DNA from: Bacteroides cellulosilyticus
Lineage (GTDB): Bacteria; Bacteroidota; Bacteroidia; Bacteroidales; Bacteroidaceae
Direction of reading: 5' to 3'
DNA length: 64,000 nucleotides
Assembly: GCF_020091405.1 (NCBI RefSeq)
Contig: NZ_CP081903.1
Span: 4,402,501-4,466,500, forward strand
Shown here: positions 1 through 64,000 of the stretch, one piece after another
Layout: each line of letters opens with the position of its first letter
Position numbering within the stretch: position 1 is the stretch's first letter
Notes under the pieces: generated by a model
Database searches by the model: none
What the model saw: only the letters and a program-made list of their open reading frames with translations
What the model was told of the DNA's origin: nothing
Made by a program: the position numbers and the translations under genes

Positions 1-199
1 CCTCCCTGTTTCATTGCTGAAGCTTCGTTTGCTCACCGCCTGCTATGGTGAAGTGTTTGATGAACCTTTGGCTGACGAAGGGCGTGCAATTATTGTTTCC
101 TGGAATTCCGCGGAGATTACTCCCGAACAGCAAGAAGCTATTGAGGAGTTTCAAAATGTAATAGACAATCCCTATCCGTGGGAAGAAATAGAAGAGTAG
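1..199 (+). CDS. UpxZ-like capsule antitermination antagonist, C-terminal end only
   Basis: An open frame enters from the left edge (first full codon at base 2) and stops at 199, so only about the last 65 residues are visible. The tail resembles the C-terminus of Bacteroides UpxZ proteins as I remember them (a SLLKxxLLTxCYGEVFDE stretch and an ENPYPW-like ending). UpxZ proteins are encoded second in capsule operons, after upxY, and inhibit the UpxY antiterminators of other capsule loci, so that one capsule is made at a time. Its place directly before wecB and a polysaccharide gene run fits that role. The N-terminal half and the upxY partner lie outside the window. Family assignment is from memory of the motif, not a search. 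Confidence 0.68.
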   Translation, partial: LPVSLLKLRLLTACYGEVFDEPLADEGRAIIVSWNSAEITPEQQEAIEEFQNVIDNPYPWEEIEE

Positions 200-278
200 A
201 AAAAGCGATAAATAAAGCTTTCCTAAATAGGTTTTATGCTTTCTATAACAAATTATTACGTATTACGAAAACAATATA

Positions 279-1454
279 ATGAAAAAGATAATGCTCGTGT
301 TTGGTACTCGTCCAGAGGCCATCAAAATGTGTCCACTCGTCAAGAAGTTCCAGAAGCACACTAGTGAGTTCGAAACAATTGTTTGTGTTACCGGTCAGCA
401 TCGTGAAATGCTCGAGCAGGTACTCAAAATCTTTGAGGTTACTCCCGACTATGATCTCAACATTATGAAACAAGGTCAAGATTTGACCGATGTTACCACT
501 CGCGTACTCACGGGTATGCGTGATGTTTTCCAACAGGTGCATCCAGATGTTGTGCTAGTACATGGCGACACCACAACCTCTACAGCAGCAGCTCTTGCAG
601 CCTTCTATCAGCAGATTCCTGTTGGACACGTAGAGGCTGGCCTTCGCACCCACAATATTTACAGCCCATGGCCAGAGGAGATAAACCGTCAGATTACAAG
701 TCGAATCGCCACATACAATTTCTCGCCAACCCCTCTTTCTGAGAGCAACCTGCGAGCAGAGAAGGTGCTTGGTCAGATCTTCGTCACTGGAAATACCGTC
801 ATTGATGCCCTTCACATGGTAGTCGATAAGCTGAAGAATGATGTAACCCTTGCCAAAGAGCAGGATGGTGTACTTGTTACTGCAGGTTATGACGTTACCC
901 GTTTGAAGTATGGTAAGAAGCTCGTCCTCATTACTGGGCATCGTCGTGAGAATTTTGGCAATGGTTTCATCCACATGTGTACTGCTATCAAGAATCTCAC
1001 TCAGAAGTACCCTGATGTAGATTTCGTGTATCCAATGCACCTCAATCCCAATGTCCGTAGGCCAATCCATGAGGTTTTTGGCGAGAACCTCGAAGGCTTT
1101 AGCAACATGTTCTTCATTGAACCACTCCAGTACCTTGAGTTTATTTACCTGATGGAGAAGTCAACCATCGTTCTCACTGATTCAGGTGGTATTCAAGAGG
1201 AGGCTCCTGGTCTTGGAAAACCAGTACTCGTTATGCGTGATACCACTGAACGACCTGAGGCACTTTTCAGCGGTACCGTTCATCTTGTAGGTACCGACTG
1301 TGACAAGATTGTTAGTGAGGTGAGCACTCTTCTCGATGATCCAGATGCTTACGCTAAGATGTCTCATGCTGTCAATCCTTATGGCGATGGAAAAGCATGT
1401 TCACGTATTATTGCAGCTCTCAATGGTGAGAATCCGAAGCCTTATGGAATGTAA
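279..1454 (+). CDS. wecB: UDP-N-acetylglucosamine 2-epimerase (non-hydrolysing)
   Basis: This 391-residue protein interconverts UDP-GlcNAc and UDP-ManNAc in the cytoplasm to supply a capsule sugar. Family signatures are clear: GTRPEAIKM near residue 9, VHGDTTT near 94, HVEAGLRT near 117, PWPEEINR near 131, GHRRENFG in the middle and DSGGIQEEA near 300. Length is close to the usual 370-390. The ATG at 279 follows a short AT-rich gap after the UpxZ-like gene. The usual partner WecC (UDP-ManNAc dehydrogenase) is not in this window, so UDP-ManNAc may be used directly or the dehydrogenase lies elsewhere. High confidence in the enzyme, lower in the final sugar. Confidence 0.95.
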   Translation: MKKIMLVFGTRPEAIKMCPLVKKFQKHTSEFETIVCVTGQHREMLEQVLKIFEVTPDYDLNIMKQGQDLTDVTTRVLTGMRDVFQQVHPDVVLVHGDTTTSTAAALAAFYQQIPVGHVEAGLRTHNIYSPWPEEINRQITSRIATYNFSPTPLSESNLRAEKVLGQIFVTGNTVIDALHMVVDKLKNDVTLAKEQDGVLVTAGYDVTRLKYGKKLVLITGHRRENFGNGFIHMCTAIKNLTQKYPDVDFVYPMHLNPNVRRPIHEVFGENLEGFSNMFFIEPLQYLEFIYLMEKSTIVLTDSGGIQEEAPGLGKPVLVMRDTTERPEALFSGTVHLVGTDCDKIVSEVSTLLDDPDAYAKMSHAVNPYGDGKACSRIIAALNGENPKPYGM

Positions 1455-1544
1455 ATAATAATAAAAGCAGGCGCATAGGAAGAACTGTTAGATTTGCTGT
1501 TCGAAAAAGCTACTTGTTTTAATGAAAATATTAGCATTCAAGAT

Positions 1545-2126
1545 ATGGATGTAATTAAGACTGCCATTGAAGGTGTTGTTATTATAGAGCCCACGGTATT
1601 TAGGGACGCCAGAGGATATTTCTTTGAGAGTTTCTCTCAACAAGAATTCGAAGAGAAGGTACGTAAGATTAATTTTGTACAGGATAATGAATCAATGTCC
1701 TCTTATGGCGTGATGAGAGGTTTGCACTTTCAGCATCCTCCATTTACCCAGAGCAAACTAGTTCGCTGTGTCAAAGGAGTTGTTCTTGATGTAGCTGTAG
1801 ATATCCGTAAGGGCTCATCTTCCTACGGGCAACATGTGGCGGTGGAACTAACTGAAGACAACCATCGTCAGTTCTTTGTACCAAGAGGTTTTGCACATGG
1901 TTTTGTAGTACTCAGCGAGACAGCTGTGTTCCAGTATAAGTGTGATAATTTCTATGTTCCTCAAGCAGATGGTGGTATCTCCATTAAGGATGATTCTCTG
2001 GGCATTGATTGGTACATTCCCATTGAAAATGCACTTCTGAGCAAAAAAGATACAAAACACGAATTATTTAAGGAGCTTGATAGTCCTTTTGATATTAATG
2101 TAGATCTTTATCCAGAATTCAAATAA
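1545..2126 (+). CDS. rfbC: dTDP-4-dehydrorhamnose 3,5-epimerase family protein (RmlC-like)
   Basis: A cupin-fold sugar nucleotide epimerase of 193 residues. RmlC enzymes epimerise C3 and C5 of dTDP-4-keto-6-deoxyglucose in dTDP-rhamnose synthesis. Seen here: DARGYFFESF near the N-terminus, RGLHFQ with the catalytic histidine at about residue 61, the KLVRCVKGVVLDVAVDIR core, VPRGFAHGF, and the YKCDNFY and DDSLGIDW segments. I chose the ATG at 1545 because an upstream TTG start at 1494 would add 17 residues that the family lacks. No rmlA, rmlB or rmlD is present in the window, so the gene is either an orphan served by rml genes elsewhere or acts on another dTDP-keto sugar. Confidence 0.85.
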   Translation: MDVIKTAIEGVVIIEPTVFRDARGYFFESFSQQEFEEKVRKINFVQDNESMSSYGVMRGLHFQHPPFTQSKLVRCVKGVVLDVAVDIRKGSSSYGQHVAVELTEDNHRQFFVPRGFAHGFVVLSETAVFQYKCDNFYVPQADGGISIKDDSLGIDWYIPIENALLSKKDTKHELFKELDSPFDINVDLYPEFK

Positions 2127-2128
2127 AA

Positions 2129-2667
2129 ATGAATATAAGAAATATTATTTGGAAAATTAAGTTTTATAGAGCTGGTGCATATGAAACTGCAGAAATGATG
2201 TCAGACAAGTTTTACCATCTCGGATCAAATGTTCAACTTCATACAAAATCTTTTGGCACGGAACCGTATCTTATTAGTATTGGCAATAATGTGACGTGTG
2301 CATCAGATGTAAGATTTATTAATCACGATGTTTCTTGTTTCAATATGGCTAGATTCCTCGGCTTGCCAGAAGGTTCACTAGACAAGCCCCATTACACTTC
2401 ATGATAATGCTTATGCCAGAATGTTCTGTGGGCAAGAATTCTGTCATTGCAGCACGCAGTGTTGTAACAAAGTAAGTTCCTGCTAATGAAGTGTGGGGTG
2501 GAGTGCCAGCTCGCTATTTAATGAGTGTTGTGGAGTATGCAGAACGTATAAAAACAAAAGCTTGTGAGTACCCTTGGGTAAATAAGAAGACGGCTCATAA
2601 AAAAAATATGAGCGAGAGTGATCTTATAAGAGCAAGGCAAAAATTCTTCTTTGAAAGCACAGATTGA
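2129..2667 (+). pseudogene. Broken hexapeptide-repeat acetyltransferase
   Basis: The first 91 residues (2129-2404) match the start of a capsule O-acetyltransferase of the left-handed beta-helix class (ISIGNNVTCASDVRFINHD). The frame then stops. The C-terminal half continues from about 2401 in another frame (MPECSVGKNSVIAARSVVT, then VPANEVWGGVPARYL), but it has an in-frame TAA at 2473 and ends at 2667. The usual middle coil (typically IGDNVFIGxNSIIL) is absent, so a deletion as well as a stop codon has occurred. The gene is surely inactive as one polypeptide. Loss of an acetyltransferase would change the acetylation of the capsule, not its backbone. Confidence 0.85.
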
Positions 2668-2762
2668 AGTATTTATGATAGAAAATACCTGAGGGTCTTT
2701 TGAAAGTCTTTAATGATCGCCTCTCTTTGTTGTCCTTGTAATATTTGATACAACAATCTTAT

Positions 2763-4202
2763 ATGGGTAGTATAAAAAAAAATATATTTTACAGCAGTAT
2801 TCTTACTGTTTCTGGTTGTTTTTTCCCGCTCATCACATTTCCATATGTTAGCCGAGTATTGGGAGTAAATAATATAGGTATCTGTAATTTTGTAGATAGT
2901 ATAGTACAGTACTTTATATATTTCTCAATGATGGGTGTGATGACTGTGGGTATTCGAGAAGTTGCAAGAACAAAGGGAGATAAAAAGCAGCTGTCAAAAA
3001 CATACAGCGAACTGCTTACTTTGAACTTAATAGTAACAGCTATAATGATTGTAGTGTTACTTATGTGTACCATATTTATACCTCAGCTTCATGAGTATAA
3101 GCAAATGTTCTATGTGGGTGCGGCAAAAGTCTTGGCAAACACTTTGCTTATAGAATGGTTATTTAAAGGACTTGAGGATTTCAGATATATCACAGTACGT
3201 ACTATCCTTGTTAGAAGTTTATATGTGGTTATCGTATTTGTTTTTGTAAAAGATGAAAGTGACTATTTTTTATACTTTGCATTAACCTCTTTCATGGTAG
3301 TTGCAAATGCTATTATCAATATTGTTTATAGTCGAAAGTTTATATGCTATAAGATTAAAGGAATCAATATGCAGCCCTATCTGAAATCATTTTTAATATT
3401 GGGCGTATATATGCTTTTGACTTCGATGTACACCACTTTCAATGTTGCCTATCTGGGGTTTGCTACTAACAGTGTAGAGGTTGGCTACTATACAACGGCA
3501 ACAAAACTTTATCTCCTTATTATGTCTTTTTTTACGGCATATACAGGGGTGATGATGCCACGAATGAGTATATTATTGGCTGAGGGTAATGTTTCCGAGT
3601 TCAAGCGTCTTACTGACAAATCGATAGACGCTTTGTTTGCGTTTGCAACGCCATTGATAGTAATATCCGAAGTCTGTGCGCCACATATTATCCGTATTGT
3701 TGCGGGTGTGGGATATGAGGGTGCTGTTTTGCCGATGAGAATAGTGATGCCGTTGATGCTTGTCATCTGCTACGAACAGGTTCTTGTCTATCAAATCCTT
3801 TCTCCTATGAAGAAAGATGCTGCGATTCTTCGAAACTCAATTGTTGGCGCATTGGTTGCAGTTATATTTAATGTAGCGTTAGTATCACGCTTTGCATCAA
3901 GTGGAACTGCAATTGTTTGGATACTAAGCGAATTTGCGGTCCTGCTATCTGCTCAATATTATGTAAGCAAGTATATTCGTTTCAAGATGCCTATTGCTGC
4001 TTTCGGGAAGAGAATAACTTTAATGGCACCTGTATTGTTAATCGCTTTATATGTTGATCATAGAATTGAAAATACATGGCTTTCTCTTATTGTTGTTTCT
4101 TTTATTGCAGGCGCATATTGCCTATTTACAGAAATCGCAGTTTTAAAGAACGAATTAATTGAGAATAATTTAATTGCGGTATTTAAACGATTCCCCAAAT
4201 AA
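2763..4202 (+). CDS. wzx: Wzx-type polysaccharide flippase
   Basis: A very hydrophobic protein of 479 residues with about 12-14 membrane segments, of the MATE/MOP polysaccharide exporter type. Wzx moves the undecaprenyl-linked repeat unit from the cytoplasmic to the periplasmic face of the inner membrane. The N-terminus (SSILTVSGCFFPLITFPYVSR) is the usual PST-family opening with the conserved FPYVSRVLG. The ATG at 2763 is preferred over a TTG at 2745. It precedes a glycosyltransferase by 2 bp and pairs functionally with the Wzy-like gene at 7360. Confidence 0.9.
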   Translation: MGSIKKNIFYSSILTVSGCFFPLITFPYVSRVLGVNNIGICNFVDSIVQYFIYFSMMGVMTVGIREVARTKGDKKQLSKTYSELLTLNLIVTAIMIVVLLMCTIFIPQLHEYKQMFYVGAAKVLANTLLIEWLFKGLEDFRYITVRTILVRSLYVVIVFVFVKDESDYFLYFALTSFMVVANAIINIVYSRKFICYKIKGINMQPYLKSFLILGVYMLLTSMYTTFNVAYLGFATNSVEVGYYTTATKLYLLIMSFFTAYTGVMMPRMSILLAEGNVSEFKRLTDKSIDALFAFATPLIVISEVCAPHIIRIVAGVGYEGAVLPMRIVMPLMLVICYEQVLVYQILSPMKKDAAILRNSIVGALVAVIFNVALVSRFASSGTAIVWILSEFAVLLSAQYYVSKYIRFKMPIAAFGKRITLMAPVLLIALYVDHRIENTWLSLIVVSFIAGAYCLFTEIAVLKNELIENNLIAVFKRFPK

Positions 4203-4204
4203 TA

Positions 4205-5074
4205 ATGGATATGATAAAAGTATTATTTCTAATACTAAATTATAAGACGTACCCTGATACAATTCGAGTGACTAATGAGTTACTTGAAGCTAAAAGAACA
4301 GATTTAAAGATTATTATAGTGGACAATGCGTCACCCAATGAGTCTTTTCAAAAGATATCTGATGCTTTCTATGGAAACGATTTGGTTGATGTTATTCAAT
4401 CACTGGAAAATGGGGGGTATGCGAAAGGTAATAATTACGGTTTACGTTATGCAAAAAGATATGCTCCGGAGTATGTATGTATCATTAATAATGATGTTCA
4501 CTTCTCATGGGATACAGTGGATGCGTTACTTAAAATTTATGGTAAGCTTGATAAACCTGCTATTATATCACCTATACAAATGCTACCTAGTGGGAAAATT
4601 GCGAGTTTTCCCACTCTAAAGATTCCGGATTTCTGGTATGATCTTCGTGCTAATTCGATATTATTTAGAATAAAACAACACGTGTATAGACAGAATACAG
4701 AACTTAAAGATGTTCAAAAGGTAGGTATTATACCTGGAGCGTTTCTTTTTGCTAAATATGAAATTATAGAACGGATTGGCTTTTTTGATGAGAGTACATT
4801 TTTGTTTTGTGAAGAACGATTCCTTGGGAAAGCAGTCAGAAATGCTGGTTTAAATAACTATATCGTTTTAAACTTAACTTATCTTCATGAACATTCTAAA
4901 ACCATAAATTCTGAAGCCTCTTTGAAAAGACAACGTGCTATGATACATGATGGTCGTATAAAGTTTATAAAAAGATACAGGAAACTTCCTTTTCTTCAGA
5001 TATTGTTGATAAATATTGTTAGAATAATGCATGAGTTTGAGATAATGATTATAAATCGACTAAGGGCTAGTTGA
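4205..5074 (+). CDS. Family 2 glycosyltransferase
   Basis: A 289-residue inverting GT-A fold transferase of the rhamnosyltransferase-like GT2 group. Visible signs are the N-terminal FLILNYKTYPDT, IIIVDNASPNES near residue 37, NGGYAKGNNYG near 68, the metal-binding INNDVHF near 92 and PGAFLFAKYEII near 176. It should add one sugar to the growing capsule repeat on the cytoplasmic side; donor and linkage cannot be read from sequence. It starts 2 bp after wzx and its end touches the next gene, consistent with one transcript. Confidence 0.9.
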   Translation: MDMIKVLFLILNYKTYPDTIRVTNELLEAKRTDLKIIIVDNASPNESFQKISDAFYGNDLVDVIQSLENGGYAKGNNYGLRYAKRYAPEYVCIINNDVHFSWDTVDALLKIYGKLDKPAIISPIQMLPSGKIASFPTLKIPDFWYDLRANSILFRIKQHVYRQNTELKDVQKVGIIPGAFLFAKYEIIERIGFFDESTFLFCEERFLGKAVRNAGLNNYIVLNLTYLHEHSKTINSEASLKRQRAMIHDGRIKFIKRYRKLPFLQILLINIVRIMHEFEIMIINRLRAS

Positions 5075-5076
5075 AT

Positions 5077-6162
5077 ATGAGTAAAAAAATAGCTTTTCTA
5101 ACAATTCATGTAGGCGAGAATTTTGGTTCAAATCTTCAAACAATAGCAACGGCTGAGGTAATAAAGAAAACAGGGAATGAGCCTATCTTAATAAATTATT
5201 GCCCACGGCGTGTCGCAAGAAAACATTATTGGCTTGATGCTATTTATAAGCCTTTAAAGCTATTGTGGCGCATGCTGTATGCACCTATACATTATAAGAA
5301 TCTTCACATTTACGAGGGCTTCCTTGAAAAGAATTGTGTTTTAACAGCTCCAATATATGATGAAGATGATTTTGTAGCTAGATGTCCTCAGGCTGATGTT
5401 TATATTACAGGCAGTGATCAGGTTTGGAATAGTGTACACAATGGAGAGTTGAATAAAAGATACTATTTTGATGGGATGGATGTGCGTAAAGTTGCATTCG
5501 CATCATCGTTTGGTATCGAGACTCTTCCCGAAGATGAATATAATGAAGTTAAACATATGTTGGCTTCATATAGTGCTATATCTGTTCGTGAATCAAGTGC
5601 AAAAGATATCGTAAATCGCATGGGTTATAATGCCACACATCTGCTTGATCCTACATTAATGCTTGATAGTTTTGAATGGGATAAATATGCTTCTGCAAGG
5701 ATTATTCCTGATTCGTACCTCTTGGTGTATGTGCCTTACAATATTGCCGACAAGCAGAAGTTGTATGCATCTGCCCGTCAGGTGGCAAATGCAAAACATC
5801 TGAAAGTTGTGACTTTTTCGTGGGGCATGTGTAGCGAGAAACTGGCTGATCGAACTATTAAGTTTGCAAGCCCTGGGGATTTTCTTTCATTAATGAAGTA
5901 TGCAGAGTTTATTATTACTAACTCGTTTCATGGCACGGCCTTTTCTATTAATCTAAACAAACAGTTCCTTGTATATATGCCATCTGCTTTTTCAACACGT
6001 ATTAGTAGTATTCTGTCTATGTGCCAATTGGAAGATAGGTTAATGACAGGCGATGAAGTAATATTGCCATATAATAAAATAATAGATTACGAATCTACCA
6101 ATACCATACTTGAGCTTGAAAGACTTAAATCTCTCGAATTTCTGAAAAACGCATTACAATGA
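5077..6162 (+). CDS. Polysaccharide pyruvyl transferase family protein (copy 1)
   Basis: A 361-residue protein of the PS_pyruv_trans family (CsaB/WcaK group), which adds ketal-linked pyruvate from phosphoenolpyruvate to a sugar. Conserved features: GENFGSNLQTIAT near the start, YITGSDQVWNS around residue 108, ASFG, SVRESSAKDI, LLDPTLML and ITNSFHGTAFS near 285. The ATG at 5077 is used; a TTG at 5071 is less likely. Its stop overlaps the start of an FrhB-like iron-sulphur gene by 4 bp, and the same pair recurs at 10960-13180. In such pairs the PST protein may not be a classical pyruvyltransferase, so the exact reaction is uncertain. Confidence 0.85.
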   Translation: MSKKIAFLTIHVGENFGSNLQTIATAEVIKKTGNEPILINYCPRRVARKHYWLDAIYKPLKLLWRMLYAPIHYKNLHIYEGFLEKNCVLTAPIYDEDDFVARCPQADVYITGSDQVWNSVHNGELNKRYYFDGMDVRKVAFASSFGIETLPEDEYNEVKHMLASYSAISVRESSAKDIVNRMGYNATHLLDPTLMLDSFEWDKYASARIIPDSYLLVYVPYNIADKQKLYASARQVANAKHLKVVTFSWGMCSEKLADRTIKFASPGDFLSLMKYAEFIITNSFHGTAFSINLNKQFLVYMPSAFSTRISSILSMCQLEDRLMTGDEVILPYNKIIDYESTNTILELERLKSLEFLKNALQ

Positions 6163-7370
6163 TTAACTTTCTCCAGACAAATAATCCCTCGGAATGTTGT
6201 GGCTGTAATGCGTGCATATCAGTTTGTCCAAAGAAATGCATCAAGATGAACTCCAATGATGAGGGTTTTCTGTATCCAATCAAAGATACTGTCTCCTGTA
6301 TTGATTGTGGTTTATGTGAAAAGGTATGCCCCTTCTCCGATAATTATGTTTTTGAAACAACTATTAATCCTAAAGTATATGCTGCCTACGATAGAGTAAA
6401 TCGCTCAGGTAGTAGTAGTGGTGGTATCTTTTTTGCTCTTGCCAAATATGTTATAGAAGAGAAACGTGGATGGGTATTTGGTGCTGCGTTCGAGAATAAG
6501 TTTCAACTTAGGCATGTAGGTGTAAATACGATTAGTGGATTGCAAAAGCTTCGTGGATCTAAGTATTTGCAGAGTTACATGGGTGATACGTATATTAAGA
6601 TAAAGAAATTATTAACTGAGGGGGTATTCATTTTTTTTGTGGGGACACCTTGCCAAGTTGCAGGTATTCGTGCTTTTCTTAGAAAGGATTATGAGAACTT
6701 GTTGTTAGTTGATCTGGTTTGTCATGGCGTTCCTTCACAATATTTATTTGATGAACATGTTAAGTTCCTAGAGGAGAAACATAAAGCAGAACTCGTATCC
6801 TACCAATTTAGAAAGGCAGATGGGTGGGGGGTTTGCGAAATCGCAGATTTCGCAAACCCAGAGAAACATAAAGTGCTGCCTTCTTACTATTTGAGTCCTT
6901 ATCTCTATTCATTCATGTATGCAATGACTTATAGGGAGAGTTGTTATAAGTGTAAATTTGCCAAAGTTCCGAGACAAGGTGATATCACGCTTGCGGACTA
7001 TTGGGGTGTTAAAGAGTTCTTTCCCAAGATGGATACCAGTAAGGGTATATCATTGGTGCTTCTCAATACAAAGAAAGGAGTTGAGTTATATGATGCAATC
7101 AATGATAATTCTGATACGATAATAAGTCAACCATCTAAGATAAGCGATGCTTCCAAGTATAATAGCAACATGATGTATAAAAGCGTACGGCCGGAAATAA
7201 GAGATTTGGTATATGAAGAGATAAAAAATAAAGGGTATAGTAATGTAGTTTATACTCGATTTAGAGCTAAAAATTATGCCCTTCTGAGATGTAAGACCTA
7301 TATGCTACAATGTGATATATTAAAAAAGATCATGGTGAAACTATTAAAAGTCATTAGACATGGAAGGTAA
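6159..7370 (+). CDS. FrhB-like (F420 hydrogenase/dehydrogenase beta subunit family) iron-sulphur protein, copy 1
   Basis: A 403-residue protein with two N-terminal [4Fe-4S] motifs (CCGCNACISVC near residue 14 and CIDCGLCEKVCPF near 43), followed by FrhB N- and C-terminal type domains. Family marks are RSGSSSGGIFFAL, KLRGSKYLQS, FVGTPCQVAG, LVCHGVPS and GDITLADYWGV. True FrhB reduces F420, which Bacteroides does not use. Capsule-locus members likely act as redox enzymes on a sugar or lipid-linked intermediate, but no reaction is known to me. Translational overlap of 4 bp with the upstream pyruvyltransferase-like gene implies that they work together. Confidence 0.85.
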   Translation: MINFLQTNNPSECCGCNACISVCPKKCIKMNSNDEGFLYPIKDTVSCIDCGLCEKVCPFSDNYVFETTINPKVYAAYDRVNRSGSSSGGIFFALAKYVIEEKRGWVFGAAFENKFQLRHVGVNTISGLQKLRGSKYLQSYMGDTYIKIKKLLTEGVFIFFVGTPCQVAGIRAFLRKDYENLLLVDLVCHGVPSQYLFDEHVKFLEEKHKAELVSYQFRKADGWGVCEIADFANPEKHKVLPSYYLSPYLYSFMYAMTYRESCYKCKFAKVPRQGDITLADYWGVKEFFPKMDTSKGISLVLLNTKKGVELYDAINDNSDTIISQPSKISDASKYNSNMMYKSVRPEIRDLVYEEIKNKGYSNVVYTRFRAKNYALLRCKTYMLQCDILKKIMVKLLKVIRHGR

Positions 7371-8658
7371 AACAAATACGGATCTTTTACAAGAAAGTCA
7401 TGGTAAGATCCCCTCACTATTTGCTAAAATAACCATGGTGGTACTTATAGTGTATCCTATTCTTCAGGTTTATGCGCTCTTTGGAATAAATTTGGCTAAT
7501 TGTGCAACTGGATTTTTGGTTCTATACGGTTTGATCACTCATCAATATAAGATTAAGAAAACTATTATACCAAAGTTCCTGTGGATTTACTATGTGTATT
7601 TCATTGTCGTAACTATATTGTCTGGTATCTATAACATATCAGAGATGCCTAATAGAGTTGCAGGTGTTATATTTTCTTTATTACAATTTCTGATGTTCTT
7701 TGGGTGTGCAGATATTAAGTTTTTCTATAAAGCATATCGAACCATAGGTATAATAACGGTAATGTTCTTCTTTTTGCAAGAGTCCAGTTATCATGCTACT
7801 GGTTATCGTATTTCGGGTATTATCCCCTTTTTACCATTGGATCCAACATTTGCTGCTATGGATAGTTTTGGTTCGTTTCAAGAATATTTGTCTATTGTAG
7901 GACGGTCGACCGCATTTTTTAGTGAACCAGCTCATCTTGCTCAGTTCCTGTTACCATTTCTTGCAATGTCCATCTATTTCGAAAAAGGTATTAAAAGATG
8001 GGCATTAGGAGGGGTAACTTGTATAGCTTTATTTGTACTGCAGTCAGGGAATGGAGTTGTTGGGCTTGGTTGTATTGTATTTGCTTATATACTATCATAT
8101 TTTACAAACATGAATAGTAAGTTACGTCCTGTTGTTTTGGTTATTATGATATGTATAGCAGTTTTTAGCTATCGTTATCTGGCAGATAACGAATCTGCGG
8201 AATACTATAGTGAACGGTCGGAAGAAATAACAATGGGTGCTGTTGATGGTGAGGTGCATTCTGGATTTTACCGTATATATAGGGGTTTTTTTGTCTATGC
8301 TGAATATAATTTTATAGAAAAGATTTTTGGTATCAATAATTTTGCAGAGATTCAAAATAAAATAAAACAATCTTCCGTCTCTTTCCTTTTTAAGGAAGAG
8401 GATATGTACTTTAATGTTATTCAGGCATTTTTAATCAAAACGGGCATGATAGGGCTTGTTCTATATGTACTGACGCTCATTGGACTATGGAAGAATAACA
8501 CAATTTGTGGACGCTCATTACTGCTTACATTTATAGTATTTTCCTTTATGTCGGGATTGCATCTTACTTCCATTATGATTGTCTATCTCTTAGTGCCATA
8601 TTTCTTTGTGAAAGATCGGATTCAAACAAGTAATCCAATTTTGATAAGCAAAAGCTAA
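7360..8658 (+). CDS. wzy: Wzy-like polysaccharide polymerase
   Basis: A 432-residue integral membrane protein with about 10-12 hydrophobic segments and one large periplasmic loop (roughly residues 275-350), the usual layout of O-antigen polymerases. Sequence identity among Wzy proteins is low. Support comes from topology, the FFSEPAHLAQFLLPFLA stretch that recurs in this group, and its position with wzx. It would polymerise repeat units on undecaprenyl pyrophosphate at the periplasmic face. The start overlaps the upstream FrhB-like gene by 11 bp. Confidence 0.8.
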   Translation: MEGKTNTDLLQESHGKIPSLFAKITMVVLIVYPILQVYALFGINLANCATGFLVLYGLITHQYKIKKTIIPKFLWIYYVYFIVVTILSGIYNISEMPNRVAGVIFSLLQFLMFFGCADIKFFYKAYRTIGIITVMFFFLQESSYHATGYRISGIIPFLPLDPTFAAMDSFGSFQEYLSIVGRSTAFFSEPAHLAQFLLPFLAMSIYFEKGIKRWALGGVTCIALFVLQSGNGVVGLGCIVFAYILSYFTNMNSKLRPVVLVIMICIAVFSYRYLADNESAEYYSERSEEITMGAVDGEVHSGFYRIYRGFFVYAEYNFIEKIFGINNFAEIQNKIKQSSVSFLFKEEDMYFNVIQAFLIKTGMIGLVLYVLTLIGLWKNNTICGRSLLLTFIVFSFMSGLHLTSIMIVYLLVPYFFVKDRIQTSNPILISKS

Positions 8659-8671
8659 ACTACAAGTTCTT

Positions 8672-9793
8672 ATGTACAAAAAAATAATTTTAATACAGGT
8701 GGATTCAATATTGTTGTATCCACCAACAATGGCATTGATTTATGAATTGGATAATGCTTGTTGTGATATAGTAGTACTTACTACTGTGGTTAACGATCAG
8801 CTGAAAGGAGTATTGCCTAAATCTGTGAATGTACATAAAATCGGCAAAGACTATATTTATAACAGACCATTACTAGCCAAATTAGAGAACCTATTTTTAG
8901 TTCGTAAAAACATCTGGGACTACATTGATGAGTGCTATGATGAAGATACTCTGCTTTGGGTAATGTCTAACATTACAGTGAAGCACATGGGTATGAAACT
9001 TTTGAATTATAGATATAACCTGCATTTGTTCGAACTGGTGGAGAGGGTATCGTATATAGGTAAGCATACATTCGGTCTAGATCTTGCAAAGCTGGCATAT
9101 GCAGCTCATAAAGTTATAGTGTGTGAGTATAATCGTGCCCAGATTACACAAGCTTGGTTTAAACTGAAAGAATTGCCACTTGTAATCTCCAATAAGCCGA
9201 TGCCAAATGATTTCAAACGTAACTCTGAAATTACACAATCTGAATTAACGAAGAAGATCATAGAAAAACTGAAAGACAAGAAGATTATACTGTATCAAGG
9301 AGTCGTTGATGCAGAACGTCCCATTGAACCTATTGCTAAAGCTGTCGAATCTCTTGACGATAGTTTTGTTTTCATGGTGATGACCGGTAGCAAGTGTGAC
9401 CAACTGAAGCTATACAAAAAGACAATAGTGCTTCCATATATTACAGCACCATACCATCTGGAAGTAACCAGTCATGCTTTCGTCGGTATATTGATTTACA
9501 CTCCAGTTTACAACATCTTTACTTCTCCTCTTAATTCCATTTATTGTGCTCCTAATAAAATTTATGAGTTCTCGCAGTTTGGAATTCCAATGATAGGGAA
9601 CAACATCCCTGGACTAAAATATACCATCGATTACCACAAGATGGGAATATGTGTAGATAAGCTGGATATTGAATCTTTTGGCTATGCCATCAAGGATATT
9701 GTCGATAACTTTAACACATATTCAAAGAATGCACTCGATTTTAATGAGAGTGATGACAAATCGAAAATAATAAGACAAGCTATTAAAAAATAA
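8672..9793 (+). CDS. Glycosyltransferase, probable GT-B fold
   Basis: A 373-residue soluble protein. The C-terminal third has a nucleotide-sugar site pattern of GT-B transferases (YCAPNKIYEFSQFGIPMIG near residue 290) after a central ILYQGVVDAERPI segment, the common interdomain start of GT4-like enzymes. The N-terminal acceptor domain is not recognisable. It sits between the polymerase and another glycosyltransferase in the capsule run, so a role in building the repeat unit is the natural reading. Sugar donor and linkage are unknown. Confidence 0.75.
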   Translation: MYKKIILIQVDSILLYPPTMALIYELDNACCDIVVLTTVVNDQLKGVLPKSVNVHKIGKDYIYNRPLLAKLENLFLVRKNIWDYIDECYDEDTLLWVMSNITVKHMGMKLLNYRYNLHLFELVERVSYIGKHTFGLDLAKLAYAAHKVIVCEYNRAQITQAWFKLKELPLVISNKPMPNDFKRNSEITQSELTKKIIEKLKDKKIILYQGVVDAERPIEPIAKAVESLDDSFVFMVMTGSKCDQLKLYKKTIVLPYITAPYHLEVTSHAFVGILIYTPVYNIFTSPLNSIYCAPNKIYEFSQFGIPMIGNNIPGLKYTIDYHKMGICVDKLDIESFGYAIKDIVDNFNTYSKNALDFNESDDKSKIIRQAIKK

Positions 9794-9802
9794 TCAGTGA
9801 TT

Positions 9803-10963
9803 ATGGAACAGAAAAAAGTGCTGATTGTAGCCTCTGTTGTATCTTTCATCGAATGGTTCAATAAGGAGAACGTTGACTACTTGAATAAGGAGTGTGAATG
9901 TGAGCTTCATATTGCATGTAACTTCGACTACATGGAAGATACGGACGAGGAGCGTACACGTGCTTACATAAAGAAAATTACAAACGAGGGAGTGATCTTA
10001 CATAATATTCATTTTGTGCGTTCACCTTTCAGTTGTCAGAATATCGATTGCTATAAGCAGCTGAAAGCTATTATAAATGCTAATCATTTTGACCTCATTC
10101 ATGTTCATACTCCAACAGTCGGTATCCTGACACGACTGGTTGCACGCAAAACGCGAAAACAAGGAACCATAGTGATGTACACTTGTCATGGTTTTCACTT
10201 TCACAGTGCTGCTCCTAAGAAATATTGGCTAATGTTCTACCCAATGGAGCGTATGATGTCACGTTTCTGTGACTATATTGTAACTATCAACAAAGAAGAT
10301 TTCAAACGAGCAAAGACGTTCTATGCACCTAATGTATGTTACATTCCTGGTGTTGGTGTGAACATTAATCGCATTCGTGATTGTAAGATCGACAAGAAGG
10401 AATACAAGCGTAATATTGGTGTACCAGAAGATTGTATTCTTATACTTTCCATTGGTGAGATGATTGAGCGCAAGAATCATGAGGTCATCATTCGAGCACT
10501 TGCTAAGGTTGAGAACAAGAATGTCTATTATGCCATCTGTGGTAAAGGTCCTCTTCGTGAACATCTGGGGCAGTTAGCAAATGAGTTGGGTATTGGCGAG
10601 AGAGTGAGGTTCCTTGGGTTTCGTAAAGATATTCCAGAACTTTGTAATACAGCGGATATTAGTGCGTTTCCTTCGCGAATTGAAGGCCTTGGACTTGCTG
10701 GTATTGAAGCAATGGCGGCAGGGATACCTCTTATTTCGAGCAATGTACATGGCATTAAGGATTACGTGATTAATGGTAAGACTGGTTATGCTCTTGATCC
10801 GGAGGAGGTAGACGGATTTGCAAAGGCGATATCTGAGCTTGTTAATAATAGAAAATTACGTGAACGGATGGTAATGAATTGTTTGGATGCCGTCGCTCCA
10901 TTTGAGATAGATAATGCTCTCCATGTAATGTGGGGAATTTATAATGAAATACTGAAAAAATGA
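9803..10963 (+). CDS. Family 4 glycosyltransferase (EpsD-like)
   Basis: A 386-residue GT-B retaining transferase. The N-terminal domain contains HVHTPTVGILTRL and TCHGFHFH. The C-terminal domain has the GT4 phosphate and sugar site with the E-x7-E pattern (RIEGLGLAGIEAMAAG near residue 295) and YAICGKGPLRE. The ATG at 9803 is chosen over a GTG two codons earlier. The stop overlaps the start of the second pyruvyltransferase-like gene by 4 bp. It resembles EpsD-type hexosyltransferases as remembered, but donor specificity cannot be inferred. Confidence 0.9.
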   Translation: MEQKKVLIVASVVSFIEWFNKENVDYLNKECECELHIACNFDYMEDTDEERTRAYIKKITNEGVILHNIHFVRSPFSCQNIDCYKQLKAIINANHFDLIHVHTPTVGILTRLVARKTRKQGTIVMYTCHGFHFHSAAPKKYWLMFYPMERMMSRFCDYIVTINKEDFKRAKTFYAPNVCYIPGVGVNINRIRDCKIDKKEYKRNIGVPEDCILILSIGEMIERKNHEVIIRALAKVENKNVYYAICGKGPLREHLGQLANELGIGERVRFLGFRKDIPELCNTADISAFPSRIEGLGLAGIEAMAAGIPLISSNVHGIKDYVINGKTGYALDPEEVDGFAKAISELVNNRKLRERMVMNCLDAVAPFEIDNALHVMWGIYNEILKK

Positions 10964-12039
10964 AAACTGCTACAATAACATTTCAGAATACTAATAATTT
11001 TGGTGCAGCTCTCCAGTGTTTTGCTTTGCAACAAAGTATTAAGTCACTGGGGGCAGAAAATGAAGTACTTAATTATACTAGTCCTTATCTTAATCACCCT
11101 CATAAATTATCTGTATTGAAGGAGAAAGGTTTTGTACGTTATCTCCTTGGCGTTTTTTATTCCTTATTGCGAAGCCCTCGTAATAAGAAATTTCGTGAGT
11201 TCAGAAAAAATCTCAGAATGTCAAAACCGCTTCATGAAAATTCTATAAAAACCATTGAGAAGGACTATGATTTGTTTATCACAGGTAGCGATCAAGTGTG
11301 GAATGGCAGTCTTGTAGGATATGACGATTCTTACTTCCTTGGTTTTGTCAAGGATCAGAATAAAAAGGCCAGTTATGCTGCCAGTTTCGGTTTTCTGAAG
11401 ATCCCTGAGAACTTGGAAGAAAAATACAAGAGTTTGTTAGCAGGTTATAAGTATTATAATGTCAGAGAAACGTCGGGTGTCTGCATTATCAAGAAGCTTT
11501 TTGATATTGATGCTAGCCTGACTGTTGATCCTACTCTGTTGCTTAGAAGAGAAAACTGGGAGAAGGTGATGAACCTTCCATCCGGCAAGAAACTTTATAT
11601 TCTGGTTTATCAAATCTCACCATCTTCAAAGCTGATAGAGGTGGTGAAAAGGCTGAAAGCGGAAACTGGTTACGAGGTGATAGCAGTGCCGTTCATCATG
11701 GGAGGATATTTCGGTTACAAAAGCAAATTTTCTATAGGACCTGCTGAATGGCTCGGCTTGTTTTATAATGCCAGTTATGTGGTGACCGACTCATTCCATG
11801 GTACCGCATTCTCTATGATTTTCAACAAGAAAGTGTGGTGTTGTGTTCCTAAGACAGAATCCCGTATCACGAGCTTCCTTGATTTGCTTGGTTTGAGTAA
11901 TCGTGTAATTTACAATGATGCGAACGTGCCAGAAGATCTGACGGCGGCAATCTCGTTTGATAACGTGAATACTGTTCTGACACAGATACGAAACAAGGGG
12001 ATAGACACAATTAGACTAATGCTGGATGACAGAAAATAG
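10960..12039 (+). CDS. Polysaccharide pyruvyl transferase family protein (copy 2)
   Basis: A second PS_pyruv_trans family member of 359 residues, clearly diverged from the copy at 5077 and not a recent duplicate. Shared marks: NTNNFGAALQCFALQ at the start, LFITGSDQVWNG near residue 105, AASFGF, NVRETSGV, LTVDPTLLL and VTDSFHGTAFSMIF near 275. It overlaps the second FrhB-like gene by 14 bp, repeating the gene order of copy 1. Two such pairs in one locus suggest two separate modifications of the repeat unit or two sugars handled by the same chemistry. Confidence 0.85.
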   Translation: MKTATITFQNTNNFGAALQCFALQQSIKSLGAENEVLNYTSPYLNHPHKLSVLKEKGFVRYLLGVFYSLLRSPRNKKFREFRKNLRMSKPLHENSIKTIEKDYDLFITGSDQVWNGSLVGYDDSYFLGFVKDQNKKASYAASFGFLKIPENLEEKYKSLLAGYKYYNVRETSGVCIIKKLFDIDASLTVDPTLLLRRENWEKVMNLPSGKKLYILVYQISPSSKLIEVVKRLKAETGYEVIAVPFIMGGYFGYKSKFSIGPAEWLGLFYNASYVVTDSFHGTAFSMIFNKKVWCCVPKTESRITSFLDLLGLSNRVIYNDANVPEDLTAAISFDNVNTVLTQIRNKGIDTIRLMLDDRK

Positions 12040-13180
12040 TATTATTGACAGGCATAAATCCTCTTGCTGTGGATGCGGAAATTGTGCTATAGGATGCTCT
12101 AAGAATGCCATTACGATGATAACGGATGGTGAAGGTTTCGTGTATCCAACGATAGACAAAGGGTTGTGCATAAACTGTGGCATATGTCTTAAGTTGTGTC
12201 CTTTTGAGATCAAGACAGGCACACATACTAATAATGTTTTGGTTTGCTATTCTGGAGCATATTCTATAAGAGAGGAATTAAAGAAATCCTCATCGGGAGG
12301 TGCTGCGCATGCTATAGCGTGTGCATTTATCAAGAGGGGAGGAGTAGTATATGGTGCTATATACTCAGATGACTGCAGGAGTGTAAGAGTAGAGCGTATT
12401 GACAAACAAGATGATTTATACAAACTGAGAGGGTCAAAGTATGCCCAAACCATAAAAGGTGATACCTTCAAGTGCATTAAAGCTGAGGTTCAGTCACAGC
12501 AGAAAGTACTTTTTATTGGTCTGCCTTGTGAGATTGCTGCATTAAAAAGATTTGTAGGAAAGACCAACGATCTATTCACTGTAGAACTAATCTGTTCTGG
12601 AAATACATCCCAGAAAGTGCATAGTGAATTTATTGATTATTTGAACAATAAGAATCATTGCATCATAACAAACTTTACATACCGTAAAAAGGCAAAAGGG
12701 TGGCATTGGCCATATATAGAGGCCAAGGCTGGTTGTAAGGTTGTATATTCAGCTCCTTGGAGCGCATCGATGGCAGGATTCGCCTTTAAGACACTAATCC
12801 GCCCTTCATGTTATAACTGCCAGTATAAAGGCATAAATAATGTTGCAGATATTACAGTGGGAGATTTCTGGGGGGTAAAGAAAGCAGATACACGTCATAA
12901 CAGTCTGGGAGTTTCTGCGATAGTTGTACATACAGAGAATGGAAAATACATGCTCGTTGGATTGGAAGACTTTGTTCTAAAGAATGCCTGTTACAATGAC
13001 ATACTTGCTGGCAATCCACGTATTACGCAATGTATAAAGGAAGCTTCTAACAGAAAGGCATTTGCCGATATCTTATCAAAGGAAGGACTTGTTAAGGCAT
13101 ACTCATCATGTTATACAACCAAAGATTATATCAAGGATATAGTGAAGGTGTTGTTCGCTAACTTAAATTATAAGCCATAA
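12026..13180 (+). CDS. FrhB-like iron-sulphur protein, copy 2
   Basis: A 384-residue relative of the protein at 6159. It has paired [4Fe-4S] motifs CCGCGNCAIGC (near residue 13) and CINCGICLKLCPF (near 46), then KSSSGGAAHAIA, KLRGSKYAQT, FIGLPCEIAAL and DITVGDFWGV. In place of the GTPCQ loop of copy 1 it has GLPCE, a difference that might reflect another substrate. The start lies inside the end of the upstream pyruvyltransferase-like gene, so translation is probably coupled. The chemistry is unknown; a flavin and iron-sulphur redox role is inferred from the family. Confidence 0.85.
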   Translation: MTENSIIDRHKSSCCGCGNCAIGCSKNAITMITDGEGFVYPTIDKGLCINCGICLKLCPFEIKTGTHTNNVLVCYSGAYSIREELKKSSSGGAAHAIACAFIKRGGVVYGAIYSDDCRSVRVERIDKQDDLYKLRGSKYAQTIKGDTFKCIKAEVQSQQKVLFIGLPCEIAALKRFVGKTNDLFTVELICSGNTSQKVHSEFIDYLNNKNHCIITNFTYRKKAKGWHWPYIEAKAGCKVVYSAPWSASMAGFAFKTLIRPSCYNCQYKGINNVADITVGDFWGVKKADTRHNSLGVSAIVVHTENGKYMLVGLEDFVLKNACYNDILAGNPRITQCIKEASNRKAFADILSKEGLVKAYSSCYTTKDYIKDIVKVLFANLNYKP

Positions 13181-14278
13181 ATGAAAAAAAAAGTGTTACA
13201 TGTACTGGGCGGCATGGGAAGAGGTGGTGCACCCAGTTTCATCATAAACAATCTACGGGAAATAGATGGTCAAAAAGTTCAGTTTGACTTTTTGGTGAGA
13301 AAGGATAATTGCGCATTCAATGAAACTATCGAAAAACATGGAGGTCATGTTTTTGTAGTAGCAGGATTCCCAGGTCATCTGATAGCTAACTATAAGCAGA
13401 CACTTAAGTTTTTTCAAGAGAGGGGGCATGAGTATGAGGCAGTACATGTACATGCTAATGCATTGTATTACATTTTACCTTTGATTTTAGGAAAACGATA
13501 TGGTATCAAGAAACTGATACTCCATAGTCATAATACCCAATCAAATGTTTGCCTCCTTCAACCGTTACATTACATGAATAAACTGTTTGTTGATAAGTTA
13601 GCAAATGTCTTTTTGGCTTGTGGAGAAAGTGCTGGCAAATGGATGTATGGCAATCGTAGATTCGAAGTGATTAATAATGCCGTAGATGTTCAAAAATTTG
13701 CTTTTGATACTGCAAGTAGGAAAGAAATACGTTCTCATTTTGGTATAAGTGATGATACATTGGTTATAGGCAATGTAGGTAGATTTGAAGACGCAAAAAA
13801 TCATAGATTTCTAATTGATCTTTTTTTCAAGTACCACAGTCAAAACTATAAATCAATATTATTACTTGTGGGCGATGGGTCTCTCAAAACTGAAATTGAA
13901 TTAAAGGTCAAAGAGTTGGGTATTCAAGACTCGGTTTATTTTCTCGGTGTAAGATCTGACGTAGAAAAACTATATTCTAGTTTTGATTTATTCCTAATGC
14001 CATCAATATTTGAAGGTTTACCATTTGTACTTATAGAGGCTCAATGTTCTGGTGTAAAATGTCTTGTTTCAGAAAATGTCACAACGGAAGCACTTATAAC
14101 TGATCTTGTTATCACCAAGAAACTTAATGATTCTATAGAGTCTTGGTGTGAAGAAATATCTAAAAGTAGTCAAGTTATAAATACAAAAAAAAGATTATTG
14201 TATAGTCAAGTAGTTAAGGAAAAATATTATGATATTCAATATACAGCAGAAAGACTAACTTCTATATATACAAGCTAA
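13181..14278 (+). CDS. Family 4 glycosyltransferase (EpsF-like)
   Basis: A 365-residue GT-B transferase beginning directly after the preceding stop codon. Motifs: GGMGRGGAPSFIINNLREI at the N-terminus, VHVHANALYYILPL, HSHNTQSN near residue 110, then IGNVGRFEDAKNH, LLVGDGSLK and the E-x7-E site FEGLPFVLIEAQCSG near 280. This pattern matches EpsF-like capsule glycosyltransferases. It ends the tightly packed gene run; the next gene begins 93 bp later. Confidence 0.9.
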   Translation: MKKKVLHVLGGMGRGGAPSFIINNLREIDGQKVQFDFLVRKDNCAFNETIEKHGGHVFVVAGFPGHLIANYKQTLKFFQERGHEYEAVHVHANALYYILPLILGKRYGIKKLILHSHNTQSNVCLLQPLHYMNKLFVDKLANVFLACGESAGKWMYGNRRFEVINNAVDVQKFAFDTASRKEIRSHFGISDDTLVIGNVGRFEDAKNHRFLIDLFFKYHSQNYKSILLLVGDGSLKTEIELKVKELGIQDSVYFLGVRSDVEKLYSSFDLFLMPSIFEGLPFVLIEAQCSGVKCLVSENVTTEALITDLVITKKLNDSIESWCEEISKSSQVINTKKRLLYSQVVKEKYYDIQYTAERLTSIYTS

Positions 14279-14371
14279 TAGTGGGAGTGAAATTGGAACG
14301 TCGGTATTGTCTTTTTGTTGATGATTAATGAAGTTAAGGTAAATAAATTGTAAAAGTCAAAGTTTGTTTTA

Positions 14372-14962
14372 ATGCTTTTCAAATTACTATTCGATCGTGG
14401 GGCTTCACTTTGTGGTCTAATTTTTTTGTCCCCTATTTTATTAACTGTCGGTGTTTTTATTCGTATAAAAATGTCGGGAGGTCCTGTTATCTTCAAACAG
14501 AATCGAGTGGGACAGCATGGACGGTTGTTTACAATGTACAAATTTCGTTCTATGACTGTAAGTCATTCGGGAAGTTCCGTTTCTGTAAGAGGAGAGAGTC
14601 GTATTACTCCTTTAGGAGCAAAATTGCGGAAATATAAATTGGATGAATTGCCTGAATTGTGGAACGTATTAATAGGCGATATGAGCTTTGTCGGTCCTCG
14701 TCCGGATGTACCAGGATATGCCGATAAACTGAAAGGAAATAATAGAAGAATTCTTCTTTTGAAACCGGGTATTACCGGTCCAGCCAGTCTGAAATATCGG
14801 AATGAAGAGGAGTTATTAGCAGGACAAGAAGACCCTCAGAGGTATAATGACGAAGTCTTGTTTCCTGATAAAGTGAGAATTAATATAGAATATCTGGATA
14901 ATTGGTCTTTCTGGAATGACATCAAAATCATTATTTATACAATACTCGGAAAAGATTTGTAA
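14372..14962 (+). CDS. Initiating sugar-phosphate transferase (PglC/WcaJ C-terminal type)
   Basis: A short 196-residue member of the bacterial sugar transferase family, which transfers a sugar phosphate from a UDP-sugar to undecaprenyl phosphate and so starts repeat-unit assembly at the inner membrane. Seen: one N-terminal hydrophobic helix (GLIFLSPILLTVGVFIRI), FKQNRVGQHGRLFTMYKFRSM, KLDELPELWNVLIGDMSFVGPRP and the PGITGPASL motif. Length fits the minimal PglC form without the extra membrane domain of WcaJ. Its pairing with the DegT aminotransferase suggests an amino-sugar phosphate such as a bacillosamine-like residue, but this is inference. Confidence 0.93.
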   Translation: MLFKLLFDRGASLCGLIFLSPILLTVGVFIRIKMSGGPVIFKQNRVGQHGRLFTMYKFRSMTVSHSGSSVSVRGESRITPLGAKLRKYKLDELPELWNVLIGDMSFVGPRPDVPGYADKLKGNNRRILLLKPGITGPASLKYRNEEELLAGQEDPQRYNDEVLFPDKVRINIEYLDNWSFWNDIKIIIYTILGKDL

Positions 14963-15066
14963 TATCATGAAATGGTTATTTGTACCTTATTATTTATGGC
15001 GTAAATAGCCTTTCTTTTTATACTCTTACTTTCCGATTTATCGTTTTCTTTTAATCATATAATTCA

Positions 15067-16233
15067 ATGGACAAGAGAATTTACCTTTGCCTCGCTCACA
15101 TGAGCGGCAAGGAGCAGGATTTTATTAAGGAAGCTTTCGATACAAACTGGGTTGTACCTTTGGGTCCTAACGTAAATGCCTTCGAAAAATCTTTAGAAGA
15201 TTTTTTAATAGACAATGGACAATTGACAAATGACAATGGTAGGAAGCATGTGGTTGCTTTGTCGGCAGGTACGGCGGCCATTCATCTGGGATTAATTCAA
15301 CTTGGAGTAGGAGCAGGTGACGAGGTAATCTGCCAATCTTTCACGTTTTGTGCATCGGCTAATCCGGTGGCTTATCAGGGGGCAACTCCTGTGTTTATAG
15401 ATAGTGAAGAGGATACCTGGAATATGGATCCTGTTTTATTGGAAGAAGCTATCAAAGACAGAATATCAAAAACGGGTAAGAAACCGAAAGCTATACTTCC
15501 TGTTCACCTTTACGGTATGCCTGCCAGGATTGATGAGATTTGCGCGATAGCTGCTAAATATGATATTCCTGTTCTGGAAGATGCCGCAGAAGCTTTAGGT
15601 TCTGAGTTTAATGGTCAGAAATGTGGTACGTTTGGTACCTTTGGCGTATTGTCTTTCAATGGTAATAAGATGATCACTACTTCGGGCGGTGGTGCTTTGA
15701 TTGTTCCTTATGAAAGCACAAAGAAGCAGACAATGTTTTATGCTACGCAGGCTCGTGAACCTTTCCCGCATTATCAGCATGAGAAGATCGGTTACAATTA
15801 CCGTATGAGTAATATCTGTGCGGGTATCGGTCGTGGTCAGATGACTGTATTGGATGAGCATATTGCGCATCACCGCCATGTACATGCTCTTTACGAGAAG
15901 GCTTTTGAAGGTGTGGACGGTATTACTTTGAAATCTAATCCTGATGGTCGTTTCAACGCTAATTACTGGCTGTCTACTATTTTGATAGATCCTGTTAAGA
16001 CTGGTACTAACTATGATGAGGTCCGCCGTAGCCTGGATGAACAGGGAATTGAGACCCGCCCCTTGTGGAAACCTATGCATTTGCAGCCTGTTTATGCAAC
16101 TAATCCTTGTTATGTGAATGGAGTTTCTGAGCGTTTGTTTAATATGGGGTTATGTATTCCTGCCGGTCCTTGGGTGACGGATGAAGATGTGGCATATATT
16201 GTAGAGCAAATAAAAGGTTGTTGCATGAAGTAA
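15067..16233 (+). CDS. DegT/DnrJ/EryC1/StrS-family PLP aminotransferase
   Basis: A 388-residue PLP enzyme that converts a nucleotide-linked keto-sugar to an amino-sugar (PglE-like). Marks: VALSAGTAAIHLGLIQLG near residue 63, QSFTFCASANPVAYQGATPVF, PVHLYGMPA, EDAAEALGS and the PLP lysine in FNGNKMITTSGGG near 200. The sugar 4,6-dehydratase that would make its substrate is not in the window. About a dozen residues near 48-58 (around DNGQLTNDNG) are an unusual insert encoded by a low-complexity DNA repeat. The gene closes the capsule locus. Confidence 0.93.
   Translation: MDKRIYLCLAHMSGKEQDFIKEAFDTNWVVPLGPNVNAFEKSLEDFLIDNGQLTNDNGRKHVVALSAGTAAIHLGLIQLGVGAGDEVICQSFTFCASANPVAYQGATPVFIDSEEDTWNMDPVLLEEAIKDRISKTGKKPKAILPVHLYGMPARIDEICAIAAKYDIPVLEDAAEALGSEFNGQKCGTFGTFGVLSFNGNKMITTSGGGALIVPYESTKKQTMFYATQAREPFPHYQHEKIGYNYRMSNICAGIGRGQMTVLDEHIAHHRHVHALYEKAFEGVDGITLKSNPDGRFNANYWLSTILIDPVKTGTNYDEVRRSLDEQGIETRPLWKPMHLQPVYATNPCYVNGVSERLFNMGLCIPAGPWVTDEDVAYIVEQIKGCCMK
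15209..15240 (+). repeat. In-frame low-complexity insert in the aminotransferase gene
   Basis: The stretch is built of near copies of GACAAT with variants (GACAATGGACAATTGACAAA, then TGACAATGGT). Similar GACAATT/G strings are common in Bacteroides intergenic DNA. Here it lies inside a coding frame and adds about 10-12 residues between the N-terminal helix and the VALSAGT motif of the enzyme without breaking it. Confidence 0.6.
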
Positions 16234-16354
16234 CTTGTAGTTTATTGTAGACAGATTTCCACATAATTGTGGAAAAAATACTCAAAACAGGAAAATACTT
16301 TTATACCATTGTTTGCTCAAATAATTGATATATAGCTAAATATGACTTTAGCAA

Positions 16355-16362
16355 TAGCTTTG
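16355..16362 (+). promoter_or_regulatory. Candidate -7 box for the secreted 101-aa protein
   Basis: TAGCTTTG matches the Bacteroides -7 consensus TAnnTTTG and lies 65 bp before the ATG at 16428, leaving an AT-rich untranslated leader. No convincing -33 TTTG is seen at the right distance. Confidence 0.5.
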
Positions 16363-16427
16363 GCATACGTCTTGCATTATATTATGTGAGAGCTAACAAG
16401 AAATGTTTAACTTAAACAATTAGAATT

Positions 16428-16733
16428 ATGAAAAAGTTATTTTTAGCAGTAGCATTGGTAATGGGATTGGGTACTTCAGTAGCATTTGCTAACAACATGG
16501 TATCAGATGTTGAAATCGCAACGATGATCAACGAGTTTAAACCGATTGATGTAAAAGAACTCCCGCAGGCTGTTCAGGATGCCATTAAAGAAAACTACTC
16601 GGAAGCAACCATCAAAGAGGCGGCCGTTGAAGTTGCTGAAGATGGGACTAAGACTTACAAGGTTACGTTGGTGGATGCAGCCGGTACAGAGAATCCTGTT
16701 CTTTTCAATGAAAAAGGGGAAGTTCAGAAATAA
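16428..16733 (+). CDS. Small secreted PepSY-like protein
   Basis: A 101-residue precursor. Residues 1-21 form a signal peptide with a hydrophobic core (LFLAVALVMGLGTSVAFA) and an AxA-type cleavage site, so the mature form is periplasmic. The mature part (LPQAVQDAIKENYSEATIKEAAVE, then TYKVTLVDAAGTENPVLFNEKGEV) has the look of one PepSY-like domain of the type found in small Bacteroides secreted proteins. No enzyme motif is present. It stands alone, with its own promoter candidate and a strong hairpin after the stop. Confidence 0.75.
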   Translation: MKKLFLAVALVMGLGTSVAFANNMVSDVEIATMINEFKPIDVKELPQAVQDAIKENYSEATIKEAAVEVAEDGTKTYKVTLVDAAGTENPVLFNEKGEVQK

Positions 16734-16743
16734 GTCATACACA

Positions 16744-16782
16744 CAATGAGAAAGGTGCTCTGTACGGGCACCTTTCTCATTG
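16744..16782 (+). terminator. Strong hairpin after the secreted protein gene
   Basis: A perfect 15-bp stem (16744-16758 with 16768-16782) and a 9-nt loop follow the stop codon by 10 bp. There is no good U-run, so it may act as an mRNA end stabiliser or a terminator. Confidence 0.65.
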
Positions 16783-16933
16783 AAACTAATGTAATTTCAT
16801 TTAGGTAAAATAGAAGATGTTTTGTTGAAACTCTCTTTCATTCGTAAAAAATTAAATCTTTACTTTGATTTGATAATTATTAATAATCTGAAGAAAAAAA
16901 CGGGAAAATAATTGTTTATAGATAAAGAATCTG

Positions 16934-16941
16934 TAATTTTG
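16934..16941 (+). promoter_or_regulatory. Candidate -7 box for the 16963-17534 gene pair
   Basis: TAATTTTG fits TAnnTTTG and lies 21 bp before the ATG at 16963. Confidence 0.5.
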
Positions 16942-16962
16942 CAATAAATAAAGACAGAAAAT

Positions 16963-17133
16963 ATGGAGACTCAGAAAGAAGGTACTAAGCAGAAACGTAA
17001 ACGTAGTTCGAAGTTTGTAACTCGAACAGTGAGCGGGAAGGTGAGCAAACCTCGTCGTTCATTACGGCTTGTGGAAGTGTCTGATGATGAACTAAATCGT
17101 CTCCGTATAGATGTGTATCCTTATTTAATGTGA
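16963..17133 (+). CDS. Small basic protein of unknown function (56 aa)
   Basis: An ATG frame of 56 codons encodes a very basic N-terminal half (KQKRKRSSKFVTRTVSG) and a short acidic C-terminal part (EVSDDELNRLRIDVYPYLM). It has a promoter box just upstream and its stop overlaps the GTG start of the next gene, which is a strong sign of a real, translationally coupled gene. No family is recognised. The basic tail could bind nucleic acid or its partner protein. Confidence 0.55.
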   Translation: METQKEGTKQKRKRSSKFVTRTVSGKVSKPRRSLRLVEVSDDELNRLRIDVYPYLM

Positions 17134-17534
17134 TAGTGGAGTTAAAGTGCTATCCATATCATTTTGTGCAACGGGTTGACGATCCTTCAATTTCTCAAAA
17201 TTCTTTTCTGAAATATAAGTTACTTTATAGCTTTAAATCTCCAAAGTCTCATCAATGGTATTGGGTATGGGTAGAAGTTTATATGCATAATATGTATGCT
17301 GTAAAATTTCATTTAAAGTCTCATCGGGATAGTCGTAACAAGTATTCTATTATGACCGGATTGAATGAACCACGTGCCGTTGTGAATACTTGTGTGGCAA
17401 TAGAGTTCCGGCATTTCGGGGATACTGAAAAAAGTACTTATATATTAATTCGTCATAAAGAATTGGCGGAGCATCCTACTTTGATAGAAGATATTGAACA
17501 AGGCTTTAAGGCTACTTTTGATTACTTTGACTAA
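17130..17534 (+). CDS. Uncharacterised conserved protein (DUF6934-like)
   Basis: A 134-residue protein starting at a GTG that overlaps the stop of the 56-aa gene. Segments such as YPYHFVQRVDDPS, FLKYKLLYSFKSPKSHQWYW, VEVYMHNMYAVKFHLKSH and ARAVVNTCVAIE-like text resemble a Bacteroidetes-restricted family that I recall as DUF6934. Its function is unknown to me. The two-gene overlap is the sort of layout seen in toxin-antitoxin or regulator pairs, but nothing in the sequence proves that. Confidence 0.65.
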   Translation: MIVELKCYPYHFVQRVDDPSISQNSFLKYKLLYSFKSPKSHQWYWVWVEVYMHNMYAVKFHLKSHRDSRNKYSIMTGLNEPRAVVNTCVAIEFRHFGDTEKSTYILIRHKELAEHPTLIEDIEQGFKATFDYFD

Positions 17535-17582
17535 TTCTTATTGGGCAGGCAATAATTTGATGATGCATAATTATAATTATCT

Positions 17583-17626
17583 AAAAGCGAATGCGGGTAC
17601 CTTCACAGGCACCCGCATTTGCTTTT
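17583..17626. terminator. Bidirectional terminator between the 134-aa gene and enolase
   Basis: A 16-bp stem with one mismatch (17583-17598 with 17611-17626) is flanked by A-run and T-run, so it can end transcripts from both converging genes. Confidence 0.85.
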
Positions 17627-17648
17627 ATGACTTATTCACTACAAAGCA

Positions 17649-19078
<1,430 letters not shown>

Positions 19079-19098
19079 AAGCTGATTTTTGTTTGTTG

Positions 19099-19106
19099 CA
19101 AAGGTC
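19099..19106 (-). promoter_or_regulatory. Candidate -7 box for the eno transcript
   Basis: On the minus strand this reads GACCTTTG, one mismatch from TAnnTTTG, about 20 bp before the ATG of the small frame and 170 bp before eno. Confidence 0.4.
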
Positions 19107-19246
19107 GCACAAATGAGGAGATGGGGCAATACCTACAAATAGTGAATATCCTTTTCGTGAATACTTATATATTGTTATTTGTGAATTATATCATATTGTA
19201 ATCTATAACCTCGTATTCTCCCACCTGCAATCTTTATTGCTTTCCT

Positions 19247-19276
19247 TTTGTAATCTCAAGTCTTTTCGTATCTTTG
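19247..19276 (+). promoter_or_regulatory. Promoter of the trimeric hydrogenase operon
   Basis: TTTG at 19247-19250 and TATCTTTG at 19269-19276 with 18 bp between them match the Bacteroides -33/-7 promoter very well. The -7 box ends 25 bp before the hydB start codon. Confidence 0.75.
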
Positions 19277-19301
19277 TTCCCGACCCCAAATCTATTACAA
19301 A

Positions 19302-21209
19302 ATGAAAGTACTAACTATCCATGATCTGAAAACAATCAAGAAAAGGGCAGAAGGCACGCTCTTGCTACGCGAAGAAAGCAATGAGGCGATTACGGAACAA
19401 TGCTGTGGGTTGGCATTGGGAACCGGGCATCTGCAAATTTTGATCTGTGGTGGTACGGGTTGCAAGGCATCCGACAGCCACATCATTGCTGAACGTCTTC
19501 AGCAAGCACTCGAGAAAAATAATATTGCCGACAAGGTGGACATTATCACTACCGGTTGTTTCGGCTTTTGTGAAAAGGGACCTATCGTAAAGATTATCCC
19601 TGATAACACATTCTATACCCAGGTGGTGCCTGATGATGCCGACGAGATAGTCGGCGAGCATATCATCGGGGGACGGAAAATAGAACGGCTGCTCTATATC
19701 GATCCGAAGACGGAGAAAGCTGTCAGTGACTCCAAGCACATGGATTTCTATCGGAAGCAGATGCGTATAGCACTGCGTAACTGCGGTTTCATCGATCCGG
19801 AAAACATTGAAGAATACATTGCTCTGGATGGGTATATGGCATTGGCAGATAGTCTGCTCCATAAGAAACCGGAGGAAGTGATTGACGTGATAAAACGTTC
19901 CGGACTTCGCGGACGTGGCGGCGGTGGTTTCCCCACAGGGAAGAAGTGGGAGTTTGCCCATAAGCAACAGGCTGATATGAAATATGTGGTGTGTAATGCC
20001 GATGAAGGGGACCCCGGTGCCTTTATGGACCGCTCCATCATGGAAGGTGATCCGCACTCTATTGTTGAGGCAATGGCAGTTTGCGGTTATTCCATTGGTT
20101 CTCCGAAAGGATTGGTATATATCCGGGCAGAATATCCGCTTGCCATACAAAGATTGAAAATAGCTATTGCCCAGGCGCGTGAATACGGGCTGCTGGGAAA
20201 GAATATATTCGGTACGGATTTCAGTTTTGATATTGAGATACGCTATGGCGCGGGAGCATTTGTATGCGGTGAGGAAACTGCCCTGATCCACTCTATGGAA
20301 GGGAAGCGCGGTGAACCTACTTTGAAGCCTCCTTTCCCTGCCGAAGCCGGTTATTTGGGCAAGCCGACCAATGTGAACAATGTGGAGACACTTGCCAATA
20401 TTCCTATCATTCTGACGAAAGGTGCGGAGTGGTTCGCGTCTATCGGCACGGAACGTTCGAAAGGGACAAAAGTATTTGCCCTGGCCGGTAAGATTAACAA
20501 CGTCGGCTTGATAGAAGTGCCAATGGGTACGACACTGCGTGAGGTGATTTATGAAATTGGCGGCGGTATTAAGGGAGGAAAGAAATTCAAGGCGGTGCAG
20601 ACGGGCGGACCTTCGGGGGGATGCCTGACAGAAAAGCACCTGGATACACCAATTGACTTTGACAACTTGCTAGCGGAAGGCTCGATGATGGGATCCGGTG
20701 GTATGATTGTAATGGATGAAGATGATTGTATGGTTTCTGTGTCACGCTTCTATCTTGATTTTACGGTGGAAGAATCATGCGGAAAATGTACGCCCTGCCG
20801 TATTGGTAACAAGCGTCTGCTGGAACTGCTGAACAAGATAACCGAAGGACGAGGCACGATGAAAGATCTGGATGCACTCTCTACATTGGGAAAGGTGATA
20901 AAGGATACCGCCTTGTGCGGGCTGGGACAGACTTCACCCAATCCGGTACTGTCTACGCTCAATAACTTTTATGATGAATACGTAGAGCATGTGAGGGATA
21001 AAACCTGCCGTGCGAAGCAGTGCAAATCATTGCTGACTTATACCATTAATCCGGAACTATGTATCGGTTGCCATCTTTGCTTTAAACATTGTCCGGCGGA
21101 TGCCATTCTGGGTGATGTGCGCAAACCGCATGTCATCAACCCGGACAAGTGCATCAAGTGCGGCATGTGCATGGCACGCTGTAAATTCAAAGCAATCAAT
21201 GTAGTTTAA
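19302..21209 (+). CDS. hydB: NuoF-like subunit of trimeric NAD(P)-linked [FeFe] hydrogenase
   Basis: A 635-residue flavo-iron-sulphur subunit (HydB/HndC type) that exchanges electrons with NAD(P)H. Domain order: thioredoxin-like [2Fe-2S] region (about residues 40-130, CGGTGCKASDS and TTGCFGFCEKGP), NuoF FMN and NADH domain (GRGGGGFPTGKKWEF near 205, VVCNADEGDPGAFMDR, GAGAYVCGEETALI-like site), SLBB region, the [4Fe-4S] helix ESCGKCTPCRIG near 490, and a C-terminal two-cluster ferredoxin (CIGCHLCFKHC, CIKCGMCMARC). Length is typical. It is first in a three-gene operon, 20 bp before hydA. Confidence 0.95.
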   Translation: MKVLTIHDLKTIKKRAEGTLLLREESNEAITEQCCGLALGTGHLQILICGGTGCKASDSHIIAERLQQALEKNNIADKVDIITTGCFGFCEKGPIVKIIPDNTFYTQVVPDDADEIVGEHIIGGRKIERLLYIDPKTEKAVSDSKHMDFYRKQMRIALRNCGFIDPENIEEYIALDGYMALADSLLHKKPEEVIDVIKRSGLRGRGGGGFPTGKKWEFAHKQQADMKYVVCNADEGDPGAFMDRSIMEGDPHSIVEAMAVCGYSIGSPKGLVYIRAEYPLAIQRLKIAIAQAREYGLLGKNIFGTDFSFDIEIRYGAGAFVCGEETALIHSMEGKRGEPTLKPPFPAEAGYLGKPTNVNNVETLANIPIILTKGAEWFASIGTERSKGTKVFALAGKINNVGLIEVPMGTTLREVIYEIGGGIKGGKKFKAVQTGGPSGGCLTEKHLDTPIDFDNLLAEGSMMGSGGMIVMDEDDCMVSVSRFYLDFTVEESCGKCTPCRIGNKRLLELLNKITEGRGTMKDLDALSTLGKVIKDTALCGLGQTSPNPVLSTLNNFYDEYVEHVRDKTCRAKQCKSLLTYTINPELCIGCHLCFKHCPADAILGDVRKPHVINPDKCIKCGMCMARCKFKAINVV

Positions 21210-21229
21210 GGGAACTAAACTGAAAGAAA

Positions 21230-22996
21230 ATGGAAGAGAAACAAATAACCCTGCAAATAGACCGCCATTATATTACCGTGCCCGAAGGCTCGACTATCCT
21301 GGAAGCCGCACGGAAAATCGGTATAGATATACCTACCCTTTGTCATATTGATTTGAAGGGCACTTGCGTTAAGAATAATCCGGCCTCGTGCCGCATCTGT
21401 GTCGTGGAGGTGGAAGGACGCCGTAATCTGGCTCCCGCCTGTGCTACCCGTTGTACAGAAGGAATGGTGGTGCGTACCAGTACCCTGCGCGTGATGAATG
21501 CCCGCAAGGTAGTAGCTGAGCTGATACTTTCGGATCATCCGAATGATTGCCTTACCTGTCCGAAGTGCGGCGACTGTGAGTTGCAGACTTTGGCGCTGCG
21601 TTTCAATATCCGGCGGATGCCTTATAATGGTGGGGAGCTTTCGCCTCGTAAGCGTGAAGTCACTTCGTCCATTGTGCGGAATATGGACAAGTGTATATTC
21701 TGCAGGCGTTGCGAGAGTGTATGCAATGAAGTGCAGACGGTAGGCGCCTTGGGAGCCATTCGCCGTGGTTTCAATACTACGATTGCTCCGGCTTTCGATA
21801 AGATGATGAGTGACAGTGAATGTACTTATTGCGGACAATGTGTAGCTGTTTGTCCGGTAGGGGCGTTGACGGAACGCGATCATACCAACCGCCTGTTGCT
21901 GGATCTGGAAAATCCGGATAAGGTAGTTATTGTACAGACAGCTCCGGCCGTCCGTGCCGCTCTAGGAGAAGAATTCGGGTTGCCTGCCGGGACGTTAGTA
22001 ACGGGAAAGATGGTGTACGCCCTTCGTGAATTGGGGTTTGATTATGTATTTGATACAGACTTTGCCGCCGACCTTACCATCATGGAAGAAGGTGCCGAGA
22101 TATTGAATCGCCTGACGCGTTATATGAATGGGGATAAATCTGTTCGCCTGCCTATCCTGACTTCCTGTTGTCCGGCATGGGTGAATTTCTTTGAACATCA
22201 TTTCCCCGATATGCTTGATATTCCTTCTACGGCACGCTCGCCGCAGCAGATGTTCGGTAGCATTGCCAAAACATTCTGGGCGGAGAAGATGGGCATCCCG
22301 CGTGAAAAGCTGGTAGTGGTATCTATCATGCCTTGTCTGGCGAAGAAGTATGAGTGCGACCGCAATGAGTTTAAGACAGATGGCAGTCCGGACGTGGATT
22401 ATTCCATCTCCACCCGTGAGCTGGCACGACTTATCAGACGTGCTAACGTAGGTTTTACGCTACTGACGGATAAGGAATTTGATCATCCGATGGGAGCTTC
22501 AACGGGTGCCGGTGTCATCTTCGGAACAACCGGTGGTGTGATGGAAGCGGCATTGCGTTCGGTTTATGAGATTTATACCGGGCGGACGTTGGAGAATGTA
22601 AACTTTGAGCAAGTACGTGGCCTGGCCGGTGTGCGCCGTGCAACGATTGATCTGGATGGTTTTGAACTGAAGGTGGGTATTGCCCATGGTCTGGGTAATG
22701 CACGCCATCTGCTGGAAGATATTCGCCACGGGCGGAATGAGTATCATGTGATTGAGATTATGGCATGCCCGGGTGGCTGTATCGGTGGTGGCGGACAACC
22801 GCTGCATCATGGCAACTCGGAAGTGCTGTATGCACGTGCCAATGCACTGTATCGGGAAGATGCACAGAAGCCTTTGCGCAAGTCGCACGAGAATCCGTAC
22901 ATCAAGACTCTGTACGAGGAATATCTGGGACGGCCGCTGAGTGAGACTGCGGAACGGTTGCTGCATACGCATTATTTCAATAAGGCGATTGACTAA
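21230..22996 (+). CDS. hydA: [FeFe] hydrogenase catalytic subunit, trimeric group A type
   Basis: A 588-residue enzyme that makes or oxidises H2 at an H-cluster. It has an N-terminal [2Fe-2S] domain, a His-Cys3 cluster segment (CLTCPKCGDCELQ near residue 105), two [4Fe-4S] motifs (CIFCRRCESVC, CTYCGQCVAVC) and the three H-cluster signatures: TSCCPAW near 305, MPCLAKKYECDR near 360 and EIMACPGGCIGGGG near 505. It carries the C-terminal small-subunit-like tail. With HydB and HydC it forms an electron-bifurcating or NADPH-linked complex, which would couple ferredoxin and NAD(P)H to H2. Confidence 0.95.
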   Translation: MEEKQITLQIDRHYITVPEGSTILEAARKIGIDIPTLCHIDLKGTCVKNNPASCRICVVEVEGRRNLAPACATRCTEGMVVRTSTLRVMNARKVVAELILSDHPNDCLTCPKCGDCELQTLALRFNIRRMPYNGGELSPRKREVTSSIVRNMDKCIFCRRCESVCNEVQTVGALGAIRRGFNTTIAPAFDKMMSDSECTYCGQCVAVCPVGALTERDHTNRLLLDLENPDKVVIVQTAPAVRAALGEEFGLPAGTLVTGKMVYALRELGFDYVFDTDFAADLTIMEEGAEILNRLTRYMNGDKSVRLPILTSCCPAWVNFFEHHFPDMLDIPSTARSPQQMFGSIAKTFWAEKMGIPREKLVVVSIMPCLAKKYECDRNEFKTDGSPDVDYSISTRELARLIRRANVGFTLLTDKEFDHPMGASTGAGVIFGTTGGVMEAALRSVYEIYTGRTLENVNFEQVRGLAGVRRATIDLDGFELKVGIAHGLGNARHLLEDIRHGRNEYHVIEIMACPGGCIGGGGQPLHHGNSEVLYARANALYREDAQKPLRKSHENPYIKTLYEEYLGRPLSETAERLLHTHYFNKAID

Positions 22997-23016
22997 CTTA
23001 TTAAAACGGAGAAACT

Positions 23017-23493
23017 ATGTCAGATATCAAATTAGCCTGTGACGTTGCCGAACAAGTGCGTGCTATTTGTGACAAGCATGGCAACCAGCCAGGCGAACTT
23101 ATCAATATACTTCATGAAGCGCAGCATCTGCACGGCTATCTGCCGGAAGAGATGCAGCGCCTGATTGCTGCAAAGCTGAATGTTCCGGTGTCGCGTGTGT
23201 ATGGTGTGGTAACATTCTATACTTTCTTTACGATGACTCCTAAAGGTAAACATCCTATTTCGGTGTGTATGGGAACGGCGTGCTACGTACGTGGTTCGGA
23301 GAAATTGCTTGAGGAATTCAAGCGCGTGCTGGGCATCGAAGTCGGAGAAACGACACCGGACGGGAAGTTTTCACTCGATTGTCTGCGTTGCGTAGGAGCG
23401 TGCGGACTGGCACCCGTAGTGATGATTGGAGAGAAGGTGTACGGGAGGCTTCAGGCGGTGGATGTGAAGAAGGTGCTGGAGGAACTGGAGTAG
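23017..23493 (+). CDS. hydC: NuoE-like subunit of trimeric [FeFe] hydrogenase
   Basis: A 158-residue [2Fe-2S] protein of the NuoE/HndA family. The helical N-terminus (QPGELINILHEAQHLHGYLP) and VSRVYGVVTFYTFF are typical. The cluster cysteines are in CMGTACYVRG near residue 87 and CLRCVGACGLAPVVMI near 127. It passes electrons between HydB and the rest of the complex. It is the last gene of the + strand operon, 20 bp after hydA, and faces the converging hydF gene across a repeat array. Confidence 0.95.
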   Translation: MSDIKLACDVAEQVRAICDKHGNQPGELINILHEAQHLHGYLPEEMQRLIAAKLNVPVSRVYGVVTFYTFFTMTPKGKHPISVCMGTACYVRGSEKLLEEFKRVLGIEVGETTPDGKFSLDCLRCVGACGLAPVVMIGEKVYGRLQAVDVKKVLEELE

Positions 23494-23510
23494 CTTCCGT
23501 TATAAGGAAG

Positions 23511-23792
23511 CAGTTGCCGATAGCCTAAGGAGACAGTTGTCGGTAGCCTAAGGGGAGAGTTCATATATCGGGCAGTATAAGCAGTTATACCGCCCGATAT
23601 TTTTATTTATACCGCTCGATATATTTATTTATACCGCCCGGTATATTTATTTATATCGCTCGGTATAAAAAGATATACCGCCCGGTATAATTTATTATAT
23701 CAGACGGTATATAAACTCTTCCCTTAGGGGAATGAGAGGTCTTCCCTTAGGGAGCCGGGAGGTCTCTCCTTAGTAGGGTGGGAGGTCTTCCC
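23511..23792. repeat. Composite palindromic tandem array between hydC and hydF
   Basis: The whole intergenic stretch is built of three arrays. Two copies of CAGTTGnCGnTAGCCTAAGG start at 23511 and 23534 (period 23). Seven copies of a palindrome of type TATACCGCCCGGTATA start at 23564, 23586, 23608, 23630, 23652, 23674 and 23696 (period exactly 22). Four copies of TCTTCCCTTAG start at 23717, 23740, 23763 and 23786 (period 23), the last reaching the hydF stop codon. The outer parts are also inverted copies of each other (23547-23567 against 23708-23728, 19 of 21). It lies between convergent operons. Confidence 0.9.
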
Positions 23793-24974
23793 TTAGTATA
23801 CGATCTTGTTCAGTATGCCGTTGAGGTGGGCAATGGCTACTCCGTAGTTTGTCATGGGTACTTGTTGCGCACGTGCCTGTTCAATGCGACTCAGTACATA
23901 CTTTCTATTGAACATACAGGCACCACAGTGGATAATCAAATTGTATGGGGATAAATCTTCAGGAAAATCATTTCCGGAGACAATATCTATCTGCAATCCT
24001 TCACCTGTTCGCTTACGCAGCAGGCGGGGGATTTTTACTCTGCCGATATCTTCTGTCAGTGGAGCATGCGTACAGGCCTCGGCTATCAGTACGCGGGATT
24101 GTTCCGTTAACCGGTCGATGGCGGATGCACTTTCTACATAATAGTGTATATCTCCCTTGTATCCGGCAAAGAGCATGGAGAAAGAAGTGAGCCGGCTTTC
24201 AGCCGGTTTTTGTTCGTATACGGTGTGGAATACTTGCGAATCTGTGATAATTAATTGGGGGGGATTGGCAAGTGCGCGTAGTGTATCTTTCAACTTATCT
24301 GTGGTACAACTCATAACCAGACATTTCTTGTCCAGAAGTTCGCGGATTGTCTGTACTTGCGGAAGGATAAGCCGTCCTTTAGGTGCCTGAAGGTCCTGGG
24401 GCATGACTAACACCACTACATCGCCTTCTGCTACCAGGTTCCCGGTGATGGTCTGTTCTCCGAAATCGGCAGGTAACTTTTCCAGAATGGCGTGGTGAAT
24501 AGCTTCGATACCTGTGCCATCTTTGGCACTGACGGTGATGGGAGGTTGCCCGCAGCCCGCTTTTATCTGTTCTGCCAACTCTGTAGCATTGGGGCGTACA
24601 TCAGCTTTGTTCAGAATCAATATGACAGGGATGCCTCGTTCCTTCAATCGTTGAAGCCATTCCTGTTCCTGTGCGTCTCCGGTTTCACAAAGCAACAGGG
24701 CGATGTCGGTTTTTCCAATTATTTTCAAGGTGCGTTCTACGCGCATTTCTCCCAGTTCGCCTTCGTCATCGAAGCCCGGAGTGTCAATAAGAAGGCATGG
24801 ACCGAGTGGATGAATTTCCATTGCTTTTGTCACAGGATCGGTGGTAGTGCCGGGAGTGGGGGAGACTATAACGGTATCTTGCCCTGTCAAGGCGTTGACA
24901 AGACTGGATTTTCCACTGTTTCGCCGTCCGAAGAGGGCGATGTGTAGGCGGTTGGCATTAGGAGTCTGATTCAT
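23793..24974 (-). CDS. hydF: [FeFe] hydrogenase H-cluster maturation GTPase HydF
   Basis: A 393-residue scaffold GTPase on which the 2Fe subcluster is assembled before transfer to the hydrogenase. The N-terminal Era-like GTPase domain has GRRNSGKSSLVNAL near residue 16, the DTPGFDDEGE switch II region and NKAD. The C-terminal iron-sulphur domain carries HCGACMFNRK near residue 350, with the cysteine ligands. Its ATG overlaps the hydG stop by 4 bp, so hydE-hydG-hydF form one minus-strand transcript. Confidence 0.95.
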   Translation of the reverse strand: MNQTPNANRLHIALFGRRNSGKSSLVNALTGQDTVIVSPTPGTTTDPVTKAMEIHPLGPCLLIDTPGFDDEGELGEMRVERTLKIIGKTDIALLLCETGDAQEQEWLQRLKERGIPVILILNKADVRPNATELAEQIKAGCGQPPITVSAKDGTGIEAIHHAILEKLPADFGEQTITGNLVAEGDVVVLVMPQDLQAPKGRLILPQVQTIRELLDKKCLVMSCTTDKLKDTLRALANPPQLIITDSQVFHTVYEQKPAESRLTSFSMLFAGYKGDIHYYVESASAIDRLTEQSRVLIAEACTHAPLTEDIGRVKIPRLLRKRTGEGLQIDIVSGNDFPEDLSPYNLIIHCGACMFNRKYVLSRIEQARAQQVPMTNYGVAIAHLNGILNKIVY

Positions 24975-26389
24975 AATCTGAAATCTCTTTTCCCTTCCTC
25001 TATCTCATGCAGGTTTCGCAGAGCTATTTCCCGGATTTTCGGATTCGGGATGCGTTCCATCTCTTCATGAATGAGGCGGATACCTTTCTCCCGGGTTTCG
25101 GGTGAAGCGTAATCTTCCAGATATTCTTTCAGAGTCATCAAGGCATTGGGCTGACAGCAATTTGCTATCTGTCCCCGCTTGACAAGAGACATGAAACGGT
25201 CACCCGTCCGACCTTCACGATAACAAGCCGTACAGAAACTGGGGATATGTCCCAGATCGAGCAACCAGTTTACAACTTCATCCAGTGTGCGGCGGTCGCT
25301 GATATCGAATTGGGCCGAGTTCTCTTCTTTCGTTTCCGGTACGGCATATCCGCCTACGCTGGTACGTGAGCCGCCACTGATTTGTGAAATACCTAATTCC
25401 AATACCTTACGTCGTACAGCTTCCGATTCACGGGTGGAAATGATCATTCCGGTGTAAGGCACTGCAATGCGGATTACCGCAATGAGGCGGCAGAACATTT
25501 CATCAGAAATGGCATTGGGGAAATCTTTTGTTTCAATATCATCCGCTGGGCAGATACGGGGTACACTGATCGTATGCGGTCCGACACCGAATGCCGCTTC
25601 CAGATGTTCGGCATGCATCAATAATCCTACGAAATCGTATCGATAGGTATTCAACCCGAATAATACACCTATACCTACATCGTCAATACCACCTTCCATG
25701 GCACGGTCCATAGCTTCGGTGTGATAGGAATACTTGCTTTTAGGGCCTGTGGGATGCAAGACCTCATAATTCCCCTTGTGATAGGTTTCCTGGAAAAGAA
25801 TGTAAGTACCGATACCTGCATCTCTCAGCCGGCGATAGTTCTCTACCGTTGTAGCGGCAATATTCACGTTTACCCGCCGGATAGCACCATTCTTATGATG
25901 AATACCGTAGATGGTTTGAATAGATTCCAGAATATAATCGATAGGGTTGCGTAGCGGGTCTTCGCCGGCTTCCAGTGCCAGACGTTTGTGTCCCATATCC
26001 TGCAAGGCAATCACTTCCCGGCGTATTTCTTCCTGTGACAGTTTCTTGCGGGCGATAGTGCGGTTCTTTGCATGATAGGGGCAGTAAACGCACCCGTTCA
26101 CACAATAATTGGAAAGGTATAACGGGGCGAACATTACGATGCGGTTGCCATATAGTTTTTGTTTAATTTCTCGTGCCAGATGGAAGATACGTTCCGTCAG
26201 GTCGGGCTGGTCGCATTCTAACAGTAGAGCGGCTTCACGATGGGACAAACCTTTGCATGAGGCTGCCTTTTCGAGCAGACTCTCAATGAGGGCACGGTTG
26301 TCTTTATTGGTACGGGCATAGTCCAGCGTATCCAGTATCTCCTGGTGATCGATGAACTCTTCTGCCTGTTTTGAACTTACATTATACAC
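24971..26389 (-). CDS. hydG: [FeFe] hydrogenase H-cluster radical SAM maturase HydG
   Basis: A 472-residue radical SAM tyrosine lyase that makes CO and cyanide ligands for the H-cluster from tyrosine. The SAM cluster motif is CVNGCVYCPYH (C-x3-C-x2-C) near residue 94. The C-terminal second cluster site is CTACYREGRTGDRFM near 393 followed by NCC, as expected for HydG and absent from ThiH. HTGPKSKYSYHTEAMDRA-like core residues are also seen. It starts 12 bp after hydE. Confidence 0.95.
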   Translation of the reverse strand: MYNVSSKQAEEFIDHQEILDTLDYARTNKDNRALIESLLEKAASCKGLSHREAALLLECDQPDLTERIFHLAREIKQKLYGNRIVMFAPLYLSNYCVNGCVYCPYHAKNRTIARKKLSQEEIRREVIALQDMGHKRLALEAGEDPLRNPIDYILESIQTIYGIHHKNGAIRRVNVNIAATTVENYRRLRDAGIGTYILFQETYHKGNYEVLHPTGPKSKYSYHTEAMDRAMEGGIDDVGIGVLFGLNTYRYDFVGLLMHAEHLEAAFGVGPHTISVPRICPADDIETKDFPNAISDEMFCRLIAVIRIAVPYTGMIISTRESEAVRRKVLELGISQISGGSRTSVGGYAVPETKEENSAQFDISDRRTLDEVVNWLLDLGHIPSFCTACYREGRTGDRFMSLVKRGQIANCCQPNALMTLKEYLEDYASPETREKGIRLIHEEMERIPNPKIREIALRNLHEIEEGKRDFRL

Positions 26390-26401
26390 GTTTTTTAGTG
26401 A

Positions 26402-27454
26402 TTAGGGGTGAGTGATTAGTGATAAGTAGTCTCCTCTTTCTTTCGATATCCGGTATCCGATAACCGTCAGTTTTTCTTCTAATTGTTGTAAGCCTTCTGC
26501 AGCTTCGGCTCCCAAAGAGGCTTTGTTATCATAAAGTGAGTATTTGTTCCGTTGTTCCGGGGGAGAAAGGTTGGGCATTACTACATTGGCTCCTGCCAGT
26601 ATTCCGCGTTCTCGTCCATCCGGTGCAAGCGTTGCTAATGCTGTGGTAGAGGGTAATAATACCTTCGGATGCATTAACCGGAAGATGGAAAGAAGTTTCA
26701 GAGTCATCTCCATGCTTCCCGGCGGGCATGCTGCGAACGGGGTATCGTGGTGCGGAATAAAAGGACCGATTCCTATCATTTCAGGATGAAATTGTTCTAT
26801 AAAAAGGAGGTCTTCCACCAGATGGTCGGTGTTTTGTCCCGGACTACCTACCATAATACCTGTTCCTGTCTGATATCCTATTTCTTTCAGCCATGCCAAA
26901 CATTGCAGGCGTTGCCTGATAGACATCTTATCGGGGTGCAGATGATGGTAATGTTTTTCATTATGCGTTTCGTGGCGGAGCAAATATCGATTGGCACCCG
27001 CCCGGAAGAAATGCTCGTAAGTCTCACGGGACTTTTCGCCTAATGATAGTGTGATGGCGCAATCCGGAAACTCACGACGTATAGCAGTAACAGTTTCAAG
27101 GATAAAACCATCTTTTACGGAGGATGTTTCACCGCCTTGCAAGACGAAAGTCCGGAAACCGAGAGTATATCCTTCGCGACAGCATTCCAGAATATCCTCC
27201 CGTGTCAACTCATAACGGAGAACAGATTGATTTCCTTTCCGTATACCGCAATAATAGCAATTGTTACGGCAATGGTTGGTTATCTCAATCAGTCCACGAA
27301 TAAATACCCGATTGCCAAACTGCTCAAGTGACACCTCCCGTGCCTGCTCCTGCAAATACTTTAAAGTATCTGCGTCTTGGCAAAGGAGTAGTGCTTTATA
27401 TTCTTCAGCACTTAGCGTCCGCTTGTTATGTAATTGATCAATCAAGTTCTTCAT
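26402..27454 (-). CDS. hydE: [FeFe] hydrogenase H-cluster radical SAM maturase HydE
   Basis: A 350-residue radical SAM enzyme needed to build the dithiomethylamine-bridged subcluster. The SAM cluster motif is CRNNCYYCGIRKGN near residue 63. Other marks are LQGGETSSVKD, SLGEKSRETY, RHETHNEKHYHHLHP and GTGIMVGSPGQ, the usual HydE core. Length is normal. It follows the group-B-like hydrogenase gene by about 75 bp that contain an interspersed repeat, and heads the maturase trio. Confidence 0.94.
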   Translation of the reverse strand: MKNLIDQLHNKRTLSAEEYKALLLCQDADTLKYLQEQAREVSLEQFGNRVFIRGLIEITNHCRNNCYYCGIRKGNQSVLRYELTREDILECCREGYTLGFRTFVLQGGETSSVKDGFILETVTAIRREFPDCAITLSLGEKSRETYEHFFRAGANRYLLRHETHNEKHYHHLHPDKMSIRQRLQCLAWLKEIGYQTGTGIMVGSPGQNTDHLVEDLLFIEQFHPEMIGIGPFIPHHDTPFAACPPGSMEMTLKLLSIFRLMHPKVLLPSTTALATLAPDGRERGILAGANVVMPNLSPPEQRNKYSLYDNKASLGAEAAEGLQQLEEKLTVIGYRISKERGDYLSLITHP

Positions 27455-27470
27455 GCTATTTATTTTTCAT

Positions 27471-27527
27471 CCGCAGATGACACGGATCACACGGATTTTT
27501 TCTCTCCGTGCTCCAGCGCTACGCTGG
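27471..27527. repeat. Interspersed intergenic repeat and hairpin
   Basis: The segment CCGCAGATGACACGGATCAC (27471-27490) continues to ACGGATT. This wording (ccgcnGATnACACGGATnACACGGAT) recurs between genes in many bacterial genomes. It is followed by a perfect small hairpin CCAGCG-cta-CGCTGG (27513-27527) next to the hydrogenase stop codon. Confidence 0.55.
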
Positions 27528-27529
27528 TT

Positions 27530-28990
27530 TCAATACGTCTTTTCTTGTTTTGCCAACTCTTGTACAAACTGACGTTTACCTGCGGCAATCTCATTGTGCG
27601 TACAAGGTCCGGTGATACAGCCACCTTCACATGCCATCACTTCTATAAATTGCCCCGGTGCCTTGCCCGATTTGGCATACGCCCGCAATGAACCGATGGT
27701 TTTCTTATCCAGATTAGCTACTTGGATGGCATTGATTTTGTCAGCTTCTTCTTTCAGATAGGCTTTTACTGCTCCCATTACGCCACCAGCCTGGGCAAAT
27801 CCATGTGCCTCGCGCACGGATGCGAACGACATGGTATAAGGTTGCGATTGCTCCAACTGAATATCCAGTCCGTCCAATACAGATGCCACTTCTTCGAAAG
27901 TCATAACAAAATCTACAGCTTCATCACGCTGGGCCTCTTTACGTTTGGCTACACACGGACCGATGAAAACTACTTTAGCGTCCGGATGTTTCTCTTTAAC
28001 AATGCGTGCTGCATAATACATCGGTGAACCTGTGCCTGAAACATAAGGTTTCATGCCCGGAATATGTTTGTTTACGAGTTCTATGTAGGAAGGGCAACAG
28101 GAAGTAGTCATAAACTTCTGTCCTTCTTCCAACTTCTCTATCAATTCATGTGCTTCGTTGCTGACCGTATCCATAGCTCCCTGAGCCACTTCGATGACAT
28201 CAGTGAATCCTACAGCTTTGAGTGCGCCATATACCTGTTCAATAGTAGTCTTGAATTGTCCCAGGATAGACGGTGCTACAATGGCCACTATTTTTTCTCC
28301 TTTGCGTATCTTGTGCAGGATATCGAATACCTGTGACACTTCGAAAATTGCTCCGAATGGACAGGCGTTGAGACACTTTCCGCAATAGATACATTTGCTT
28401 TCGTCGATGTGTTCGATACCTTTCTTATCCTTGCTGATAGCTTTCACCGGACAAGCCTCTTCGCAAGGTACTGGGATATAGACAATAGCATGATAGGGGC
28501 AGCTCTTGTGGCAAATGCCACAACTGATGCATTCATCATGGTCTATCCATGCCTGTCCGCTTTCCTTTACATGGACAGCTTTCTTCGGACAGTTGGTCTG
28601 ACAGCTACGGGCGGTACATCCGCGGCAAAGGTTGGTGATTTCGTAATTGATTTGTACGCAGGCGGAACATGCTTCATCAATCACACACATGATGTTATCT
28701 TTCGGCGTTCCGTTTTCTGCACGGTCCAGTGCATGTGCTGCATACTCTGATAATGGGGTTAATTCATCTTTTTCATCTTCCATATCCAGTCCCAGCAACG
28801 GCAGTGATTTGTATTTCCACACGGCGCGTTCTTTATGTACGCAGCAGCGTCCTGCATGTTTTGATCTTCTCGGACTCAATTCAATGGGAAGACGGTCTAT
28901 TTTTTCTACAAGTTCGTTATCCCTCCACAGTTTTACCAGCTCTGTCAGCAATCTGTGGCGGACAATCATAATGTTGTTGGTAAATGCCAT
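27530..28990 (-). CDS. Monomeric [FeFe] hydrogenase, group B-like
   Basis: A protein of 486 residues (ATG at 28990; a longer upstream extension lacks support). It has several N-terminal ferredoxin-type motifs (CRGCTARSCQTNCP, CISCGICHKSCPY, CIYCGKCLNACPF), then H-cluster signatures: TSCCPSYIELV near residue 325, FIGPCVAKRKE near 380 and EVMACEGGCITGPC near 464. The first two differ from the group A forms TSCCPxW and MPCxxKxxE, which points to group B. Group B enzymes have been reported to be widespread in gut Bacteroides and to support fermentative H2 release using ferredoxin. It stands with the maturases on one strand. Confidence 0.88.
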   Translation of the reverse strand: MAFTNNIMIVRHRLLTELVKLWRDNELVEKIDRLPIELSPRRSKHAGRCCVHKERAVWKYKSLPLLGLDMEDEKDELTPLSEYAAHALDRAENGTPKDNIMCVIDEACSACVQINYEITNLCRGCTARSCQTNCPKKAVHVKESGQAWIDHDECISCGICHKSCPYHAIVYIPVPCEEACPVKAISKDKKGIEHIDESKCIYCGKCLNACPFGAIFEVSQVFDILHKIRKGEKIVAIVAPSILGQFKTTIEQVYGALKAVGFTDVIEVAQGAMDTVSNEAHELIEKLEEGQKFMTTSCCPSYIELVNKHIPGMKPYVSGTGSPMYYAARIVKEKHPDAKVVFIGPCVAKRKEAQRDEAVDFVMTFEEVASVLDGLDIQLEQSQPYTMSFASVREAHGFAQAGGVMGAVKAYLKEEADKINAIQVANLDKKTIGSLRAYAKSGKAPGQFIEVMACEGGCITGPCTHNEIAAGKRQFVQELAKQEKTY

Positions 28991-29029
28991 AATATTTATT
29001 CTCGGATTAGTTAGTCGGTAATTACGGTG

Positions 29030-29037
29030 CAAAGATA
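29030..29037 (-). promoter_or_regulatory. Promoter of the group-B-like hydrogenase and maturase operon
   Basis: The minus strand reads TATCTTTG, a perfect -7 box, 40 bp before the ATG at 28990. It is back to back with the promoter of the alcohol dehydrogenase. Confidence 0.65.
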
Positions 29038-29082
29038 ATGAAAAGTTATAGTTTCTATGAACCTTTCTACCCTCAATATGCT

Positions 29083-29090
29083 TATCTTTG
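29083..29090 (+). promoter_or_regulatory. Promoter of the iron alcohol dehydrogenase
   Basis: TATCTTTG is a perfect -7 box 28 bp before the ATG at 29119. This supports that ATG rather than the earlier in-frame ATG at 29038, which lies upstream of the box. Confidence 0.65.
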
Positions 29091-29118
29091 TATCAGAATA
29101 AAAAAAACGAAATTGACG

Positions 29119-30303
29119 ATGAAAGACTTTATTTACTATGCACCCACACAGGTTGTGTTTGGAGCATTATCGGAAGATAAAACAGGGAAATTGGTGAAGC
29201 AATATAGCGGCACTAAAGTTTTGGTACATTATGGCGGACAGAGTGCGGAGCGTTCCGGTTTACTGGATAAAATATGCCGGGCATTGGAGGCGGAAGGCAT
29301 TGCTTACGTAAAACTGGGCGGGGTGGTTCCTAATCCACGTTTGTCGAAAGTGCACGAGGGTATTGAACTGTGCCGGAAAGAAAAGGTTGATTTCATTCTT
29401 GCTGTAGGTGGCGGTAGTGTGATTGACTCTGCGAAGGCGATTGCTTTCGGTGTACCTTATGAGGGGGAGGTATGGGACTTTTATATGGGACGAGCCCATG
29501 CGCAAGCTTGCCTTCCGATTGCTACCGTGCTGACAATTCCGGCTGCGGGGAGTGAAATGAGTAACAGTACCGTGATAACCAATGAGGACGGCGATTTGAA
29601 AAAAGGTTATTCCAATAACCTGTGCCGTTGCAAGTTTGCTGTGATGAATCCGGAATGGACTTATACATTGCCCAACTATCAGACAGCTTGTGGTGTAACG
29701 GATATTATGATGCATACCATGGAACGTTATTTCTCTCATGATGACGATATGACGGTGACTGATGCCATTGCTGAAAGTATTCTCCGTACGGTAAAAGATA
29801 GCGTTTTTGAAGTACTGAAAGAACCGAAGAATTATGTACATCGTGCCCAAATTATGTGGGCAGGTAGCTTGGCACACAATGATTTGACAGGATGCGGAAC
29901 AACCGGTGACTGGGCAACACACCAGCTTGAACATGAACTGAGTGCACTATTCGATGTAGCACATGGTGCAGGTCTGGCAGCTCTTTGGGGAAGCTGGGCA
30001 CGGTATGTCTACAAAGAGAATGTAACCCGTTTCGCTCAGTTTGCCGTGAATGTGATGGGTGTAACGAATGATTTCAAATCACCCGAACATACCGCTTTGG
30101 CAGGCATTGAAGCCATGGAAGATTTCTATCGCGCAATTGGGATGCCGGTTAGTATTTGCGAGCTGATAGGGCGGCAGGCCACTGACGAAGAAATCAAACT
30201 CATGGCAGATAAATGCAGTTCCGGTGGTAGTGCAACAACCGGAAATTTGAAGGTTTTACATCGCGATGATATGGAAAATATCTATCGCATGGCAAATAGA
30301 TAA
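29119..30303 (+). CDS. Iron-containing alcohol dehydrogenase (BdhA/YqhD type)
   Basis: A 394-residue NAD(P)H-dependent alcohol dehydrogenase that reduces aldehydes. Features: N-terminal YYAPTQVVFG, GGQSAERSG near residue 37, the nucleotide loop AVGGGSVIDSAKAIAFG near 95, TIPAAGSEMSNSTVI, and metal ligands in GVTDIMMHTMERYF near 195 and HQLEHELSALFDVAHGAGLAAL near 265. It may take up reducing equivalents next to the hydrogenases in fermentation. Divergent promoters with the hydrogenase operon suggest shared control, though this is inference. Confidence 0.93.
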   Translation: MKDFIYYAPTQVVFGALSEDKTGKLVKQYSGTKVLVHYGGQSAERSGLLDKICRALEAEGIAYVKLGGVVPNPRLSKVHEGIELCRKEKVDFILAVGGGSVIDSAKAIAFGVPYEGEVWDFYMGRAHAQACLPIATVLTIPAAGSEMSNSTVITNEDGDLKKGYSNNLCRCKFAVMNPEWTYTLPNYQTACGVTDIMMHTMERYFSHDDDMTVTDAIAESILRTVKDSVFEVLKEPKNYVHRAQIMWAGSLAHNDLTGCGTTGDWATHQLEHELSALFDVAHGAGLAALWGSWARYVYKENVTRFAQFAVNVMGVTNDFKSPEHTALAGIEAMEDFYRAIGMPVSICELIGRQATDEEIKLMADKCSSGGSATTGNLKVLHRDDMENIYRMANR

Positions 30304-30401
30304 CGGATTTTTTATTGTTTTTCTGGCAAATTCTCGTTATCTTTAGGGGCATATATCAAATTGGGGGGTAGTAAAAAAGTCCTGACCCACAGGCAAAGAA
30401 T

Positions 30402-30920
30402 ATGAGAATACATTTTGAAATTAGAGAAAAACTACCTGAAATTATCGAAGAGATCCTGAATTGTGAGAGATGGACAACTTTAGTAAAAGAGGATATTTCA
30501 GGCAGAAAGTTGGTTGTCATCCGTGATCCGAATTACAATTCGGAGGCAACAGTAGAAATCTATGCCCGCGAGATTACCATCAAGACGGCATGGTCAAACT
30601 ACACGTATCGCTTGTTTGTTTTGGGCGATAATGTTTGGTGTGAGTACAATGGTGCTTATCGCGGACTGTTGGAACAAAATCTATTGCCTACCATCACTCC
30701 CAGGGAAGGTTTGTTGGAGTCTGAGGTGTTGGATAGCTCTTTGTACGGGAGTGAAAAGAGGAAACTCAGAGAGTATGCTGAAGACAATTTGAAACTGAAA
30801 AAATTCCGGCGCGAGAACTTTAATGAAGATCGTACAGGTGTGGCTCATTTTGACCATCCCAAGAGGGTATATGACGAATTCATTAAAGAAGATTACGTGG
30901 TCCCATCTTCCGACGAATAG
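30402..30920 (+). CDS. Conserved hypothetical protein (172 aa)
   Basis: A soluble 172-residue protein with no signal peptide or membrane segment and no family that I recognise. It has an N-terminal region rich in acidic helix (REKLPEIIEEILNCERW), a beta-like middle (KLVVIRDPNYNSEATVEIYAR, EITIKTAWSNYTYRLFV), and a charged C-terminus. A TATCTTTA box at 30338-30345 lies 57 bp before the start. It ends 12 bp before a DUF1848 gene, so the two are probably co-transcribed, but no joint function is known. Confidence 0.7.
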   Translation: MRIHFEIREKLPEIIEEILNCERWTTLVKEDISGRKLVVIRDPNYNSEATVEIYAREITIKTAWSNYTYRLFVLGDNVWCEYNGAYRGLLEQNLLPTITPREGLLESEVLDSSLYGSEKRKLREYAEDNLKLKKFRRENFNEDRTGVAHFDHPKRVYDEFIKEDYVVPSSDE

Positions 30921-30932
30921 CGAGGTAGGAAG

Positions 30933-31871
30933 ATGATCATCAGTGCCAGTCGCAGGACGGATATACCTGCTTTTTATTCGGAGTGGTTTCTCAACCGGAT
31001 AAAAGAAAGGTATGTTCTGGTACCTAATCCGTATAATCCTAATATGATCAGCAGGGTCAACCTGGACCCTGCTGTCATTGATTGCGTTGTCTTTTGGACG
31101 AAGAATCCTGCACCGATGATTGATAAACTGGACAGATTGCAGGACTATAAATACTATTTCCAGTTTACACTGAATTCGTACGGAACGGAACTTGAAAGTA
31201 AACTGCCACCACTTCAAAAACGTATAGATACATTCAAACGCCTTTCTGATAAGATAGGAAGGGAGAAAGTGGTGTGGCGATATGATCCTATTCTTACGAA
31301 TGAACAATACACAGTTGCTTTTCATCAGGACAAATTTGCAGAAATGGCATTCGCTTTGCATGACTATACTGAAAAGTGTATGCTGGGTTTTATTGATCAT
31401 TATCCGCATGTGCGTTCCTCTCTCCGTGAATTTCATATCGAGCCGTTGATAAAGGAAGATATCGATTCAATGGCCATTTCATTTAAGAAGGTTGCGGATG
31501 AATGTTCGATGAAGTTGGATACTTGTACAACAAAGGTCGACTTATCTCATTTGGGTATTTCGGGTGGAGTGTGCGTTGACAATAGGTTGATTGAACGAAT
31601 TGTCGGATATCCTATTACTGCCCGTAAAGACAAGAATCAGCGGGACATTTGCCGTTGTGTGGAAAGTATTGACATCGGCACTTATGAAAGCTGCCTTAAT
31701 GGCTGCATTTATTGCTATGCTATTAAAGGTAATTATAATACGGCGAAATTTAACCGGAGTAAACACGATAAGGATTCTCCGATGTTAATAGGAGAAGTGG
31801 ATAAGGACGCAGTGATTAAAGAACGGGAAATGAAGAGTCTGCGTACCGATCAGCTTTCTATGTTTTATTAA
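30933..31871 (+). CDS. DUF1848 protein, radical-SAM-like iron-sulphur protein
   Basis: A 312-residue DUF1848 family member. The opening IISASRRTDIPAFYSEWF, then VNLDPAVIDCVVFWTKNPAPMI, WRYDPILT and the C-terminal cysteine cluster CRCVESIDIGTYESC with NGCIYCYAI are typical. The CxxC spacing suggests a bound iron-sulphur cluster at the C-terminal end, unlike classical radical SAM proteins where it is N-terminal. The reaction is unknown. It follows the 172-aa gene by 12 bp. Confidence 0.85.
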   Translation: MIISASRRTDIPAFYSEWFLNRIKERYVLVPNPYNPNMISRVNLDPAVIDCVVFWTKNPAPMIDKLDRLQDYKYYFQFTLNSYGTELESKLPPLQKRIDTFKRLSDKIGREKVVWRYDPILTNEQYTVAFHQDKFAEMAFALHDYTEKCMLGFIDHYPHVRSSLREFHIEPLIKEDIDSMAISFKKVADECSMKLDTCTTKVDLSHLGISGGVCVDNRLIERIVGYPITARKDKNQRDICRCVESIDIGTYESCLNGCIYCYAIKGNYNTAKFNRSKHDKDSPMLIGEVDKDAVIKEREMKSLRTDQLSMFY

Positions 31872-31959
31872 AAAAACATTCTGACCGGAAACAATTATTG
31901 CTTGAATTGTTGTACCTGATAAATAACTTATAATTTAGTGTATCCTTAAAATAAAGAGC

Positions 31960-32838
31960 ATGGAGAAAGAGACTGAACAAGAATTGATAAAAAGGATGAT
32001 TGGTTTTCAGAAAGAGGAAATAACGTCGAGTATTATATACCGGAAGTTAGCGGCAAAGGAAAAGGATCTTCATAACCGGGAGATATTGCAACGTATTGCA
32101 GAGGATGAAAGTAGGCACTACACCACACTGCGAGGCTATACTCATCAGGATGTCAGTCCTAATCGTTTTGAAATCTGCTTTTATGTATGGTTAGTGCGTC
32201 TGCTGGGTGTTACGTTTGCCGTTCGTCGTCTGGAACTGGGAGAGAAAGAAACGAGTGGGGTATATTCCCAATACCCGAGTATGGAACACTTTGCCGAGAT
32301 GGCGCGGGATGAGCAGCACCATGAAGAAAAGCTTATTGAAATGATAGATGAGGAGCGCTTGCAATATATGGGTTCGGTGGTTCTAGGGCTGAATGATGCC
32401 TTGGTGGAGTTTACCGGAGCATTGGCAGGTTTCACACTGGCACTGAATGATACGAAACTGATTGCGCTGACCGGCAGCATTACAGGGATTGCGGCGGCAC
32501 TTTCTATGGCTTCTTCCGAATACCTTTCCACTAAATCAGAAAAGACTCATAATAAGCGTCCGGTTAAGGCAGCTATTTATACGGGGATAGCTTATATCAT
32601 AACCGTAGTGGCTTTGGTAGGTCCGTTTATCTTATTGTCAAGTCCTGTTCTGGCTTTATGCATCATGCTGGTGATGGCGTTGCTGATTATAGCCTTTTTC
32701 AACTATTATTATGCCATTGCCCGTAATGAAAGCTTTAAGCACCGTTTCACGGAGATGGCGGTGTTGAGCTTCTCCGTGGCCGGAATCAGTTTTCTGATAG
32801 GTTATTTGCTGAAGACAGTGACAGGAGTAGGGGGATAG
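31960..32838 (+). CDS. Ferritin-like domain fused to VIT1/CCC1 iron transporter
   Basis: A 292-residue membrane protein. The first ~140 residues form a rubrerythrin-like four-helix domain with metal-binding patterns (EEITSSIIYRKLA near residue 18, EDESRHY near 48, ARDEQHHEEKLIEMID near 112). The rest has about five membrane helices of the VIT1/CCC1 family (GLNDALVEFTGALAGFTLAL, SMASSEYLSTKSE). Such proteins (MbfA-like) export iron or manganese, using the ferritin domain to sense or collect the metal. It stands alone after an AT-rich gap. Confidence 0.92.
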   Translation: MEKETEQELIKRMIGFQKEEITSSIIYRKLAAKEKDLHNREILQRIAEDESRHYTTLRGYTHQDVSPNRFEICFYVWLVRLLGVTFAVRRLELGEKETSGVYSQYPSMEHFAEMARDEQHHEEKLIEMIDEERLQYMGSVVLGLNDALVEFTGALAGFTLALNDTKLIALTGSITGIAAALSMASSEYLSTKSEKTHNKRPVKAAIYTGIAYIITVVALVGPFILLSSPVLALCIMLVMALLIIAFFNYYYAIARNESFKHRFTEMAVLSFSVAGISFLIGYLLKTVTGVGG

Positions 32839-32938
32839 AGATATCCGGATACCAGACTCCCCCTTAGATATCCTCAGTGTACAACTGACTGCCCGAACGA
32901 AAATTACTTTTCATGAAACGTACCAGTGATGCCGGATG

Positions 32939-33025
32939 ATGGATACTCTTGAAGCCTATGAGGCTTACACCAATGAATGGGCTATGAATAATGCTGCAGT
33001 AAGTAGACTGTTGATAGGCGAATGA
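32939..33025 (+). other. Short gene remnant or chance frame
   Basis: A 28-codon frame (MDTLEAYEAYTNEWAMNNAA and on) lies before the terminator at 33030. It is too short to assign and may be the remains of a deleted gene. The rest of 32839-33095 shows nothing else but that terminator. Confidence 0.2.
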
Positions 33026-33029
33026 TTTA

Positions 33030-33062
33030 AAAAGCCCTGAAGTGCGAAACTTCAGGGCTTTT
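33030..33062. terminator. Perfect bidirectional terminator
   Basis: A perfect 13-bp stem (33030-33042 with 33050-33062) with a 7-nt loop has A-run on the left and T-run on the right, so it can serve both converging genes. Confidence 0.9.
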
Positions 33063-33095
33063 GTATTATTGTCAATCGATGAAAAATCAACTGAA

Positions 33096-33296
33096 TTATA
33101 TTTTGGAACTGTGCAGTTTTTTATAGAGTTCTACACGTTCGGCTATTTCAGCTTGAGATAGATTGGCCGGAAGCTTAATTGTTGTTCGTGGAGTAATTGC
33201 TACAAGAATAACTTCTCCAACTTTTTTCTTATGCTCTTTAAGAGCGTTTTCTGCTAACTGACTGGTCTCTGGTCGGACAATACTCTTTTTCATCAT
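33096..33296 (-). CDS. Small hypothetical protein (66 aa)
   Basis: A basic 66-residue protein with two charged helical parts (SQLAENALKEHKKKVGEVIL and LSQAEIAERVELYKKLHSSKI). It begins 12 bp after the stop of the nitronate monooxygenase-like gene on the same strand and ends just before a strong terminator, so it is likely its operon partner. No family is recognised. Confidence 0.6.
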   Translation of the reverse strand: MMKKSIVRPETSQLAENALKEHKKKVGEVILVAITPRTTIKLPANLSQAEIAERVELYKKLHSSKI

Positions 33297-33308
33297 ATTG
33301 AATTGTTT

Positions 33309-34400
33309 TTAAGTTTTCATTTTCGCTGGGGCTAATTGGCAGGTTGCTAAAAGAAACTCATTGTTCAATGTAGTTATCACTTCTTTTACGCTGCGTATTT
33401 TTTCGGAGAGAAAAGCATTACTGCCTGCAAATGCATATCCTCTTTTCATATTCCCTTTGGCCGCATTATACAGTGCTTTGATGATGCAGTAAGGACTCTT
33501 CTGATAGTCACACGTCTTGATACAATGGAATGAGCAACATTTGGGCTTTTCCTGTCCTTTCTCTACATTACGGATAAACTCCCCATCAATGGCTCGTCCG
33601 GGCATTCCTACGGGACTTTCGATAATGAGAACGTCTTCGGGCTTAGAGTGGATATAAACCTCTTTGAAGGTTTGTGAAGCATCGCACTCTTGGGTTGTTA
33701 CAAAAATGCTTCCCATTTGTACGGCCGAAGCTCCCAATCGCATGAATCGTGCAATATCTTCGCCTGTAGAGATTCCACCTGCGGCAATTACAGGAATATC
33801 TTTTCTTTCCTTATAGCTCATTGCAATTGCTACAACTTCGGGTATCAAGGATTCCAAAGCATATTTCTCATCTTGTATCTGTTCTCTCTTAAAGCCCAAA
33901 TGTCCTCCGGCTTTAGGACCTTCTACTACTATGGCATCGGGTAAATAATCAAAGTTCTTCTGCCATTTGTCGCATATAATCTTGGCCGCTCTTGAAGAAG
34001 ATACAATGGGCACCAACTTCGTTTTGCTTTCCGGTGTCAGGTATAGGGGTAAGTCGAGCGGAAGTCCTGCACCGGCAAAGACTACGTCGATTTTTTCGCT
34101 TATGGCAGTGCGTACCATCTCTGCATAATTGGAGAGGGCCACCATGATATTCACTCCGATGATTCCTTTGGTCTTTTGGCGGGCTTTTCTGATTTCTTCT
34201 TTGAGTCCGCAAATGCACTTTTCGGTATAGTCGCCTTTGCCTTTAGGGTACAGCAGGCCTAAACCTGCACATGAAATAACACCAATGCCGCCTTCGTTAG
34301 CTACTGCTGATGCTAAGCCGGACAATGAAATTCCGACTCCCATTCCACCTTGTATGATAGGTGTTTTTATTTCTATATTTCCAATAAAAAATGGCTTCAT
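33309..34400 (-). CDS. Nitronate monooxygenase / FabK-like flavoprotein
   Basis: A 363-residue TIM-barrel FMN protein of the 2-nitropropane dioxygenase family. Seen: IIQGGMGVGISLSGLASAVA at the start, GGIGVISCAGLG, VVEGPKAGGHLGF near residue 155, AAGGISTGEDIARFMRLGA near 210 and a SPVGMPGRAI stretch. A Cys-rich C-terminal part (CCSFHCIKTCDYQKSPYC) is unusual for a plain nitronate monooxygenase and is shared by related oxidoreductases in anaerobes. The true substrate is uncertain. Confidence 0.85.
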   Translation of the reverse strand: MKPFFIGNIEIKTPIIQGGMGVGISLSGLASAVANEGGIGVISCAGLGLLYPKGKGDYTEKCICGLKEEIRKARQKTKGIIGVNIMVALSNYAEMVRTAISEKIDVVFAGAGLPLDLPLYLTPESKTKLVPIVSSSRAAKIICDKWQKNFDYLPDAIVVEGPKAGGHLGFKREQIQDEKYALESLIPEVVAIAMSYKERKDIPVIAAGGISTGEDIARFMRLGASAVQMGSIFVTTQECDASQTFKEVYIHSKPEDVLIIESPVGMPGRAIDGEFIRNVEKGQEKPKCCSFHCIKTCDYQKSPYCIIKALYNAAKGNMKRGYAFAGSNAFLSEKIRSVKEVITTLNNEFLLATCQLAPAKMKT

Positions 34401-34497
34401 AAAACTGATATTGTAATAAGACTGTAAGCGGATAAATATACTTCCGGGTATTCTATTCGTTTAGCGATGTTCTTTTCTTTGTATTGCTATTTTGGTT

Positions 34498-34536
34498 GAA
34501 AAAAGCAAGAGCAGAAGATCAGATCTCCTGTTCTTG
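34498..34536 (-). terminator. Terminator of the RRM protein gene
   Basis: A 9-bp stem with one mismatch (34506-34514 with 34528-34536) is followed on the minus strand by six Ts, just after the stop at 34551. Confidence 0.7.
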
Positions 34537-34550
34537 TTGTAGGGTAGACA

Positions 34551-34835
34551 TTAATAACGTCTGGAATTATAGCCGTTGTTGCGGGGTCTTTCTTCACGGG
34601 GACGTGCAACGCTTACTGAGATAGTTTTCTGATCGTATTCTGCTCCGTTAAGTTCGTCAATTGCCTTTTGTCCATCTGTATCGTTTGGCATTTCAACGAA
34701 GCCAAATCCTCTGGATCTTCCTGATTCTCTGTCCATGATAACTTTAGCTGAAGAGGTCTCTCCATACACTGAGAATAATTCGTTCAAGTCAGCATCATTT
34801 ATGCCAAAGCTTAAACCTGAAATGTAAATGTTCAT
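34551..34835 (-). CDS. RNA-binding protein with one RRM domain
   Basis: A 94-residue protein that is almost entirely one RNA recognition motif: RNP2 NIYISGL at residue 2 and RNP1 RGFGFVEM near residue 42, plus a basic, glycine- and arginine-containing tail (REERPRNNGYNSRRY). Such small RRM proteins are common in Bacteroides, which lacks Hfq, and may serve as general RNA chaperones or regulators. It is monocistronic with its own promoter and terminator, and probably well expressed. Confidence 0.93.
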   Translation of the reverse strand: MNIYISGLSFGINDADLNELFSVYGETSSAKVIMDRESGRSRGFGFVEMPNDTDGQKAIDELNGAEYDQKTISVSVARPREERPRNNGYNSRRY

Positions 34836-34953
34836 TTGAAATTTTGATTAAATAAATATTAAGTAAGAGTGAGGGGATAATTAAAGGAGAGGTCTGCTTA
34901 ATAAGATATAAAAAGGAGAACTATACGATAACGATTCGTAACTCAAACCGTGA

Positions 34954-34961
34954 CAAAGGTA
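34954..34961 (-). promoter_or_regulatory. Promoter of the RRM protein gene
   Basis: The minus strand reads TACCTTTG, a perfect -7 box, leaving an untranslated leader of about 115 nt before the ATG at 34835. A long leader would fit autoregulation by an RNA-binding protein. Confidence 0.55.
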
Positions 34962-35044
34962 ATACAATAGTTGGGAATGGCAACTTCTTATTCATAATTT
35001 ATTAATAAAAAAGCGATAATTGTTGTTTGTTAGCATTAGAGGAT

Positions 35045-35575
35045 TTAAAACTCTATCTTATATAGGACATGGTGGAGCAGAGGGTGTCCGGATTCCACGA
35101 GCGGGTGATCGAATTCTTTAGTTTTTACCATACCTATCTTCTGCATCACACGCTCTGAACGTTTGTTGGGAAGCGAGGTGAAAGAGTATAATTCTTTGAG
35201 TTTCAATACGGTCTTTGCATACTCCAGACAGGCTGAAGCGGCTTCAGTTGCGTATCCCTTGTTCCAGACTTCGGGAATCAGTCGCCAGCCTATTTCTATG
35301 GCAGGAGCAAAATCTACATCGAATGTAACTGCATGCAGTCCTACGTAGCCGATAAAAGAATGATCTTCTTTCTTTTCTACTGCGTATAGCCCGTATCCTT
35401 TGGCTGCAAATTCTTGTTGGATACGGTGGTAGAAATCAAGAGTTTCCTGATAAGATAGCTTTTTGAGAAAGAATTCCATTGCCTGATCGTTGCTGTTTAA
35501 TCCGGCAAAGACGGGGATGTCTTCTTCTCTCCAATCACGTAGGATCAGGCGCGGGGTTTCCATGTATGTATTCAT
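35045..35575 (-). CDS. GNAT-family N-acetyltransferase (RimJ/RimL type)
   Basis: A 176-residue acetyltransferase. It has METPRLILRDWREEDIPVF at the N-terminus, YVGLHAVTF, EIGWRLIPEVWNKGYATEA with the acetyl-CoA binding loop near residue 100, and SFTSLPNKRSERVMQKIGM. These are the usual RimJ/RimL-like features; the target could be a protein N-terminus or a small molecule. It starts 12 bp after the stop of the upstream membrane protein gene and is probably in its operon. Confidence 0.9.
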   Translation of the reverse strand: MNTYMETPRLILRDWREEDIPVFAGLNSNDQAMEFFLKKLSYQETLDFYHRIQQEFAAKGYGLYAVEKKEDHSFIGYVGLHAVTFDVDFAPAIEIGWRLIPEVWNKGYATEAASACLEYAKTVLKLKELYSFTSLPNKRSERVMQKIGMVKTKEFDHPLVESGHPLLHHVLYKIEF

Positions 35576-35587
35576 CTTGTTCTTAAT

Positions 35588-36595
35588 TTATTCGATTTGT
35601 TTTTTCCGCTTTTTACGGTTCATATATTCACGTAGTAGGGTTGGGGTGGCACAGAAGATGAGTTGTGCCCGATTCCATTTATAGCATTTTTGAAAGACAA
35701 CCATGGCAATGGTTATAAATAAGGCGGCTCCGATAGAAGCCTCCAAAGGTAACCAGCCCAGCCCCTCTTGGGGTAATAGCATAGGAATGAATGCCAATGC
35801 TCCGGCAGGGGCAAAGTATTTCCCTGTCCACTCGAAGATGAGGAACAGGATAGCTGCAATGGTTAAAGCAATGATACTTTCCGGTAGATGAAGATGGTGG
35901 TGACCGACAATTTGAAGTACAGTGCCCAGAGTGGCTGCGGTAGCCAGAAAGAGAAATACTTGTGTTGGGCGATTTTTGAATCCTGCTTTGGAGTTTACCA
36001 TTTCTACAAAAGTCACCATGAGTGGGGGCAATATGAGATAAGGGTAATCCATACTGACGGCCAATCCGGCCAAAGCACCTACAAAACAGAATAATATCAG
36101 CCACCTGATGATATCTTCCTTACCGGGTTTCCTGCAGACAGATTTAGGCATCCGGTTACGTATTCCGCATTTTTCCAGAATGATTTGTACAAGCACTACT
36201 GATACTGACATTGAAAATACGGCTATTGGATAAATAATGCTTTCCGTATGAAGCAAAACGGGCAATACGCAAGCTGATATTAAGGGAATCAGTGTAGCGC
36301 GACTGATCAGAAGGGAGGCGCCTGCAAAAACAAATGCGGCGCATAGATTAACTACATAGGGCAGGGGTGAATAACGGACAATGCAGATACCGGCTACTGC
36401 CCCAAGAGTCATAAGCAGGATAATTTGCCAACGTTTTACATTCCATACCCGCTTATCGATAATCAACAGGCCGATGATCAATGCTGTCATTTCCGGAAAC
36501 AGAATCTCCTTTTCGTTGGTCCATTCGGCTAAACCTACCATTATCAGGATCATTATCAGCGATATCAGATATCTTGTCAGTTTTCTGTGTTCCAT
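35588..36595 (-). CDS. Multi-pass membrane protein, HPP-like
   Basis: A 335-residue protein with about nine or ten membrane helices. It appears to be two similar halves. Each holds a short stretch resembling the HPP transporter family (FPEMTALIIGLLIIDKRVW in the first, FAPAGALAFIPMLLPQEG in the second), so it may be a duplicated HPP protein. The substrate is unknown; some HPP proteins carry nitrite. The ATG at 36595 is used, with a -7 box CAAAGTTA (minus-strand TAACTTTG) at 36619-36626. Confidence 0.6.
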   Translation of the reverse strand: MEHRKLTRYLISLIMILIMVGLAEWTNEKEILFPEMTALIIGLLIIDKRVWNVKRWQIILLMTLGAVAGICIVRYSPLPYVVNLCAAFVFAGASLLISRATLIPLISACVLPVLLHTESIIYPIAVFSMSVSVVLVQIILEKCGIRNRMPKSVCRKPGKEDIIRWLILFCFVGALAGLAVSMDYPYLILPPLMVTFVEMVNSKAGFKNRPTQVFLFLATAATLGTVLQIVGHHHLHLPESIIALTIAAILFLIFEWTGKYFAPAGALAFIPMLLPQEGLGWLPLEASIGAALFITIAMVVFQKCYKWNRAQLIFCATPTLLREYMNRKKRKKQIE

Positions 36596-36618
36596 TATAT
36601 AATTTTGAATTTTGGGCA

Positions 36619-36626
36619 CAAAGTTA
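36619..36626 (-). promoter_or_regulatory. Promoter of the HPP-like and GNAT genes
   Basis: The minus strand reads TAACTTTG, a perfect -7 box, 23 bp before the ATG at 36595. This argues against the GTG start at 36619. Confidence 0.6.
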
Positions 36627-36658
36627 AGTGAAACTGTCGTATTATGAAACTTCTTGGC

Positions 36659-36666
36659 TATCTTTG
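36659..36666 (+). promoter_or_regulatory. Promoter of the FucP-like transporter
   Basis: TATCTTTG is a perfect -7 box 45 bp before the ATG at 36712, divergent from the HPP-like gene promoter. Confidence 0.6.
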
Positions 36667-36711
36667 CACGCTGAAAACCTTGAGTGGCTTTCTTTATAAA
36701 AGAAGTTCTGT

Positions 36712-37905
36712 ATGCAAAATTTAGTAAAGAAGGAGTATAAGATTCCTTTTATTCTGGTAACTTCCCTATTCTTCTTATGGGGATTTGCACATGCGATATT
36801 AGATGTGCTGAACAAACACTTTCAAGATGTGCTGATTATTACACGTGCCCATTCGGCATGGGTACAGGTTATGTTTTACCTGGGTTATTTCGTGATGGCT
36901 ATTCCTGCCGGACTGTTTATCAATAAGTACGGTTACCGGAAAGGAGTGGTTTTCGGTCTGTTGCTTTATGGCATAGGTTCCCTGCTTTTTATTCCTGGGG
37001 AATATTGGATGTCTTTCAATTTTTTTCTGTTCTCCTTGTTTGTCATAGCCTGTGGCCTGGTTTTTCTGGAAACAGCGGCTAATCCTTACATGACGGAATT
37101 AGGCGATCGGGAAACGGCTGCCAGTCGCCTGAATCTGGCGCAGTCATTCAATGGATTGGGTTGTATTTGCGGTCCGCTTATCGGGGGATTGTTATTGTTC
37201 TCGGAAGGGGGCGAAAGCAATATATCATTGCCTTACACACTGATGGGGATCATTGTATTGGGAGTTGCTCTGGCATTCTATAAGATACGCCTGCCGGAGA
37301 TTGTTCATGAAGCTGATGAAGAAGAAGTCGGAGAAAACGGTGCACGCGGGCTTTGGTCGCACAAGCTGTTTATCTTCGGTATTATCAGCCTGTTTTGCTA
37401 CGAGATTGCAGAAATATCAATCAACAGCTTCTTTATTAATTATGTGGTGGATGACGGCTGGATGAATGCCCGCGATGCATCTGTAGTACTTTCGTTCGGT
37501 GGTCTGGGACTGTTTATGTGCGGACGTTTTGCCGGTAGCTGGATTATGCGGTATATCCGGGCAGAAAAAGTGCTGTTTGTTTGTGCGATAGGAACGGTGG
37601 TCAGTACGTCTTTGGTGGTTCTTGATCTGGGCATTTTGTCGTTGATAGCCCTGTTTCTGGGATATGCGTTCGAAGCTATTATGTTCCCCACGATTTTCGC
37701 TCTTTCATTGAGGGGATTGGGTAACTATACGAAGCGTGCGTCTTCTTATCTGATGATGTCCCCCATCGGAGGAGCGGTAGGACCGCTCATGATGGGGTAT
37801 GTGGCTGATCAGACCAATATGTCTTTCTCTTTCATCGTTCCGTTGCTTTCGTTTATCGTGGTGTTGCTTTATGCCTGGAAAGTAAAGCAACGTTCGCTCT
37901 GCTAA
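36712..37905 (+). CDS. FucP-like sugar:proton symporter (MFS)
   Basis: A 397-residue inner-membrane transporter with about 12 helices, of the fucose/glucose-galactose permease group of the major facilitator superfamily. Signs: FILVTSLFFLWGFAHAILDVLNKHFQ at the start (split as in FucP), INKYGYRKGVVFGLLLYGIG, the AANPYMTELGDRETAASRLN motif near residue 123 and FNGLGCICGPLIGG near 143. Substrate cannot be fixed between fucose, glucose, galactose and N-acetylglucosamine. Its last codons overlap the end of the facing aldo-keto reductase gene by 4 bp. Confidence 0.88.
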   Translation: MQNLVKKEYKIPFILVTSLFFLWGFAHAILDVLNKHFQDVLIITRAHSAWVQVMFYLGYFVMAIPAGLFINKYGYRKGVVFGLLLYGIGSLLFIPGEYWMSFNFFLFSLFVIACGLVFLETAANPYMTELGDRETAASRLNLAQSFNGLGCICGPLIGGLLLFSEGGESNISLPYTLMGIIVLGVALAFYKIRLPEIVHEADEEEVGENGARGLWSHKLFIFGIISLFCYEIAEISINSFFINYVVDDGWMNARDASVVLSFGGLGLFMCGRFAGSWIMRYIRAEKVLFVCAIGTVVSTSLVVLDLGILSLIALFLGYAFEAIMFPTIFALSLRGLGNYTKRASSYLMMSPIGGAVGPLMMGYVADQTNMSFSFIVPLLSFIVVLLYAWKVKQRSLC

Positions 37906-39050
37906 TATCCGAATTTCTCCACAGCCTTTTCCATCTGTTCGATGATGGCGACTCCGAAGGGACAGTTCGTTTCGCATTGTCCGCACTGGATGCACTCTGA
38001 GGCGTGGTGTGTGAGGGCTTTGTAGTGTTCACGCACAGTCTCGGGTATCTCGTTCTGGGCAATGGTCAGGTTGTAGTACTTGTTCACGCTTGCTATGTCG
38101 ATGCCTACGGAACAGGGAGCGCAATGTCCGCAATACATGCAATGGCCTTTCCAGGTGAACTTTTCCATGCCTGCCATGACGGTGGTGTAGTCTCTTTCTT
38201 CTTTGCTGGCGGTGCACCAGTCGATGGCTGCCTGCATCTCATCACAACTTCTGCACCCCACCATGATGGAGGCAACAGCCGGACGGGTCAGTGCATATTC
38301 GATGCATTGCACCGGAGTCATAGCTTTGCCAAAGGGTGAGTTGGTTTCACTTAGCAAATCTCCGCCGCCATATACCTTCATCACATCGAGCCCTACACCT
38401 TTCTCTTCGCACAGTTCGTAGAGCCTTTCCCGTTCCGGATCTATGTTCTGCAGGGAGTGGGCATAGTTTTCATCGGCCCATAAGTCATCTACGTTTTCAG
38501 TGGGCGGTTGCAGATCATAGCAAGGATTGATGGAGAACATCAGCACTTCAATCAGTCCGCTTTCCACAGCCATACGTGCAACGGTGGGGTTGTGGCTGCT
38601 CAGTCCGATGTGGCGGATTTTGCCTTCTTCCTTCAGGCGCAGGGCCAGCCGGATAACGGGACCGTTGAATACTTCATGAAAGTCTTCTTCGCTGTCCACA
38701 TAGTGTATCATGCCGATATCCAGATAGTCGGTATCGAGGCGTGCCAACTGGTCTTCGAAGGAGGCGATTGCCTTGTCGATGTCGCGTGTACGCAGGTACT
38801 GGTCGTTTTCCCAGGTGGTGCACAGATGCCCTTGGATGATAAATTGCTCGCGGCGGCCTGTCAACGCTTTGCCGATGTTGCTGCGTAAATCGGGGTTGGA
38901 GGCATACATATCAATAAAGTTGATTCCTTTACTGATGGCGAAGTCCATTGCTACAGATGTCTGTTCTTCTGTTTTGCCAACGAAACCTTCGCACCCTAAT
39001 GCGATGGTGCTGACTGACAAACCGGTATTTCCTAATGTTCTATATTCCAT
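37902..39050 (-). CDS. Aldo-keto reductase with C-terminal ferredoxin-type cluster domain
   Basis: A 382-residue oxidoreductase. The first ~290 residues form an AKR barrel (EYRTLGNTGLSVSTIALGC, GINFIDMYASNPD with the catalytic tyrosine region, DYLDIGMIHYVD, IRHIGLSSHNP). The C-terminal part has iron-sulphur motifs CMYCGHCAPC near residue 300 and CIQCGQCETNCPF near 357. This iron-sulphur AKR class is common in anaerobes; substrates are mostly unknown. Four 22-bp palindromic repeats lie about 150 bp upstream of its start. Confidence 0.9.
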   Translation of the reverse strand: MEYRTLGNTGLSVSTIALGCEGFVGKTEEQTSVAMDFAISKGINFIDMYASNPDLRSNIGKALTGRREQFIIQGHLCTTWENDQYLRTRDIDKAIASFEDQLARLDTDYLDIGMIHYVDSEEDFHEVFNGPVIRLALRLKEEGKIRHIGLSSHNPTVARMAVESGLIEVLMFSINPCYDLQPPTENVDDLWADENYAHSLQNIDPERERLYELCEEKGVGLDVMKVYGGGDLLSETNSPFGKAMTPVQCIEYALTRPAVASIMVGCRSCDEMQAAIDWCTASKEERDYTTVMAGMEKFTWKGHCMYCGHCAPCSVGIDIASVNKYYNLTIAQNEIPETVREHYKALTHHASECIQCGQCETNCPFGVAIIEQMEKAVEKFGY

Positions 39051-39081
39051 GATGTTTTTCTGTTTCTAAAATACGCTTTTG

Positions 39082-39089
39082 CGAAGTTA
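39082..39089 (-). promoter_or_regulatory. Candidate promoter of the aldo-keto reductase
   Basis: The minus strand reads TAACTTCG, one mismatch from TAnnTTTG, 31 bp before the ATG at 39050. Confidence 0.4.
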
Positions 39090-39195
39090 CTAATTTATGC
39101 GAATCGGTAGTTTAATTTAGTTTATTATTATTAGGTTATGAACTAAAAAAACAGGGTAGTGGTGTATATTGTCTACAAATGATGTATGTTCCTAA

Positions 39196-39278
39196 AACAG
39201 TCGTATACTGAACCTAATTCAGTCGTATACTGAATGCCATTCAGTCGTATACTTAATAGGGTTCAGTCGTATACTGAA
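39196..39278. repeat. Four palindromic repeats at exact 22-bp spacing
   Basis: The 17-mer TTCAGTCGTATACTGAA, or a close variant, starts at 39196, 39218, 39240 and 39262. The arms TTCAGT and ACTGAA are perfect inverted copies. The spacing is two helical turns. The rest of 39051-39439 is AT-rich with a short TATCACCT repeat near 39380. The array lies upstream of the aldo-keto reductase promoter and could be an operator, or a member of an intergenic repeat class. Confidence 0.9.
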
Positions 39279-39439
39279 TAGGGCGTGGTTTAATGATGTT
39301 GATAATCAGAAAGTTATAAAAATCTGTATTGCTGTTGATAAATTCTGACAAATCTCTGCGATATATAGCGCAGCTACTTTATCACCTTATCACCTTATCA
39401 CTCTTTCTCTTCCTTTCTATCCAGAGAAAACGGAGACGT

Positions 39440-40384
39440 TTATATGGGTTCGGGTGGTTGTTTCTTCTTCTGTTTCCTGCTTATCAGCATGACTCCCAGT
39501 AGTATGATGAACAGTCCGCCCAATTGGATGAAGGTCACTTGTTCGTTTCCCACGATTACTCCTAAAAGTACGGCAATGAACGGATTGACATAGGCGTGGG
39601 TACCGACTTCTGCCGCAGGCCGCACTTTTAGCAGCCAGACGTAGGCAGAATAGGCAAGCAGGGAACCGAAGAATATCAGATAAGCCAGTGACAGCCAGCT
39701 TGCAGATGAAACATTCAACAGGTCGGTCCTTTGCATATCTCCATTCACAGCACTGCAAATCCAGAACATACCACTGGCGAAAAGCATCTGCCAGCCTGAA
39801 CCGGCAAACGCATTTACTTCTTCCTCGCGGGAAGAGCGGTATTTGGCATACAAGGTACCCAGTGCCCAAGATATGCATCCGAAAACAAGAAGTAAGATTC
39901 CACGCTCGCTGTGCGGATGCAGGTTTGCTGCATTGAGTTGTTCCAAATAAAGCAAAATAACGCCCCCGAAACCGATGACTCCACCTGCGATTGTAAGAGG
40001 ATTGCGGAGATTAGTTTTCCACATTGGGGCATCCAACAGCAGAATCCAGAGTGCGGTGGAAGAAGCGATGATAGCTACCAGGCTACTGGTTAAGTAGCGT
40101 TGTGCCAGCATCACTACAGCCATATCTATGAACAGCAATACAATTCCGCTGACGGCAGAGCGCTTTATCAGGCTTCTCCTGAATATTTTCTCTCCCCGTA
40201 AGTGGCATATGCCGAGAAGTATAAGTGCGGCTGCCGTAAACCGTAAAGCTCCGAGCAGAAAAGGAGGCAAGTCCTTTAATGCTACACCTATGAAGAAGTA
40301 GGTAGATCCCCAAACTACATAGATAAGGAAATAGGCGGTAATGATACCGGTTATGTTTCTGTTTGCTTTATTCGGTTCTTCCAT
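39440..40384 (-). CDS. EamA/DMT-family permease
   Basis: A 314-residue inner-membrane protein with about ten helices arranged as two EamA repeats (VVWGSTYFFIGVALKDLPPF in the first; ISWALGTLYAKYRSSREEE and VGTHAYVNPFIAVLLGVIVG in the second). DMT permeases export amino acids or other small metabolites. The start lies inside the end of the PatB-like gene (34-bp overlap), so it is last in a five-gene minus-strand operon. An amino-acid or thiol-related substrate would suit the neighbour but is only inferred. Confidence 0.88.
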   Translation of the reverse strand: MEEPNKANRNITGIITAYFLIYVVWGSTYFFIGVALKDLPPFLLGALRFTAAALILLGICHLRGEKIFRRSLIKRSAVSGIVLLFIDMAVVMLAQRYLTSSLVAIIASSTALWILLLDAPMWKTNLRNPLTIAGGVIGFGGVILLYLEQLNAANLHPHSERGILLLVFGCISWALGTLYAKYRSSREEEVNAFAGSGWQMLFASGMFWICSAVNGDMQRTDLLNVSSASWLSLAYLIFFGSLLAYSAYVWLLKVRPAAEVGTHAYVNPFIAVLLGVIVGNEQVTFIQLGGLFIILLGVMLISRKQKKKQPPEPI

Positions 40385-41529
40385 TGCTTGAACCTTTCTA
40401 AACCTTCTGTTAATACTTGCCGGGGGCAGGCTATGTTGATGCGGACAAAGCCTTCTCCGGTGTCTCCGTACATGCTGCCTTCATTCAGCCAGAGCTTTTC
40501 TTGTTCCAATAGCGAGGTTACTATATCTTCCGAGGTACGCTTTAATGCGGAACAATCCACCCATACCAGATAAGTACCTTCCAGCTTCGTTACAGAGAGC
40601 TCCGGCAGATGTTTGGCGAAGAAACTTCTCAAGTAGTTATAGTTATCAAACAAATACCTTTTCAGTTCTTCCAGCCATTCTTCCCCTTCATTATAGGCGG
40701 CTATCAAAGCTTCTACTCCGAATGGATTTACGTCGCAGACTTCGTTTATATTGATGGCTTTGTCTATCTTCTTGCATACATCGGTATCAGCGGACACGAT
40801 GTTGGCAATCTGGACTCCTGCCAGGTTGAACGCCTTGCTGGGGGAAATGCAAGTGACGGAATTCATCAGGAACTCCTGCGATATGGAGGCGAAAGGTGTA
40901 TAGGTATATTCCGGAAAAACCAGTTCACAATGAATTTCATCCGCTACTACCGTTACATGATTCCGGAGGCAAATCTCACCGATACGTATCAGTTCTTCCC
41001 GGTTCCATACTCTTCCGGCGGGGTTGTGAGGGTTGCACAATAGTAAGAGTTTGACTTTACTATCGGCAGTCTTCTTCTCCAAGTCATCGAAATCAATCCG
41101 GTAAGTTTCGTTTTCATATATCAGTGGGTTGGAAACGATTTCACATCCGTTGTTTCGTATGGATGAGAAGAAGCAATTATACACCGGAGTCTGCACCAGG
41201 ACTTTGTCGCCGGGGCCGGTCAGGGCTTTTATGATTGCCGACAGCGCCGGTACTACTCCGGAGGTATAGATAATCCACTCTTTTTCTATTCTCCAGTCGT
41301 GGCGTCTTTTGAACCAGTTGATCGTTGCATTGTAGTAAGCATCGGGTACACGGACGTATCCGAAGATGCCATGCTCCACCCGCCTTTTCAACGCTTCCGT
41401 CACGGCGGGTGCTGTGCGGAAATCCATATCGGCTACCCACATCGGCAATACACCCGGGGTAGTGGCAGAATCCCATTTATAGGAATTCGTGCCCCGGCGT
41501 GGAATGATTTCATCGAAGTTGTACGGCAT
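40351..41529 (-). CDS. MalY/PatB-type PLP C-S lyase
   Basis: A 392-residue fold-type I PLP enzyme that cleaves cystathionine or related S-substituted cysteines. Marks: YNFDEIIPRRGTNSYKWD at the start, LPMWVADMDFRTAPAV, the LLLCNPHNPAGRVW loop near residue 165, VVADEIHCELVF and the PLP lysine in SPSKAFNLAGVQ near 230. The ATG at 41529 overlaps the end of the DUF3737 gene by 20 bp, giving translational coupling. A longer start at 41571 would overlap further and is unlikely. Confidence 0.9.
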   Translation of the reverse strand: MPYNFDEIIPRRGTNSYKWDSATTPGVLPMWVADMDFRTAPAVTEALKRRVEHGIFGYVRVPDAYYNATINWFKRRHDWRIEKEWIIYTSGVVPALSAIIKALTGPGDKVLVQTPVYNCFFSSIRNNGCEIVSNPLIYENETYRIDFDDLEKKTADSKVKLLLLCNPHNPAGRVWNREELIRIGEICLRNHVTVVADEIHCELVFPEYTYTPFASISQEFLMNSVTCISPSKAFNLAGVQIANIVSADTDVCKKIDKAININEVCDVNPFGVEALIAAYNEGEEWLEELKRYLFDNYNYLRSFFAKHLPELSVTKLEGTYLVWVDCSALKRTSEDIVTSLLEQEKLWLNEGSMYGDTGEGFVRINIACPRQVLTEGLERFKQWKNRIKQTET

Positions 41530-42412
41530 ATTGCATCTCTTTTGTTGTTTCATCAAAACAGGTCTGGTCATCCCAAAGTTTCAGTTTGCAGTTGCCGGGA
41601 GCCTTTATGTTTTCGTCTATGATGACGGCTCCGTAACTTTCGGCTGTGATGCTTCCCGTGCGTGGATTCTTTATGCTGTGAACCGGACCTTTGATGGTGG
41701 CCTGGAGACTGCTGTATTCAAATGCAAGGTCGGCATCGTCGGCCATTGTGCAGTTTTCCATAATCAGGTCGTGGGCATAACAAAGCGGTTGCGTGCCTGA
41801 AATCTTGCAGTTCACCAGACGCAGGTTTCTGGAATGCCAGCCCAGATATTCGCCATTCAGCTCGGAATCGTATACCGTTACGTTTTCCGTATTCCAGAAG
41901 GCATCTTTGGAGTTGATGATGGCATTGCGGATTTCTACGTTCTTGCAATACTGGAATGAGTAGTTGCCGTTCTGGCTGTAATTTTCGATGCGTATGTTCT
42001 CACCGTGTATGAACAGGTAGTCGGCTTTGTCAACCTGTACGTTCCTGAGTTCTACATTGCGGCAGAACCAAAGGGTTTCCAAGGCATTGGGAAGTTGCAC
42101 GTTTTCCAGTTTTATGCCGTCCATTTCGCGGAACATCTTCGGTGCTTCCACTACGGTATCCGTCATTTGTACATTCTGCGAGTACCAAAGTGCGGCACGG
42201 GCACCTTCTGTAAAGAAACAGTTCTTTATAGTGAAGCCATTGTTGTGCCAGTACGGGTATTTCCCTTCGAAGCGGCAGTTCACTGCTATGATGTTGCTGC
42301 ATTCTTTCAGTGCGGACTCACCTGTATGGATGGTTACATTTTCCAGTTGGAGGTCGTGAGTTGCAAACAGGGGGCGTTCGCCTCCGAATTCTTTGTTTTT
42401 GATAATTTCCAT
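41510..42412 (-). CDS. DUF3737 protein, right-handed beta-helix
   Basis: A 300-residue protein made of short repeats in which N, V and C positions recur (ECSNIIAVNCRFEG, NGFTIKNCFFTEG, CRNVELRNVQVD, CKNVEIRNAIINS, RNLRLVNCKISG), the sign of a parallel beta-helix as in DUF3737. It has no signal peptide. Its substrate or partner is unknown. DUF3737 genes often sit with hydrolases and C-S lyases, as here, so a shared small-molecule pathway is likely though undefined. Confidence 0.85.
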   Translation of the reverse strand: MEIIKNKEFGGERPLFATHDLQLENVTIHTGESALKECSNIIAVNCRFEGKYPYWHNNGFTIKNCFFTEGARAALWYSQNVQMTDTVVEAPKMFREMDGIKLENVQLPNALETLWFCRNVELRNVQVDKADYLFIHGENIRIENYSQNGNYSFQYCKNVEIRNAIINSKDAFWNTENVTVYDSELNGEYLGWHSRNLRLVNCKISGTQPLCYAHDLIMENCTMADDADLAFEYSSLQATIKGPVHSIKNPRTGSITAESYGAVIIDENIKAPGNCKLKLWDDQTCFDETTKEMQYAVQLR

Positions 42413-42425
42413 AATTTCTTTGTTT

Positions 42426-42962
42426 TTATTGTAGTTCGAATGTTATAGTTACACTGCCCGAACCGAGGGCGGATGCCAGTCCCGAAGGGTTATTTACACG
42501 CCCCAGGCGAGTATAGCTGTAGGATGTTGAAAAGGTCTCATAGAAAAGTACCAGACAGGAGCCGCCGTAAAGCATCAGGTCGCCCGTGCGGATGGTTCCC
42601 GGGTTGGAAGATGCGGTAGGCAGGTTTCCCGATAGGTAGAAGTACTTTTCGTTGCCGTTCAGTTCGGACATGTTTAGGGTCATAGGCAGTAATGCCTTGA
42701 AAGCTGTTGCCGCCGCATTGTTTTCCAGTGTGGCGGTGAATGAGGCGGAGCCGACTGTTATTTTTAGATTGTTGCTCATAGGGTTATCGTCATCATCATC
42801 GTCATTGCCGGGATTAACCGGAGGCTCGTCGTCGTCCGTACTTCCCGGAGGTATCTGTTGCCCTGTTTCGGGTATAGGAGCATCGTCGCTGCATGATGTG
42901 CTCCAAACGGACAATGTCAACGTCATAAAAATGAGTACTAAGTAATATTTCATAATCTTCAC
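42426..42962 (-). CDS. Cyclophilin-like lipoprotein
   Basis: A 178-residue precursor with a lipoprotein signal (LTLSVWSTSCS, cysteine near residue 24), an acidic low-complexity linker (DDDEPPVNPGNDDDDDDNP) and a C-terminal cyclophilin-like domain (ITVGSASFTATLENNAAATA, then LPMTLNMSELNGNEKYFYLSG, GDLMLYGGSCLVLFYETFST). It should be anchored at the cell envelope. The domain lacks known peptidyl-prolyl isomerase residues as far as I can judge. It starts 4 bp after the upstream hydrolase gene. Confidence 0.82.
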   Translation of the reverse strand: MKIMKYYLVLIFMTLTLSVWSTSCSDDAPIPETGQQIPPGSTDDDEPPVNPGNDDDDDDNPMSNNLKITVGSASFTATLENNAAATAFKALLPMTLNMSELNGNEKYFYLSGNLPTASSNPGTIRTGDLMLYGGSCLVLFYETFSTSYSYTRLGRVNNPSGLASALGSGSVTITFELQ

Positions 42963-42966
42963 GGTA

Positions 42967-43995
42967 TTATTTCAGGTATTCCTTAAAGAAAGAATCCAGC
43001 TTGTCGAACGGGATGAGGCTGACCCGGTCGTAAAGGTCCACATGGCCTGCACCGGGCACGATGTATAATTCTTTGGGCTCGGCAGCCTTGCTGTAGGCGT
43101 CTTCGCTGAATTCGCGTGAGTGTGCATTCTCTCCGGCGATGAAGAGCATGGGGCGCGGTGAGATGGTCTCGATATCGGCAAACGGATAGAAGTTCATGAA
43201 CTTCGTGTTGCTTGCCAGGGTGGGGTGCGTGGTGGTCAGGGGCGTTGCACCTTCGGGGGTAAATTCTCCGCGTTCTGTACGGTAGAATTCATAAAACTCG
43301 CGTTCAATAGGAGAGGAGTCAGGCGTCAGTTCGTGTACGGTGCCGCCGGTGTATTTCGTTTCTCCACCCAGAAATTCCGCATAGCGTTGTTCGGCGGCTT
43401 CGGCAATGATTTGTTTCCTTTGTTCCAGGGTCAGTGCGTGTTTCAGTCCGTTGCGGCTTGCTGTACCCATATTATACATGCTGATGGTTGCAATGGCTTT
43501 CAGGCGCGGATCGATTTTTGCCGCACTGATGGCGAAACTTCCACTGCCGCAGATACCGATTACGCCGATACGGTTGCGGTCGACGAACGGGCGTGTACCG
43601 AGGAAATCGACTGCTGCGCTGAAGTCTTCCGCATAGATTTCCGGGGAGACGCTGTTGCGTGGTTCTCCTTCACTTCCTCCCCAGAAGGACAGGTCGATGG
43701 CGAGGGTGACGAAACCGCGTTCGGCCATCTTGGTGGCGTAAAGGTTTGCACTTTGTTCTTTGACTGCCCCCATCGGGTGCCCGACGATGATTGCGGGATA
43801 CGTTTCTCCTGCTTTCATGTCTTTGGGCAGGAAAAGGTTTCCGGCTACTTTCATTTTGTATTGGTTGGAGAAGGATACTTTCTCCATGTTGACAAGAGTA
43901 CTTTTATAAAAGTTGTCCGCATCTGTTTGTGCGAAGGAGAGGCTTGTGCCGAGTGTCACTAAAAATGACGCTGCTACTGATAGTATTCGTTTCAT
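42967..43995 (-). CDS. Secreted alpha/beta hydrolase
   Basis: A 342-residue precursor. The ATG at 43995 gives a clear signal peptide (ILSVAASFLVTLGTSLSFA), so the enzyme is periplasmic. The fold is alpha/beta hydrolase of the dienelactone hydrolase/acetyl xylan esterase kind, with AIIVGHPMGAVKEQ near residue 70 and a nucleophile elbow IGICGSGSFA near 140. There the usual serine position is cysteine-glycine-serine (GxCGSG), like dienelactone hydrolases. The C-terminal GAGHVDLYD supplies the histidine. It is the first gene of the minus-strand operon down to 39440. Confidence 0.85.
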   Translation of the reverse strand: MKRILSVAASFLVTLGTSLSFAQTDADNFYKSTLVNMEKVSFSNQYKMKVAGNLFLPKDMKAGETYPAIIVGHPMGAVKEQSANLYATKMAERGFVTLAIDLSFWGGSEGEPRNSVSPEIYAEDFSAAVDFLGTRPFVDRNRIGVIGICGSGSFAISAAKIDPRLKAIATISMYNMGTASRNGLKHALTLEQRKQIIAEAAEQRYAEFLGGETKYTGGTVHELTPDSSPIEREFYEFYRTERGEFTPEGATPLTTTHPTLASNTKFMNFYPFADIETISPRPMLFIAGENAHSREFSEDAYSKAAEPKELYIVPGAGHVDLYDRVSLIPFDKLDSFFKEYLK

Positions 43996-44043
43996 ATACG
44001 CTTTGTTTTTGGTGATTAAATTGATTCTCTGTTTTCTACAATG

Positions 44044-44051
44044 CAAATGTA
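44044..44051 (-). promoter_or_regulatory. Promoter of the hydrolase-to-EamA operon
   Basis: The minus strand reads TACATTTG, a perfect -7 box, about 48 bp before the ATG at 43995, supporting that start. Confidence 0.6.
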
Positions 44052-44242
44052 CGGCGGAGTTAGCATACTGTTTGTAGACAGATTACGGACATGATAACCC
44101 GAATTACAGATTATGAAGAAATGAGTGGGGGAGCTTTATCGCCTGCTTGTCCTTTCTTTATCTTCTGTTTACAAACTTTGCGGATACGAAACCCGTTGTG
44201 GGTTTAAGCGCGATGTTGCGTGTAACTAAATAGTATAGAGGT

Positions 44243-45271
44243 ATGAAAACAGAAGATATGGCACCTGACGTGGGAACCGATGCAGGAGCCGATGTGGAAA
44301 TTGATGTGGGAAGGATGGAGCTGTCGTCCTACATGCTTGCGGTGATTGAAAAGTTGAAACATGAACAGAAGTATGCGGCTGCACATGGCTATCTGTGTGC
44401 GCTTCATTCGTTTCAGGACTTTGCCGGTGGCAGGGGAGTGCCTTTGCCGATGAATGAAGTCTTCCGTCCCGAACGGCTGAAAGCCTATGAGGAGTGGTTG
44501 ATGCAGAAGAAGGCGCGTCCGCTGAAGCCGAACAGTGTGACCTGCTACATGAGTTCTCTGCGTGCGGTGTACAATCGCTGGATGCCTGCCGGCACTCCGG
44601 GACATGATGCAAAGATGTTTGCTGACGTGCATACCCGCGTGGTTTCGCAGACCAAACGGGCGTTGCAAGGATGGCAGATGGAAAAGGTGCTGGCGGGCAG
44701 TCCCTTCATTGCCGGACAGACTGCCCTCGATTATTTCCGCCTGATGTTCCTTTGCCGGGGCATGCCTTTCATCGACCTCGCCCACTTGCGCAAGCGTGAT
44801 TTGCAAGGTCGATATCTCGTCTATTTGCGGCATAAGACCCGGAGCCCGATGCGGGTGGAGTTGTGTCCCGAAGCGTTGCGCCTGCTGCGCAAGTACGGAA
44901 AGGAGAATCCGGATTCCCCCTACCTGCTCCCCATTCTGGATGCGGACACGTCTGGCGGATGGGGGTTGTATAAGGACTATCAGGATGCCTTGCGACTGTT
45001 CAACCGTGATTTAGCACGGGCTATGGAGTTTCTGCTGCCCGGAGTACGGGTCAGCTCGTATACGGCACGCCACACCTGGGCAACGCTGGCTTATCACATG
45101 GGGCTGCCTCTGGGAGTCATCAGCCAGTCGCTGGGACACGCTTCCATACGGGTGACGGAAACCTATCTGAAGCCTTTTGAGAACGAACGGCTCGATAAAG
45201 CGAATAAACAACTGATTGCAACTGTGAAGAAAGGCAAATGGAAGAAATTTGCTAATAACAACATACTGTAA
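44243..45271 (+). CDS. Tyrosine recombinase
   Basis: A 342-residue site-specific recombinase. An N-terminal SAM-like core-binding domain (about residues 35-140) precedes the catalytic domain with LMFLCRGMPFIDLAHLR near residue 172, SSYTARHTWATLAYHMG near 270 (HxxR box), and LGHASIRVTETYLKP with the nucleophilic tyrosine near 310. This layout is that of Bacteroides Tsr-type invertases as well as element integrases. A 313-bp segment bounded by perfect 16-bp inverted repeats begins 25 bp after its stop, which favours a DNA invertase. It could alternatively be the integrase of the mobile element to the right. Confidence 0.93.
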   Translation: MKTEDMAPDVGTDAGADVEIDVGRMELSSYMLAVIEKLKHEQKYAAAHGYLCALHSFQDFAGGRGVPLPMNEVFRPERLKAYEEWLMQKKARPLKPNSVTCYMSSLRAVYNRWMPAGTPGHDAKMFADVHTRVVSQTKRALQGWQMEKVLAGSPFIAGQTALDYFRLMFLCRGMPFIDLAHLRKRDLQGRYLVYLRHKTRSPMRVELCPEALRLLRKYGKENPDSPYLLPILDADTSGGWGLYKDYQDALRLFNRDLARAMEFLLPGVRVSSYTARHTWATLAYHMGLPLGVISQSLGHASIRVTETYLKPFENERLDKANKQLIATVKKGKWKKFANNNIL

Positions 45272-45295
45272 GGCACGATTTTAGCAAGAAGTTAC

Positions 45296-45608
45296 TTACC
45301 AAGTAACGGCGGTAATCGCCTACAAAGGTGCACTTATTTTCACAAACAGTCAAGCAAACCTTAAGAAAAGTTGAAATGAAATTTGTACGATACACTATAA
45401 TAACACTCTGAAATAAGAAAAACACATATTATCCTCCTATTTCTACTGCGGCAGGCATATGAAATGCAGCTCCCACTTTTTGTCCTGAAAGCGGAATGAC
45501 TACTTCTTGTACTTTCTTTATCCTGAAAAGTATCTTTTAGTCTAAACGGTGCGTCCTGGAAACGCTTTTCCGGGCTGCATCGGATAGTAGTGCGCCGTTA
45601 CTTGGTAA
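45296..45608. repeat. Candidate invertible DNA segment
   Basis: Perfect 16-bp inverted repeats lie at 45296-45311 (TTACCAAGTAACGGCG) and 45593-45608 (its exact reverse complement). The left arm sits inside a smaller palindrome GTTACTTACCAAGTAAC (45291-45307), like a recombinase core site with two half-sites. The 281 bp inside hold no gene. A promoter-like TTG (45507-45509) and TATCTTTT (45531-45538) point right in this orientation; a weaker CACCTTTG points left at 45323-45330. It is directly downstream of the tyrosine recombinase, as in Bacteroides phase-variable promoters. Confidence 0.75.
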
Positions 45609-46405
45609 TATTCTTAACCATCTTAAAAATATACACTTAAATATTTTATAATCAATATATTATAAGAAAGGTAATTTTAATGGAGAAACAAATAAGGAAC
45701 AAAAATAGGAATTAAAGTGATTTCTCATTTTTCTATTTGCACTCTGTTTCTTTCTTTTCGTTTGTTTGCTTTCAGAGTGCATTCCGAGCAATTTTATCTG
45801 CTCTCATCATTCGAAGAATTTGCTCCTAACTTTAACTAACAAATTATTTGCAGCTCATAAAGAGAATACAAATTATTATCTCTTGAAGTTGTATTGCTTG
45901 TAGCAAAGATAATCTTTTTTGTACAGGCAGCCAAAAATGCCTGCCTATATTTAGTTTAATTTAGTTTAGCATATATAAGGCTAACAAACTAAACCAAACT
46001 GGATTTTCATGTTACTTTTTGTGATTTTCCCATTCTACCCATACAGCCAAAAGAGAAGATAAGCTCTTGCCTCTTTTCTCTTTTCGCTGCGATACTCTTT
46101 TACTTCATAGCCACCTTTTACACACATCCGTACCGAGCAAACTCCCACATGCTCGCATATCAACTTTCGGTCTGCCCGATGGGAATTGTGTCGCAAAGGT
46201 ATTTGCCATGTCTTTATTGTATGCAAGGTTGTAACCTGAAGGTTCACTACAAAATCTCCACGCTCCGCTTCGCAGAGGTAGTATTTTGTAGTGAAACCCT
46301 GCATACATAGCCATGCCACCTGTTGAAGCGACATAATTTCAATCAAGCCCGAAAGTAAGTGAAATGCTACAGGAGGGAAAGTAACAAACTTAAAACTTGG
46401 TATTT
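45609..46405. other. Long AT-rich non-coding stretch right of the invertible segment
   Basis: No convincing gene is found. It holds an 11-codon frame at 45680, a minus-strand -7 box at 45904-45911, an AGTTTAATTTAGTTT-type inverted repeat (45953-45967 with 45986-46000), a minus-strand -7 box at 46194-46201 and a long hairpin at 46218-46307. A 103-codon minus frame (46035-46346) overlaps the hairpin; I treat it as likely spurious, although its sequence may be widely conserved. The boundary of the mobile element may lie here. Confidence 0.6.
46218..46307. repeat. Long nested hairpin
   Basis: An inner perfect 13-bp stem (46243-46255 with 46283-46295) and an outer stem of TGTATGCA with TGCATACA (46218-46225 with 46300-46307) enclose a loop holding CTC and GAG. 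It lies just right of a minus-strand promoter box and 100 bp before the 46406 gene. Confidence 0.75.
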
Positions 46406-46708
46406 ATGGCAAATTATGCAACCAACATTTTCCACGCAAGAACGGAAAATAAAACAGACCTCGACAAAATAGAGGCTTTCTTGGATGACACTTTCAGCGA
46501 ATTTACCAATCGATATGGTGATAGTGTAGATGCAGAATTTTCCTCTCGTTGGGTGTATCCAGAAGAAGAAATCAAAAAATTGGTAGAATCGTTGGAGGAC
46601 AAAGATAAAGTCTATATCAAGATTCTAACCTATGAATTTGAAGACGAGTACGTGAGCTTTAGAATATTCTCTCAGGGAGAATGGAAGGTCAAATTAATAA
46701 CTGAATGA
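46406..46708 (+). CDS. Small YubB-like mobile-element protein
   Basis: A 100-residue protein (ATG at 46406). It opens with ANYATNIFHARTENKTDLDK and has EFSSRWVYPEEEIKKLVESL in the middle. This is the same plan as the larger YubB/DUF1281-type protein at 52506 (ANYVTN-like start, then an aromatic and TAW-like strand before a helix). It seems a shortened member of that ferredoxin-fold family, which occurs in conjugative elements; function is unknown. A degenerate form of the repeated leader (GCCC and GGGA) precedes it. Confidence 0.6.
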   Translation: MANYATNIFHARTENKTDLDKIEAFLDDTFSEFTNRYGDSVDAEFSSRWVYPEEEIKKLVESLEDKDKVYIKILTYEFEDEYVSFRIFSQGEWKVKLITE

Positions 46709-46731
46709 GTAGAAGAAGATAAAGTAAAATT

Positions 46732-46863
46732 ATGGTCTATCCTACACTTTGCTTATTCTATAAGAGACACACGGATGGAACGATTGTCGGTGATTTCGAC
46801 AACAAAATCACTGTTCGTTTCATCTGTGGCAAAGAGAGAGTATTAAATACTGTGATGAAGTAA
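46732..46863 (+). CDS. Small hypothetical protein (43 aa)
   Basis: A 43-codon frame from ATG (VYPTLCLFYKRHTDGTIVGD, then FDNKITVRFICGKERVLNTVMK) lies 23 bp after the previous gene and 27 bp before the next, so it is probably in the same transcript. No family is recognised. Confidence 0.5.
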   Translation: MVYPTLCLFYKRHTDGTIVGDFDNKITVRFICGKERVLNTVMK

Positions 46864-46890
46864 TTTTTACAATTTTACAACATAGAAACC

Positions 46891-47220
46891 ATGACACAGA
46901 TAGCAATGAAATTCGTCCAATGGGATGTGCCCGAATTGGAAAAACTGAAAGATAGCAAGGTTTACAAATTACGGGAACGTCTTGATAATGGCGACAAGTT
47001 GAGTCGGGAAGAAAAGAACTGGCTCACCCGCAATGTGAAAGAGTGCTGCCATTTCAAAAGAGGTATCGCTTTAATGGGCTACCGTTTTGACTTCTCCGAT
47101 GTTCTCAAACGGTATTTCGTGAAACAACACGGACATATTGCCGAATATTATACCATTGACAAAACCGCACTACGTTCTGTCCTATATGGTCGAATTGAAG
47201 ATATAATCGAAGTACAATAA
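46891..47220 (+). CDS. Mobile-element hypothetical protein (109 aa)
   Basis: A basic 109-residue protein, all soluble, with helical charged segments (PELEKLKDSKVYKLRERLDN, LSREEKNWLTRNVKECCHF) and YRFDFSDVLKRYFVKQHG. It resembles a conserved but unnamed family of Bacteroidales conjugative elements, as far as I recall. The 14-bp gap to the next gene implies co-transcription. Confidence 0.6.
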   Translation: MTQIAMKFVQWDVPELEKLKDSKVYKLRERLDNGDKLSREEKNWLTRNVKECCHFKRGIALMGYRFDFSDVLKRYFVKQHGHIAEYYTIDKTALRSVLYGRIEDIIEVQ

Positions 47221-47234
47221 AAATCAAAAGAAGC

Positions 47235-47495
47235 ATGAAAGTAACAATTGAACACAGCTTTTGCCCCTATTGTGACGAGGTAACTGAACTTTATTTCCGA
47301 ATCATTAACACGATTCTTTTTTCTGGCAATGAGGCGGAATTGCGTGAAAGCATGAGACAGTTGGAGAAAAAAACTCCACTTGATGAATATTTCACATACG
47401 GTTACGGTGCACGACACCTTTGGGTTTGCCAGCGACGTCCCAGCGACAAAACCAAAATATTCGAGCATCGTATTATGATGGTTGAATTTCAATGA
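47235..47495 (+). CDS. Mobile-element hypothetical protein (86 aa)
   Basis: An 86-residue protein with one N-terminal CPYC motif (HSFCPYCDEVTELYF) and a single later cysteine, so a lone metal site is possible but not shown. The last gene of the 46406-47495 cluster. No family is recognised. Confidence 0.6.
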   Translation: MKVTIEHSFCPYCDEVTELYFRIINTILFSGNEAELRESMRQLEKKTPLDEYFTYGYGARHLWVCQRRPSDKTKIFEHRIMMVEFQ

Positions 47496-48193
47496 CACCT
47501 TGGACAAATATCATCGACTGGCTGGAATGGAATCACCCATTTCAGCCTTACTTCCATTTTCCTTTTATAACTTTTTCTTTTGGCTGCGCCACTCCCTTTT
47601 GTAGAAACCAGCCATTCGCACAAAGCGAATTGGAAACCACTTTGTGAAAAGTCTGGTTCTTCCTGCCGTTTTTCCTTCCAGTTCCATTTTTTTTTCGATG
47701 CGGATATCACTATCCTCCAAGGATGGGCTACCTACGCTTCTGTCCACTCTTGGCTGACACATTCCTTATGCAGTGGCCTTTTTTCTGATTGGATGGTATT
47801 CTGTTTGTTACAGTCTCAATTCAAGCCAGGCATGTCTCGCTTTGGCTTTGCTATTCTTCACTGACTTTCGGACGGATGTCTCGCCTTTGTGCCGACATTT
47901 GGATTTGCTCTTTTTCCTTATCATTACCGGTTTACTTGTTTCCCATTTTCCATAATCGCTTTTTATCGAAGCAATCATCATTTTTCCTCTGCAAAGATAG
48001 TATGCCGACGGGAACGACATGGTTGTCTTGACCAATGGCGTAGCCGCTTCAATCTTCCTTTATCGAGCCTTCGATTTTACCTGTGGCTAAAAATAAAGCG
48101 TATTGACGCGCTATCCTTGGTGCATCCCTTAAACGACATCTACTTTTTAGGCAGTGTAAAAATTGATTTAATAACTTCTAAAAGCAATTCAAC
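47496..48193. other. Long intergenic module before ssb
   Basis: This 700-bp stretch has no supported gene. It holds a CTTTTATA block at 47562-47569, a perfect small hairpin ATTCGC-acaaa-GCGAAT near 47617, pyrimidine-rich DNA, and a minus-strand -7 box CAAAGATA at 47992-47999. Minus-strand frames in 47489-47762 look incidental. It shares parts of the module plan seen between later genes but has lost or never had the leader hairpin. Confidence 0.6.
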
Positions 48194-48574
48194 ATGAAAA
48201 AGATTGAAAACAATTTCACAGTAACCGGATTCTTAGGTAAAGACGCTGAAATCCGAGAGTTCACCAACAGCAGTGTCGCACGTTTCCCATTGGCCGTAAG
48301 CCGTCAGGAAAGGAATGCCGAGGAAACCAACCGCATTTCAGCCTTTATGAATATTGAGGCTTGGCGTAAAAACGAGAATACTGGGTCATTCGACCAACTG
48401 ACCAAAGGTACGATGCTCACCATTGAAGGCTACTTTAAGCCTGAAGAGTGGACCGACAAGGTCGGTGTGAAGCACAATCGTGTTGTTATGGTGGCTGTCA
48501 AGTTTTATCCTCCTATCGAAAAGGAGGATGTTCCTGAAAAGCCGGTAAAGCCCGTGAAAAAAGGCAAAAAATAA
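48194..48574 (+). CDS. ssb: Single-stranded DNA-binding protein
   Basis: A 126-residue OB-fold SSB: NFTVTGFLGKDAEIREF at the start, VARFPLAVSRQERN, FMNIEAWRKNEN, LTKGTMLTIEGYFKPEEWTD and a basic lysine- and proline-rich tail (VPEKPVKPVKKGKK) in place of the acidic DDDIPF tail of chromosomal SSB. Mobile elements often carry such SSBs to protect single strands during transfer. It stands alone, ended by a terminator. Confidence 0.9.
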   Translation: MKKIENNFTVTGFLGKDAEIREFTNSSVARFPLAVSRQERNAEETNRISAFMNIEAWRKNENTGSFDQLTKGTMLTIEGYFKPEEWTDKVGVKHNRVVMVAVKFYPPIEKEDVPEKPVKPVKKGKK

Positions 48575-48592
48575 TTCTTGCCTTATCATGAA

Positions 48593-48617
48593 CAAAGCGA
48601 TCTTTTGGTCGCTTTTG
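48593..48617 (+). terminator. Terminator of ssb
   Basis: A 9-bp stem with one G-U pair (48594-48602 with 48607-48615) follows the ssb stop and runs into a T-rich stretch. Confidence 0.75.
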
Positions 48618-48989
48618 TTTTGCTCATGACCGGATTAATACGCATCATACTTTTATAAGTGACTGTTGCGATGCCAAGCTCCAAATGAAATCTTCACCCG
48701 GTAATACTGTTATACTTAGCTCCACTTGATGAACAGGCAGATTACGATTTTCAATAGAAAAAAGAAGACTCTCTCAATTCCATACCTCTGAGCAGCTTTC
48801 CAGTCCCTCTTATAACCATATTTCTTCCCAAAAGTGAGGTTACGTCCGCCGTCCATTAATTTTACAGTGCGAAGTTAAGTCGGACGTGAACCTGCAAGGC
48901 GCGTTTCATTTGCAGTCAATGCCGTTCAAATGAAATCCTTCGGATTCCGCTTCCTCCTTGCATTGTTCCCTTCTTCCGCCTTGTGGTTT
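48618..48989. other. Intergenic module before the 175-aa gene
   Basis: No gene. It has CTTTTATA at 48650-48657, the block CAGTCCCTCTTATAACCAT at 48801-48819, and a minus-strand -7-like box CGAAGTTA at 48870-48877 (one mismatch), in the same order as in other modules. Confidence 0.6.
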
Positions 48990-49050
48990 GCACGTAAAAT
49001 CAAATCCCACCGGACGAGGTAAAAGCCTCTGAAGGGAAGGGAAAATAAAA
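48990..49050 (+). promoter_or_regulatory. Repeated leader element, copy before 49062
   Basis: It starts GCACGTAAAATCAAATCCC. TCCC (49005-49008) can pair with GGGA (49034-49037) around an inner hairpin GAGG/CCTC (49016-49019 with 49026-49029). It ends with GGGAAAATAAAA, 12 bp before the ATG. Confidence 0.75.
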
Positions 49051-49061
49051 AATTAGAATGT

Positions 49062-49589
49062 ATGAAACAAATAATTTGGTCAAGTGATGCTCTATTGGAT
49101 GAAACAGCAAGAGAGTATTATCAAAATTTCAAGCGAGAAGAACTGGACGATGATGCCTACAAGGTCAGCGATGAAGAGTGGTCGGACGAAGTGTATAATG
49201 AATTGGGGGATGAGCGGCAGAACCTAAACAAGGATGTCAATGGAGTCATTATTGCATTTGGAGATTTAGGATTGTGGAACGGACGCAAACAAGGCTATCA
49301 AATTTTGGGTGACAACATTGCCGGGATATTACAATCTACACAGTATGATGCAGAGTGGTACGGTGACGGCTACGATATACGAGGCCGTATGTCGCACCAT
49401 GATGGCACGAATTATGTTTTGTACCGTGTCGCTGAAAATCGTGACGACGCAGAACGGATTGCCGCAAAAATCTACAACTATGAAATTGACGAGAATGGTT
49501 TTCGCCAAGTTACACGTTCCCTCCACCCCTATGTGGCCGCAGTGTATGGCTGGAAAACTCTACAGGACAACCTCGTTCAGGTAAAATAG
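49062..49589 (+). CDS. Mobile-element hypothetical protein (175 aa)
   Basis: An acidic 175-residue soluble protein. Its middle part (DVNGVIIAFGDLGLWNGRKQ, GYQILGDNIAGIL, HHDGTNYVLYRVAE) is the kind of conserved core seen in unnamed proteins of Bacteroidales conjugative elements. No catalytic motif is visible. The N-terminal half is strongly acidic, which might suit DNA mimicry, but there is no other sign of an antirestriction protein. It is preceded by the repeated leader and followed by a terminator. Confidence 0.65.
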   Translation: MKQIIWSSDALLDETAREYYQNFKREELDDDAYKVSDEEWSDEVYNELGDERQNLNKDVNGVIIAFGDLGLWNGRKQGYQILGDNIAGILQSTQYDAEWYGDGYDIRGRMSHHDGTNYVLYRVAENRDDAERIAAKIYNYEIDENGFRQVTRSLHPYVAAVYGWKTLQDNLVQVK

Positions 49590-49608
49590 CCTGTAACCTG
49601 TACTTAAA

Positions 49609-49650
49609 CAAATGCCGTAACGCTTTCTCAAGAGGCTGTTACGGCACTTG
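49609..49650 (+). terminator. Terminator of the 175-aa gene
   Basis: A perfect 9-bp stem TGCCGTAAC/GTTACGGCA (49613-49621 with 49638-49646), extended by flanking A and T pairs. Confidence 0.75.
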
Positions 49651-49975
49651 TGTTTTATGCCGTATATATTCTGCATAAAATGTGGTGGGAAACTATTCCT
49701 TTTTACACATTTATGAATGTTCCCGCCCAACTGTTGTAGGTGGCCGCTTGTGCCAGTTTCCTTTTTTAGACTCCGGCCCTCCTTTATAGCCCCATCCAGC
49801 TACCCCCCTATATTTCTATCCCGCAAGCCTGGTTATTTCCCTGCAAAATTCGATTGCCGGCTGTCCGTCCTGTCAAGGACCGCTGACACTTGCTGCTGTA
49901 AAATCTTCCTCTCCGAAATATCGAAGAGTGTATTTTCCGCATCCTCCTTGCCCGTTCTGGCCGCCAATCCCGTGG
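49651..49975. other. Intergenic module before the 104-aa gene
   Basis: No gene. It has pyrimidine-rich DNA, CCTTTATAGCCCCATC at 49791-49806 and a minus-strand -7-like box CAAAATTC at 49844-49851 (one mismatch). Confidence 0.55.
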
Positions 49976-50030
49976 GCAGAAAAATAATCAACCTTTCGGT
50001 ACAGGAAGTATCGAAGGGAAATAAATAAAA
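49976..50030 (+). promoter_or_regulatory. Repeated leader element, copy before 50056
   Basis: A diverged copy: GCAGAAAAATAATCAACC, a hairpin CCTTTCG with CGAAGGG around a short loop, then GGGAAATAAATAAAA, 25 bp before the ATG. Confidence 0.55.
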
Positions 50031-50055
50031 TATTAATCTTAAAATTTGAGGCATT

Positions 50056-50370
50056 ATGACATTCAGAGAATTTATGTTAGAGAACGGTTATGAATTGCAA
50101 ACAACCTTTTGGAATGATTTTTCCATTGCTGACCGATTTGGTCTTTCGGCGATACAGGACACTTTCAACCGTGCTTTTGAGGAGTGGAAAGAGAACTACA
50201 AGTATCTCACGGAACTGGTTTTAGTGCTTAACCATAAGATATGGCAGTATTATGAAACAAGGCCGGAAATTGCGACATTGTATAATACCCTTTGGGCACA
50301 AGCCAGTCAATATGCAATGGAGTATCTGAAAGATGACGAGCTAAGCTATTATTATGATGTAACGGATTAA
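50056..50370 (+). CDS. Mobile-element hypothetical protein (104 aa)
   Basis: A 104-residue mostly helical protein rich in aromatic residues (FREFMLENGYELQTTFWNDF, FGLSAIQDTFNRAFEEWKEN, LTELVLVLNHKIWQYYETRP). I recall similar short proteins in Bacteroidales conjugative elements, without known function. It has its own leader and a hairpin after the stop (AGCCG/CGGCT at 50403-50420). Confidence 0.65.
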   Translation: MTFREFMLENGYELQTTFWNDFSIADRFGLSAIQDTFNRAFEEWKENYKYLTELVLVLNHKIWQYYETRPEIATLYNTLWAQASQYAMEYLKDDELSYYYDVTD

Positions 50371-50694
50371 ATGTCCCAGCTCCTCCCACAGGAACAAAAG
50401 AAAGCCGGCTTTTGTCGGCTGCTCTTTGTGGTCATTCCCTTTTTTATCACTCCGTTTTACCCTTGTATAAAACGAAATTATTTCGTTTCAGGCTGCTACC
50501 AGTCAGGACTTGTTTTTTCCTGTGCAAAGGTATTGCCACGGAAAAACATTCAAGTACCGCTACGCTATTTGAACACAATTTTTCAGTAGCTTTCCCGATT
50601 TTCAATCGCTCAAATGTCGTATACGCTCCATACCGCAACTGTAAAAATTCTGTCCAAATTCCTTGCCTGCTTTTCCTTAAAGGCAATCTTGAAT
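50371..50694. other. Intergenic module before the DUF4313-like gene
   Basis: No gene. It holds the terminator-like hairpin at 50403-50420, a minus-strand promoter with -7 box CAAAGGTA at 50525-50532 and CAAGTA (minus TACTTG) 18 bp to its right as the -33 element, followed by CCGCTACGCTA. Confidence 0.65.
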
Positions 50695-50756
50695 GCACGT
50701 AAAAATCAAATCCCGACTGGAGAAGCCTAAAGGCTTCCGAAAAAAGGGAAAAAAAG
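50695..50756 (+). promoter_or_regulatory. Repeated leader element, copy before 50789
   Basis: It starts GCACGTAAAAATCAAATCCC. TCCC (50711-50714) pairs with GGGA (50746-50749) around GAAGCC-taaa-GGCTTC (50722-50737). It lies 33 bp before the ATG. Confidence 0.8.
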
Positions 50757-50788
50757 AACATGATGTTTAATAGCTAAATTTTAAAAGT

Positions 50789-51289
50789 ATGGAAATTCAA
50801 TTTGTGATTGTTCGTTCAGAAAATGCAGAGTATTTGTGTCACAATGTAAATGGAACGTATGTGGATGTCAGCGACCCATCAACAGAATTTGTTTCTGGAG
50901 AGGATGATTTTCGCTTGGTAGAGCCGGACAGCTCCCTAACGCGGAAAGAATACGAGTTTCGTGGAGAACGCTTTTATCTCATGCCTCAATTTTATGGCAA
51001 TGGCTGGTTAGCACTTACTTTGCAAAGTGTGGAAGATGAAACAGAGTATATCGTGCTATCCGTCAATTTGGAGAGCATGGATGCACTCGATTTGCCAGAC
51101 CGTACATTTATTGATGTGAATCATTATCCGGATGCAATGGAGTTTCTGGAGACAAATAATTTAGCGACCTATTCAGGTTACAAGCGTAGAAGCGGATTTG
51201 TGGAATATCCAATGGCGGTATTGAATCTTCCTTTGCTTTATCAGCACGCCCCGCAGATTTTCCAAGAGGCGAATATCGAATGTTTTTAA
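50789..51289 (+). CDS. DUF4313-like mobile-element protein
   Basis: A 166-residue soluble protein. The C-terminal two thirds (YGNGWLALTLQSVEDETEYI, VLSVNLESMDALDLPDRTF, IDVNHYPDAMEFLETNNLAT, YSGYKRRSGFVEYPMAV) follow the pattern that I remember for DUF4313: x-N-x-x-L-A-x-x-L, L-T-V-N-L, F-I-D-x-N and SGFxxYP. That family is found in Bacteroidales mobile elements and its function is unknown. It has its own leader. Confidence 0.72.
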   Translation: MEIQFVIVRSENAEYLCHNVNGTYVDVSDPSTEFVSGEDDFRLVEPDSSLTRKEYEFRGERFYLMPQFYGNGWLALTLQSVEDETEYIVLSVNLESMDALDLPDRTFIDVNHYPDAMEFLETNNLATYSGYKRRSGFVEYPMAVLNLPLLYQHAPQIFQEANIECF

Positions 51290-51695
51290 ATGGTTTTCTG
51301 AAAGTATGGTACTGATGACTACCAAAGAGATACCGTATCGGTTAAATCCTATCGGTATGGTATCTTCTTTTGCCCGAAGACAGGTGGCATCCCCCTTTTT
51401 TACAGATTGCTCCGTGCCCACTTTTTTAATTTCCTTGTTTCCCTTTTATAGCAGCGTAACTGCCTGCTTCTCTTTTACAGCCCTTATGTAATGAATGTTG
51501 ATGTTTCCTGTCGTTATCCAGACTTTCGCCCGGTCTTGTTTTCGTGTGCAAAATTACGGCGAACGAACGCTATCCAAGTATCGCTACGCTATCCGAAATG
51601 AAATTTGACGTAATCTTCCTAAATCATAGATTTCGGTATTCATAAAATTTCATTTCCGATTCCTTGCACTGCGTTCCTGCTTCGTCGTTTGGGAC
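51290..51695. other. Intergenic module before the LPD11-like gene
   Basis: No gene. It has CCCTTTTATAGCAG around 51441-51456, and a minus-strand promoter with -7 box CAAAATTA at 51549-51556 and CAAGTA 18 bp to its right, followed by TCGCTACGCTATCC and GATTTCGGTATTC. Confidence 0.65.
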
Positions 51696-51756
51696 GCACA
51701 TGAAAAACAACCCTTCCGGCAAAGTCGAAAGACTTGAAAAAAGGGAAAATAAAAAA
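51696..51756 (+). promoter_or_regulatory. Repeated leader element, copy before 51780
   Basis: GCACATGAAAAACAACCC, then TTCC (51714-51717) pairing with GGAA (51744-51747) around AAGTC-gaaa-GACTT (51722-51735). It ends GGGAAAATAAAA, 24 bp before the ATG. Confidence 0.78.
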
Positions 51757-51779
51757 CTTAATTAAAAACGAAAACGAGT

Positions 51780-52034
51780 ATGACAATAGAAGAAGTATTA
51801 CAGCACGATTTAAAATTCAGGTATATGTTATTGGGGCGTTTGCAAGCCGACTGTGAATATTATCTTGGCTTTGGAAACAAAAGTTCTCGTCGTTTGTGGG
51901 CTGGTTCTGAAAAGGCACAAATTGAATACATGACGAAAATTCACGACAGCTTCCGAGAAAACGAAAAACCCGAATGGCTGACAATGGAGCAAATCAAAGA
52001 ATACAGCAATGCTATGGAAGTAACACAAGAATAA
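51780..52034 (+). CDS. LPD11-domain-like small protein
   Basis: An 84-residue protein with LGRLQADCEYYLGFGNKSSR, RLWAGSEKAQIEYMTKIHDS and a short C-terminal helix. This resembles the LPD11 domain (large polyvalent protein-associated) that I recall, with D-C-E-Y-x-L-G-x-G and L-W-A-G-x-E blocks, found free-standing or fused in mobile elements. Its function is unknown. The gene has its own leader and terminator. Confidence 0.75.
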   Translation: MTIEEVLQHDLKFRYMLLGRLQADCEYYLGFGNKSSRRLWAGSEKAQIEYMTKIHDSFRENEKPEWLTMEQIKEYSNAMEVTQE

Positions 52035-52043
52035 TTCAAAAAA

Positions 52044-52081
52044 AATACCGTAATAACCTTTAACGGAGGTGTTGCGGTATT
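52044..52081 (+). terminator. Terminator of the LPD11-like gene
   Basis: A stem AATACCGTAATAACC against GGTGTTGCGGTATT (52044-52058 with 52068-52081), with a few mismatches. Confidence 0.7.
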
Positions 52082-52412
52082 ACAGTATTACAAATAAGGG
52101 TCGGAGTTTGAGAACATACCCTCTTATAATTGAGAGGGTAATAATAGTCCCTCTTTTATAATTATATCATTCTATTCCTTTTTTATATTTCTGCAAAAGG
52201 AATAGCATTCTTCTTTTATATTAATTATTTTTCATTTTATCTCCCATCTATTCTTCATCCTATCACCGGTTTGGTTTTATCAAATGCAAAGGTCGGCTAT
52301 CGCGCTTGATCCTGCTACTTGAAGTGTATTTCTTACAAAATTCTTCCTTCCTGCGCAAGAGTAATTTGGCAAGAAAAGTTGCCGTATGAAGCTGTATCGA
52401 CATCCGTTTACC
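52082..52412. other. Intergenic module before the YubB-like gene
   Basis: No gene. It has CTTTTATA at 52153-52160 and again near 52213, a minus-strand -7-like box CAAAGGTC at 52287-52294 (one mismatch) and mostly AT-rich DNA. Confidence 0.55.
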
Positions 52413-52471
52413 GCATCCATAAATCCCAAAACGGTTCAATCAGTAAAGAACCGACAATATGGGAAATAAAA
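52413..52471 (+). promoter_or_regulatory. Repeated leader element, copy before 52506
   Basis: A diverged copy: GCATCCATAAATCCC, TCCC (52424-52427) with GGGA (52461-52464) around CGGTTC/GAACCG (52432-52437 with 52448-52453). It ends GGGAAATAAAA, 35 bp before the ATG. Confidence 0.65.
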
Positions 52472-52505
52472 GTTAATACTAACCAATTCTTTAAACATTA
52501 AAATC

Positions 52506-53186
52506 ATGCCTAATTATGTAACAAACCGTTTAGAAATAAACGTAGACAGAGAAACAGTACAAAATGTGATGGATTTCTTAAAAGGAAAAACTGATGAAGA
52601 CAGTACGCCTTGCTATATTGACTTCAACAACATTATCCCTATGCCAAAGGACTTACTGATAGAAGCGTCCACTTCTGGGGAATTTGGTATGCAGTATATC
52701 ATAGCACAGCAACGTAAACCGTTCAATTCACAGGACGACCTGAAAGTCATTCAATGGATGGAAATTCAGGAGGAAAAAGTCAGGGAAGAAGCATTACAAC
52801 TTGGAATGACATATCTGAGAAACTGGGGAAAATACGGTTATCCTACTTGGTATGAATGGTCTATTGCCAACTGGGGTACAAAATGGAATGCCTTTAATCA
52901 GAATTTTGAAGAACCGAACGTGCTTTGGTTTGATACGGCTTGGGAAGGTGTGCCTCTGCTTATCCAAACACTCTCCGAGATATTTCCGGACGTCGAGTTT
53001 CAATATGCCTATGCGGATGAAGACCTTGGTTCCAACGTGGGCAAAGGGACTATCCGAAATGGAGAAACCGACATGACATTCCCCGATAACGGAAGTAACG
53101 AAGCCTTTGAAATTGTCTTTTTCGTAAAACCGGGATTAGAGGAATACTTGGAACTGACAGACGAGGGGTATAGGTGGAAAGCCTAA
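52506..53186 (+). CDS. YubB/DUF1281-type mobile-element protein
   Basis: A 226-residue protein. It has PNYVTNRLEINVDRETVQNV at the start, FNNIIPMPKDLL near residue 40, WYEWSIANWGTKWNAFNQ near 118 and LWFDTAWEGVPLLIQTLSEI with FPDVEFQYAYADED near 145-175. These are the marks of the DUF1281/YubB ferredoxin-like family of plasmids and conjugative elements; no biochemical role is established. The smaller proteins at 46406 and 62372 look like shortened relatives. Preceded by the repeated leader and followed by a hairpin. Confidence 0.85.
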   Translation: MPNYVTNRLEINVDRETVQNVMDFLKGKTDEDSTPCYIDFNNIIPMPKDLLIEASTSGEFGMQYIIAQQRKPFNSQDDLKVIQWMEIQEEKVREEALQLGMTYLRNWGKYGYPTWYEWSIANWGTKWNAFNQNFEEPNVLWFDTAWEGVPLLIQTLSEIFPDVEFQYAYADEDLGSNVGKGTIRNGETDMTFPDNGSNEAFEIVFFVKPGLEEYLELTDEGYRWKA

Positions 53187-53219
53187 ACATCTCCGGACAG
53201 ACAATATCTGACATGTATT

Positions 53220-53247
53220 CAGGGTATATCTCAACCGATATATCCTG
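53220..53247 (+). terminator. Terminator of the YubB-like gene
   Basis: An 11-bp stem with one G-U pair (53220-53230 with 53237-53247), 33 bp after the stop. Confidence 0.7.
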
Positions 53248-53360
53248 GATTCCTGTTGCCGGAAGCTCCGTTTATATTTATTCCATTCCACTTCCTTTTT
53301 ACAATTTCACGCCTCTTGAACCAGTCTTTTTTGACCGTATTTACCCATCCCTTGGCTGGC

Positions 53361-53465
53361 CTACTTATCATCTTTGAAGCTGCTTTTACTGAAACCGCCA
53401 AACACGCCCTTCAAGAGCTTGCCGACAACCCAGAATACCAGCAATACAATTATAATATCTCCCAT
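53361..53465 (-). CDS. Small single-span membrane protein (34 aa)
   Basis: A minus-strand ATG frame of 34 codons encodes a hydrophobic N-terminal helix (IIIVLLVFWVVGKLLKGVF) and a basic, serine-rich tail. A CTTTTATA block (minus TATAAAAG) lies at 53474-53481, just before the start. It could be a short membrane peptide of toxin or regulator type. Real expression is uncertain. Confidence 0.4.
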   Translation of the reverse strand: MGDIIIVLLVFWVVGKLLKGVFGGFSKSSFKDDK

Positions 53466-53554
53466 AAGTCTTACTTTTATAGTTTTAACAATAATAAAAA
53501 TACAAAATAATAACCGAAAAACAAATATACGATCCTGATTATCTGAAAATTCTA

Positions 53555-54199
53555 TCAGGAGTTACCTTCATTTGTTCCGTCCTCTTTCGGGTTCTGTTTG
53601 ACACGCGGACCGCTGGTTTGGCCACGATCAAGTTTTACGCCATATTTATTGAGTATGCGCCAAATAGAACTTTTGCTGCTAAAACCGCTTGCAGCCCAAA
53701 TGTCATCGAAAGAATGCCCGTTGATATACATATCCACGATTGTCTTATCTCGTTCAGCTTTAGGTAATACCTTCGGCACAGCCGGGGCTTTGATATTCTG
53801 GCGTAACTTCTCGACATGAGCGGAATATTTTCGTAGTGCGGCAATTTCTTCCGGAAATGCCCCTATTATCCACAACACATCGGCTGCTGTCGTACCGGGG
53901 AATAATTCACCGCGAGTATCAACTCTGTCATGAATGGATATGACACGTACAATTTTGATACGGCATAGTTCGATGAACGCGGCCAGTTCTCTTAAACCGC
54001 GTGCAGCATTGCTGAATTTGGATATGACTATTTCATCGCCCCTTTGAAGATTCGCCATAAGCTGTTTCCACATAGGTCTCAATGTTTCATGTTCAACTGT
54101 TTCCTCTACGATTTGTACACAACCATATCGCTGCATCCATTCTCTCTCAGCATCAAAACTGTCATTATTTTCCTTGAATATATAGCCAACTTTTGCCAT
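53555..54199 (-). CDS. Serine-recombinase-like protein lacking the catalytic serine
   Basis: A 214-residue protein (ATG at 54199). Its plan is that of a resolvase/invertase: an N-terminal alpha/beta domain (KVGYIFKENNDSFDAEREWM, GDEIVISKFSNAARGLRELA), a long helix, and a C-terminal helix-turn-helix (HSFDDIWAASGFSSKSSIWR). Where active enzymes read Y-x-R-V-S-T, this has Y-I-F-K-E-N, so the serine nucleophile and its arginine are gone. The DRLGR box is also changed to SNAARG. I recall similar recombinase-like proteins across Bacteroides. It may bind DNA as a regulator and not recombine. A minus -7 box CAAATATA lies at 54229-54236. Confidence 0.8.
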   Translation of the reverse strand: MAKVGYIFKENNDSFDAEREWMQRYGCVQIVEETVEHETLRPMWKQLMANLQRGDEIVISKFSNAARGLRELAAFIELCRIKIVRVISIHDRVDTRGELFPGTTAADVLWIIGAFPEEIAALRKYSAHVEKLRQNIKAPAVPKVLPKAERDKTIVDMYINGHSFDDIWAASGFSSKSSIWRILNKYGVKLDRGQTSGPRVKQNPKEDGTNEGNS

Positions 54200-54228
54200 T
54201 TTAATATACACTGTTTTGATAACAAGTG

Positions 54229-54236
54229 CAAATATA
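54229..54236 (-). promoter_or_regulatory. Promoter of the recombinase-like gene
   Basis: The minus strand reads TATATTTG, a perfect -7 box 30 bp before the ATG at 54199. Confidence 0.6.
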
Positions 54237-54411
54237 GCACTTTCATTTTAATCTAAAATCATATCGTGGCAAAAATCTCGCTAAATCCTTTTTTTAGCTT
54301 TTTTTCTTGCACTTGTTTTCATTGATAATCATATTATTAATATGATACCAAAAATTATACTAAATGCGATATAAAAGGGCTTTTACAATAAAAATAATAT
54401 ATAGATTTGCA

Positions 54412-54419
54412 TCGTTAAA
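54412..54419 (+). promoter_or_regulatory. Promoter of the lipoprotein and mobilization genes
   Basis: TAGATTTG is a perfect -7 box 15 bp before the ATG at 54435. It lies at the head of a tight + strand run reaching at least 57793. Confidence 0.6.
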
Positions 54420-54434
54420 TATGAATTGTTAAAT

Positions 54435-55484
54435 ATGAAAATTTTAAAATCATACTACAAGACTCCATCATTTTTGACTGGAAGATGTATCGTTTCATTG
54501 GCCATATTGGGCCTGATATCATGCAGCGATAGAAATGGCAAATCATTGTCTGAAGCTACGAACGATCCTGCCGGAATATACAGGGAGTACTTGTACAATA
54601 TACGACGTCAGAAAGATTCCTCATTTCAAGTATTGACCAAGCATATCCTACAATGGCAAACAGTAAAAGACTCTGTTTTTAGGTATCTCCGGAATGATAC
54701 GCTCAGCCACCCCCATTCCAATCAGCGTGAAGAGTGTATCAGACTGCATGATTCTATCCGCACTGAGTTCTCACGCTTAGCCCTCTCAAAGACGCGTACT
54801 TATCAGGAACTTTTGGCTCTCAAAGGAGAGTTCTCACCTTATAACAATGATGAGGAACTGCATCATGCCGCTGGAGAAATCCGCCCGTTTTTCAACTCAC
54901 TGGATAATCTTCCGCTTCATAAGGGTAACAAAGAGGAAATCCTTGCGGCTTACCGTATGTTACTGACCCGAACTATCCGTAACGGCATACATAGCCGCAA
55001 TGAACTGATTACTTATATCACTAAAGAAGATGCTATATTCCGTGCGTTCCTCTCTCACTTGCACGATTTCGAAGGTGAGAGTATGGCTGACATCACACGT
55101 GGTACTGAACAGTGTTGTTCGCAGATATTCTTTGCCGCTGAGAGAAAGGAGATTACCTATCGGGAGGCTATGCTTTATTTGACAATGCGCACCAATCGTC
55201 GCCAAATACAAAATATGCAGATTTGTATAGAAGATGTTCGGAACAAAAAAATCAAGACTTCTTCGCAAGCACATGCTTATATATGGATGCTTATCCACCC
55301 TTATACTTCATTGGACGGATTCTCTATGACATTGCTTTCCGATAAAGAACGGAAACAACTTGACAGGATGGCGGCACAGACACCTGTGGCGTTCAAAACC
55401 TTGAGCCGAATCCTGCAATCGGAAAGTGGTCAACTGACTGAACTGCCAGGAATGCTTATGGATATTTTCATACAGACGCTCTAA
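54435..55484 (+). CDS. Lipoprotein of unknown function
   Basis: A 349-residue precursor with a lipoprotein signal (CIVSLAILGLISCSD, cysteine near residue 30), then a long helical, charged region without recognised domains (QTVKDSVFRYLRNDT, YQELLALKGEFSPY, TRTIRNGIHSRNELI). It is expected at the outer or inner membrane facing the periplasm. It heads the run of genes before the relaxase, so a role in transfer or surface exclusion is possible but not shown. Confidence 0.65.
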   Translation: MKILKSYYKTPSFLTGRCIVSLAILGLISCSDRNGKSLSEATNDPAGIYREYLYNIRRQKDSSFQVLTKHILQWQTVKDSVFRYLRNDTLSHPHSNQREECIRLHDSIRTEFSRLALSKTRTYQELLALKGEFSPYNNDEELHHAAGEIRPFFNSLDNLPLHKGNKEEILAAYRMLLTRTIRNGIHSRNELITYITKEDAIFRAFLSHLHDFEGESMADITRGTEQCCSQIFFAAERKEITYREAMLYLTMRTNRRQIQNMQICIEDVRNKKIKTSSQAHAYIWMLIHPYTSLDGFSMTLLSDKERKQLDRMAAQTPVAFKTLSRILQSESGQLTELPGMLMDIFIQTL

Positions 55485-55495
55485 CAATATAAAAA

Positions 55496-55948
55496 ATGAA
55501 TATGTTACGACATTTTTTCAATGACTTTATGACATTTGTCCCTCTGCAACTACCGCAACTACTCGATGTGACGACAATGGAGGAAGCACAATTCTACGGT
55601 GACTACGCCCTACTGACCTTCCCGCTACGCGACCCTTACGATTTGGAGGAAGTGATGGATCTGTTTGAGGACGATATGGAGCTTATAACTCTCTACCACC
55701 ACATCCCCACGCACGCTGACAAATTCGGGCATAGCACCTGTGCATACTCCAACCCGGCATTTGGACAGATGTTCAAGATGAATTGCAAGACAGATGCAGA
55801 CGGTAAGGTAAATAGCATTCTTGTCACCATCTATGATTCTCTTGAGCAGATGTACGGCGAGCTGTGCCTTGATTTGGATCTTCATTCCAAAAGTGGCACA
55901 TTCAAGTATAAGAAGAACAAAGACGATCTCTTGATGGATTTCCTTTAA
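55496..55948 (+). CDS. Hypothetical protein (150 aa)
   Basis: An acidic 150-residue soluble protein, 11 bp after the lipoprotein gene. It has aromatic and acidic segments (DYALLTFPLRDPYDLEEVMD, LFEDDMELITLYHHIP). No family is recognised. Its tight spacing on both sides suggests one operon with the lipoprotein and the following genes. Confidence 0.6.
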   Translation: MNMLRHFFNDFMTFVPLQLPQLLDVTTMEEAQFYGDYALLTFPLRDPYDLEEVMDLFEDDMELITLYHHIPTHADKFGHSTCAYSNPAFGQMFKMNCKTDADGKVNSILVTIYDSLEQMYGELCLDLDLHSKSGTFKYKKNKDDLLMDFL

Positions 55949-55958
55949 TGGTCATGTT

Positions 55959-56354
55959 ATGCGGGACACACTATACCGACAAATGGTTTATTGGATTAGG
56001 GAATACCGGACATGGATAGAGGTTGTTGATGACAATTTCTATAAGGAGTATGCTTTGTCAAGAAACGGATATATCAATTACATTGTTTCCCGCACGTTGG
56101 TACTGCGGGCTTACAAAGACAAAGGCTCATACGCCAAAGGCATGACATGGACAATTCCGGAACATAAACTGGATAAGGCATTGGCAGCCTACCGTAAGCA
56201 GGAGCATACGTTCAAGCAACGTATTAAGAAAGCAGCGATATACCTTTCACCGAGGGACGCCGAAGTTATCATCCTATTGGCCACCCACAATATTGTCCAA
56301 TTAGAGTTGATGATATCCCCCATTCAAATACGCGAGAAACCCTATTATTTATGA
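55959..56354 (+). CDS. Hypothetical basic protein (131 aa)
   Basis: A basic 131-residue protein with charged helices (YWIREYRTWIEVVDDNFYKE, KALAAYRKQEHTFKQRIKKA) and no membrane segment. It overlaps the next gene by 4 bp. No family is recognised. Confidence 0.6.
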   Translation: MRDTLYRQMVYWIREYRTWIEVVDDNFYKEYALSRNGYINYIVSRTLVLRAYKDKGSYAKGMTWTIPEHKLDKALAAYRKQEHTFKQRIKKAAIYLSPRDAEVIILLATHNIVQLELMISPIQIREKPYYL

Positions 56355-56908
56355 TTTGGAATATACTACAACTTATCTTCTGTATAACGCTTTTCGTATT
56401 GCCATTAGCATTGTACAAAAGCCACCGTTCTTTTATGGTAAGGTTCTACGATGCTATGATACACAGTGTAAAGGCTCGTAAACTATATGTACAGGTCGTA
56501 TTGATTCTGCTATTGCTCTTCCACTATGTTTACATCAGCGGACATGTTGGCGAGTTCGGTGTTTTTCTTTCAACTGCTATCTGTGCCACTATATATTCAT
56601 TTAGAAGAGCGGACAGATTGTTAAGAGGTTTATGTGACCGATCATGTATGTTTGTCATACTCTCATTGGTGGCTTTGGCCATCAGTTTTGTTCCACACTT
56701 GTACACAACGGCGGTAACTGCCGCCTATCTTCTTTTGGCTGCCCTGTTCTATCCCTCTGTTCGGGTTATGACCGAATTTCAGGACATAGGCATAATCTCT
56801 GAATGGATGAAATTCCCCAGACTATTAGCCGAAAGTTATTATGACCATCATCACGCGATATTGCCGCAAGATGCGGATAGCGGCAACACTGATATATCCG
56901 CACAATAG
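56351..56908 (+). CDS. Hypothetical membrane protein (185 aa)
   Basis: A 185-residue protein with four or five hydrophobic spans (ILQLIFCITLFVLPLALY, VQVVLILLLLFHYVYI, GVFLSTAICATIYSF, MFVILSLVALAISFV, AVTAAYLLLAALFY) and a hydrophilic C-terminus. No transport motif is recognised. The 4-bp overlap with the upstream gene points to coupled translation. Confidence 0.65.
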   Translation: MIWNILQLIFCITLFVLPLALYKSHRSFMVRFYDAMIHSVKARKLYVQVVLILLLLFHYVYISGHVGEFGVFLSTAICATIYSFRRADRLLRGLCDRSCMFVILSLVALAISFVPHLYTTAVTAAYLLLAALFYPSVRVMTEFQDIGIISEWMKFPRLLAESYYDHHHAILPQDADSGNTDISAQ

Positions 56909-56926
56909 TAATAATTAAAAAATGAA

Positions 56927-57793
56927 ATGAAAATGAAAACCAAGCAGAAAATAGCTGTCCCTATATTGGCAGACAGAGAAGTATTTGACTACCTCAAGGA
57001 GAAAGTCGGTGAACGAAAAACAAAGACAGAAGCCTTCTGTGATTTATTGGATAAATCTTTGGCAGGTTTTGTTTCCCCTTTTTTAAGGAACAAAGGCTAC
57101 GAACTTCAACCCAACCAGTGCCACGTGACTGTTTCTGACCTTTCATCGGAATGGCATTGGCATAGGGCTACTGTCCGTTCTTTTTTGGATGTAATGGAAG
57201 AGTTCGGCTTGTTGAATCGCATCCGGCTTTCCAAAAGCGTCATCATTACCATGACTGTGCAAACCAGCCAATCCACGGAGTCTTGCAATGGACAGAAGAA
57301 GTTGAACCTTGCAGAACAGCTACGTGAGGCATTGTCCGATTGGATAATCGGCAAAGTGTCCCTTGACGAGATCGGAATCAAGTGTGAGCAACTTGTTCGT
57401 CGGGCAATGGATGAAGCTGGCATATGCGATAGCTGCCCATCTCCGGACAGTATCACTCGCATCAATCCGGCAGCGGATGATGATGAACGAGCTGTCAAGA
57501 TTCGTATGGTAGCTTTGGAGTGCATTACATTTGCCGCTATACAACGGGCACTGCGTAAGTCGAGATTCGATGACAGTGCAGAGTTTATGGACTACTTCCG
57601 ATTGGAATTGTATGGGGACTGGACAGGACTTATTGCAACTTCGAAAGGTATTGCTGGGCTTATTCTTGATGTAGATAGGGATGAAAATTCCGATTATGAT
57701 GAAGATGACAGGGAGTTCCTTAAAACGCTTTTTAAGCCTTTTCTGGCATTTGCGGCAAAGGCACAGGAGGCAACGTATCAGATTGGAGGTTGA
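56927..57793 (+). CDS. Probable mobilization accessory DNA-binding protein
   Basis: A 288-residue soluble protein directly before the oriT-like region and relaxase. Residues about 50-100 (NQCHVTVSDLSSEWHWHRATV, RSFLDVMEEFGLLNRIRLSK) look like a winged-helix DNA-binding fold of the replication-initiator kind. The C-terminal half is helical and acidic. I cannot name the family. Position suggests that it helps the relaxase or controls its operon. Confidence 0.6.
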   Translation: MKMKTKQKIAVPILADREVFDYLKEKVGERKTKTEAFCDLLDKSLAGFVSPFLRNKGYELQPNQCHVTVSDLSSEWHWHRATVRSFLDVMEEFGLLNRIRLSKSVIITMTVQTSQSTESCNGQKKLNLAEQLREALSDWIIGKVSLDEIGIKCEQLVRRAMDEAGICDSCPSPDSITRINPAADDDERAVKIRMVALECITFAAIQRALRKSRFDDSAEFMDYFRLELYGDWTGLIATSKGIAGLILDVDRDENSDYDEDDREFLKTLFKPFLAFAAKAQEATYQIGG

Positions 57794-57999
57794 AAACAGA
57801 ATGTATAACCGCAACAATCCACTTTTGTATCCAGTGAAGCCCCCCTGCCAGTTATAGAAGGCATCCGGGCTTGCCCGCCTGCCACGAACAAAGGGAAGGG
57901 GGAGCCTAATACCCCACCTGCCTGACGTTGGTGGGAAGGGTGTCCGAACAAGCAGCAAGCTGGGACACGGTAGATTGTCCGAAACAATATGAAAAACGT
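57794..57999 (+). other. Candidate origin of transfer
   Basis: This 206-bp gap lies right before the relaxase start. It is GC-rich compared with its surroundings and holds several inverted repeats: CGGGC-tt-GCCCG (57866-57877), GTGTCC with GGACAC (57940-57945 with 57963-57968) and C5/G5 runs. MobV elements usually carry oriT just upstream of mob. No nic consensus was matched. Confidence 0.5.
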
Positions 58000-59457
58000 A
58001 TGGCAAATCAAAAACAGGTACTCGACGTGCAGGTGTCGAAAGGGATTACCACCGCCCAAAGTAATGAACATCTGCGTGACCGTAGTGAAAAGGCAGAGAA
58101 GTACGCTATGAGTAAGGGAAATTATGATCCTACGCGTAAACGGCTGAACTTCGAGATTGCGCCCGGAGGTAAAATACATCCCATCGACACAAGCCGTAGC
58201 ATTCCCAAACGGATGGCGGACATATTAAGTCACCGTGGAATCAAAGATCCTAATGAGGGGCTGCTCGAACCAAAATACCGCACGGTGGTAAATATCATCT
58301 TCGGCGGTTCACGGCAGCGAATGCAGGAACTTGCTTTCGGTACGCAACAGGTGGACTTTGAAAAAGGTGCGGACAATACCCGCATCGAACGGAAGCGTGA
58401 CATTGAACGCTGGGCCAAGGATGTTTATTCATTCGTTTGTGGCAGATATGGTGAGCAGAACATCGCTGCATTCATTGTACATCTGGATGAATTGAACCCG
58501 CATATCCACTGTACGCTTCTGCCAATCAAGGATAGTCGCTTTGCGTACAAGGAAATCTTCGCCGGTAAGGATAAGTTTGAATATAGTGCAAGAATGAAAC
58601 AACTTCATACGGACTTTTTCGCAGAAGTCAATACAAAGTGGGGAATGTCAAGAGGAACAAGCATATCCGAAACGGGTGCACGGCACAGAACGACTGAGGA
58701 ATACCGCCGAATGTTGTCTGAAGAGTGTACAACAATCGAGGATAATATCAAACTCCATCAACAGGTATTGGGTGAACTTCAATCAGACATCCGGTTGGCA
58801 GAACGCAGAGTCAAAGGGCTTACGACAATGGTTAGCAATCTTGAAAAGCAGAAAACTGAAAAAGAAACCTTGTTATCGGCAGCCGAGTACAATTTAAAAG
58901 AAAACAAAGGCAATGCGGCAGAATTGGCAATCCAAATACAAATGTTGGAAAAAGAGCTGCAAGGAATCATCAGGCAACTGGCAGACAAGCAGGAAAAGTT
59001 GCAGACGGCTGACCGGCAACTCATCGAACTGAAAAAGGATATGGGAGCCATTGAAGAACGTACCGAAGAACTCAAAGAGGAGGCCTATCAATATTCCCGT
59101 GATGTACACTCCAAAGTGGATAGCTTGTTTAAAGACGTCCTACTGGAGAGTGTAATCAGCGAGTATCGTAACGCATCGGCACAAATGAATGTTTCAGAAC
59201 GGCAGCTCTTTGACGGTTCACTGGTACAGTCTATCGCCGAGCGGGGTACGGAAATCATGCACTGTGCGACAATGCTATTTCTCGGAATGGTAGATGATGC
59301 CACTACATTTGCCGAATCACATGGTGGTGGAGGCGGAGGGAGTGACCTCAAATGGGGACGCGACGAGGACGAGGACAATCGAGCATGGGCACTTCGCTGT
59401 ATGAGGATGGCGAGCCGCATGATGCGCTCGACTATCGGCAAGAAATCTAAACGGTAA
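58000..59457 (+). CDS. MobV-family relaxase (Pre/Mob type)
   Basis: A 485-residue relaxase (ATG at 58000; a TTG at 57928 would add 24 residues reading into the oriT-like stretch). It nicks oriT and leads the strand in conjugative transfer. The N-terminus has VLDVQVSKGITTAQSNEHLR; motif III HLDELNPHIHCTLLPI starts at about residue 161 (HxDExxPHxH). A long coiled coil spans about 225-375. The C-terminus has a glycine run (HGGGGGGSDL) and acidic residues. No coupling protein is in the window, so transfer may need helper functions or genes to the right. Confidence 0.93.
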   Translation: MANQKQVLDVQVSKGITTAQSNEHLRDRSEKAEKYAMSKGNYDPTRKRLNFEIAPGGKIHPIDTSRSIPKRMADILSHRGIKDPNEGLLEPKYRTVVNIIFGGSRQRMQELAFGTQQVDFEKGADNTRIERKRDIERWAKDVYSFVCGRYGEQNIAAFIVHLDELNPHIHCTLLPIKDSRFAYKEIFAGKDKFEYSARMKQLHTDFFAEVNTKWGMSRGTSISETGARHRTTEEYRRMLSEECTTIEDNIKLHQQVLGELQSDIRLAERRVKGLTTMVSNLEKQKTEKETLLSAAEYNLKENKGNAAELAIQIQMLEKELQGIIRQLADKQEKLQTADRQLIELKKDMGAIEERTEELKEEAYQYSRDVHSKVDSLFKDVLLESVISEYRNASAQMNVSERQLFDGSLVQSIAERGTEIMHCATMLFLGMVDDATTFAESHGGGGGGSDLKWGRDEDEDNRAWALRCMRMASRMMRSTIGKKSKR

Positions 59458-59510
59458 ATGGCATACGCCTTACACCAGATTAAAAGTATAACTAATGAAA
59501 TCATTGGAAT

Positions 59511-60953
59511 ATGACGAAACAAATTATTTTCATCTTCGCTTTGCTCTGCACGTTGCAGGCACAAGCAAGTGTACAACCCGTACAGAAGGACACTGTACGA
59601 CACACTATTCATTATGAAGTAGCGGAATTGCTTCAACCGATGCAGCCCGTCTATCTCAACGGGGTGCTACTTCCGGCATCTCGAACCGGCAACTGGTTTG
59701 TTAGCATATCCGGAGGTGCGACAGTTTTTCTTGGTACACCTCTCGGTTGTGAAGACCTTTTTGGACGAGTGAAACCTTCGTACAGCCTCGCCGTCGGCAA
59801 ATGGTTTACTCCTTTGGTCGGCGCAAGGGTAAATTATAGTGGCTTGCAGTTTAAGGATGCACAATTATCTACGCAGGACTACCATTATATCCATGCAGAT
59901 CTCCTGTGGAATCTCCTTGGACGCAGATATGCCCGACAGGAACAGGTACGTTGGAGGCTTGCACCCTTTATGGGTGTCGGTCTGCTACATAACGCCACCA
60001 ACGGGAACAATCCCTTTGCGCTTTCTTACGGCATACTAACACAATACCGTATTTCCAAACGGGTTAGTGCTATGCTGGAACTCTCTAACACAACTACATT
60101 CCAGGATTTCGACGGATATGGCTATCCAAACCGTCTGGGCGATCACATGCTTTCGCTGACTGCCGGATTCACCTTTCATCTCGGTAAGGTCGGCTGGAAG
60201 CGCGCGGTGGATACGGCACCATACATCCATCGGAACGAACTGCTTGTCGATTATGGCAACTTCCTTTCGGAGGAGAACAGGCGTTATGTGGGACGTCACA
60301 ATCAAGATAAGCGAACACTCGTGGAATTAAAGAAAATTCTGGAAATCGAAGGACTACTCGATACATATAGCCATATCTTTGACAACGACGATATAACCGG
60401 ATGCAGATATCCTATAAATAATTATAGCGGTTTGAACTCGCTTCGTGCAAGATTGAAGCATAGCTATTGGGACGGGTCGTCACCTCTTGACACGACTATT
60501 CTTCAGACAGAGAATGGAAAGCCATCATATAATTACACGGCTTCCCGAAATGTGCAGTCCGCCCATCAGGACACCCTCGCTATGGATTCCACGGTTCTTT
60601 CATACGCTGATGGAGAGTGCATCGGTACACCCATCTATTTCTTTTTTGCTCTCAATACGACACATCTGACGGATACCTCACAGAGGCTTAATCTTGACGA
60701 ACTGGCTCGTGTAGCTAAGAAATACAGTTTATCCGTGAGGGTAACTGGTGCTGCTGACAGTTCTACAGGAACATCAAGTATCAATGATTCTTTGAGTATA
60801 TCGAGAGCAGGTTTTATTACCGCAGAACTGGAACAACGTGGAATACCAGCCAAGCGGATTATCAGAGTTAGCAAAGGTGGAATTGCCGACTATACGCCCG
60901 TGGAAGCCAACAGACATACGAAAGTGGAGTTGTTTTTTCCAAAAGCGAAATAG
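59511..60953 (+). CDS. OmpA-family outer membrane protein
   Basis: A 480-residue precursor with a signal peptide (IIFIFALLCTLQAQA). The N-terminal part is rich in alternating beta strands typical of an outer-membrane barrel (NWFVSISGGATVFLGTPLGC, KWFTPLVGARVNYSGLQF, LSLTAGFTFHLGKVGW). The C-terminal domain (PIYFFFALNTTHLTDTSQRL, SVRVTGAADSSTGTSSIND, RAGFITAELEQRGIP) is OmpA-like and may bind peptidoglycan. It is carried next to the relaxase and may alter the surface of the host cell. Confidence 0.88.
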   Translation: MTKQIIFIFALLCTLQAQASVQPVQKDTVRHTIHYEVAELLQPMQPVYLNGVLLPASRTGNWFVSISGGATVFLGTPLGCEDLFGRVKPSYSLAVGKWFTPLVGARVNYSGLQFKDAQLSTQDYHYIHADLLWNLLGRRYARQEQVRWRLAPFMGVGLLHNATNGNNPFALSYGILTQYRISKRVSAMLELSNTTTFQDFDGYGYPNRLGDHMLSLTAGFTFHLGKVGWKRAVDTAPYIHRNELLVDYGNFLSEENRRYVGRHNQDKRTLVELKKILEIEGLLDTYSHIFDNDDITGCRYPINNYSGLNSLRARLKHSYWDGSSPLDTTILQTENGKPSYNYTASRNVQSAHQDTLAMDSTVLSYADGECIGTPIYFFFALNTTHLTDTSQRLNLDELARVAKKYSLSVRVTGAADSSTGTSSINDSLSISRAGFITAELEQRGIPAKRIIRVSKGGIADYTPVEANRHTKVELFFPKAK

Positions 60954-60994
60954 AAATTTCGCATAATTGATGTTTAACTTTGTCATAATCAATG

Positions 60995-61027
60995 AAGCCT
61001 CTCCGCTGTGAAGCGAAGAGGCTTTTT
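60995..61027. terminator. Terminator after the OmpA-family gene
   Basis: A 12-bp stem with one mismatch (60995-61006 with 61013-61024), 6-nt loop and five Ts, 40 bp after the stop. It may serve the minus-strand histone-like gene in reverse. Confidence 0.85.
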
Positions 61028-61082
61028 CGATATGGTACACGTGAAGTTCGCCATTTTCCTACTGTCAGAACCAGAATGAAAA

Positions 61083-61256
61083 TTATTTCGATGCTTCAAG
61101 TGACTCTTTTCTGAACTGTTTGAGAAGTTTTTCAAGTTCAAGTGATACTTTGCGGGCACGAGTTCCGGCAGCTTTGTTGCCTTTCTCCATCTGGAGGTTG
61201 GCATCTTTTGAGAATTGATCGAACAATTCACAGATTTGTGTAAATGTTTTTTCCAT
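61083..61256 (-). CDS. Histone H1-like protein
   Basis: A 57-residue helical basic protein (MEKTFTQICELFDQFSKDAN, then GNKAAGTRARKVSLELEKLL and KQFRKESLEASK). The core KGNKAAGxRARKxSLExEK is that of the small histone H1-like proteins common in Bacteroidales. It should bind DNA or act as a nucleoid protein. The only clearly independent minus-strand gene in this part of the element, with its own promoter (minus TATCTTTG at 61289-61296). Confidence 0.85.
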   Translation of the reverse strand: MEKTFTQICELFDQFSKDANLQMEKGNKAAGTRARKVSLELEKLLKQFRKESLEASK

Positions 61257-61288
61257 TGTTATGTTCTTAATATTATATAATACGCTGG

Positions 61289-61296
61289 CAAAGATA
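61289..61296 (-). promoter_or_regulatory. Promoter of the histone-like gene
   Basis: CAAAGATA on + reads TATCTTTG on the minus strand, 33 bp before the ATG. It shows that CAAAnnTA boxes in this region can be real minus-strand promoters. Confidence 0.65.
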
Positions 61297-61656
61297 GCAA
61301 AAATATTTTTTTAGGACTTATATTAGCTCTGTTATATATTTCGCCTATAATATGATACCCCTTTTTATGTTTTTCCATTCTGAGTATTCCCTTATCGCAC
61401 CATCGGCAAATCTGGCCGAAGAGATTTTATATGCAAAGGTACAGTGTCCGGACGATTGTCAAGCACCGCTATGCTAACGGTTCCTGGATATTTTACGGCA
61501 GCCTTCCTCAAATCAAAGATTGACTTTCAGTCCCCTTCTCATTGCAAGGTATAAAAGGACAAGCCTGCTTCTGCTCTTACATTCGAAGGTTGGGTATTCC
61601 GTTCCATTCCATTTACTGTTTACTTGTCTTATCGCCCTTATTCCACTGTTAATCCT
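61297..61656. other. Intergenic module before the 156-aa gene
   Basis: No gene. It has a minus-strand promoter with -7 box CAAAGGTA at 61434-61441 and CAAGCA 18 bp to its right, followed by CCGCTATGCTAACGGTTCC, a phrase shared with the module at 62934. Confidence 0.65.
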
Positions 61657-61715
61657 GCATAAAAATCAATCCCCGGCAAGAAGCCGAAAGAGCTTCAAGC
61701 AAAGGGAAATAATAA
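61657..61715 (+). promoter_or_regulatory. Repeated leader element, copy before 61726
   Basis: GCATAAAAATCAATCCCC, then TCCC (61670-61673) with GGGA (61704-61707) around GAAGC/GCTTC (61680-61684 with 61692-61696). It lies 10 bp before the ATG. Confidence 0.8.
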
Positions 61716-61725
61716 ATCAAAGAAT

Positions 61726-62196
61726 ATGGGAAAATACGATTTTATCAAGTTGGGTAATCTTCTTTATTGGCATGACCCAGATAGTGGTCTGTCTAATGGG
61801 GTTTACCAAGTGGCTTCTATTCCGGAAAACATTGAAGAGGATAGCGTTATTTTGATTGCATCTGATACTTCGGAAGCGGAGGTTTTTCCTTCTGAATTAT
61901 CACCGATACATACCGGTAGAAGTCATAAAGAAGACTTTTTGCGTTGGAAAACAGAACGTGAAGCTGAAGGTATTGAGTTTTACGACCACCTTTCCAAGGT
62001 GATGGATACGGAAAACGACTTGAGTGTGGGAGATATGGTGGCGTTTACAAACGATTATGGAGTGATATTTGGACCTTGTGAGGTCTTAGCTTTTGGGAAT
62101 CTCTGTAATAGTGGCAGATGTGTATATATTGACAGTGATTCTTATTGGTTTCCTAACCGTCCCGACCAACTCACCATCATGAGAGGTGCGGAATGA
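61726..62196 (+). CDS. Mobile-element hypothetical protein (156 aa)
   Basis: An acidic 156-residue soluble protein with beta-rich parts (YDFIKLGNLLYWHDPDSGLS, NGVYQVASIPE, LSVGDMVAFTNDYGVIFG, CVYIDSDSYWFPNRP). The second part has the feel of a small barrel domain. No family is recognised. It has its own leader and terminator, like its neighbours. Confidence 0.65.
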   Translation: MGKYDFIKLGNLLYWHDPDSGLSNGVYQVASIPENIEEDSVILIASDTSEAEVFPSELSPIHTGRSHKEDFLRWKTEREAEGIEFYDHLSKVMDTENDLSVGDMVAFTNDYGVIFGPCEVLAFGNLCNSGRCVYIDSDSYWFPNRPDQLTIMRGAE

Positions 62197-62204
62197 CAAT
62201 AACA

Positions 62205-62233
62205 TATCCACCTGTAGCCAAAGCGGGTGGATA
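62205..62233. terminator. Terminator after the 156-aa gene
   Basis: A perfect 8-bp stem TATCCACC/GGTGGATA (62205-62212 with 62226-62233). Confidence 0.7.
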
Positions 62234-62371
62234 GCATTTCCTTGTATTGTATATTCAGCCCGATTACTCTTATAGCCATGCTCCACCGAACTCCCACAAC
62301 CGGTCCTATTCCTTTTTTACTCGTCGTACTCCGTTTCTAAACAGTATAACACATTTATTGGCCTGACATTC

Positions 62372-62728
62372 TTGAAATTCACAACGGAAACGGCTTGGTT
62401 TCCGTGTGATGAAACACTTGAACTGGTATGTGAGAAATTCCCAACACTATGTTATTTCTATCAATCGGAAGAGTCGGGTCTGGCGGAGTACTGGACAAAT
62501 GACCAAGAGAGTAAATACTTTCCCGAAAAGTACATTGCAGACCTATGTACTCCAGACGACAAATGGTACAAGGAATATTTTGTCAACCAGACAGAAGTAT
62601 TCAAGTGGTTTGAGGTGATAAGCGGTCAGTCTGTCGAATCAATAACAGAAATTCTTGCTATTGCCGAACAACGGAAAGATGAAAACGACAATTCTTTCTG
62701 TAACATCTATGAATATGCCGCAGGCTAA
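62372..62728 (+). CDS. Truncated YubB-like protein
   Basis: A 118-residue frame whose first possible start is a TTG. It matches only the C-terminal half of the YubB plan (TTETAWFPCDETLELVCEKF, PTLCYFYQSEESGLAEYW), which in the full protein at 52506 follows about 140 residues. The N-terminal half and the usual leader hairpin are missing. It is probably a remnant left by deletion, or a gene started by an unusual codon. Confidence 0.5.
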   Translation: MKFTTETAWFPCDETLELVCEKFPTLCYFYQSEESGLAEYWTNDQESKYFPEKYIADLCTPDDKWYKEYFVNQTEVFKWFEVISGQSVESITEILAIAEQRKDENDNSFCNIYEYAAG

Positions 62729-63087
62729 GACTAATCCGATGCAGAAAACGAAATGACGGTATGCTGACAGCGTGCAGCGAACTATCATTATCCGATAAGC
62801 TTCTCTGATTTCATGCAGATTGGAGACTTTGTCGCCTTCAGTCCTTTTATACAGTCTCAGAGTGCTTCTCCAGTCTTTTATAGATATTCTTTATATCGCA
62901 CATCGGCAGTTCTTATCTGAGAGATTTTGTATGCAAAGATACAGCTTTAGAATGGTCGTCAAGTAACGCTGCGCTAACAGTTCCCGGATACTTGTGGCAG
63001 CCTTCCGCATATCGAAGATTTGGGTATTCCACTTCATTCCATTCACTGTTTACTTGCCTTATCCATCCTTTCCTTGCTGTCAATTTC
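62729..63087. other. Intergenic module before the 161-aa gene
   Basis: No gene. It has CAGTCCTTTTATACAGTC at 62840-62857, CAGTCTTTTATAG at 62871-62883, a minus-strand promoter with -7 box CAAAGATA at 62934-62941 and CAAGTA 18 bp to its right, followed by CGCTGCGCTAACAGTTCCC. Confidence 0.65.
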
Positions 63088-63143
63088 GCATAAAAATCAT
63101 TCCTGACAAGAAGCCGAAAGAGCTTCAAGTAAAGGGAATAAAG
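63088..63143 (+). promoter_or_regulatory. Repeated leader element, copy before 63168
   Basis: GCATAAAAATCATTCC, then ATTCC (63099-63103) with GGAAT (63135-63139) around the same GAAGC/GCTTC hairpin. Both sides of the outer stem are changed together compared with other copies. It lies 24 bp before the ATG. Confidence 0.82.
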
Positions 63144-63167
63144 TTTAATCATTTAAATTTCAAAATT

Positions 63168-63653
63168 ATGCACAGCCGAATTTTTCAGATTTCTAAAATG
63201 TGGATAGAAAAAGAAAACTATCTGAATGAAGACACTCTCCATCAAGGAGATGGCAGTTTCTATGACTATTGTGCGGAGATAGATGACGAAGAACGTAAGG
63301 AGGATATTCGTTATTTGGTCAATACTGCTCTACCAAAAGATATGTTCGAACTTGTAGGTGATGACACCATACGCTACATTGGTGGTGTGGAACAATGGAA
63401 AGAGAACTTTGTGACTAACATCCGTAAGAAAGCTGAAGCTATTACGACGGAAAATATGTTGGAGTTTGTAGGCCCTGTTTATCAACTTGAAAAGGCATTG
63501 GAAAATCCATTGGATATTGCGTATCATTTCTATTTGGACGGAGAGGGATACCAGTCATTTGCCGAAAAATCTTTTGCATTTATGGAGTTTGTCTGTACGC
63601 TTGAACCGGGAACGATACTCTATATCGGAGGAGTCATCGACTATCACTTCTGA
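63168..63653 (+). CDS. Mobile-element hypothetical protein (161 aa)
   Basis: An acidic 161-residue soluble protein. The ATG at 63168, right after the leader, is used; an upstream extension to 62994 reads through the leader and is unlikely. Segments include SRIFQISKMWIEKENYLNED, YCAEIDDEERKEDIRYLVN and LEPGTILYIGGVIDYHF. No family is recognised. It ends before a strong hairpin. Confidence 0.65.
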   Translation: MHSRIFQISKMWIEKENYLNEDTLHQGDGSFYDYCAEIDDEERKEDIRYLVNTALPKDMFELVGDDTIRYIGGVEQWKENFVTNIRKKAEAITTENMLEFVGPVYQLEKALENPLDIAYHFYLDGEGYQSFAEKSFAFMEFVCTLEPGTILYIGGVIDYHF

Positions 63654-63676
63654 TACTCCATATAATTTTTTTAAAG

Positions 63677-63699
63677 CCACCCGCAACTCAAGCGGGTGG
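63677..63699. terminator. Terminator after the 161-aa gene
   Basis: A perfect 8-bp stem CCACCCGC/GCGGGTGG (63677-63684 with 63692-63699), with A and T runs on the left that could also serve minus-strand transcripts. Confidence 0.75.
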
Positions 63700-64000
63700 T
63701 TATCATCTTCCTATATAACAGTCCGGTTACTTTTATAGACCATGTTCTGCCGAACCTCTGTTACCAATTCACAGCCTCTTTTACCGATTCTATATTACCT
63801 GTTCTAATTGTATTACATTCTCACAGTCCCGACATGCACCATTGTTTGTTTCGTGCGCAAAGGTACGGTGGCAAACGATGTTCAAGTACCGCTGTTGCTA
63901 CCTGAAATGAGATTTGACGTAACCTTCCGCAATCACAGATTCCGGTATTCATAAAATTTCATTCCGGTTACTTGCTCATAGTTCTTGCATCCACCGTTGA
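63700..64000. other. Intergenic module running off the right edge
   Basis: No gene within the window. It has CAGTCCGGTTACTTTTATAG at 63719-63738 followed by ACCATG, and a minus-strand promoter with -7 box CAAAGGTA at 63858-63865 and CAAGTA to its right. The phrase GATTTGACGTAACCTTCCGC then matches the module at 51601. The leader and the next gene are expected beyond 64000. Confidence 0.65.

Follow-up and report, generated by a model that had tools for sequence, protein, structure and literature searches.

The repeats found in this region of the Bacteroides cellulosilyticus genome are probably single-stranded-DNA promoters of an integrative conjugative element (ICE), most of them followed by a 5' RNA hairpin. 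The window, i.e. the whole stretch of DNA that was analysed, comprises 64,000 nucleotides of contig NZ_CP081903.1 (positions 4,402,501 to 4,466,500), and the in silico support for this reading covers the promoter motif and its orientation, the hairpin, element-specific complementarity, strand asymmetries and strand bias. The leader described by the first-pass annotation is the last 60 nt of a larger element. Directly upstream lies a hairpin of 150-250 nt, overlooked before, and the GCAnnTAAAAATCA sequence at the leader start is its 3' arm. The other arm, which had likewise been overlooked, carries a conserved box, CAAANNTA...CAAG, which is the reverse complement of a sigma-ABfr promoter and is directed away from the gene.

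All seven leader copies reported earlier are present in the window sequence. On the plus strand, leaders with the RNA hairpin lie at 48990..49051 (3' arm plus CCC..GGG hairpin), 50695..50757, 51696..51755, 52413..52471, 61657..61715 and 63088..63142, and the leader at 49976..50026 has an 11-bp hairpin, CCTTTCGGTAC/GTATCGAAGGG, with two G-U pairs, which was read off the sequence and had no model match. The copies at 49976 and 52413, listed as weaker, proved to be genuine, and an eighth, previously missed, lies just beyond the window end at 64007-64062 (model match 4466507-4466562). Folding reproduced the proposed inner hairpins GAAGCC/GGCTTC, AAGTC/GACTT, GAGG/CCTC and CGGTTC/GAACCG, but in the 51696 leader the outer pairs were CCCTT/AAGGG and not the TTCC/GGAA that had been claimed. 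The covariance-model search that had been proposed as a check found 10 leaders in the 6.9-Mb genome at E up to 0.21, every one of them on the plus strand and inside 88 kb, with a model of 12 sequences of which five come from this window and a sixth has an identical copy in this genome. Rfam leader families are likewise short structured 5' leaders, and at gathering thresholds they gave no matches in the window.

The 102 model hits were reduced to 56 non-redundant elements, and in 54 of these an ORF of 50 aa or more begins no more than 58 nt past the leader end. Covariation was measured on the 102 matches (64 distinct rows) in an alignment fitted to the structure, and one of the five measures was without signal. 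Two-sided changes at nine leader pairs amounted to 47 cells, against 20.2 in shuffles (0/500), and the covariation score of these pairs was 0.299, against 0.197 (0/500); the number of leader pairs with any two-sided change was not above chance (7 versus 6.1 shuffled, 155/500). Moreover, own leader halves paired better than swapped ones (z -7.9, 0/2000). Leader statistics were calculated for 55 of the 56 elements, L210 being excluded. The hairpin was steadier in the sense strand in 46/55 with DNA parameters and in 35/55 with RNA parameters, a preference that exceeded the shuffle expectation in 42/55, and its loop was of the C(GNRA)G type in 16/55. These data speak for a conserved hairpin in the leader RNA; this CCC..GGG hairpin is distinct from the upstream one and would make up the 5' end of the mRNA.

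The putative promoter hairpins are all assigned to the minus strand, the presumed transferred strand, with the following dG values for minus versus plus. Two that had been overlooked are at 46179..46340 (-36.2 versus -27.6; reverse complement of the -7 box at 46194-46201), before the gene at 46406-46708 and followed by a weak CCC..GGG, and at 47977..48167 (-32.0 versus -23.8; box 47992-47999), before ssb (48194..48574, plus strand, single-stranded DNA-binding protein, PF00436), after which no CCC..GGG leader hairpin was seen. The next lies at 48855..49002 (-25.7 versus -23.2; box 48870-48877, CGAAGTTA), before the gene at 49062-49589. It is followed by those at 49829..49989 (-27.8 versus -18.8; degenerate box 49844-49851, CAAAATTC), before the gene at 50056-50370, and at 50510..50708 (-35.8 versus -26.4; box 50525-50532), before the DUF4313 gene at 50789-51289; shuffling of 50510-50709 gave z -5.75 for the minus and -2.97 for the plus strand. 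The hairpin at 51534..51709 (-30.6 versus -30.4; box 51549-51556) precedes the LPD11 gene at 51780-52034, and that at 52272..52425 (-18.6 versus -13.1; degenerate box 52287-52294, CAAAGGTC) precedes the DUF1281_C/Api92-like gene at 52506-53186. Further on, hairpins at 61419..61668 (-27.9 versus -19.7; box 61434-61441), with an insertion of about 70 nt in its apical part, and at 62919..63099 (-22.7 versus -17.5; box 62934-62941) stand before the genes at 61726-62196 and 63168-63653. The last one, 63843..64000, continues past the window end as far as 64016 (-27.3 versus -24.1; box 63858-63865) and precedes the eighth leader, after which an ATG follows at 64085.

The long upstream hairpin was recognised in 45 of the 56 non-redundant copies; the other 11, in which the pattern used recognised no arm, did not enter the fold statistics. 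The reverse promoter, CAAANNTA-N16..20-CAA, occurs in 36/56 elements, against a mean of 0.34 and a maximum of 2 in 100 shuffles, and a forward sigma-ABfr promoter (consensus from PMC7366714) was found in 0/56 within 260 nt of the leader. Read on the minus strand, the 3' arm of the promoter stem shows the sigma-ABfr consensus, TTG-N17/18-TAnnTTTG, and in family 1 the -7 box has unpaired bases. Below it, the base stem reads TGATTTTTATGC/GCATAAAAATCA and variants on the sense strand, and apical hairpins top the promoter stem. Folding of the strand complementary to the gene is predicted to rebuild promoter boxes directed toward the gene, as in the Frpo/ssi elements of conjugative plasmids.

That the two arms belong together is indicated by arm swapping. 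In family 1 (n=28) own arms gave -22.0 and foreign arms -14.5 kcal/mol (z -10.9, 0/5000), and family 2 (n=10) gave z -3.8 (0/5000). As the test also passes on the plus strand (z -10.0 and -2.6), it is evidence of pairing and not of strand. Swapping supported the apical hairpins of family 1 (z -5.7, n=18) but gave no such support in family 2 (n=6). In a fixed register, the base stem of family 1 had modest support, with 113/162 Watson-Crick cells versus 105.6 shuffled (3/1000) and changes on both sides in 8 versus 2.3 (0/1000); in family 2 the corresponding count, 44/54 versus 43.5, left the pairing unsupported. Wobble pairs in this stem (6 A.C versus 12 G.T in sense) showed no preference for the minus strand. 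L187 was excluded from the base-stem count and the arm swap. An all-against-all segment test, which excluded L187, the 48990 copy and L199 (without the CTTCC stretch), indicated the arm just before the leader as the pairing partner of the box arm. Pairing of the box arm with a CTTTCC stretch about 35 nt on was considered and rejected, since own arms did no better here than foreign arms (permutation p 0.68). RNAalifold on MAFFT alignments gave next to no structure, which we attribute to indels.

The minus strand folds better than the coding strand in all 45 upstream hairpins, and in 43/45 beyond shuffles, base composition alone leaning to the minus strand in 82% of shuffles. A scan of 221.5 kb on both strands gave seven strong arms on the plus and none on the minus strand. 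The held-out set comprised elements less than 85% alike to any used before (4/20 and 8/20 loci of two samples); likeness was checked only against earlier-used elements, so that the four may resemble the eight or each other. Among these 12, the reverse motif was present in seven and the forward one in none; with an arm pattern slightly looser at the -33 end, nine had the arm, eight of them with the more stable minus strand, and the arm swap gave z -5.1 (0/5000).

Could the repeat be no more than a cis-acting leader RNA, such as an attenuator, a thermometer or a stability element, with the upstream hairpin as part of a longer 5' UTR from an upstream forward promoter? The covariation of the CCC..GGG hairpin and its preference for the sense strand (46/55 with DNA, 35/55 with RNA parameters) agree with this, but the forward sigma-ABfr promoter is missing from all 56 elements within 260 nt upstream, the minus strand is preferred by the upstream hairpin in 45/45, contrary to the leader, and the reversed box would have no role, making this explanation unlikely. 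The cis-acting RNA proposed from the first copies thus holds for the CCC..GGG hairpin and accounts only for the last 60 nt, because the larger feature is a hairpin with a promoter, favoured on the opposite strand. Given that hairpin, the protein-bound operator offered beside it is not needed.

This ICE has about 13 elements, and the genes behind them encode SSB, an N6-methylase/helicase, DUF4313, LPD11 and DUF1281-type proteins and others without known family. The earlier statement that these genes are not related is correct as to their sequences, but they form one set of small or establishment-type ICE genes; among the genes behind such elements, those for SSB, N6-methylase/helicase, ParB and DUF1281_C are of the kind found behind Frpo/ssi. 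In the window, a MobV-family relaxase gene lies at 58000..59457 on the plus strand (ATG start by ORF call; MobV annotation in NZ_OY725888.1, a record that is filed as a plasmid and carries chromosomal genes such as those for ribosomal proteins and ftsY, and was therefore used for annotation only). Leaving out the weakest model rows (E above 2e-7), all 33 multi-copy clusters were one-stranded, and 33 of the 34 clusters with a relaxase nearby were on its strand, one being opposite to its nearest relaxase; 11 clusters had no relaxase match near. Copies stand on both sides of the relaxase gene, many of them 3' of mobV, possibly the lagging side.

Within the family, 39/249 sampled genomes had the leader (E up to 0.01), and within the genus 20/99 (E up to 0.1). 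The samples of the order (1/295) and phylum (1/296) matched in the own genome only, which says little on absence, since copies were seen beyond the family and the model was built from such species. A pattern search of genome contigs gave at least 115 stretches, those listed being mostly chance matches; among the 80 listed, 11 were judged genuine by eye, and these came from Phocaeicola, Palleniella, Bacteroides, Xylanibacter, Parabacteroides, Duncaniella or Rikenellaceae.

Rolling-circle plasmids and filamentous phage have RNA-polymerase-dependent single-strand origins, in which a folded single strand is likewise recognised by RNA polymerase; these prime replication and, unlike the elements described here, are not known to be sited singly before genes. 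A priming site of the ssi/sso type, where a short primer made by RNA polymerase would start complementary-strand synthesis and gene expression would be secondary, has a low probability in our view. Its hairpins would act alike, and Frpo itself was presented, in the title of its report, as a promoter that serves transcription and the synthesis of primer RNA alike. However, the copies here are single and stand before individual genes (in 54/56 an ORF starts no more than 58 nt after the leader), the leader hairpin comes next, and about 13 per element would be redundant. It is very unlikely that the boxes are ordinary double-stranded promoters firing away from the gene, with antisense RNA to the preceding gene and another use for the hairpin (protein-bound operator or boundary): the box is a good sigma-ABfr promoter in duplex, but box and spacer pair with the arm before the leader, which is superfluous for antisense transcription, and no promoter of this type would remain for the sense genes. 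MITE-like or REP-like copies spread by transposition would also appear as imperfect palindromes dispersed in one element, yet the single strand per cluster (33/33), the short distance to ORF starts, the compensatory divergence of the arms and the confinement of the 10 model hits to the ICE region make this extremely improbable.

Under the preferred reading, a single-stranded-DNA promoter, the ICE would enter the recipient as a single strand, here presumably the minus strand, the template of the plus-strand genes. Each element on the entering strand would fold into base stem, promoter stem and apical hairpins, and host RNA polymerase would bind the locally double-stranded promoter. Transcription would run out through the base of the hairpin onto the single-stranded template, with its start near AUAAAAAUCA, and the mRNA would open with the CCC..GGG hairpin and have its start codon no more than about 60 nt on. 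In the duplex the same promoter faces away from the gene, which would therefore be silent. The outcome would be that SSB, methylase and further establishment genes are expressed early and transiently.

Single-stranded-DNA promoters have been described in enterobacterial plasmids, and we found no report of them for the phylum of gut Bacteroides. Folding of Frpo/ssi of the E. coli plasmids F and ColIb-P9 is reported to rebuild -10/-35 boxes and to give early transient expression (PMC9849209, PMC11541004). Our elements share with them a long hairpin on one strand, upstream of ssb and other establishment genes. In F, too, the strand complementary to the genes folds better upstream of ssb (-89.1 versus -81.6), and this positive control is partial, since a consensus scan of F Frpo gave no clear -35/-10 (at best 4 of 12 positions mismatched, mostly on the minus strand). 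No homology to F Frpo1/2 was found (best blastn match 18 nt, E 0.29). Unlike Frpo, with TTGACA/TATAAT, the elements here have a promoter of the Bacteroidota sigma-ABfr type, about 13 copies per ICE, a covarying RNA hairpin directly after and copies on both relaxase sides. A 2024 survey reportedly sought such promoters by similarity to known Frpo/ssi sequences or by TTGACA/TATAAT (PMC11541004), and could thus hardly detect a sigma-ABfr version. EGeRS1 of Bacillus pLS20-family plasmids is likewise reported to be a conserved inverted-repeat-rich upstream stretch repeated before mosaic establishment genes; its authors saw no strong forward promoter there and considered a single-stranded-DNA promoter (PMC8708921). 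It is set apart by its length (400-600 bp versus 150-250 nt), its host and a mechanism left open.

More tentatively, and with the odds somewhat against it, the elements may be a class of single-stranded-DNA promoter non-homologous to Frpo, matched to the Bacteroidota sigma factor and working as a two-strand device: the incoming strand would fold into the promoter, and the RNA's own hairpin, selected on the other strand, would help to detach the nascent RNA from the unpaired template for ribosomes, giving the ICE a regulon with about 13 promoters, active solely in the single-stranded state. If the elements are indeed single-stranded-DNA promoters, ICEs of dominant human gut bacteria, one of them with T6SS cargo, would activate their entry genes in a manner like that of Frpo/ssi. 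As many genes behind these promoters are without known family, the promoters would be a direct handle on new establishment and anti-defence genes. Moreover, the question of the transferred strand and its origin would become testable by sequence.

All seven leader copies described in the first-pass annotation were found in place and in the form it gave them, and a search of the window against Rfam at gathering scores gave no match. Searched with R1, a covariance model made from 12 leader sequences, the 6.94-Mb genome yields 10 matches (E up to 0.21); every one is on the plus strand, and together they span no more than 88 kb. Conservation extends about 150-230 nt upstream of the leader, thus the element exceeds the leader. 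Its constant part, TTTTnnnTG-CAAAGGTA-N17/18-CAAG, reads, in reverse complement, as the primary Bacteroides promoter, reported as TTTG near -33 and TAnnTTTG at -7 (PMC7366714). This reversed promoter is present in 36 of 56 non-redundant elements (100 dinucleotide shuffles: 0.34 on average and never more than 2), whereas a search within 260 nt found a forward promoter of the same type in none of the 56. Therefore, the elements carry a good promoter aimed the wrong way, with none of that type directed forward there.

The form of the motif was picked after the copies had been seen, a point answered by a held-out set of 12 elements from loci unused before, each less than 85% alike to any element used earlier. 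The reversed promoter was found in seven of them and the forward one in none. Nine have a recognisable arm, with stems below -15 kcal/mol in all nine and the minus strand more stable in eight, and the swap test gave z -5.1 (0/5000); in the remaining three, the box or the spacing falls outside the search pattern. As the counts take in related elements, no figure should be read as a true probability.

The segment swap test, which compares the pairing strength of a segment with its own partner and with partners from other elements, singled out the pairing of the -7 box and spacer with the 18 nt that directly precede the leader (z -7.6 and -7.4, n=23). For whole arms of family 1, pairing was -22.0 kcal/mol with the own arm versus -14.5 with foreign ones (z -10.9, 0/5000, n=28); family 2 gave z -3.8 (0/5000, n=10), and the plus strand -10.0 and -2.6 for the two families, respectively. 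This preference for the arm of the same element indicates that the GCAnnTAAAAATCA sequence, which the first-pass annotation had put at the head of the leader, is the 3' arm of a base stem, whose counterpart next to the promoter box resembles TGATTTTTATGC. The predicted folds share a base stem (45/45), a promoter stem with a paired TTG end (37/45) and apical hairpins. The box is predicted to be largely open at five of its eight positions in family 1 (mean pairing 0.16-0.49), where leader positions 1-4 also lie opposite the positions 5-8 nt past TTTG; in family 2 only the last base of the box is left unpaired.

The minus strand, which is the template of the genes, has the more stable predicted fold in all 45 elements with a recognisable arm (mean -30.0 versus -23.8 for plus; mean shuffle z -2.9 and -1.6). 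Minus is also favoured by base composition alone, in 82% of shuffles, yet in 43 of 45 elements the gap between the strands is larger than in the shuffles (-6.2 versus -2.1). All 10 hairpins in the window or at its edge favour minus, one by only 0.2 kcal/mol. The leader hairpin behaves in the opposite way: of 55 leaders, DNA parameters give the sense strand the more stable fold in 46 and RNA parameters in 35. Sense is favoured in 62% of shuffles, a bias that 42 of the 55 surpass. The loop of this hairpin is C(GNRA)G in 16 and CGCAAACAG in 7 of the 55 counted. Since the two hairpins favour different strands, we interpret the upstream one as a DNA structure and the leader hairpin after it, on the opposite strand, as an RNA structure.

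When both strands of a 221.5-kb stretch were scanned for boxes faced by a strong arm (below -20 kcal/mol), seven were found on plus and none on minus. All seven coincide with elements, one of them with a register shifted 27 nt from its box; three lie beyond the window, at 86367, 89285 and 136389 (+). Adding these three to the 10 window and window-edge hairpins gives 13 elements in the integrative conjugative element (ICE). Those at 86367 and 89285 (locus L018) have identical promoter arms and different genes behind them, the latter preceding a 1659-aa methylase/helicase. The 10 R1 matches sit in this ICE, whose putative ends lie, in window coordinates, near 46 kb and 168.8 kb. It encodes an ssb at 48194, a MobV relaxase at 58000, an N6-methylase/helicase at 89485, a second ssb at 136633, a coupling protein at 143574 and a tyrosine integrase at 167630, the last four beyond the window, as well as ParA, a ParB-like gene and a T6SS with TssC, a ClpV-like ATPase and a VgrG-like protein. 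The transfer-type genes are for the most part on the minus strand. An annotated counterpart of the left part, in which the genes around the elements follow the same order, is found in Bacteroides finegoldii TSDC17.2-1.1 (NZ_OY725888.1).

Several other features were observed. Two tyrosine recombinases, either of which may serve the ICE, lie near the ends of its region (window 44243-45271 and locus L213:6130-7260). In the T6SS part, outside the window (loci L018/L019), three ORFs of about 1400 residues at 100013, 104800 and 110156 share identical first 60 residues and by look only are Rhs-like. An ArdC-like protein at locus L017:5644-7893 has a C-terminal MutS_I domain match. Between the relaxase module and an element lies a small gene (61083-61256, -), whose counterpart place in NZ_OY725888.1 is annotated as histone H1. 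A 118-aa ORF with a TTG start (62372-62728) has no element match in front and may be a truncated copy, judging only by the corresponding place in NZ_OY725888.1, where a longer CDS (80756-81334) is annotated.

Matches were found in 20 of 99 genomes of the genus sample (E up to 0.1) and in 39 of 249 genomes, from 7 of 22 genera, of the family sample (E up to 0.01). The 134 distinct matches form 73 clusters, and all 33 clusters with at least two matches are one-stranded. Among 25 genomes that we chose from the 49 with matches, a Mob_Pre relaxase lies within 120 kb of 34 clusters, 33 of which are on its strand; 11 other clusters have no such relaxase near. If oriT lies 5' of mobV, a premise taken because relaxosome genes are reported to sit usually on the lagging side (PMC11541004), the leading region would hold the seven elements at 46-52 kb but not those from 61-64 kb onwards. 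Most matches in other genomes are also 3' of the relaxase.

Past the leader, the distance to the first ORF of 50 aa or more is 2-58 nt (median 20) in 54 of 56 elements. Sorted by shared words, the 54 genes that follow the 56 elements make up 28 groups. Starts resemble the N6-methylase/helicase at seven loci, the ssb at 136633 at three and a DUF4313 gene at four. ParB and DUF2958 are also present, DUF1281_C has one strong match and another group at E 0.005, below its cut-off, and many of these genes match no Pfam family.

The element would work like Frpo/ssi, as far as these are described in PMC9849209 and PMC11541004; EGeRS1 of pLS20 is another reported analogue (PMC8708921). No homology to F Frpo was detected by blastn (best E 0.29). 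The F plasmid sequence upstream of ssb has a strand preference like that of the elements (-89.1 versus -81.6), and its promoter boxes were not resolved by a consensus scan. Among the titles and abstract openings listed from full-text literature on Frpo or leading regions, or on single-stranded-DNA promoters since 2024, we found no report of such promoters in Bacteroides; most subscription papers and bioRxiv lie outside this set. The string 'Bacteroid' does not occur in PMC11541004.

The following account of transcription, of when it happens and of what the RNA hairpin does is inferred. In a strand entering the recipient single-stranded, the hairpin would remake a duplex promoter, from whose base polymerase would transcribe outward into the gene. 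Given the facing of leader positions 1-4 in family 1, RNA would start within AUAAAAAUCA, and the mRNA would carry the CCC..GGG hairpin at its 5' end. Once the second strand is synthesised, the promoter would aim away and the gene would be silent. SSB genes stand behind two elements of the ICE and, since SSB is reported to stimulate Frpo transcription (PMC11541004), SSB could by analogy feed back on the elements.
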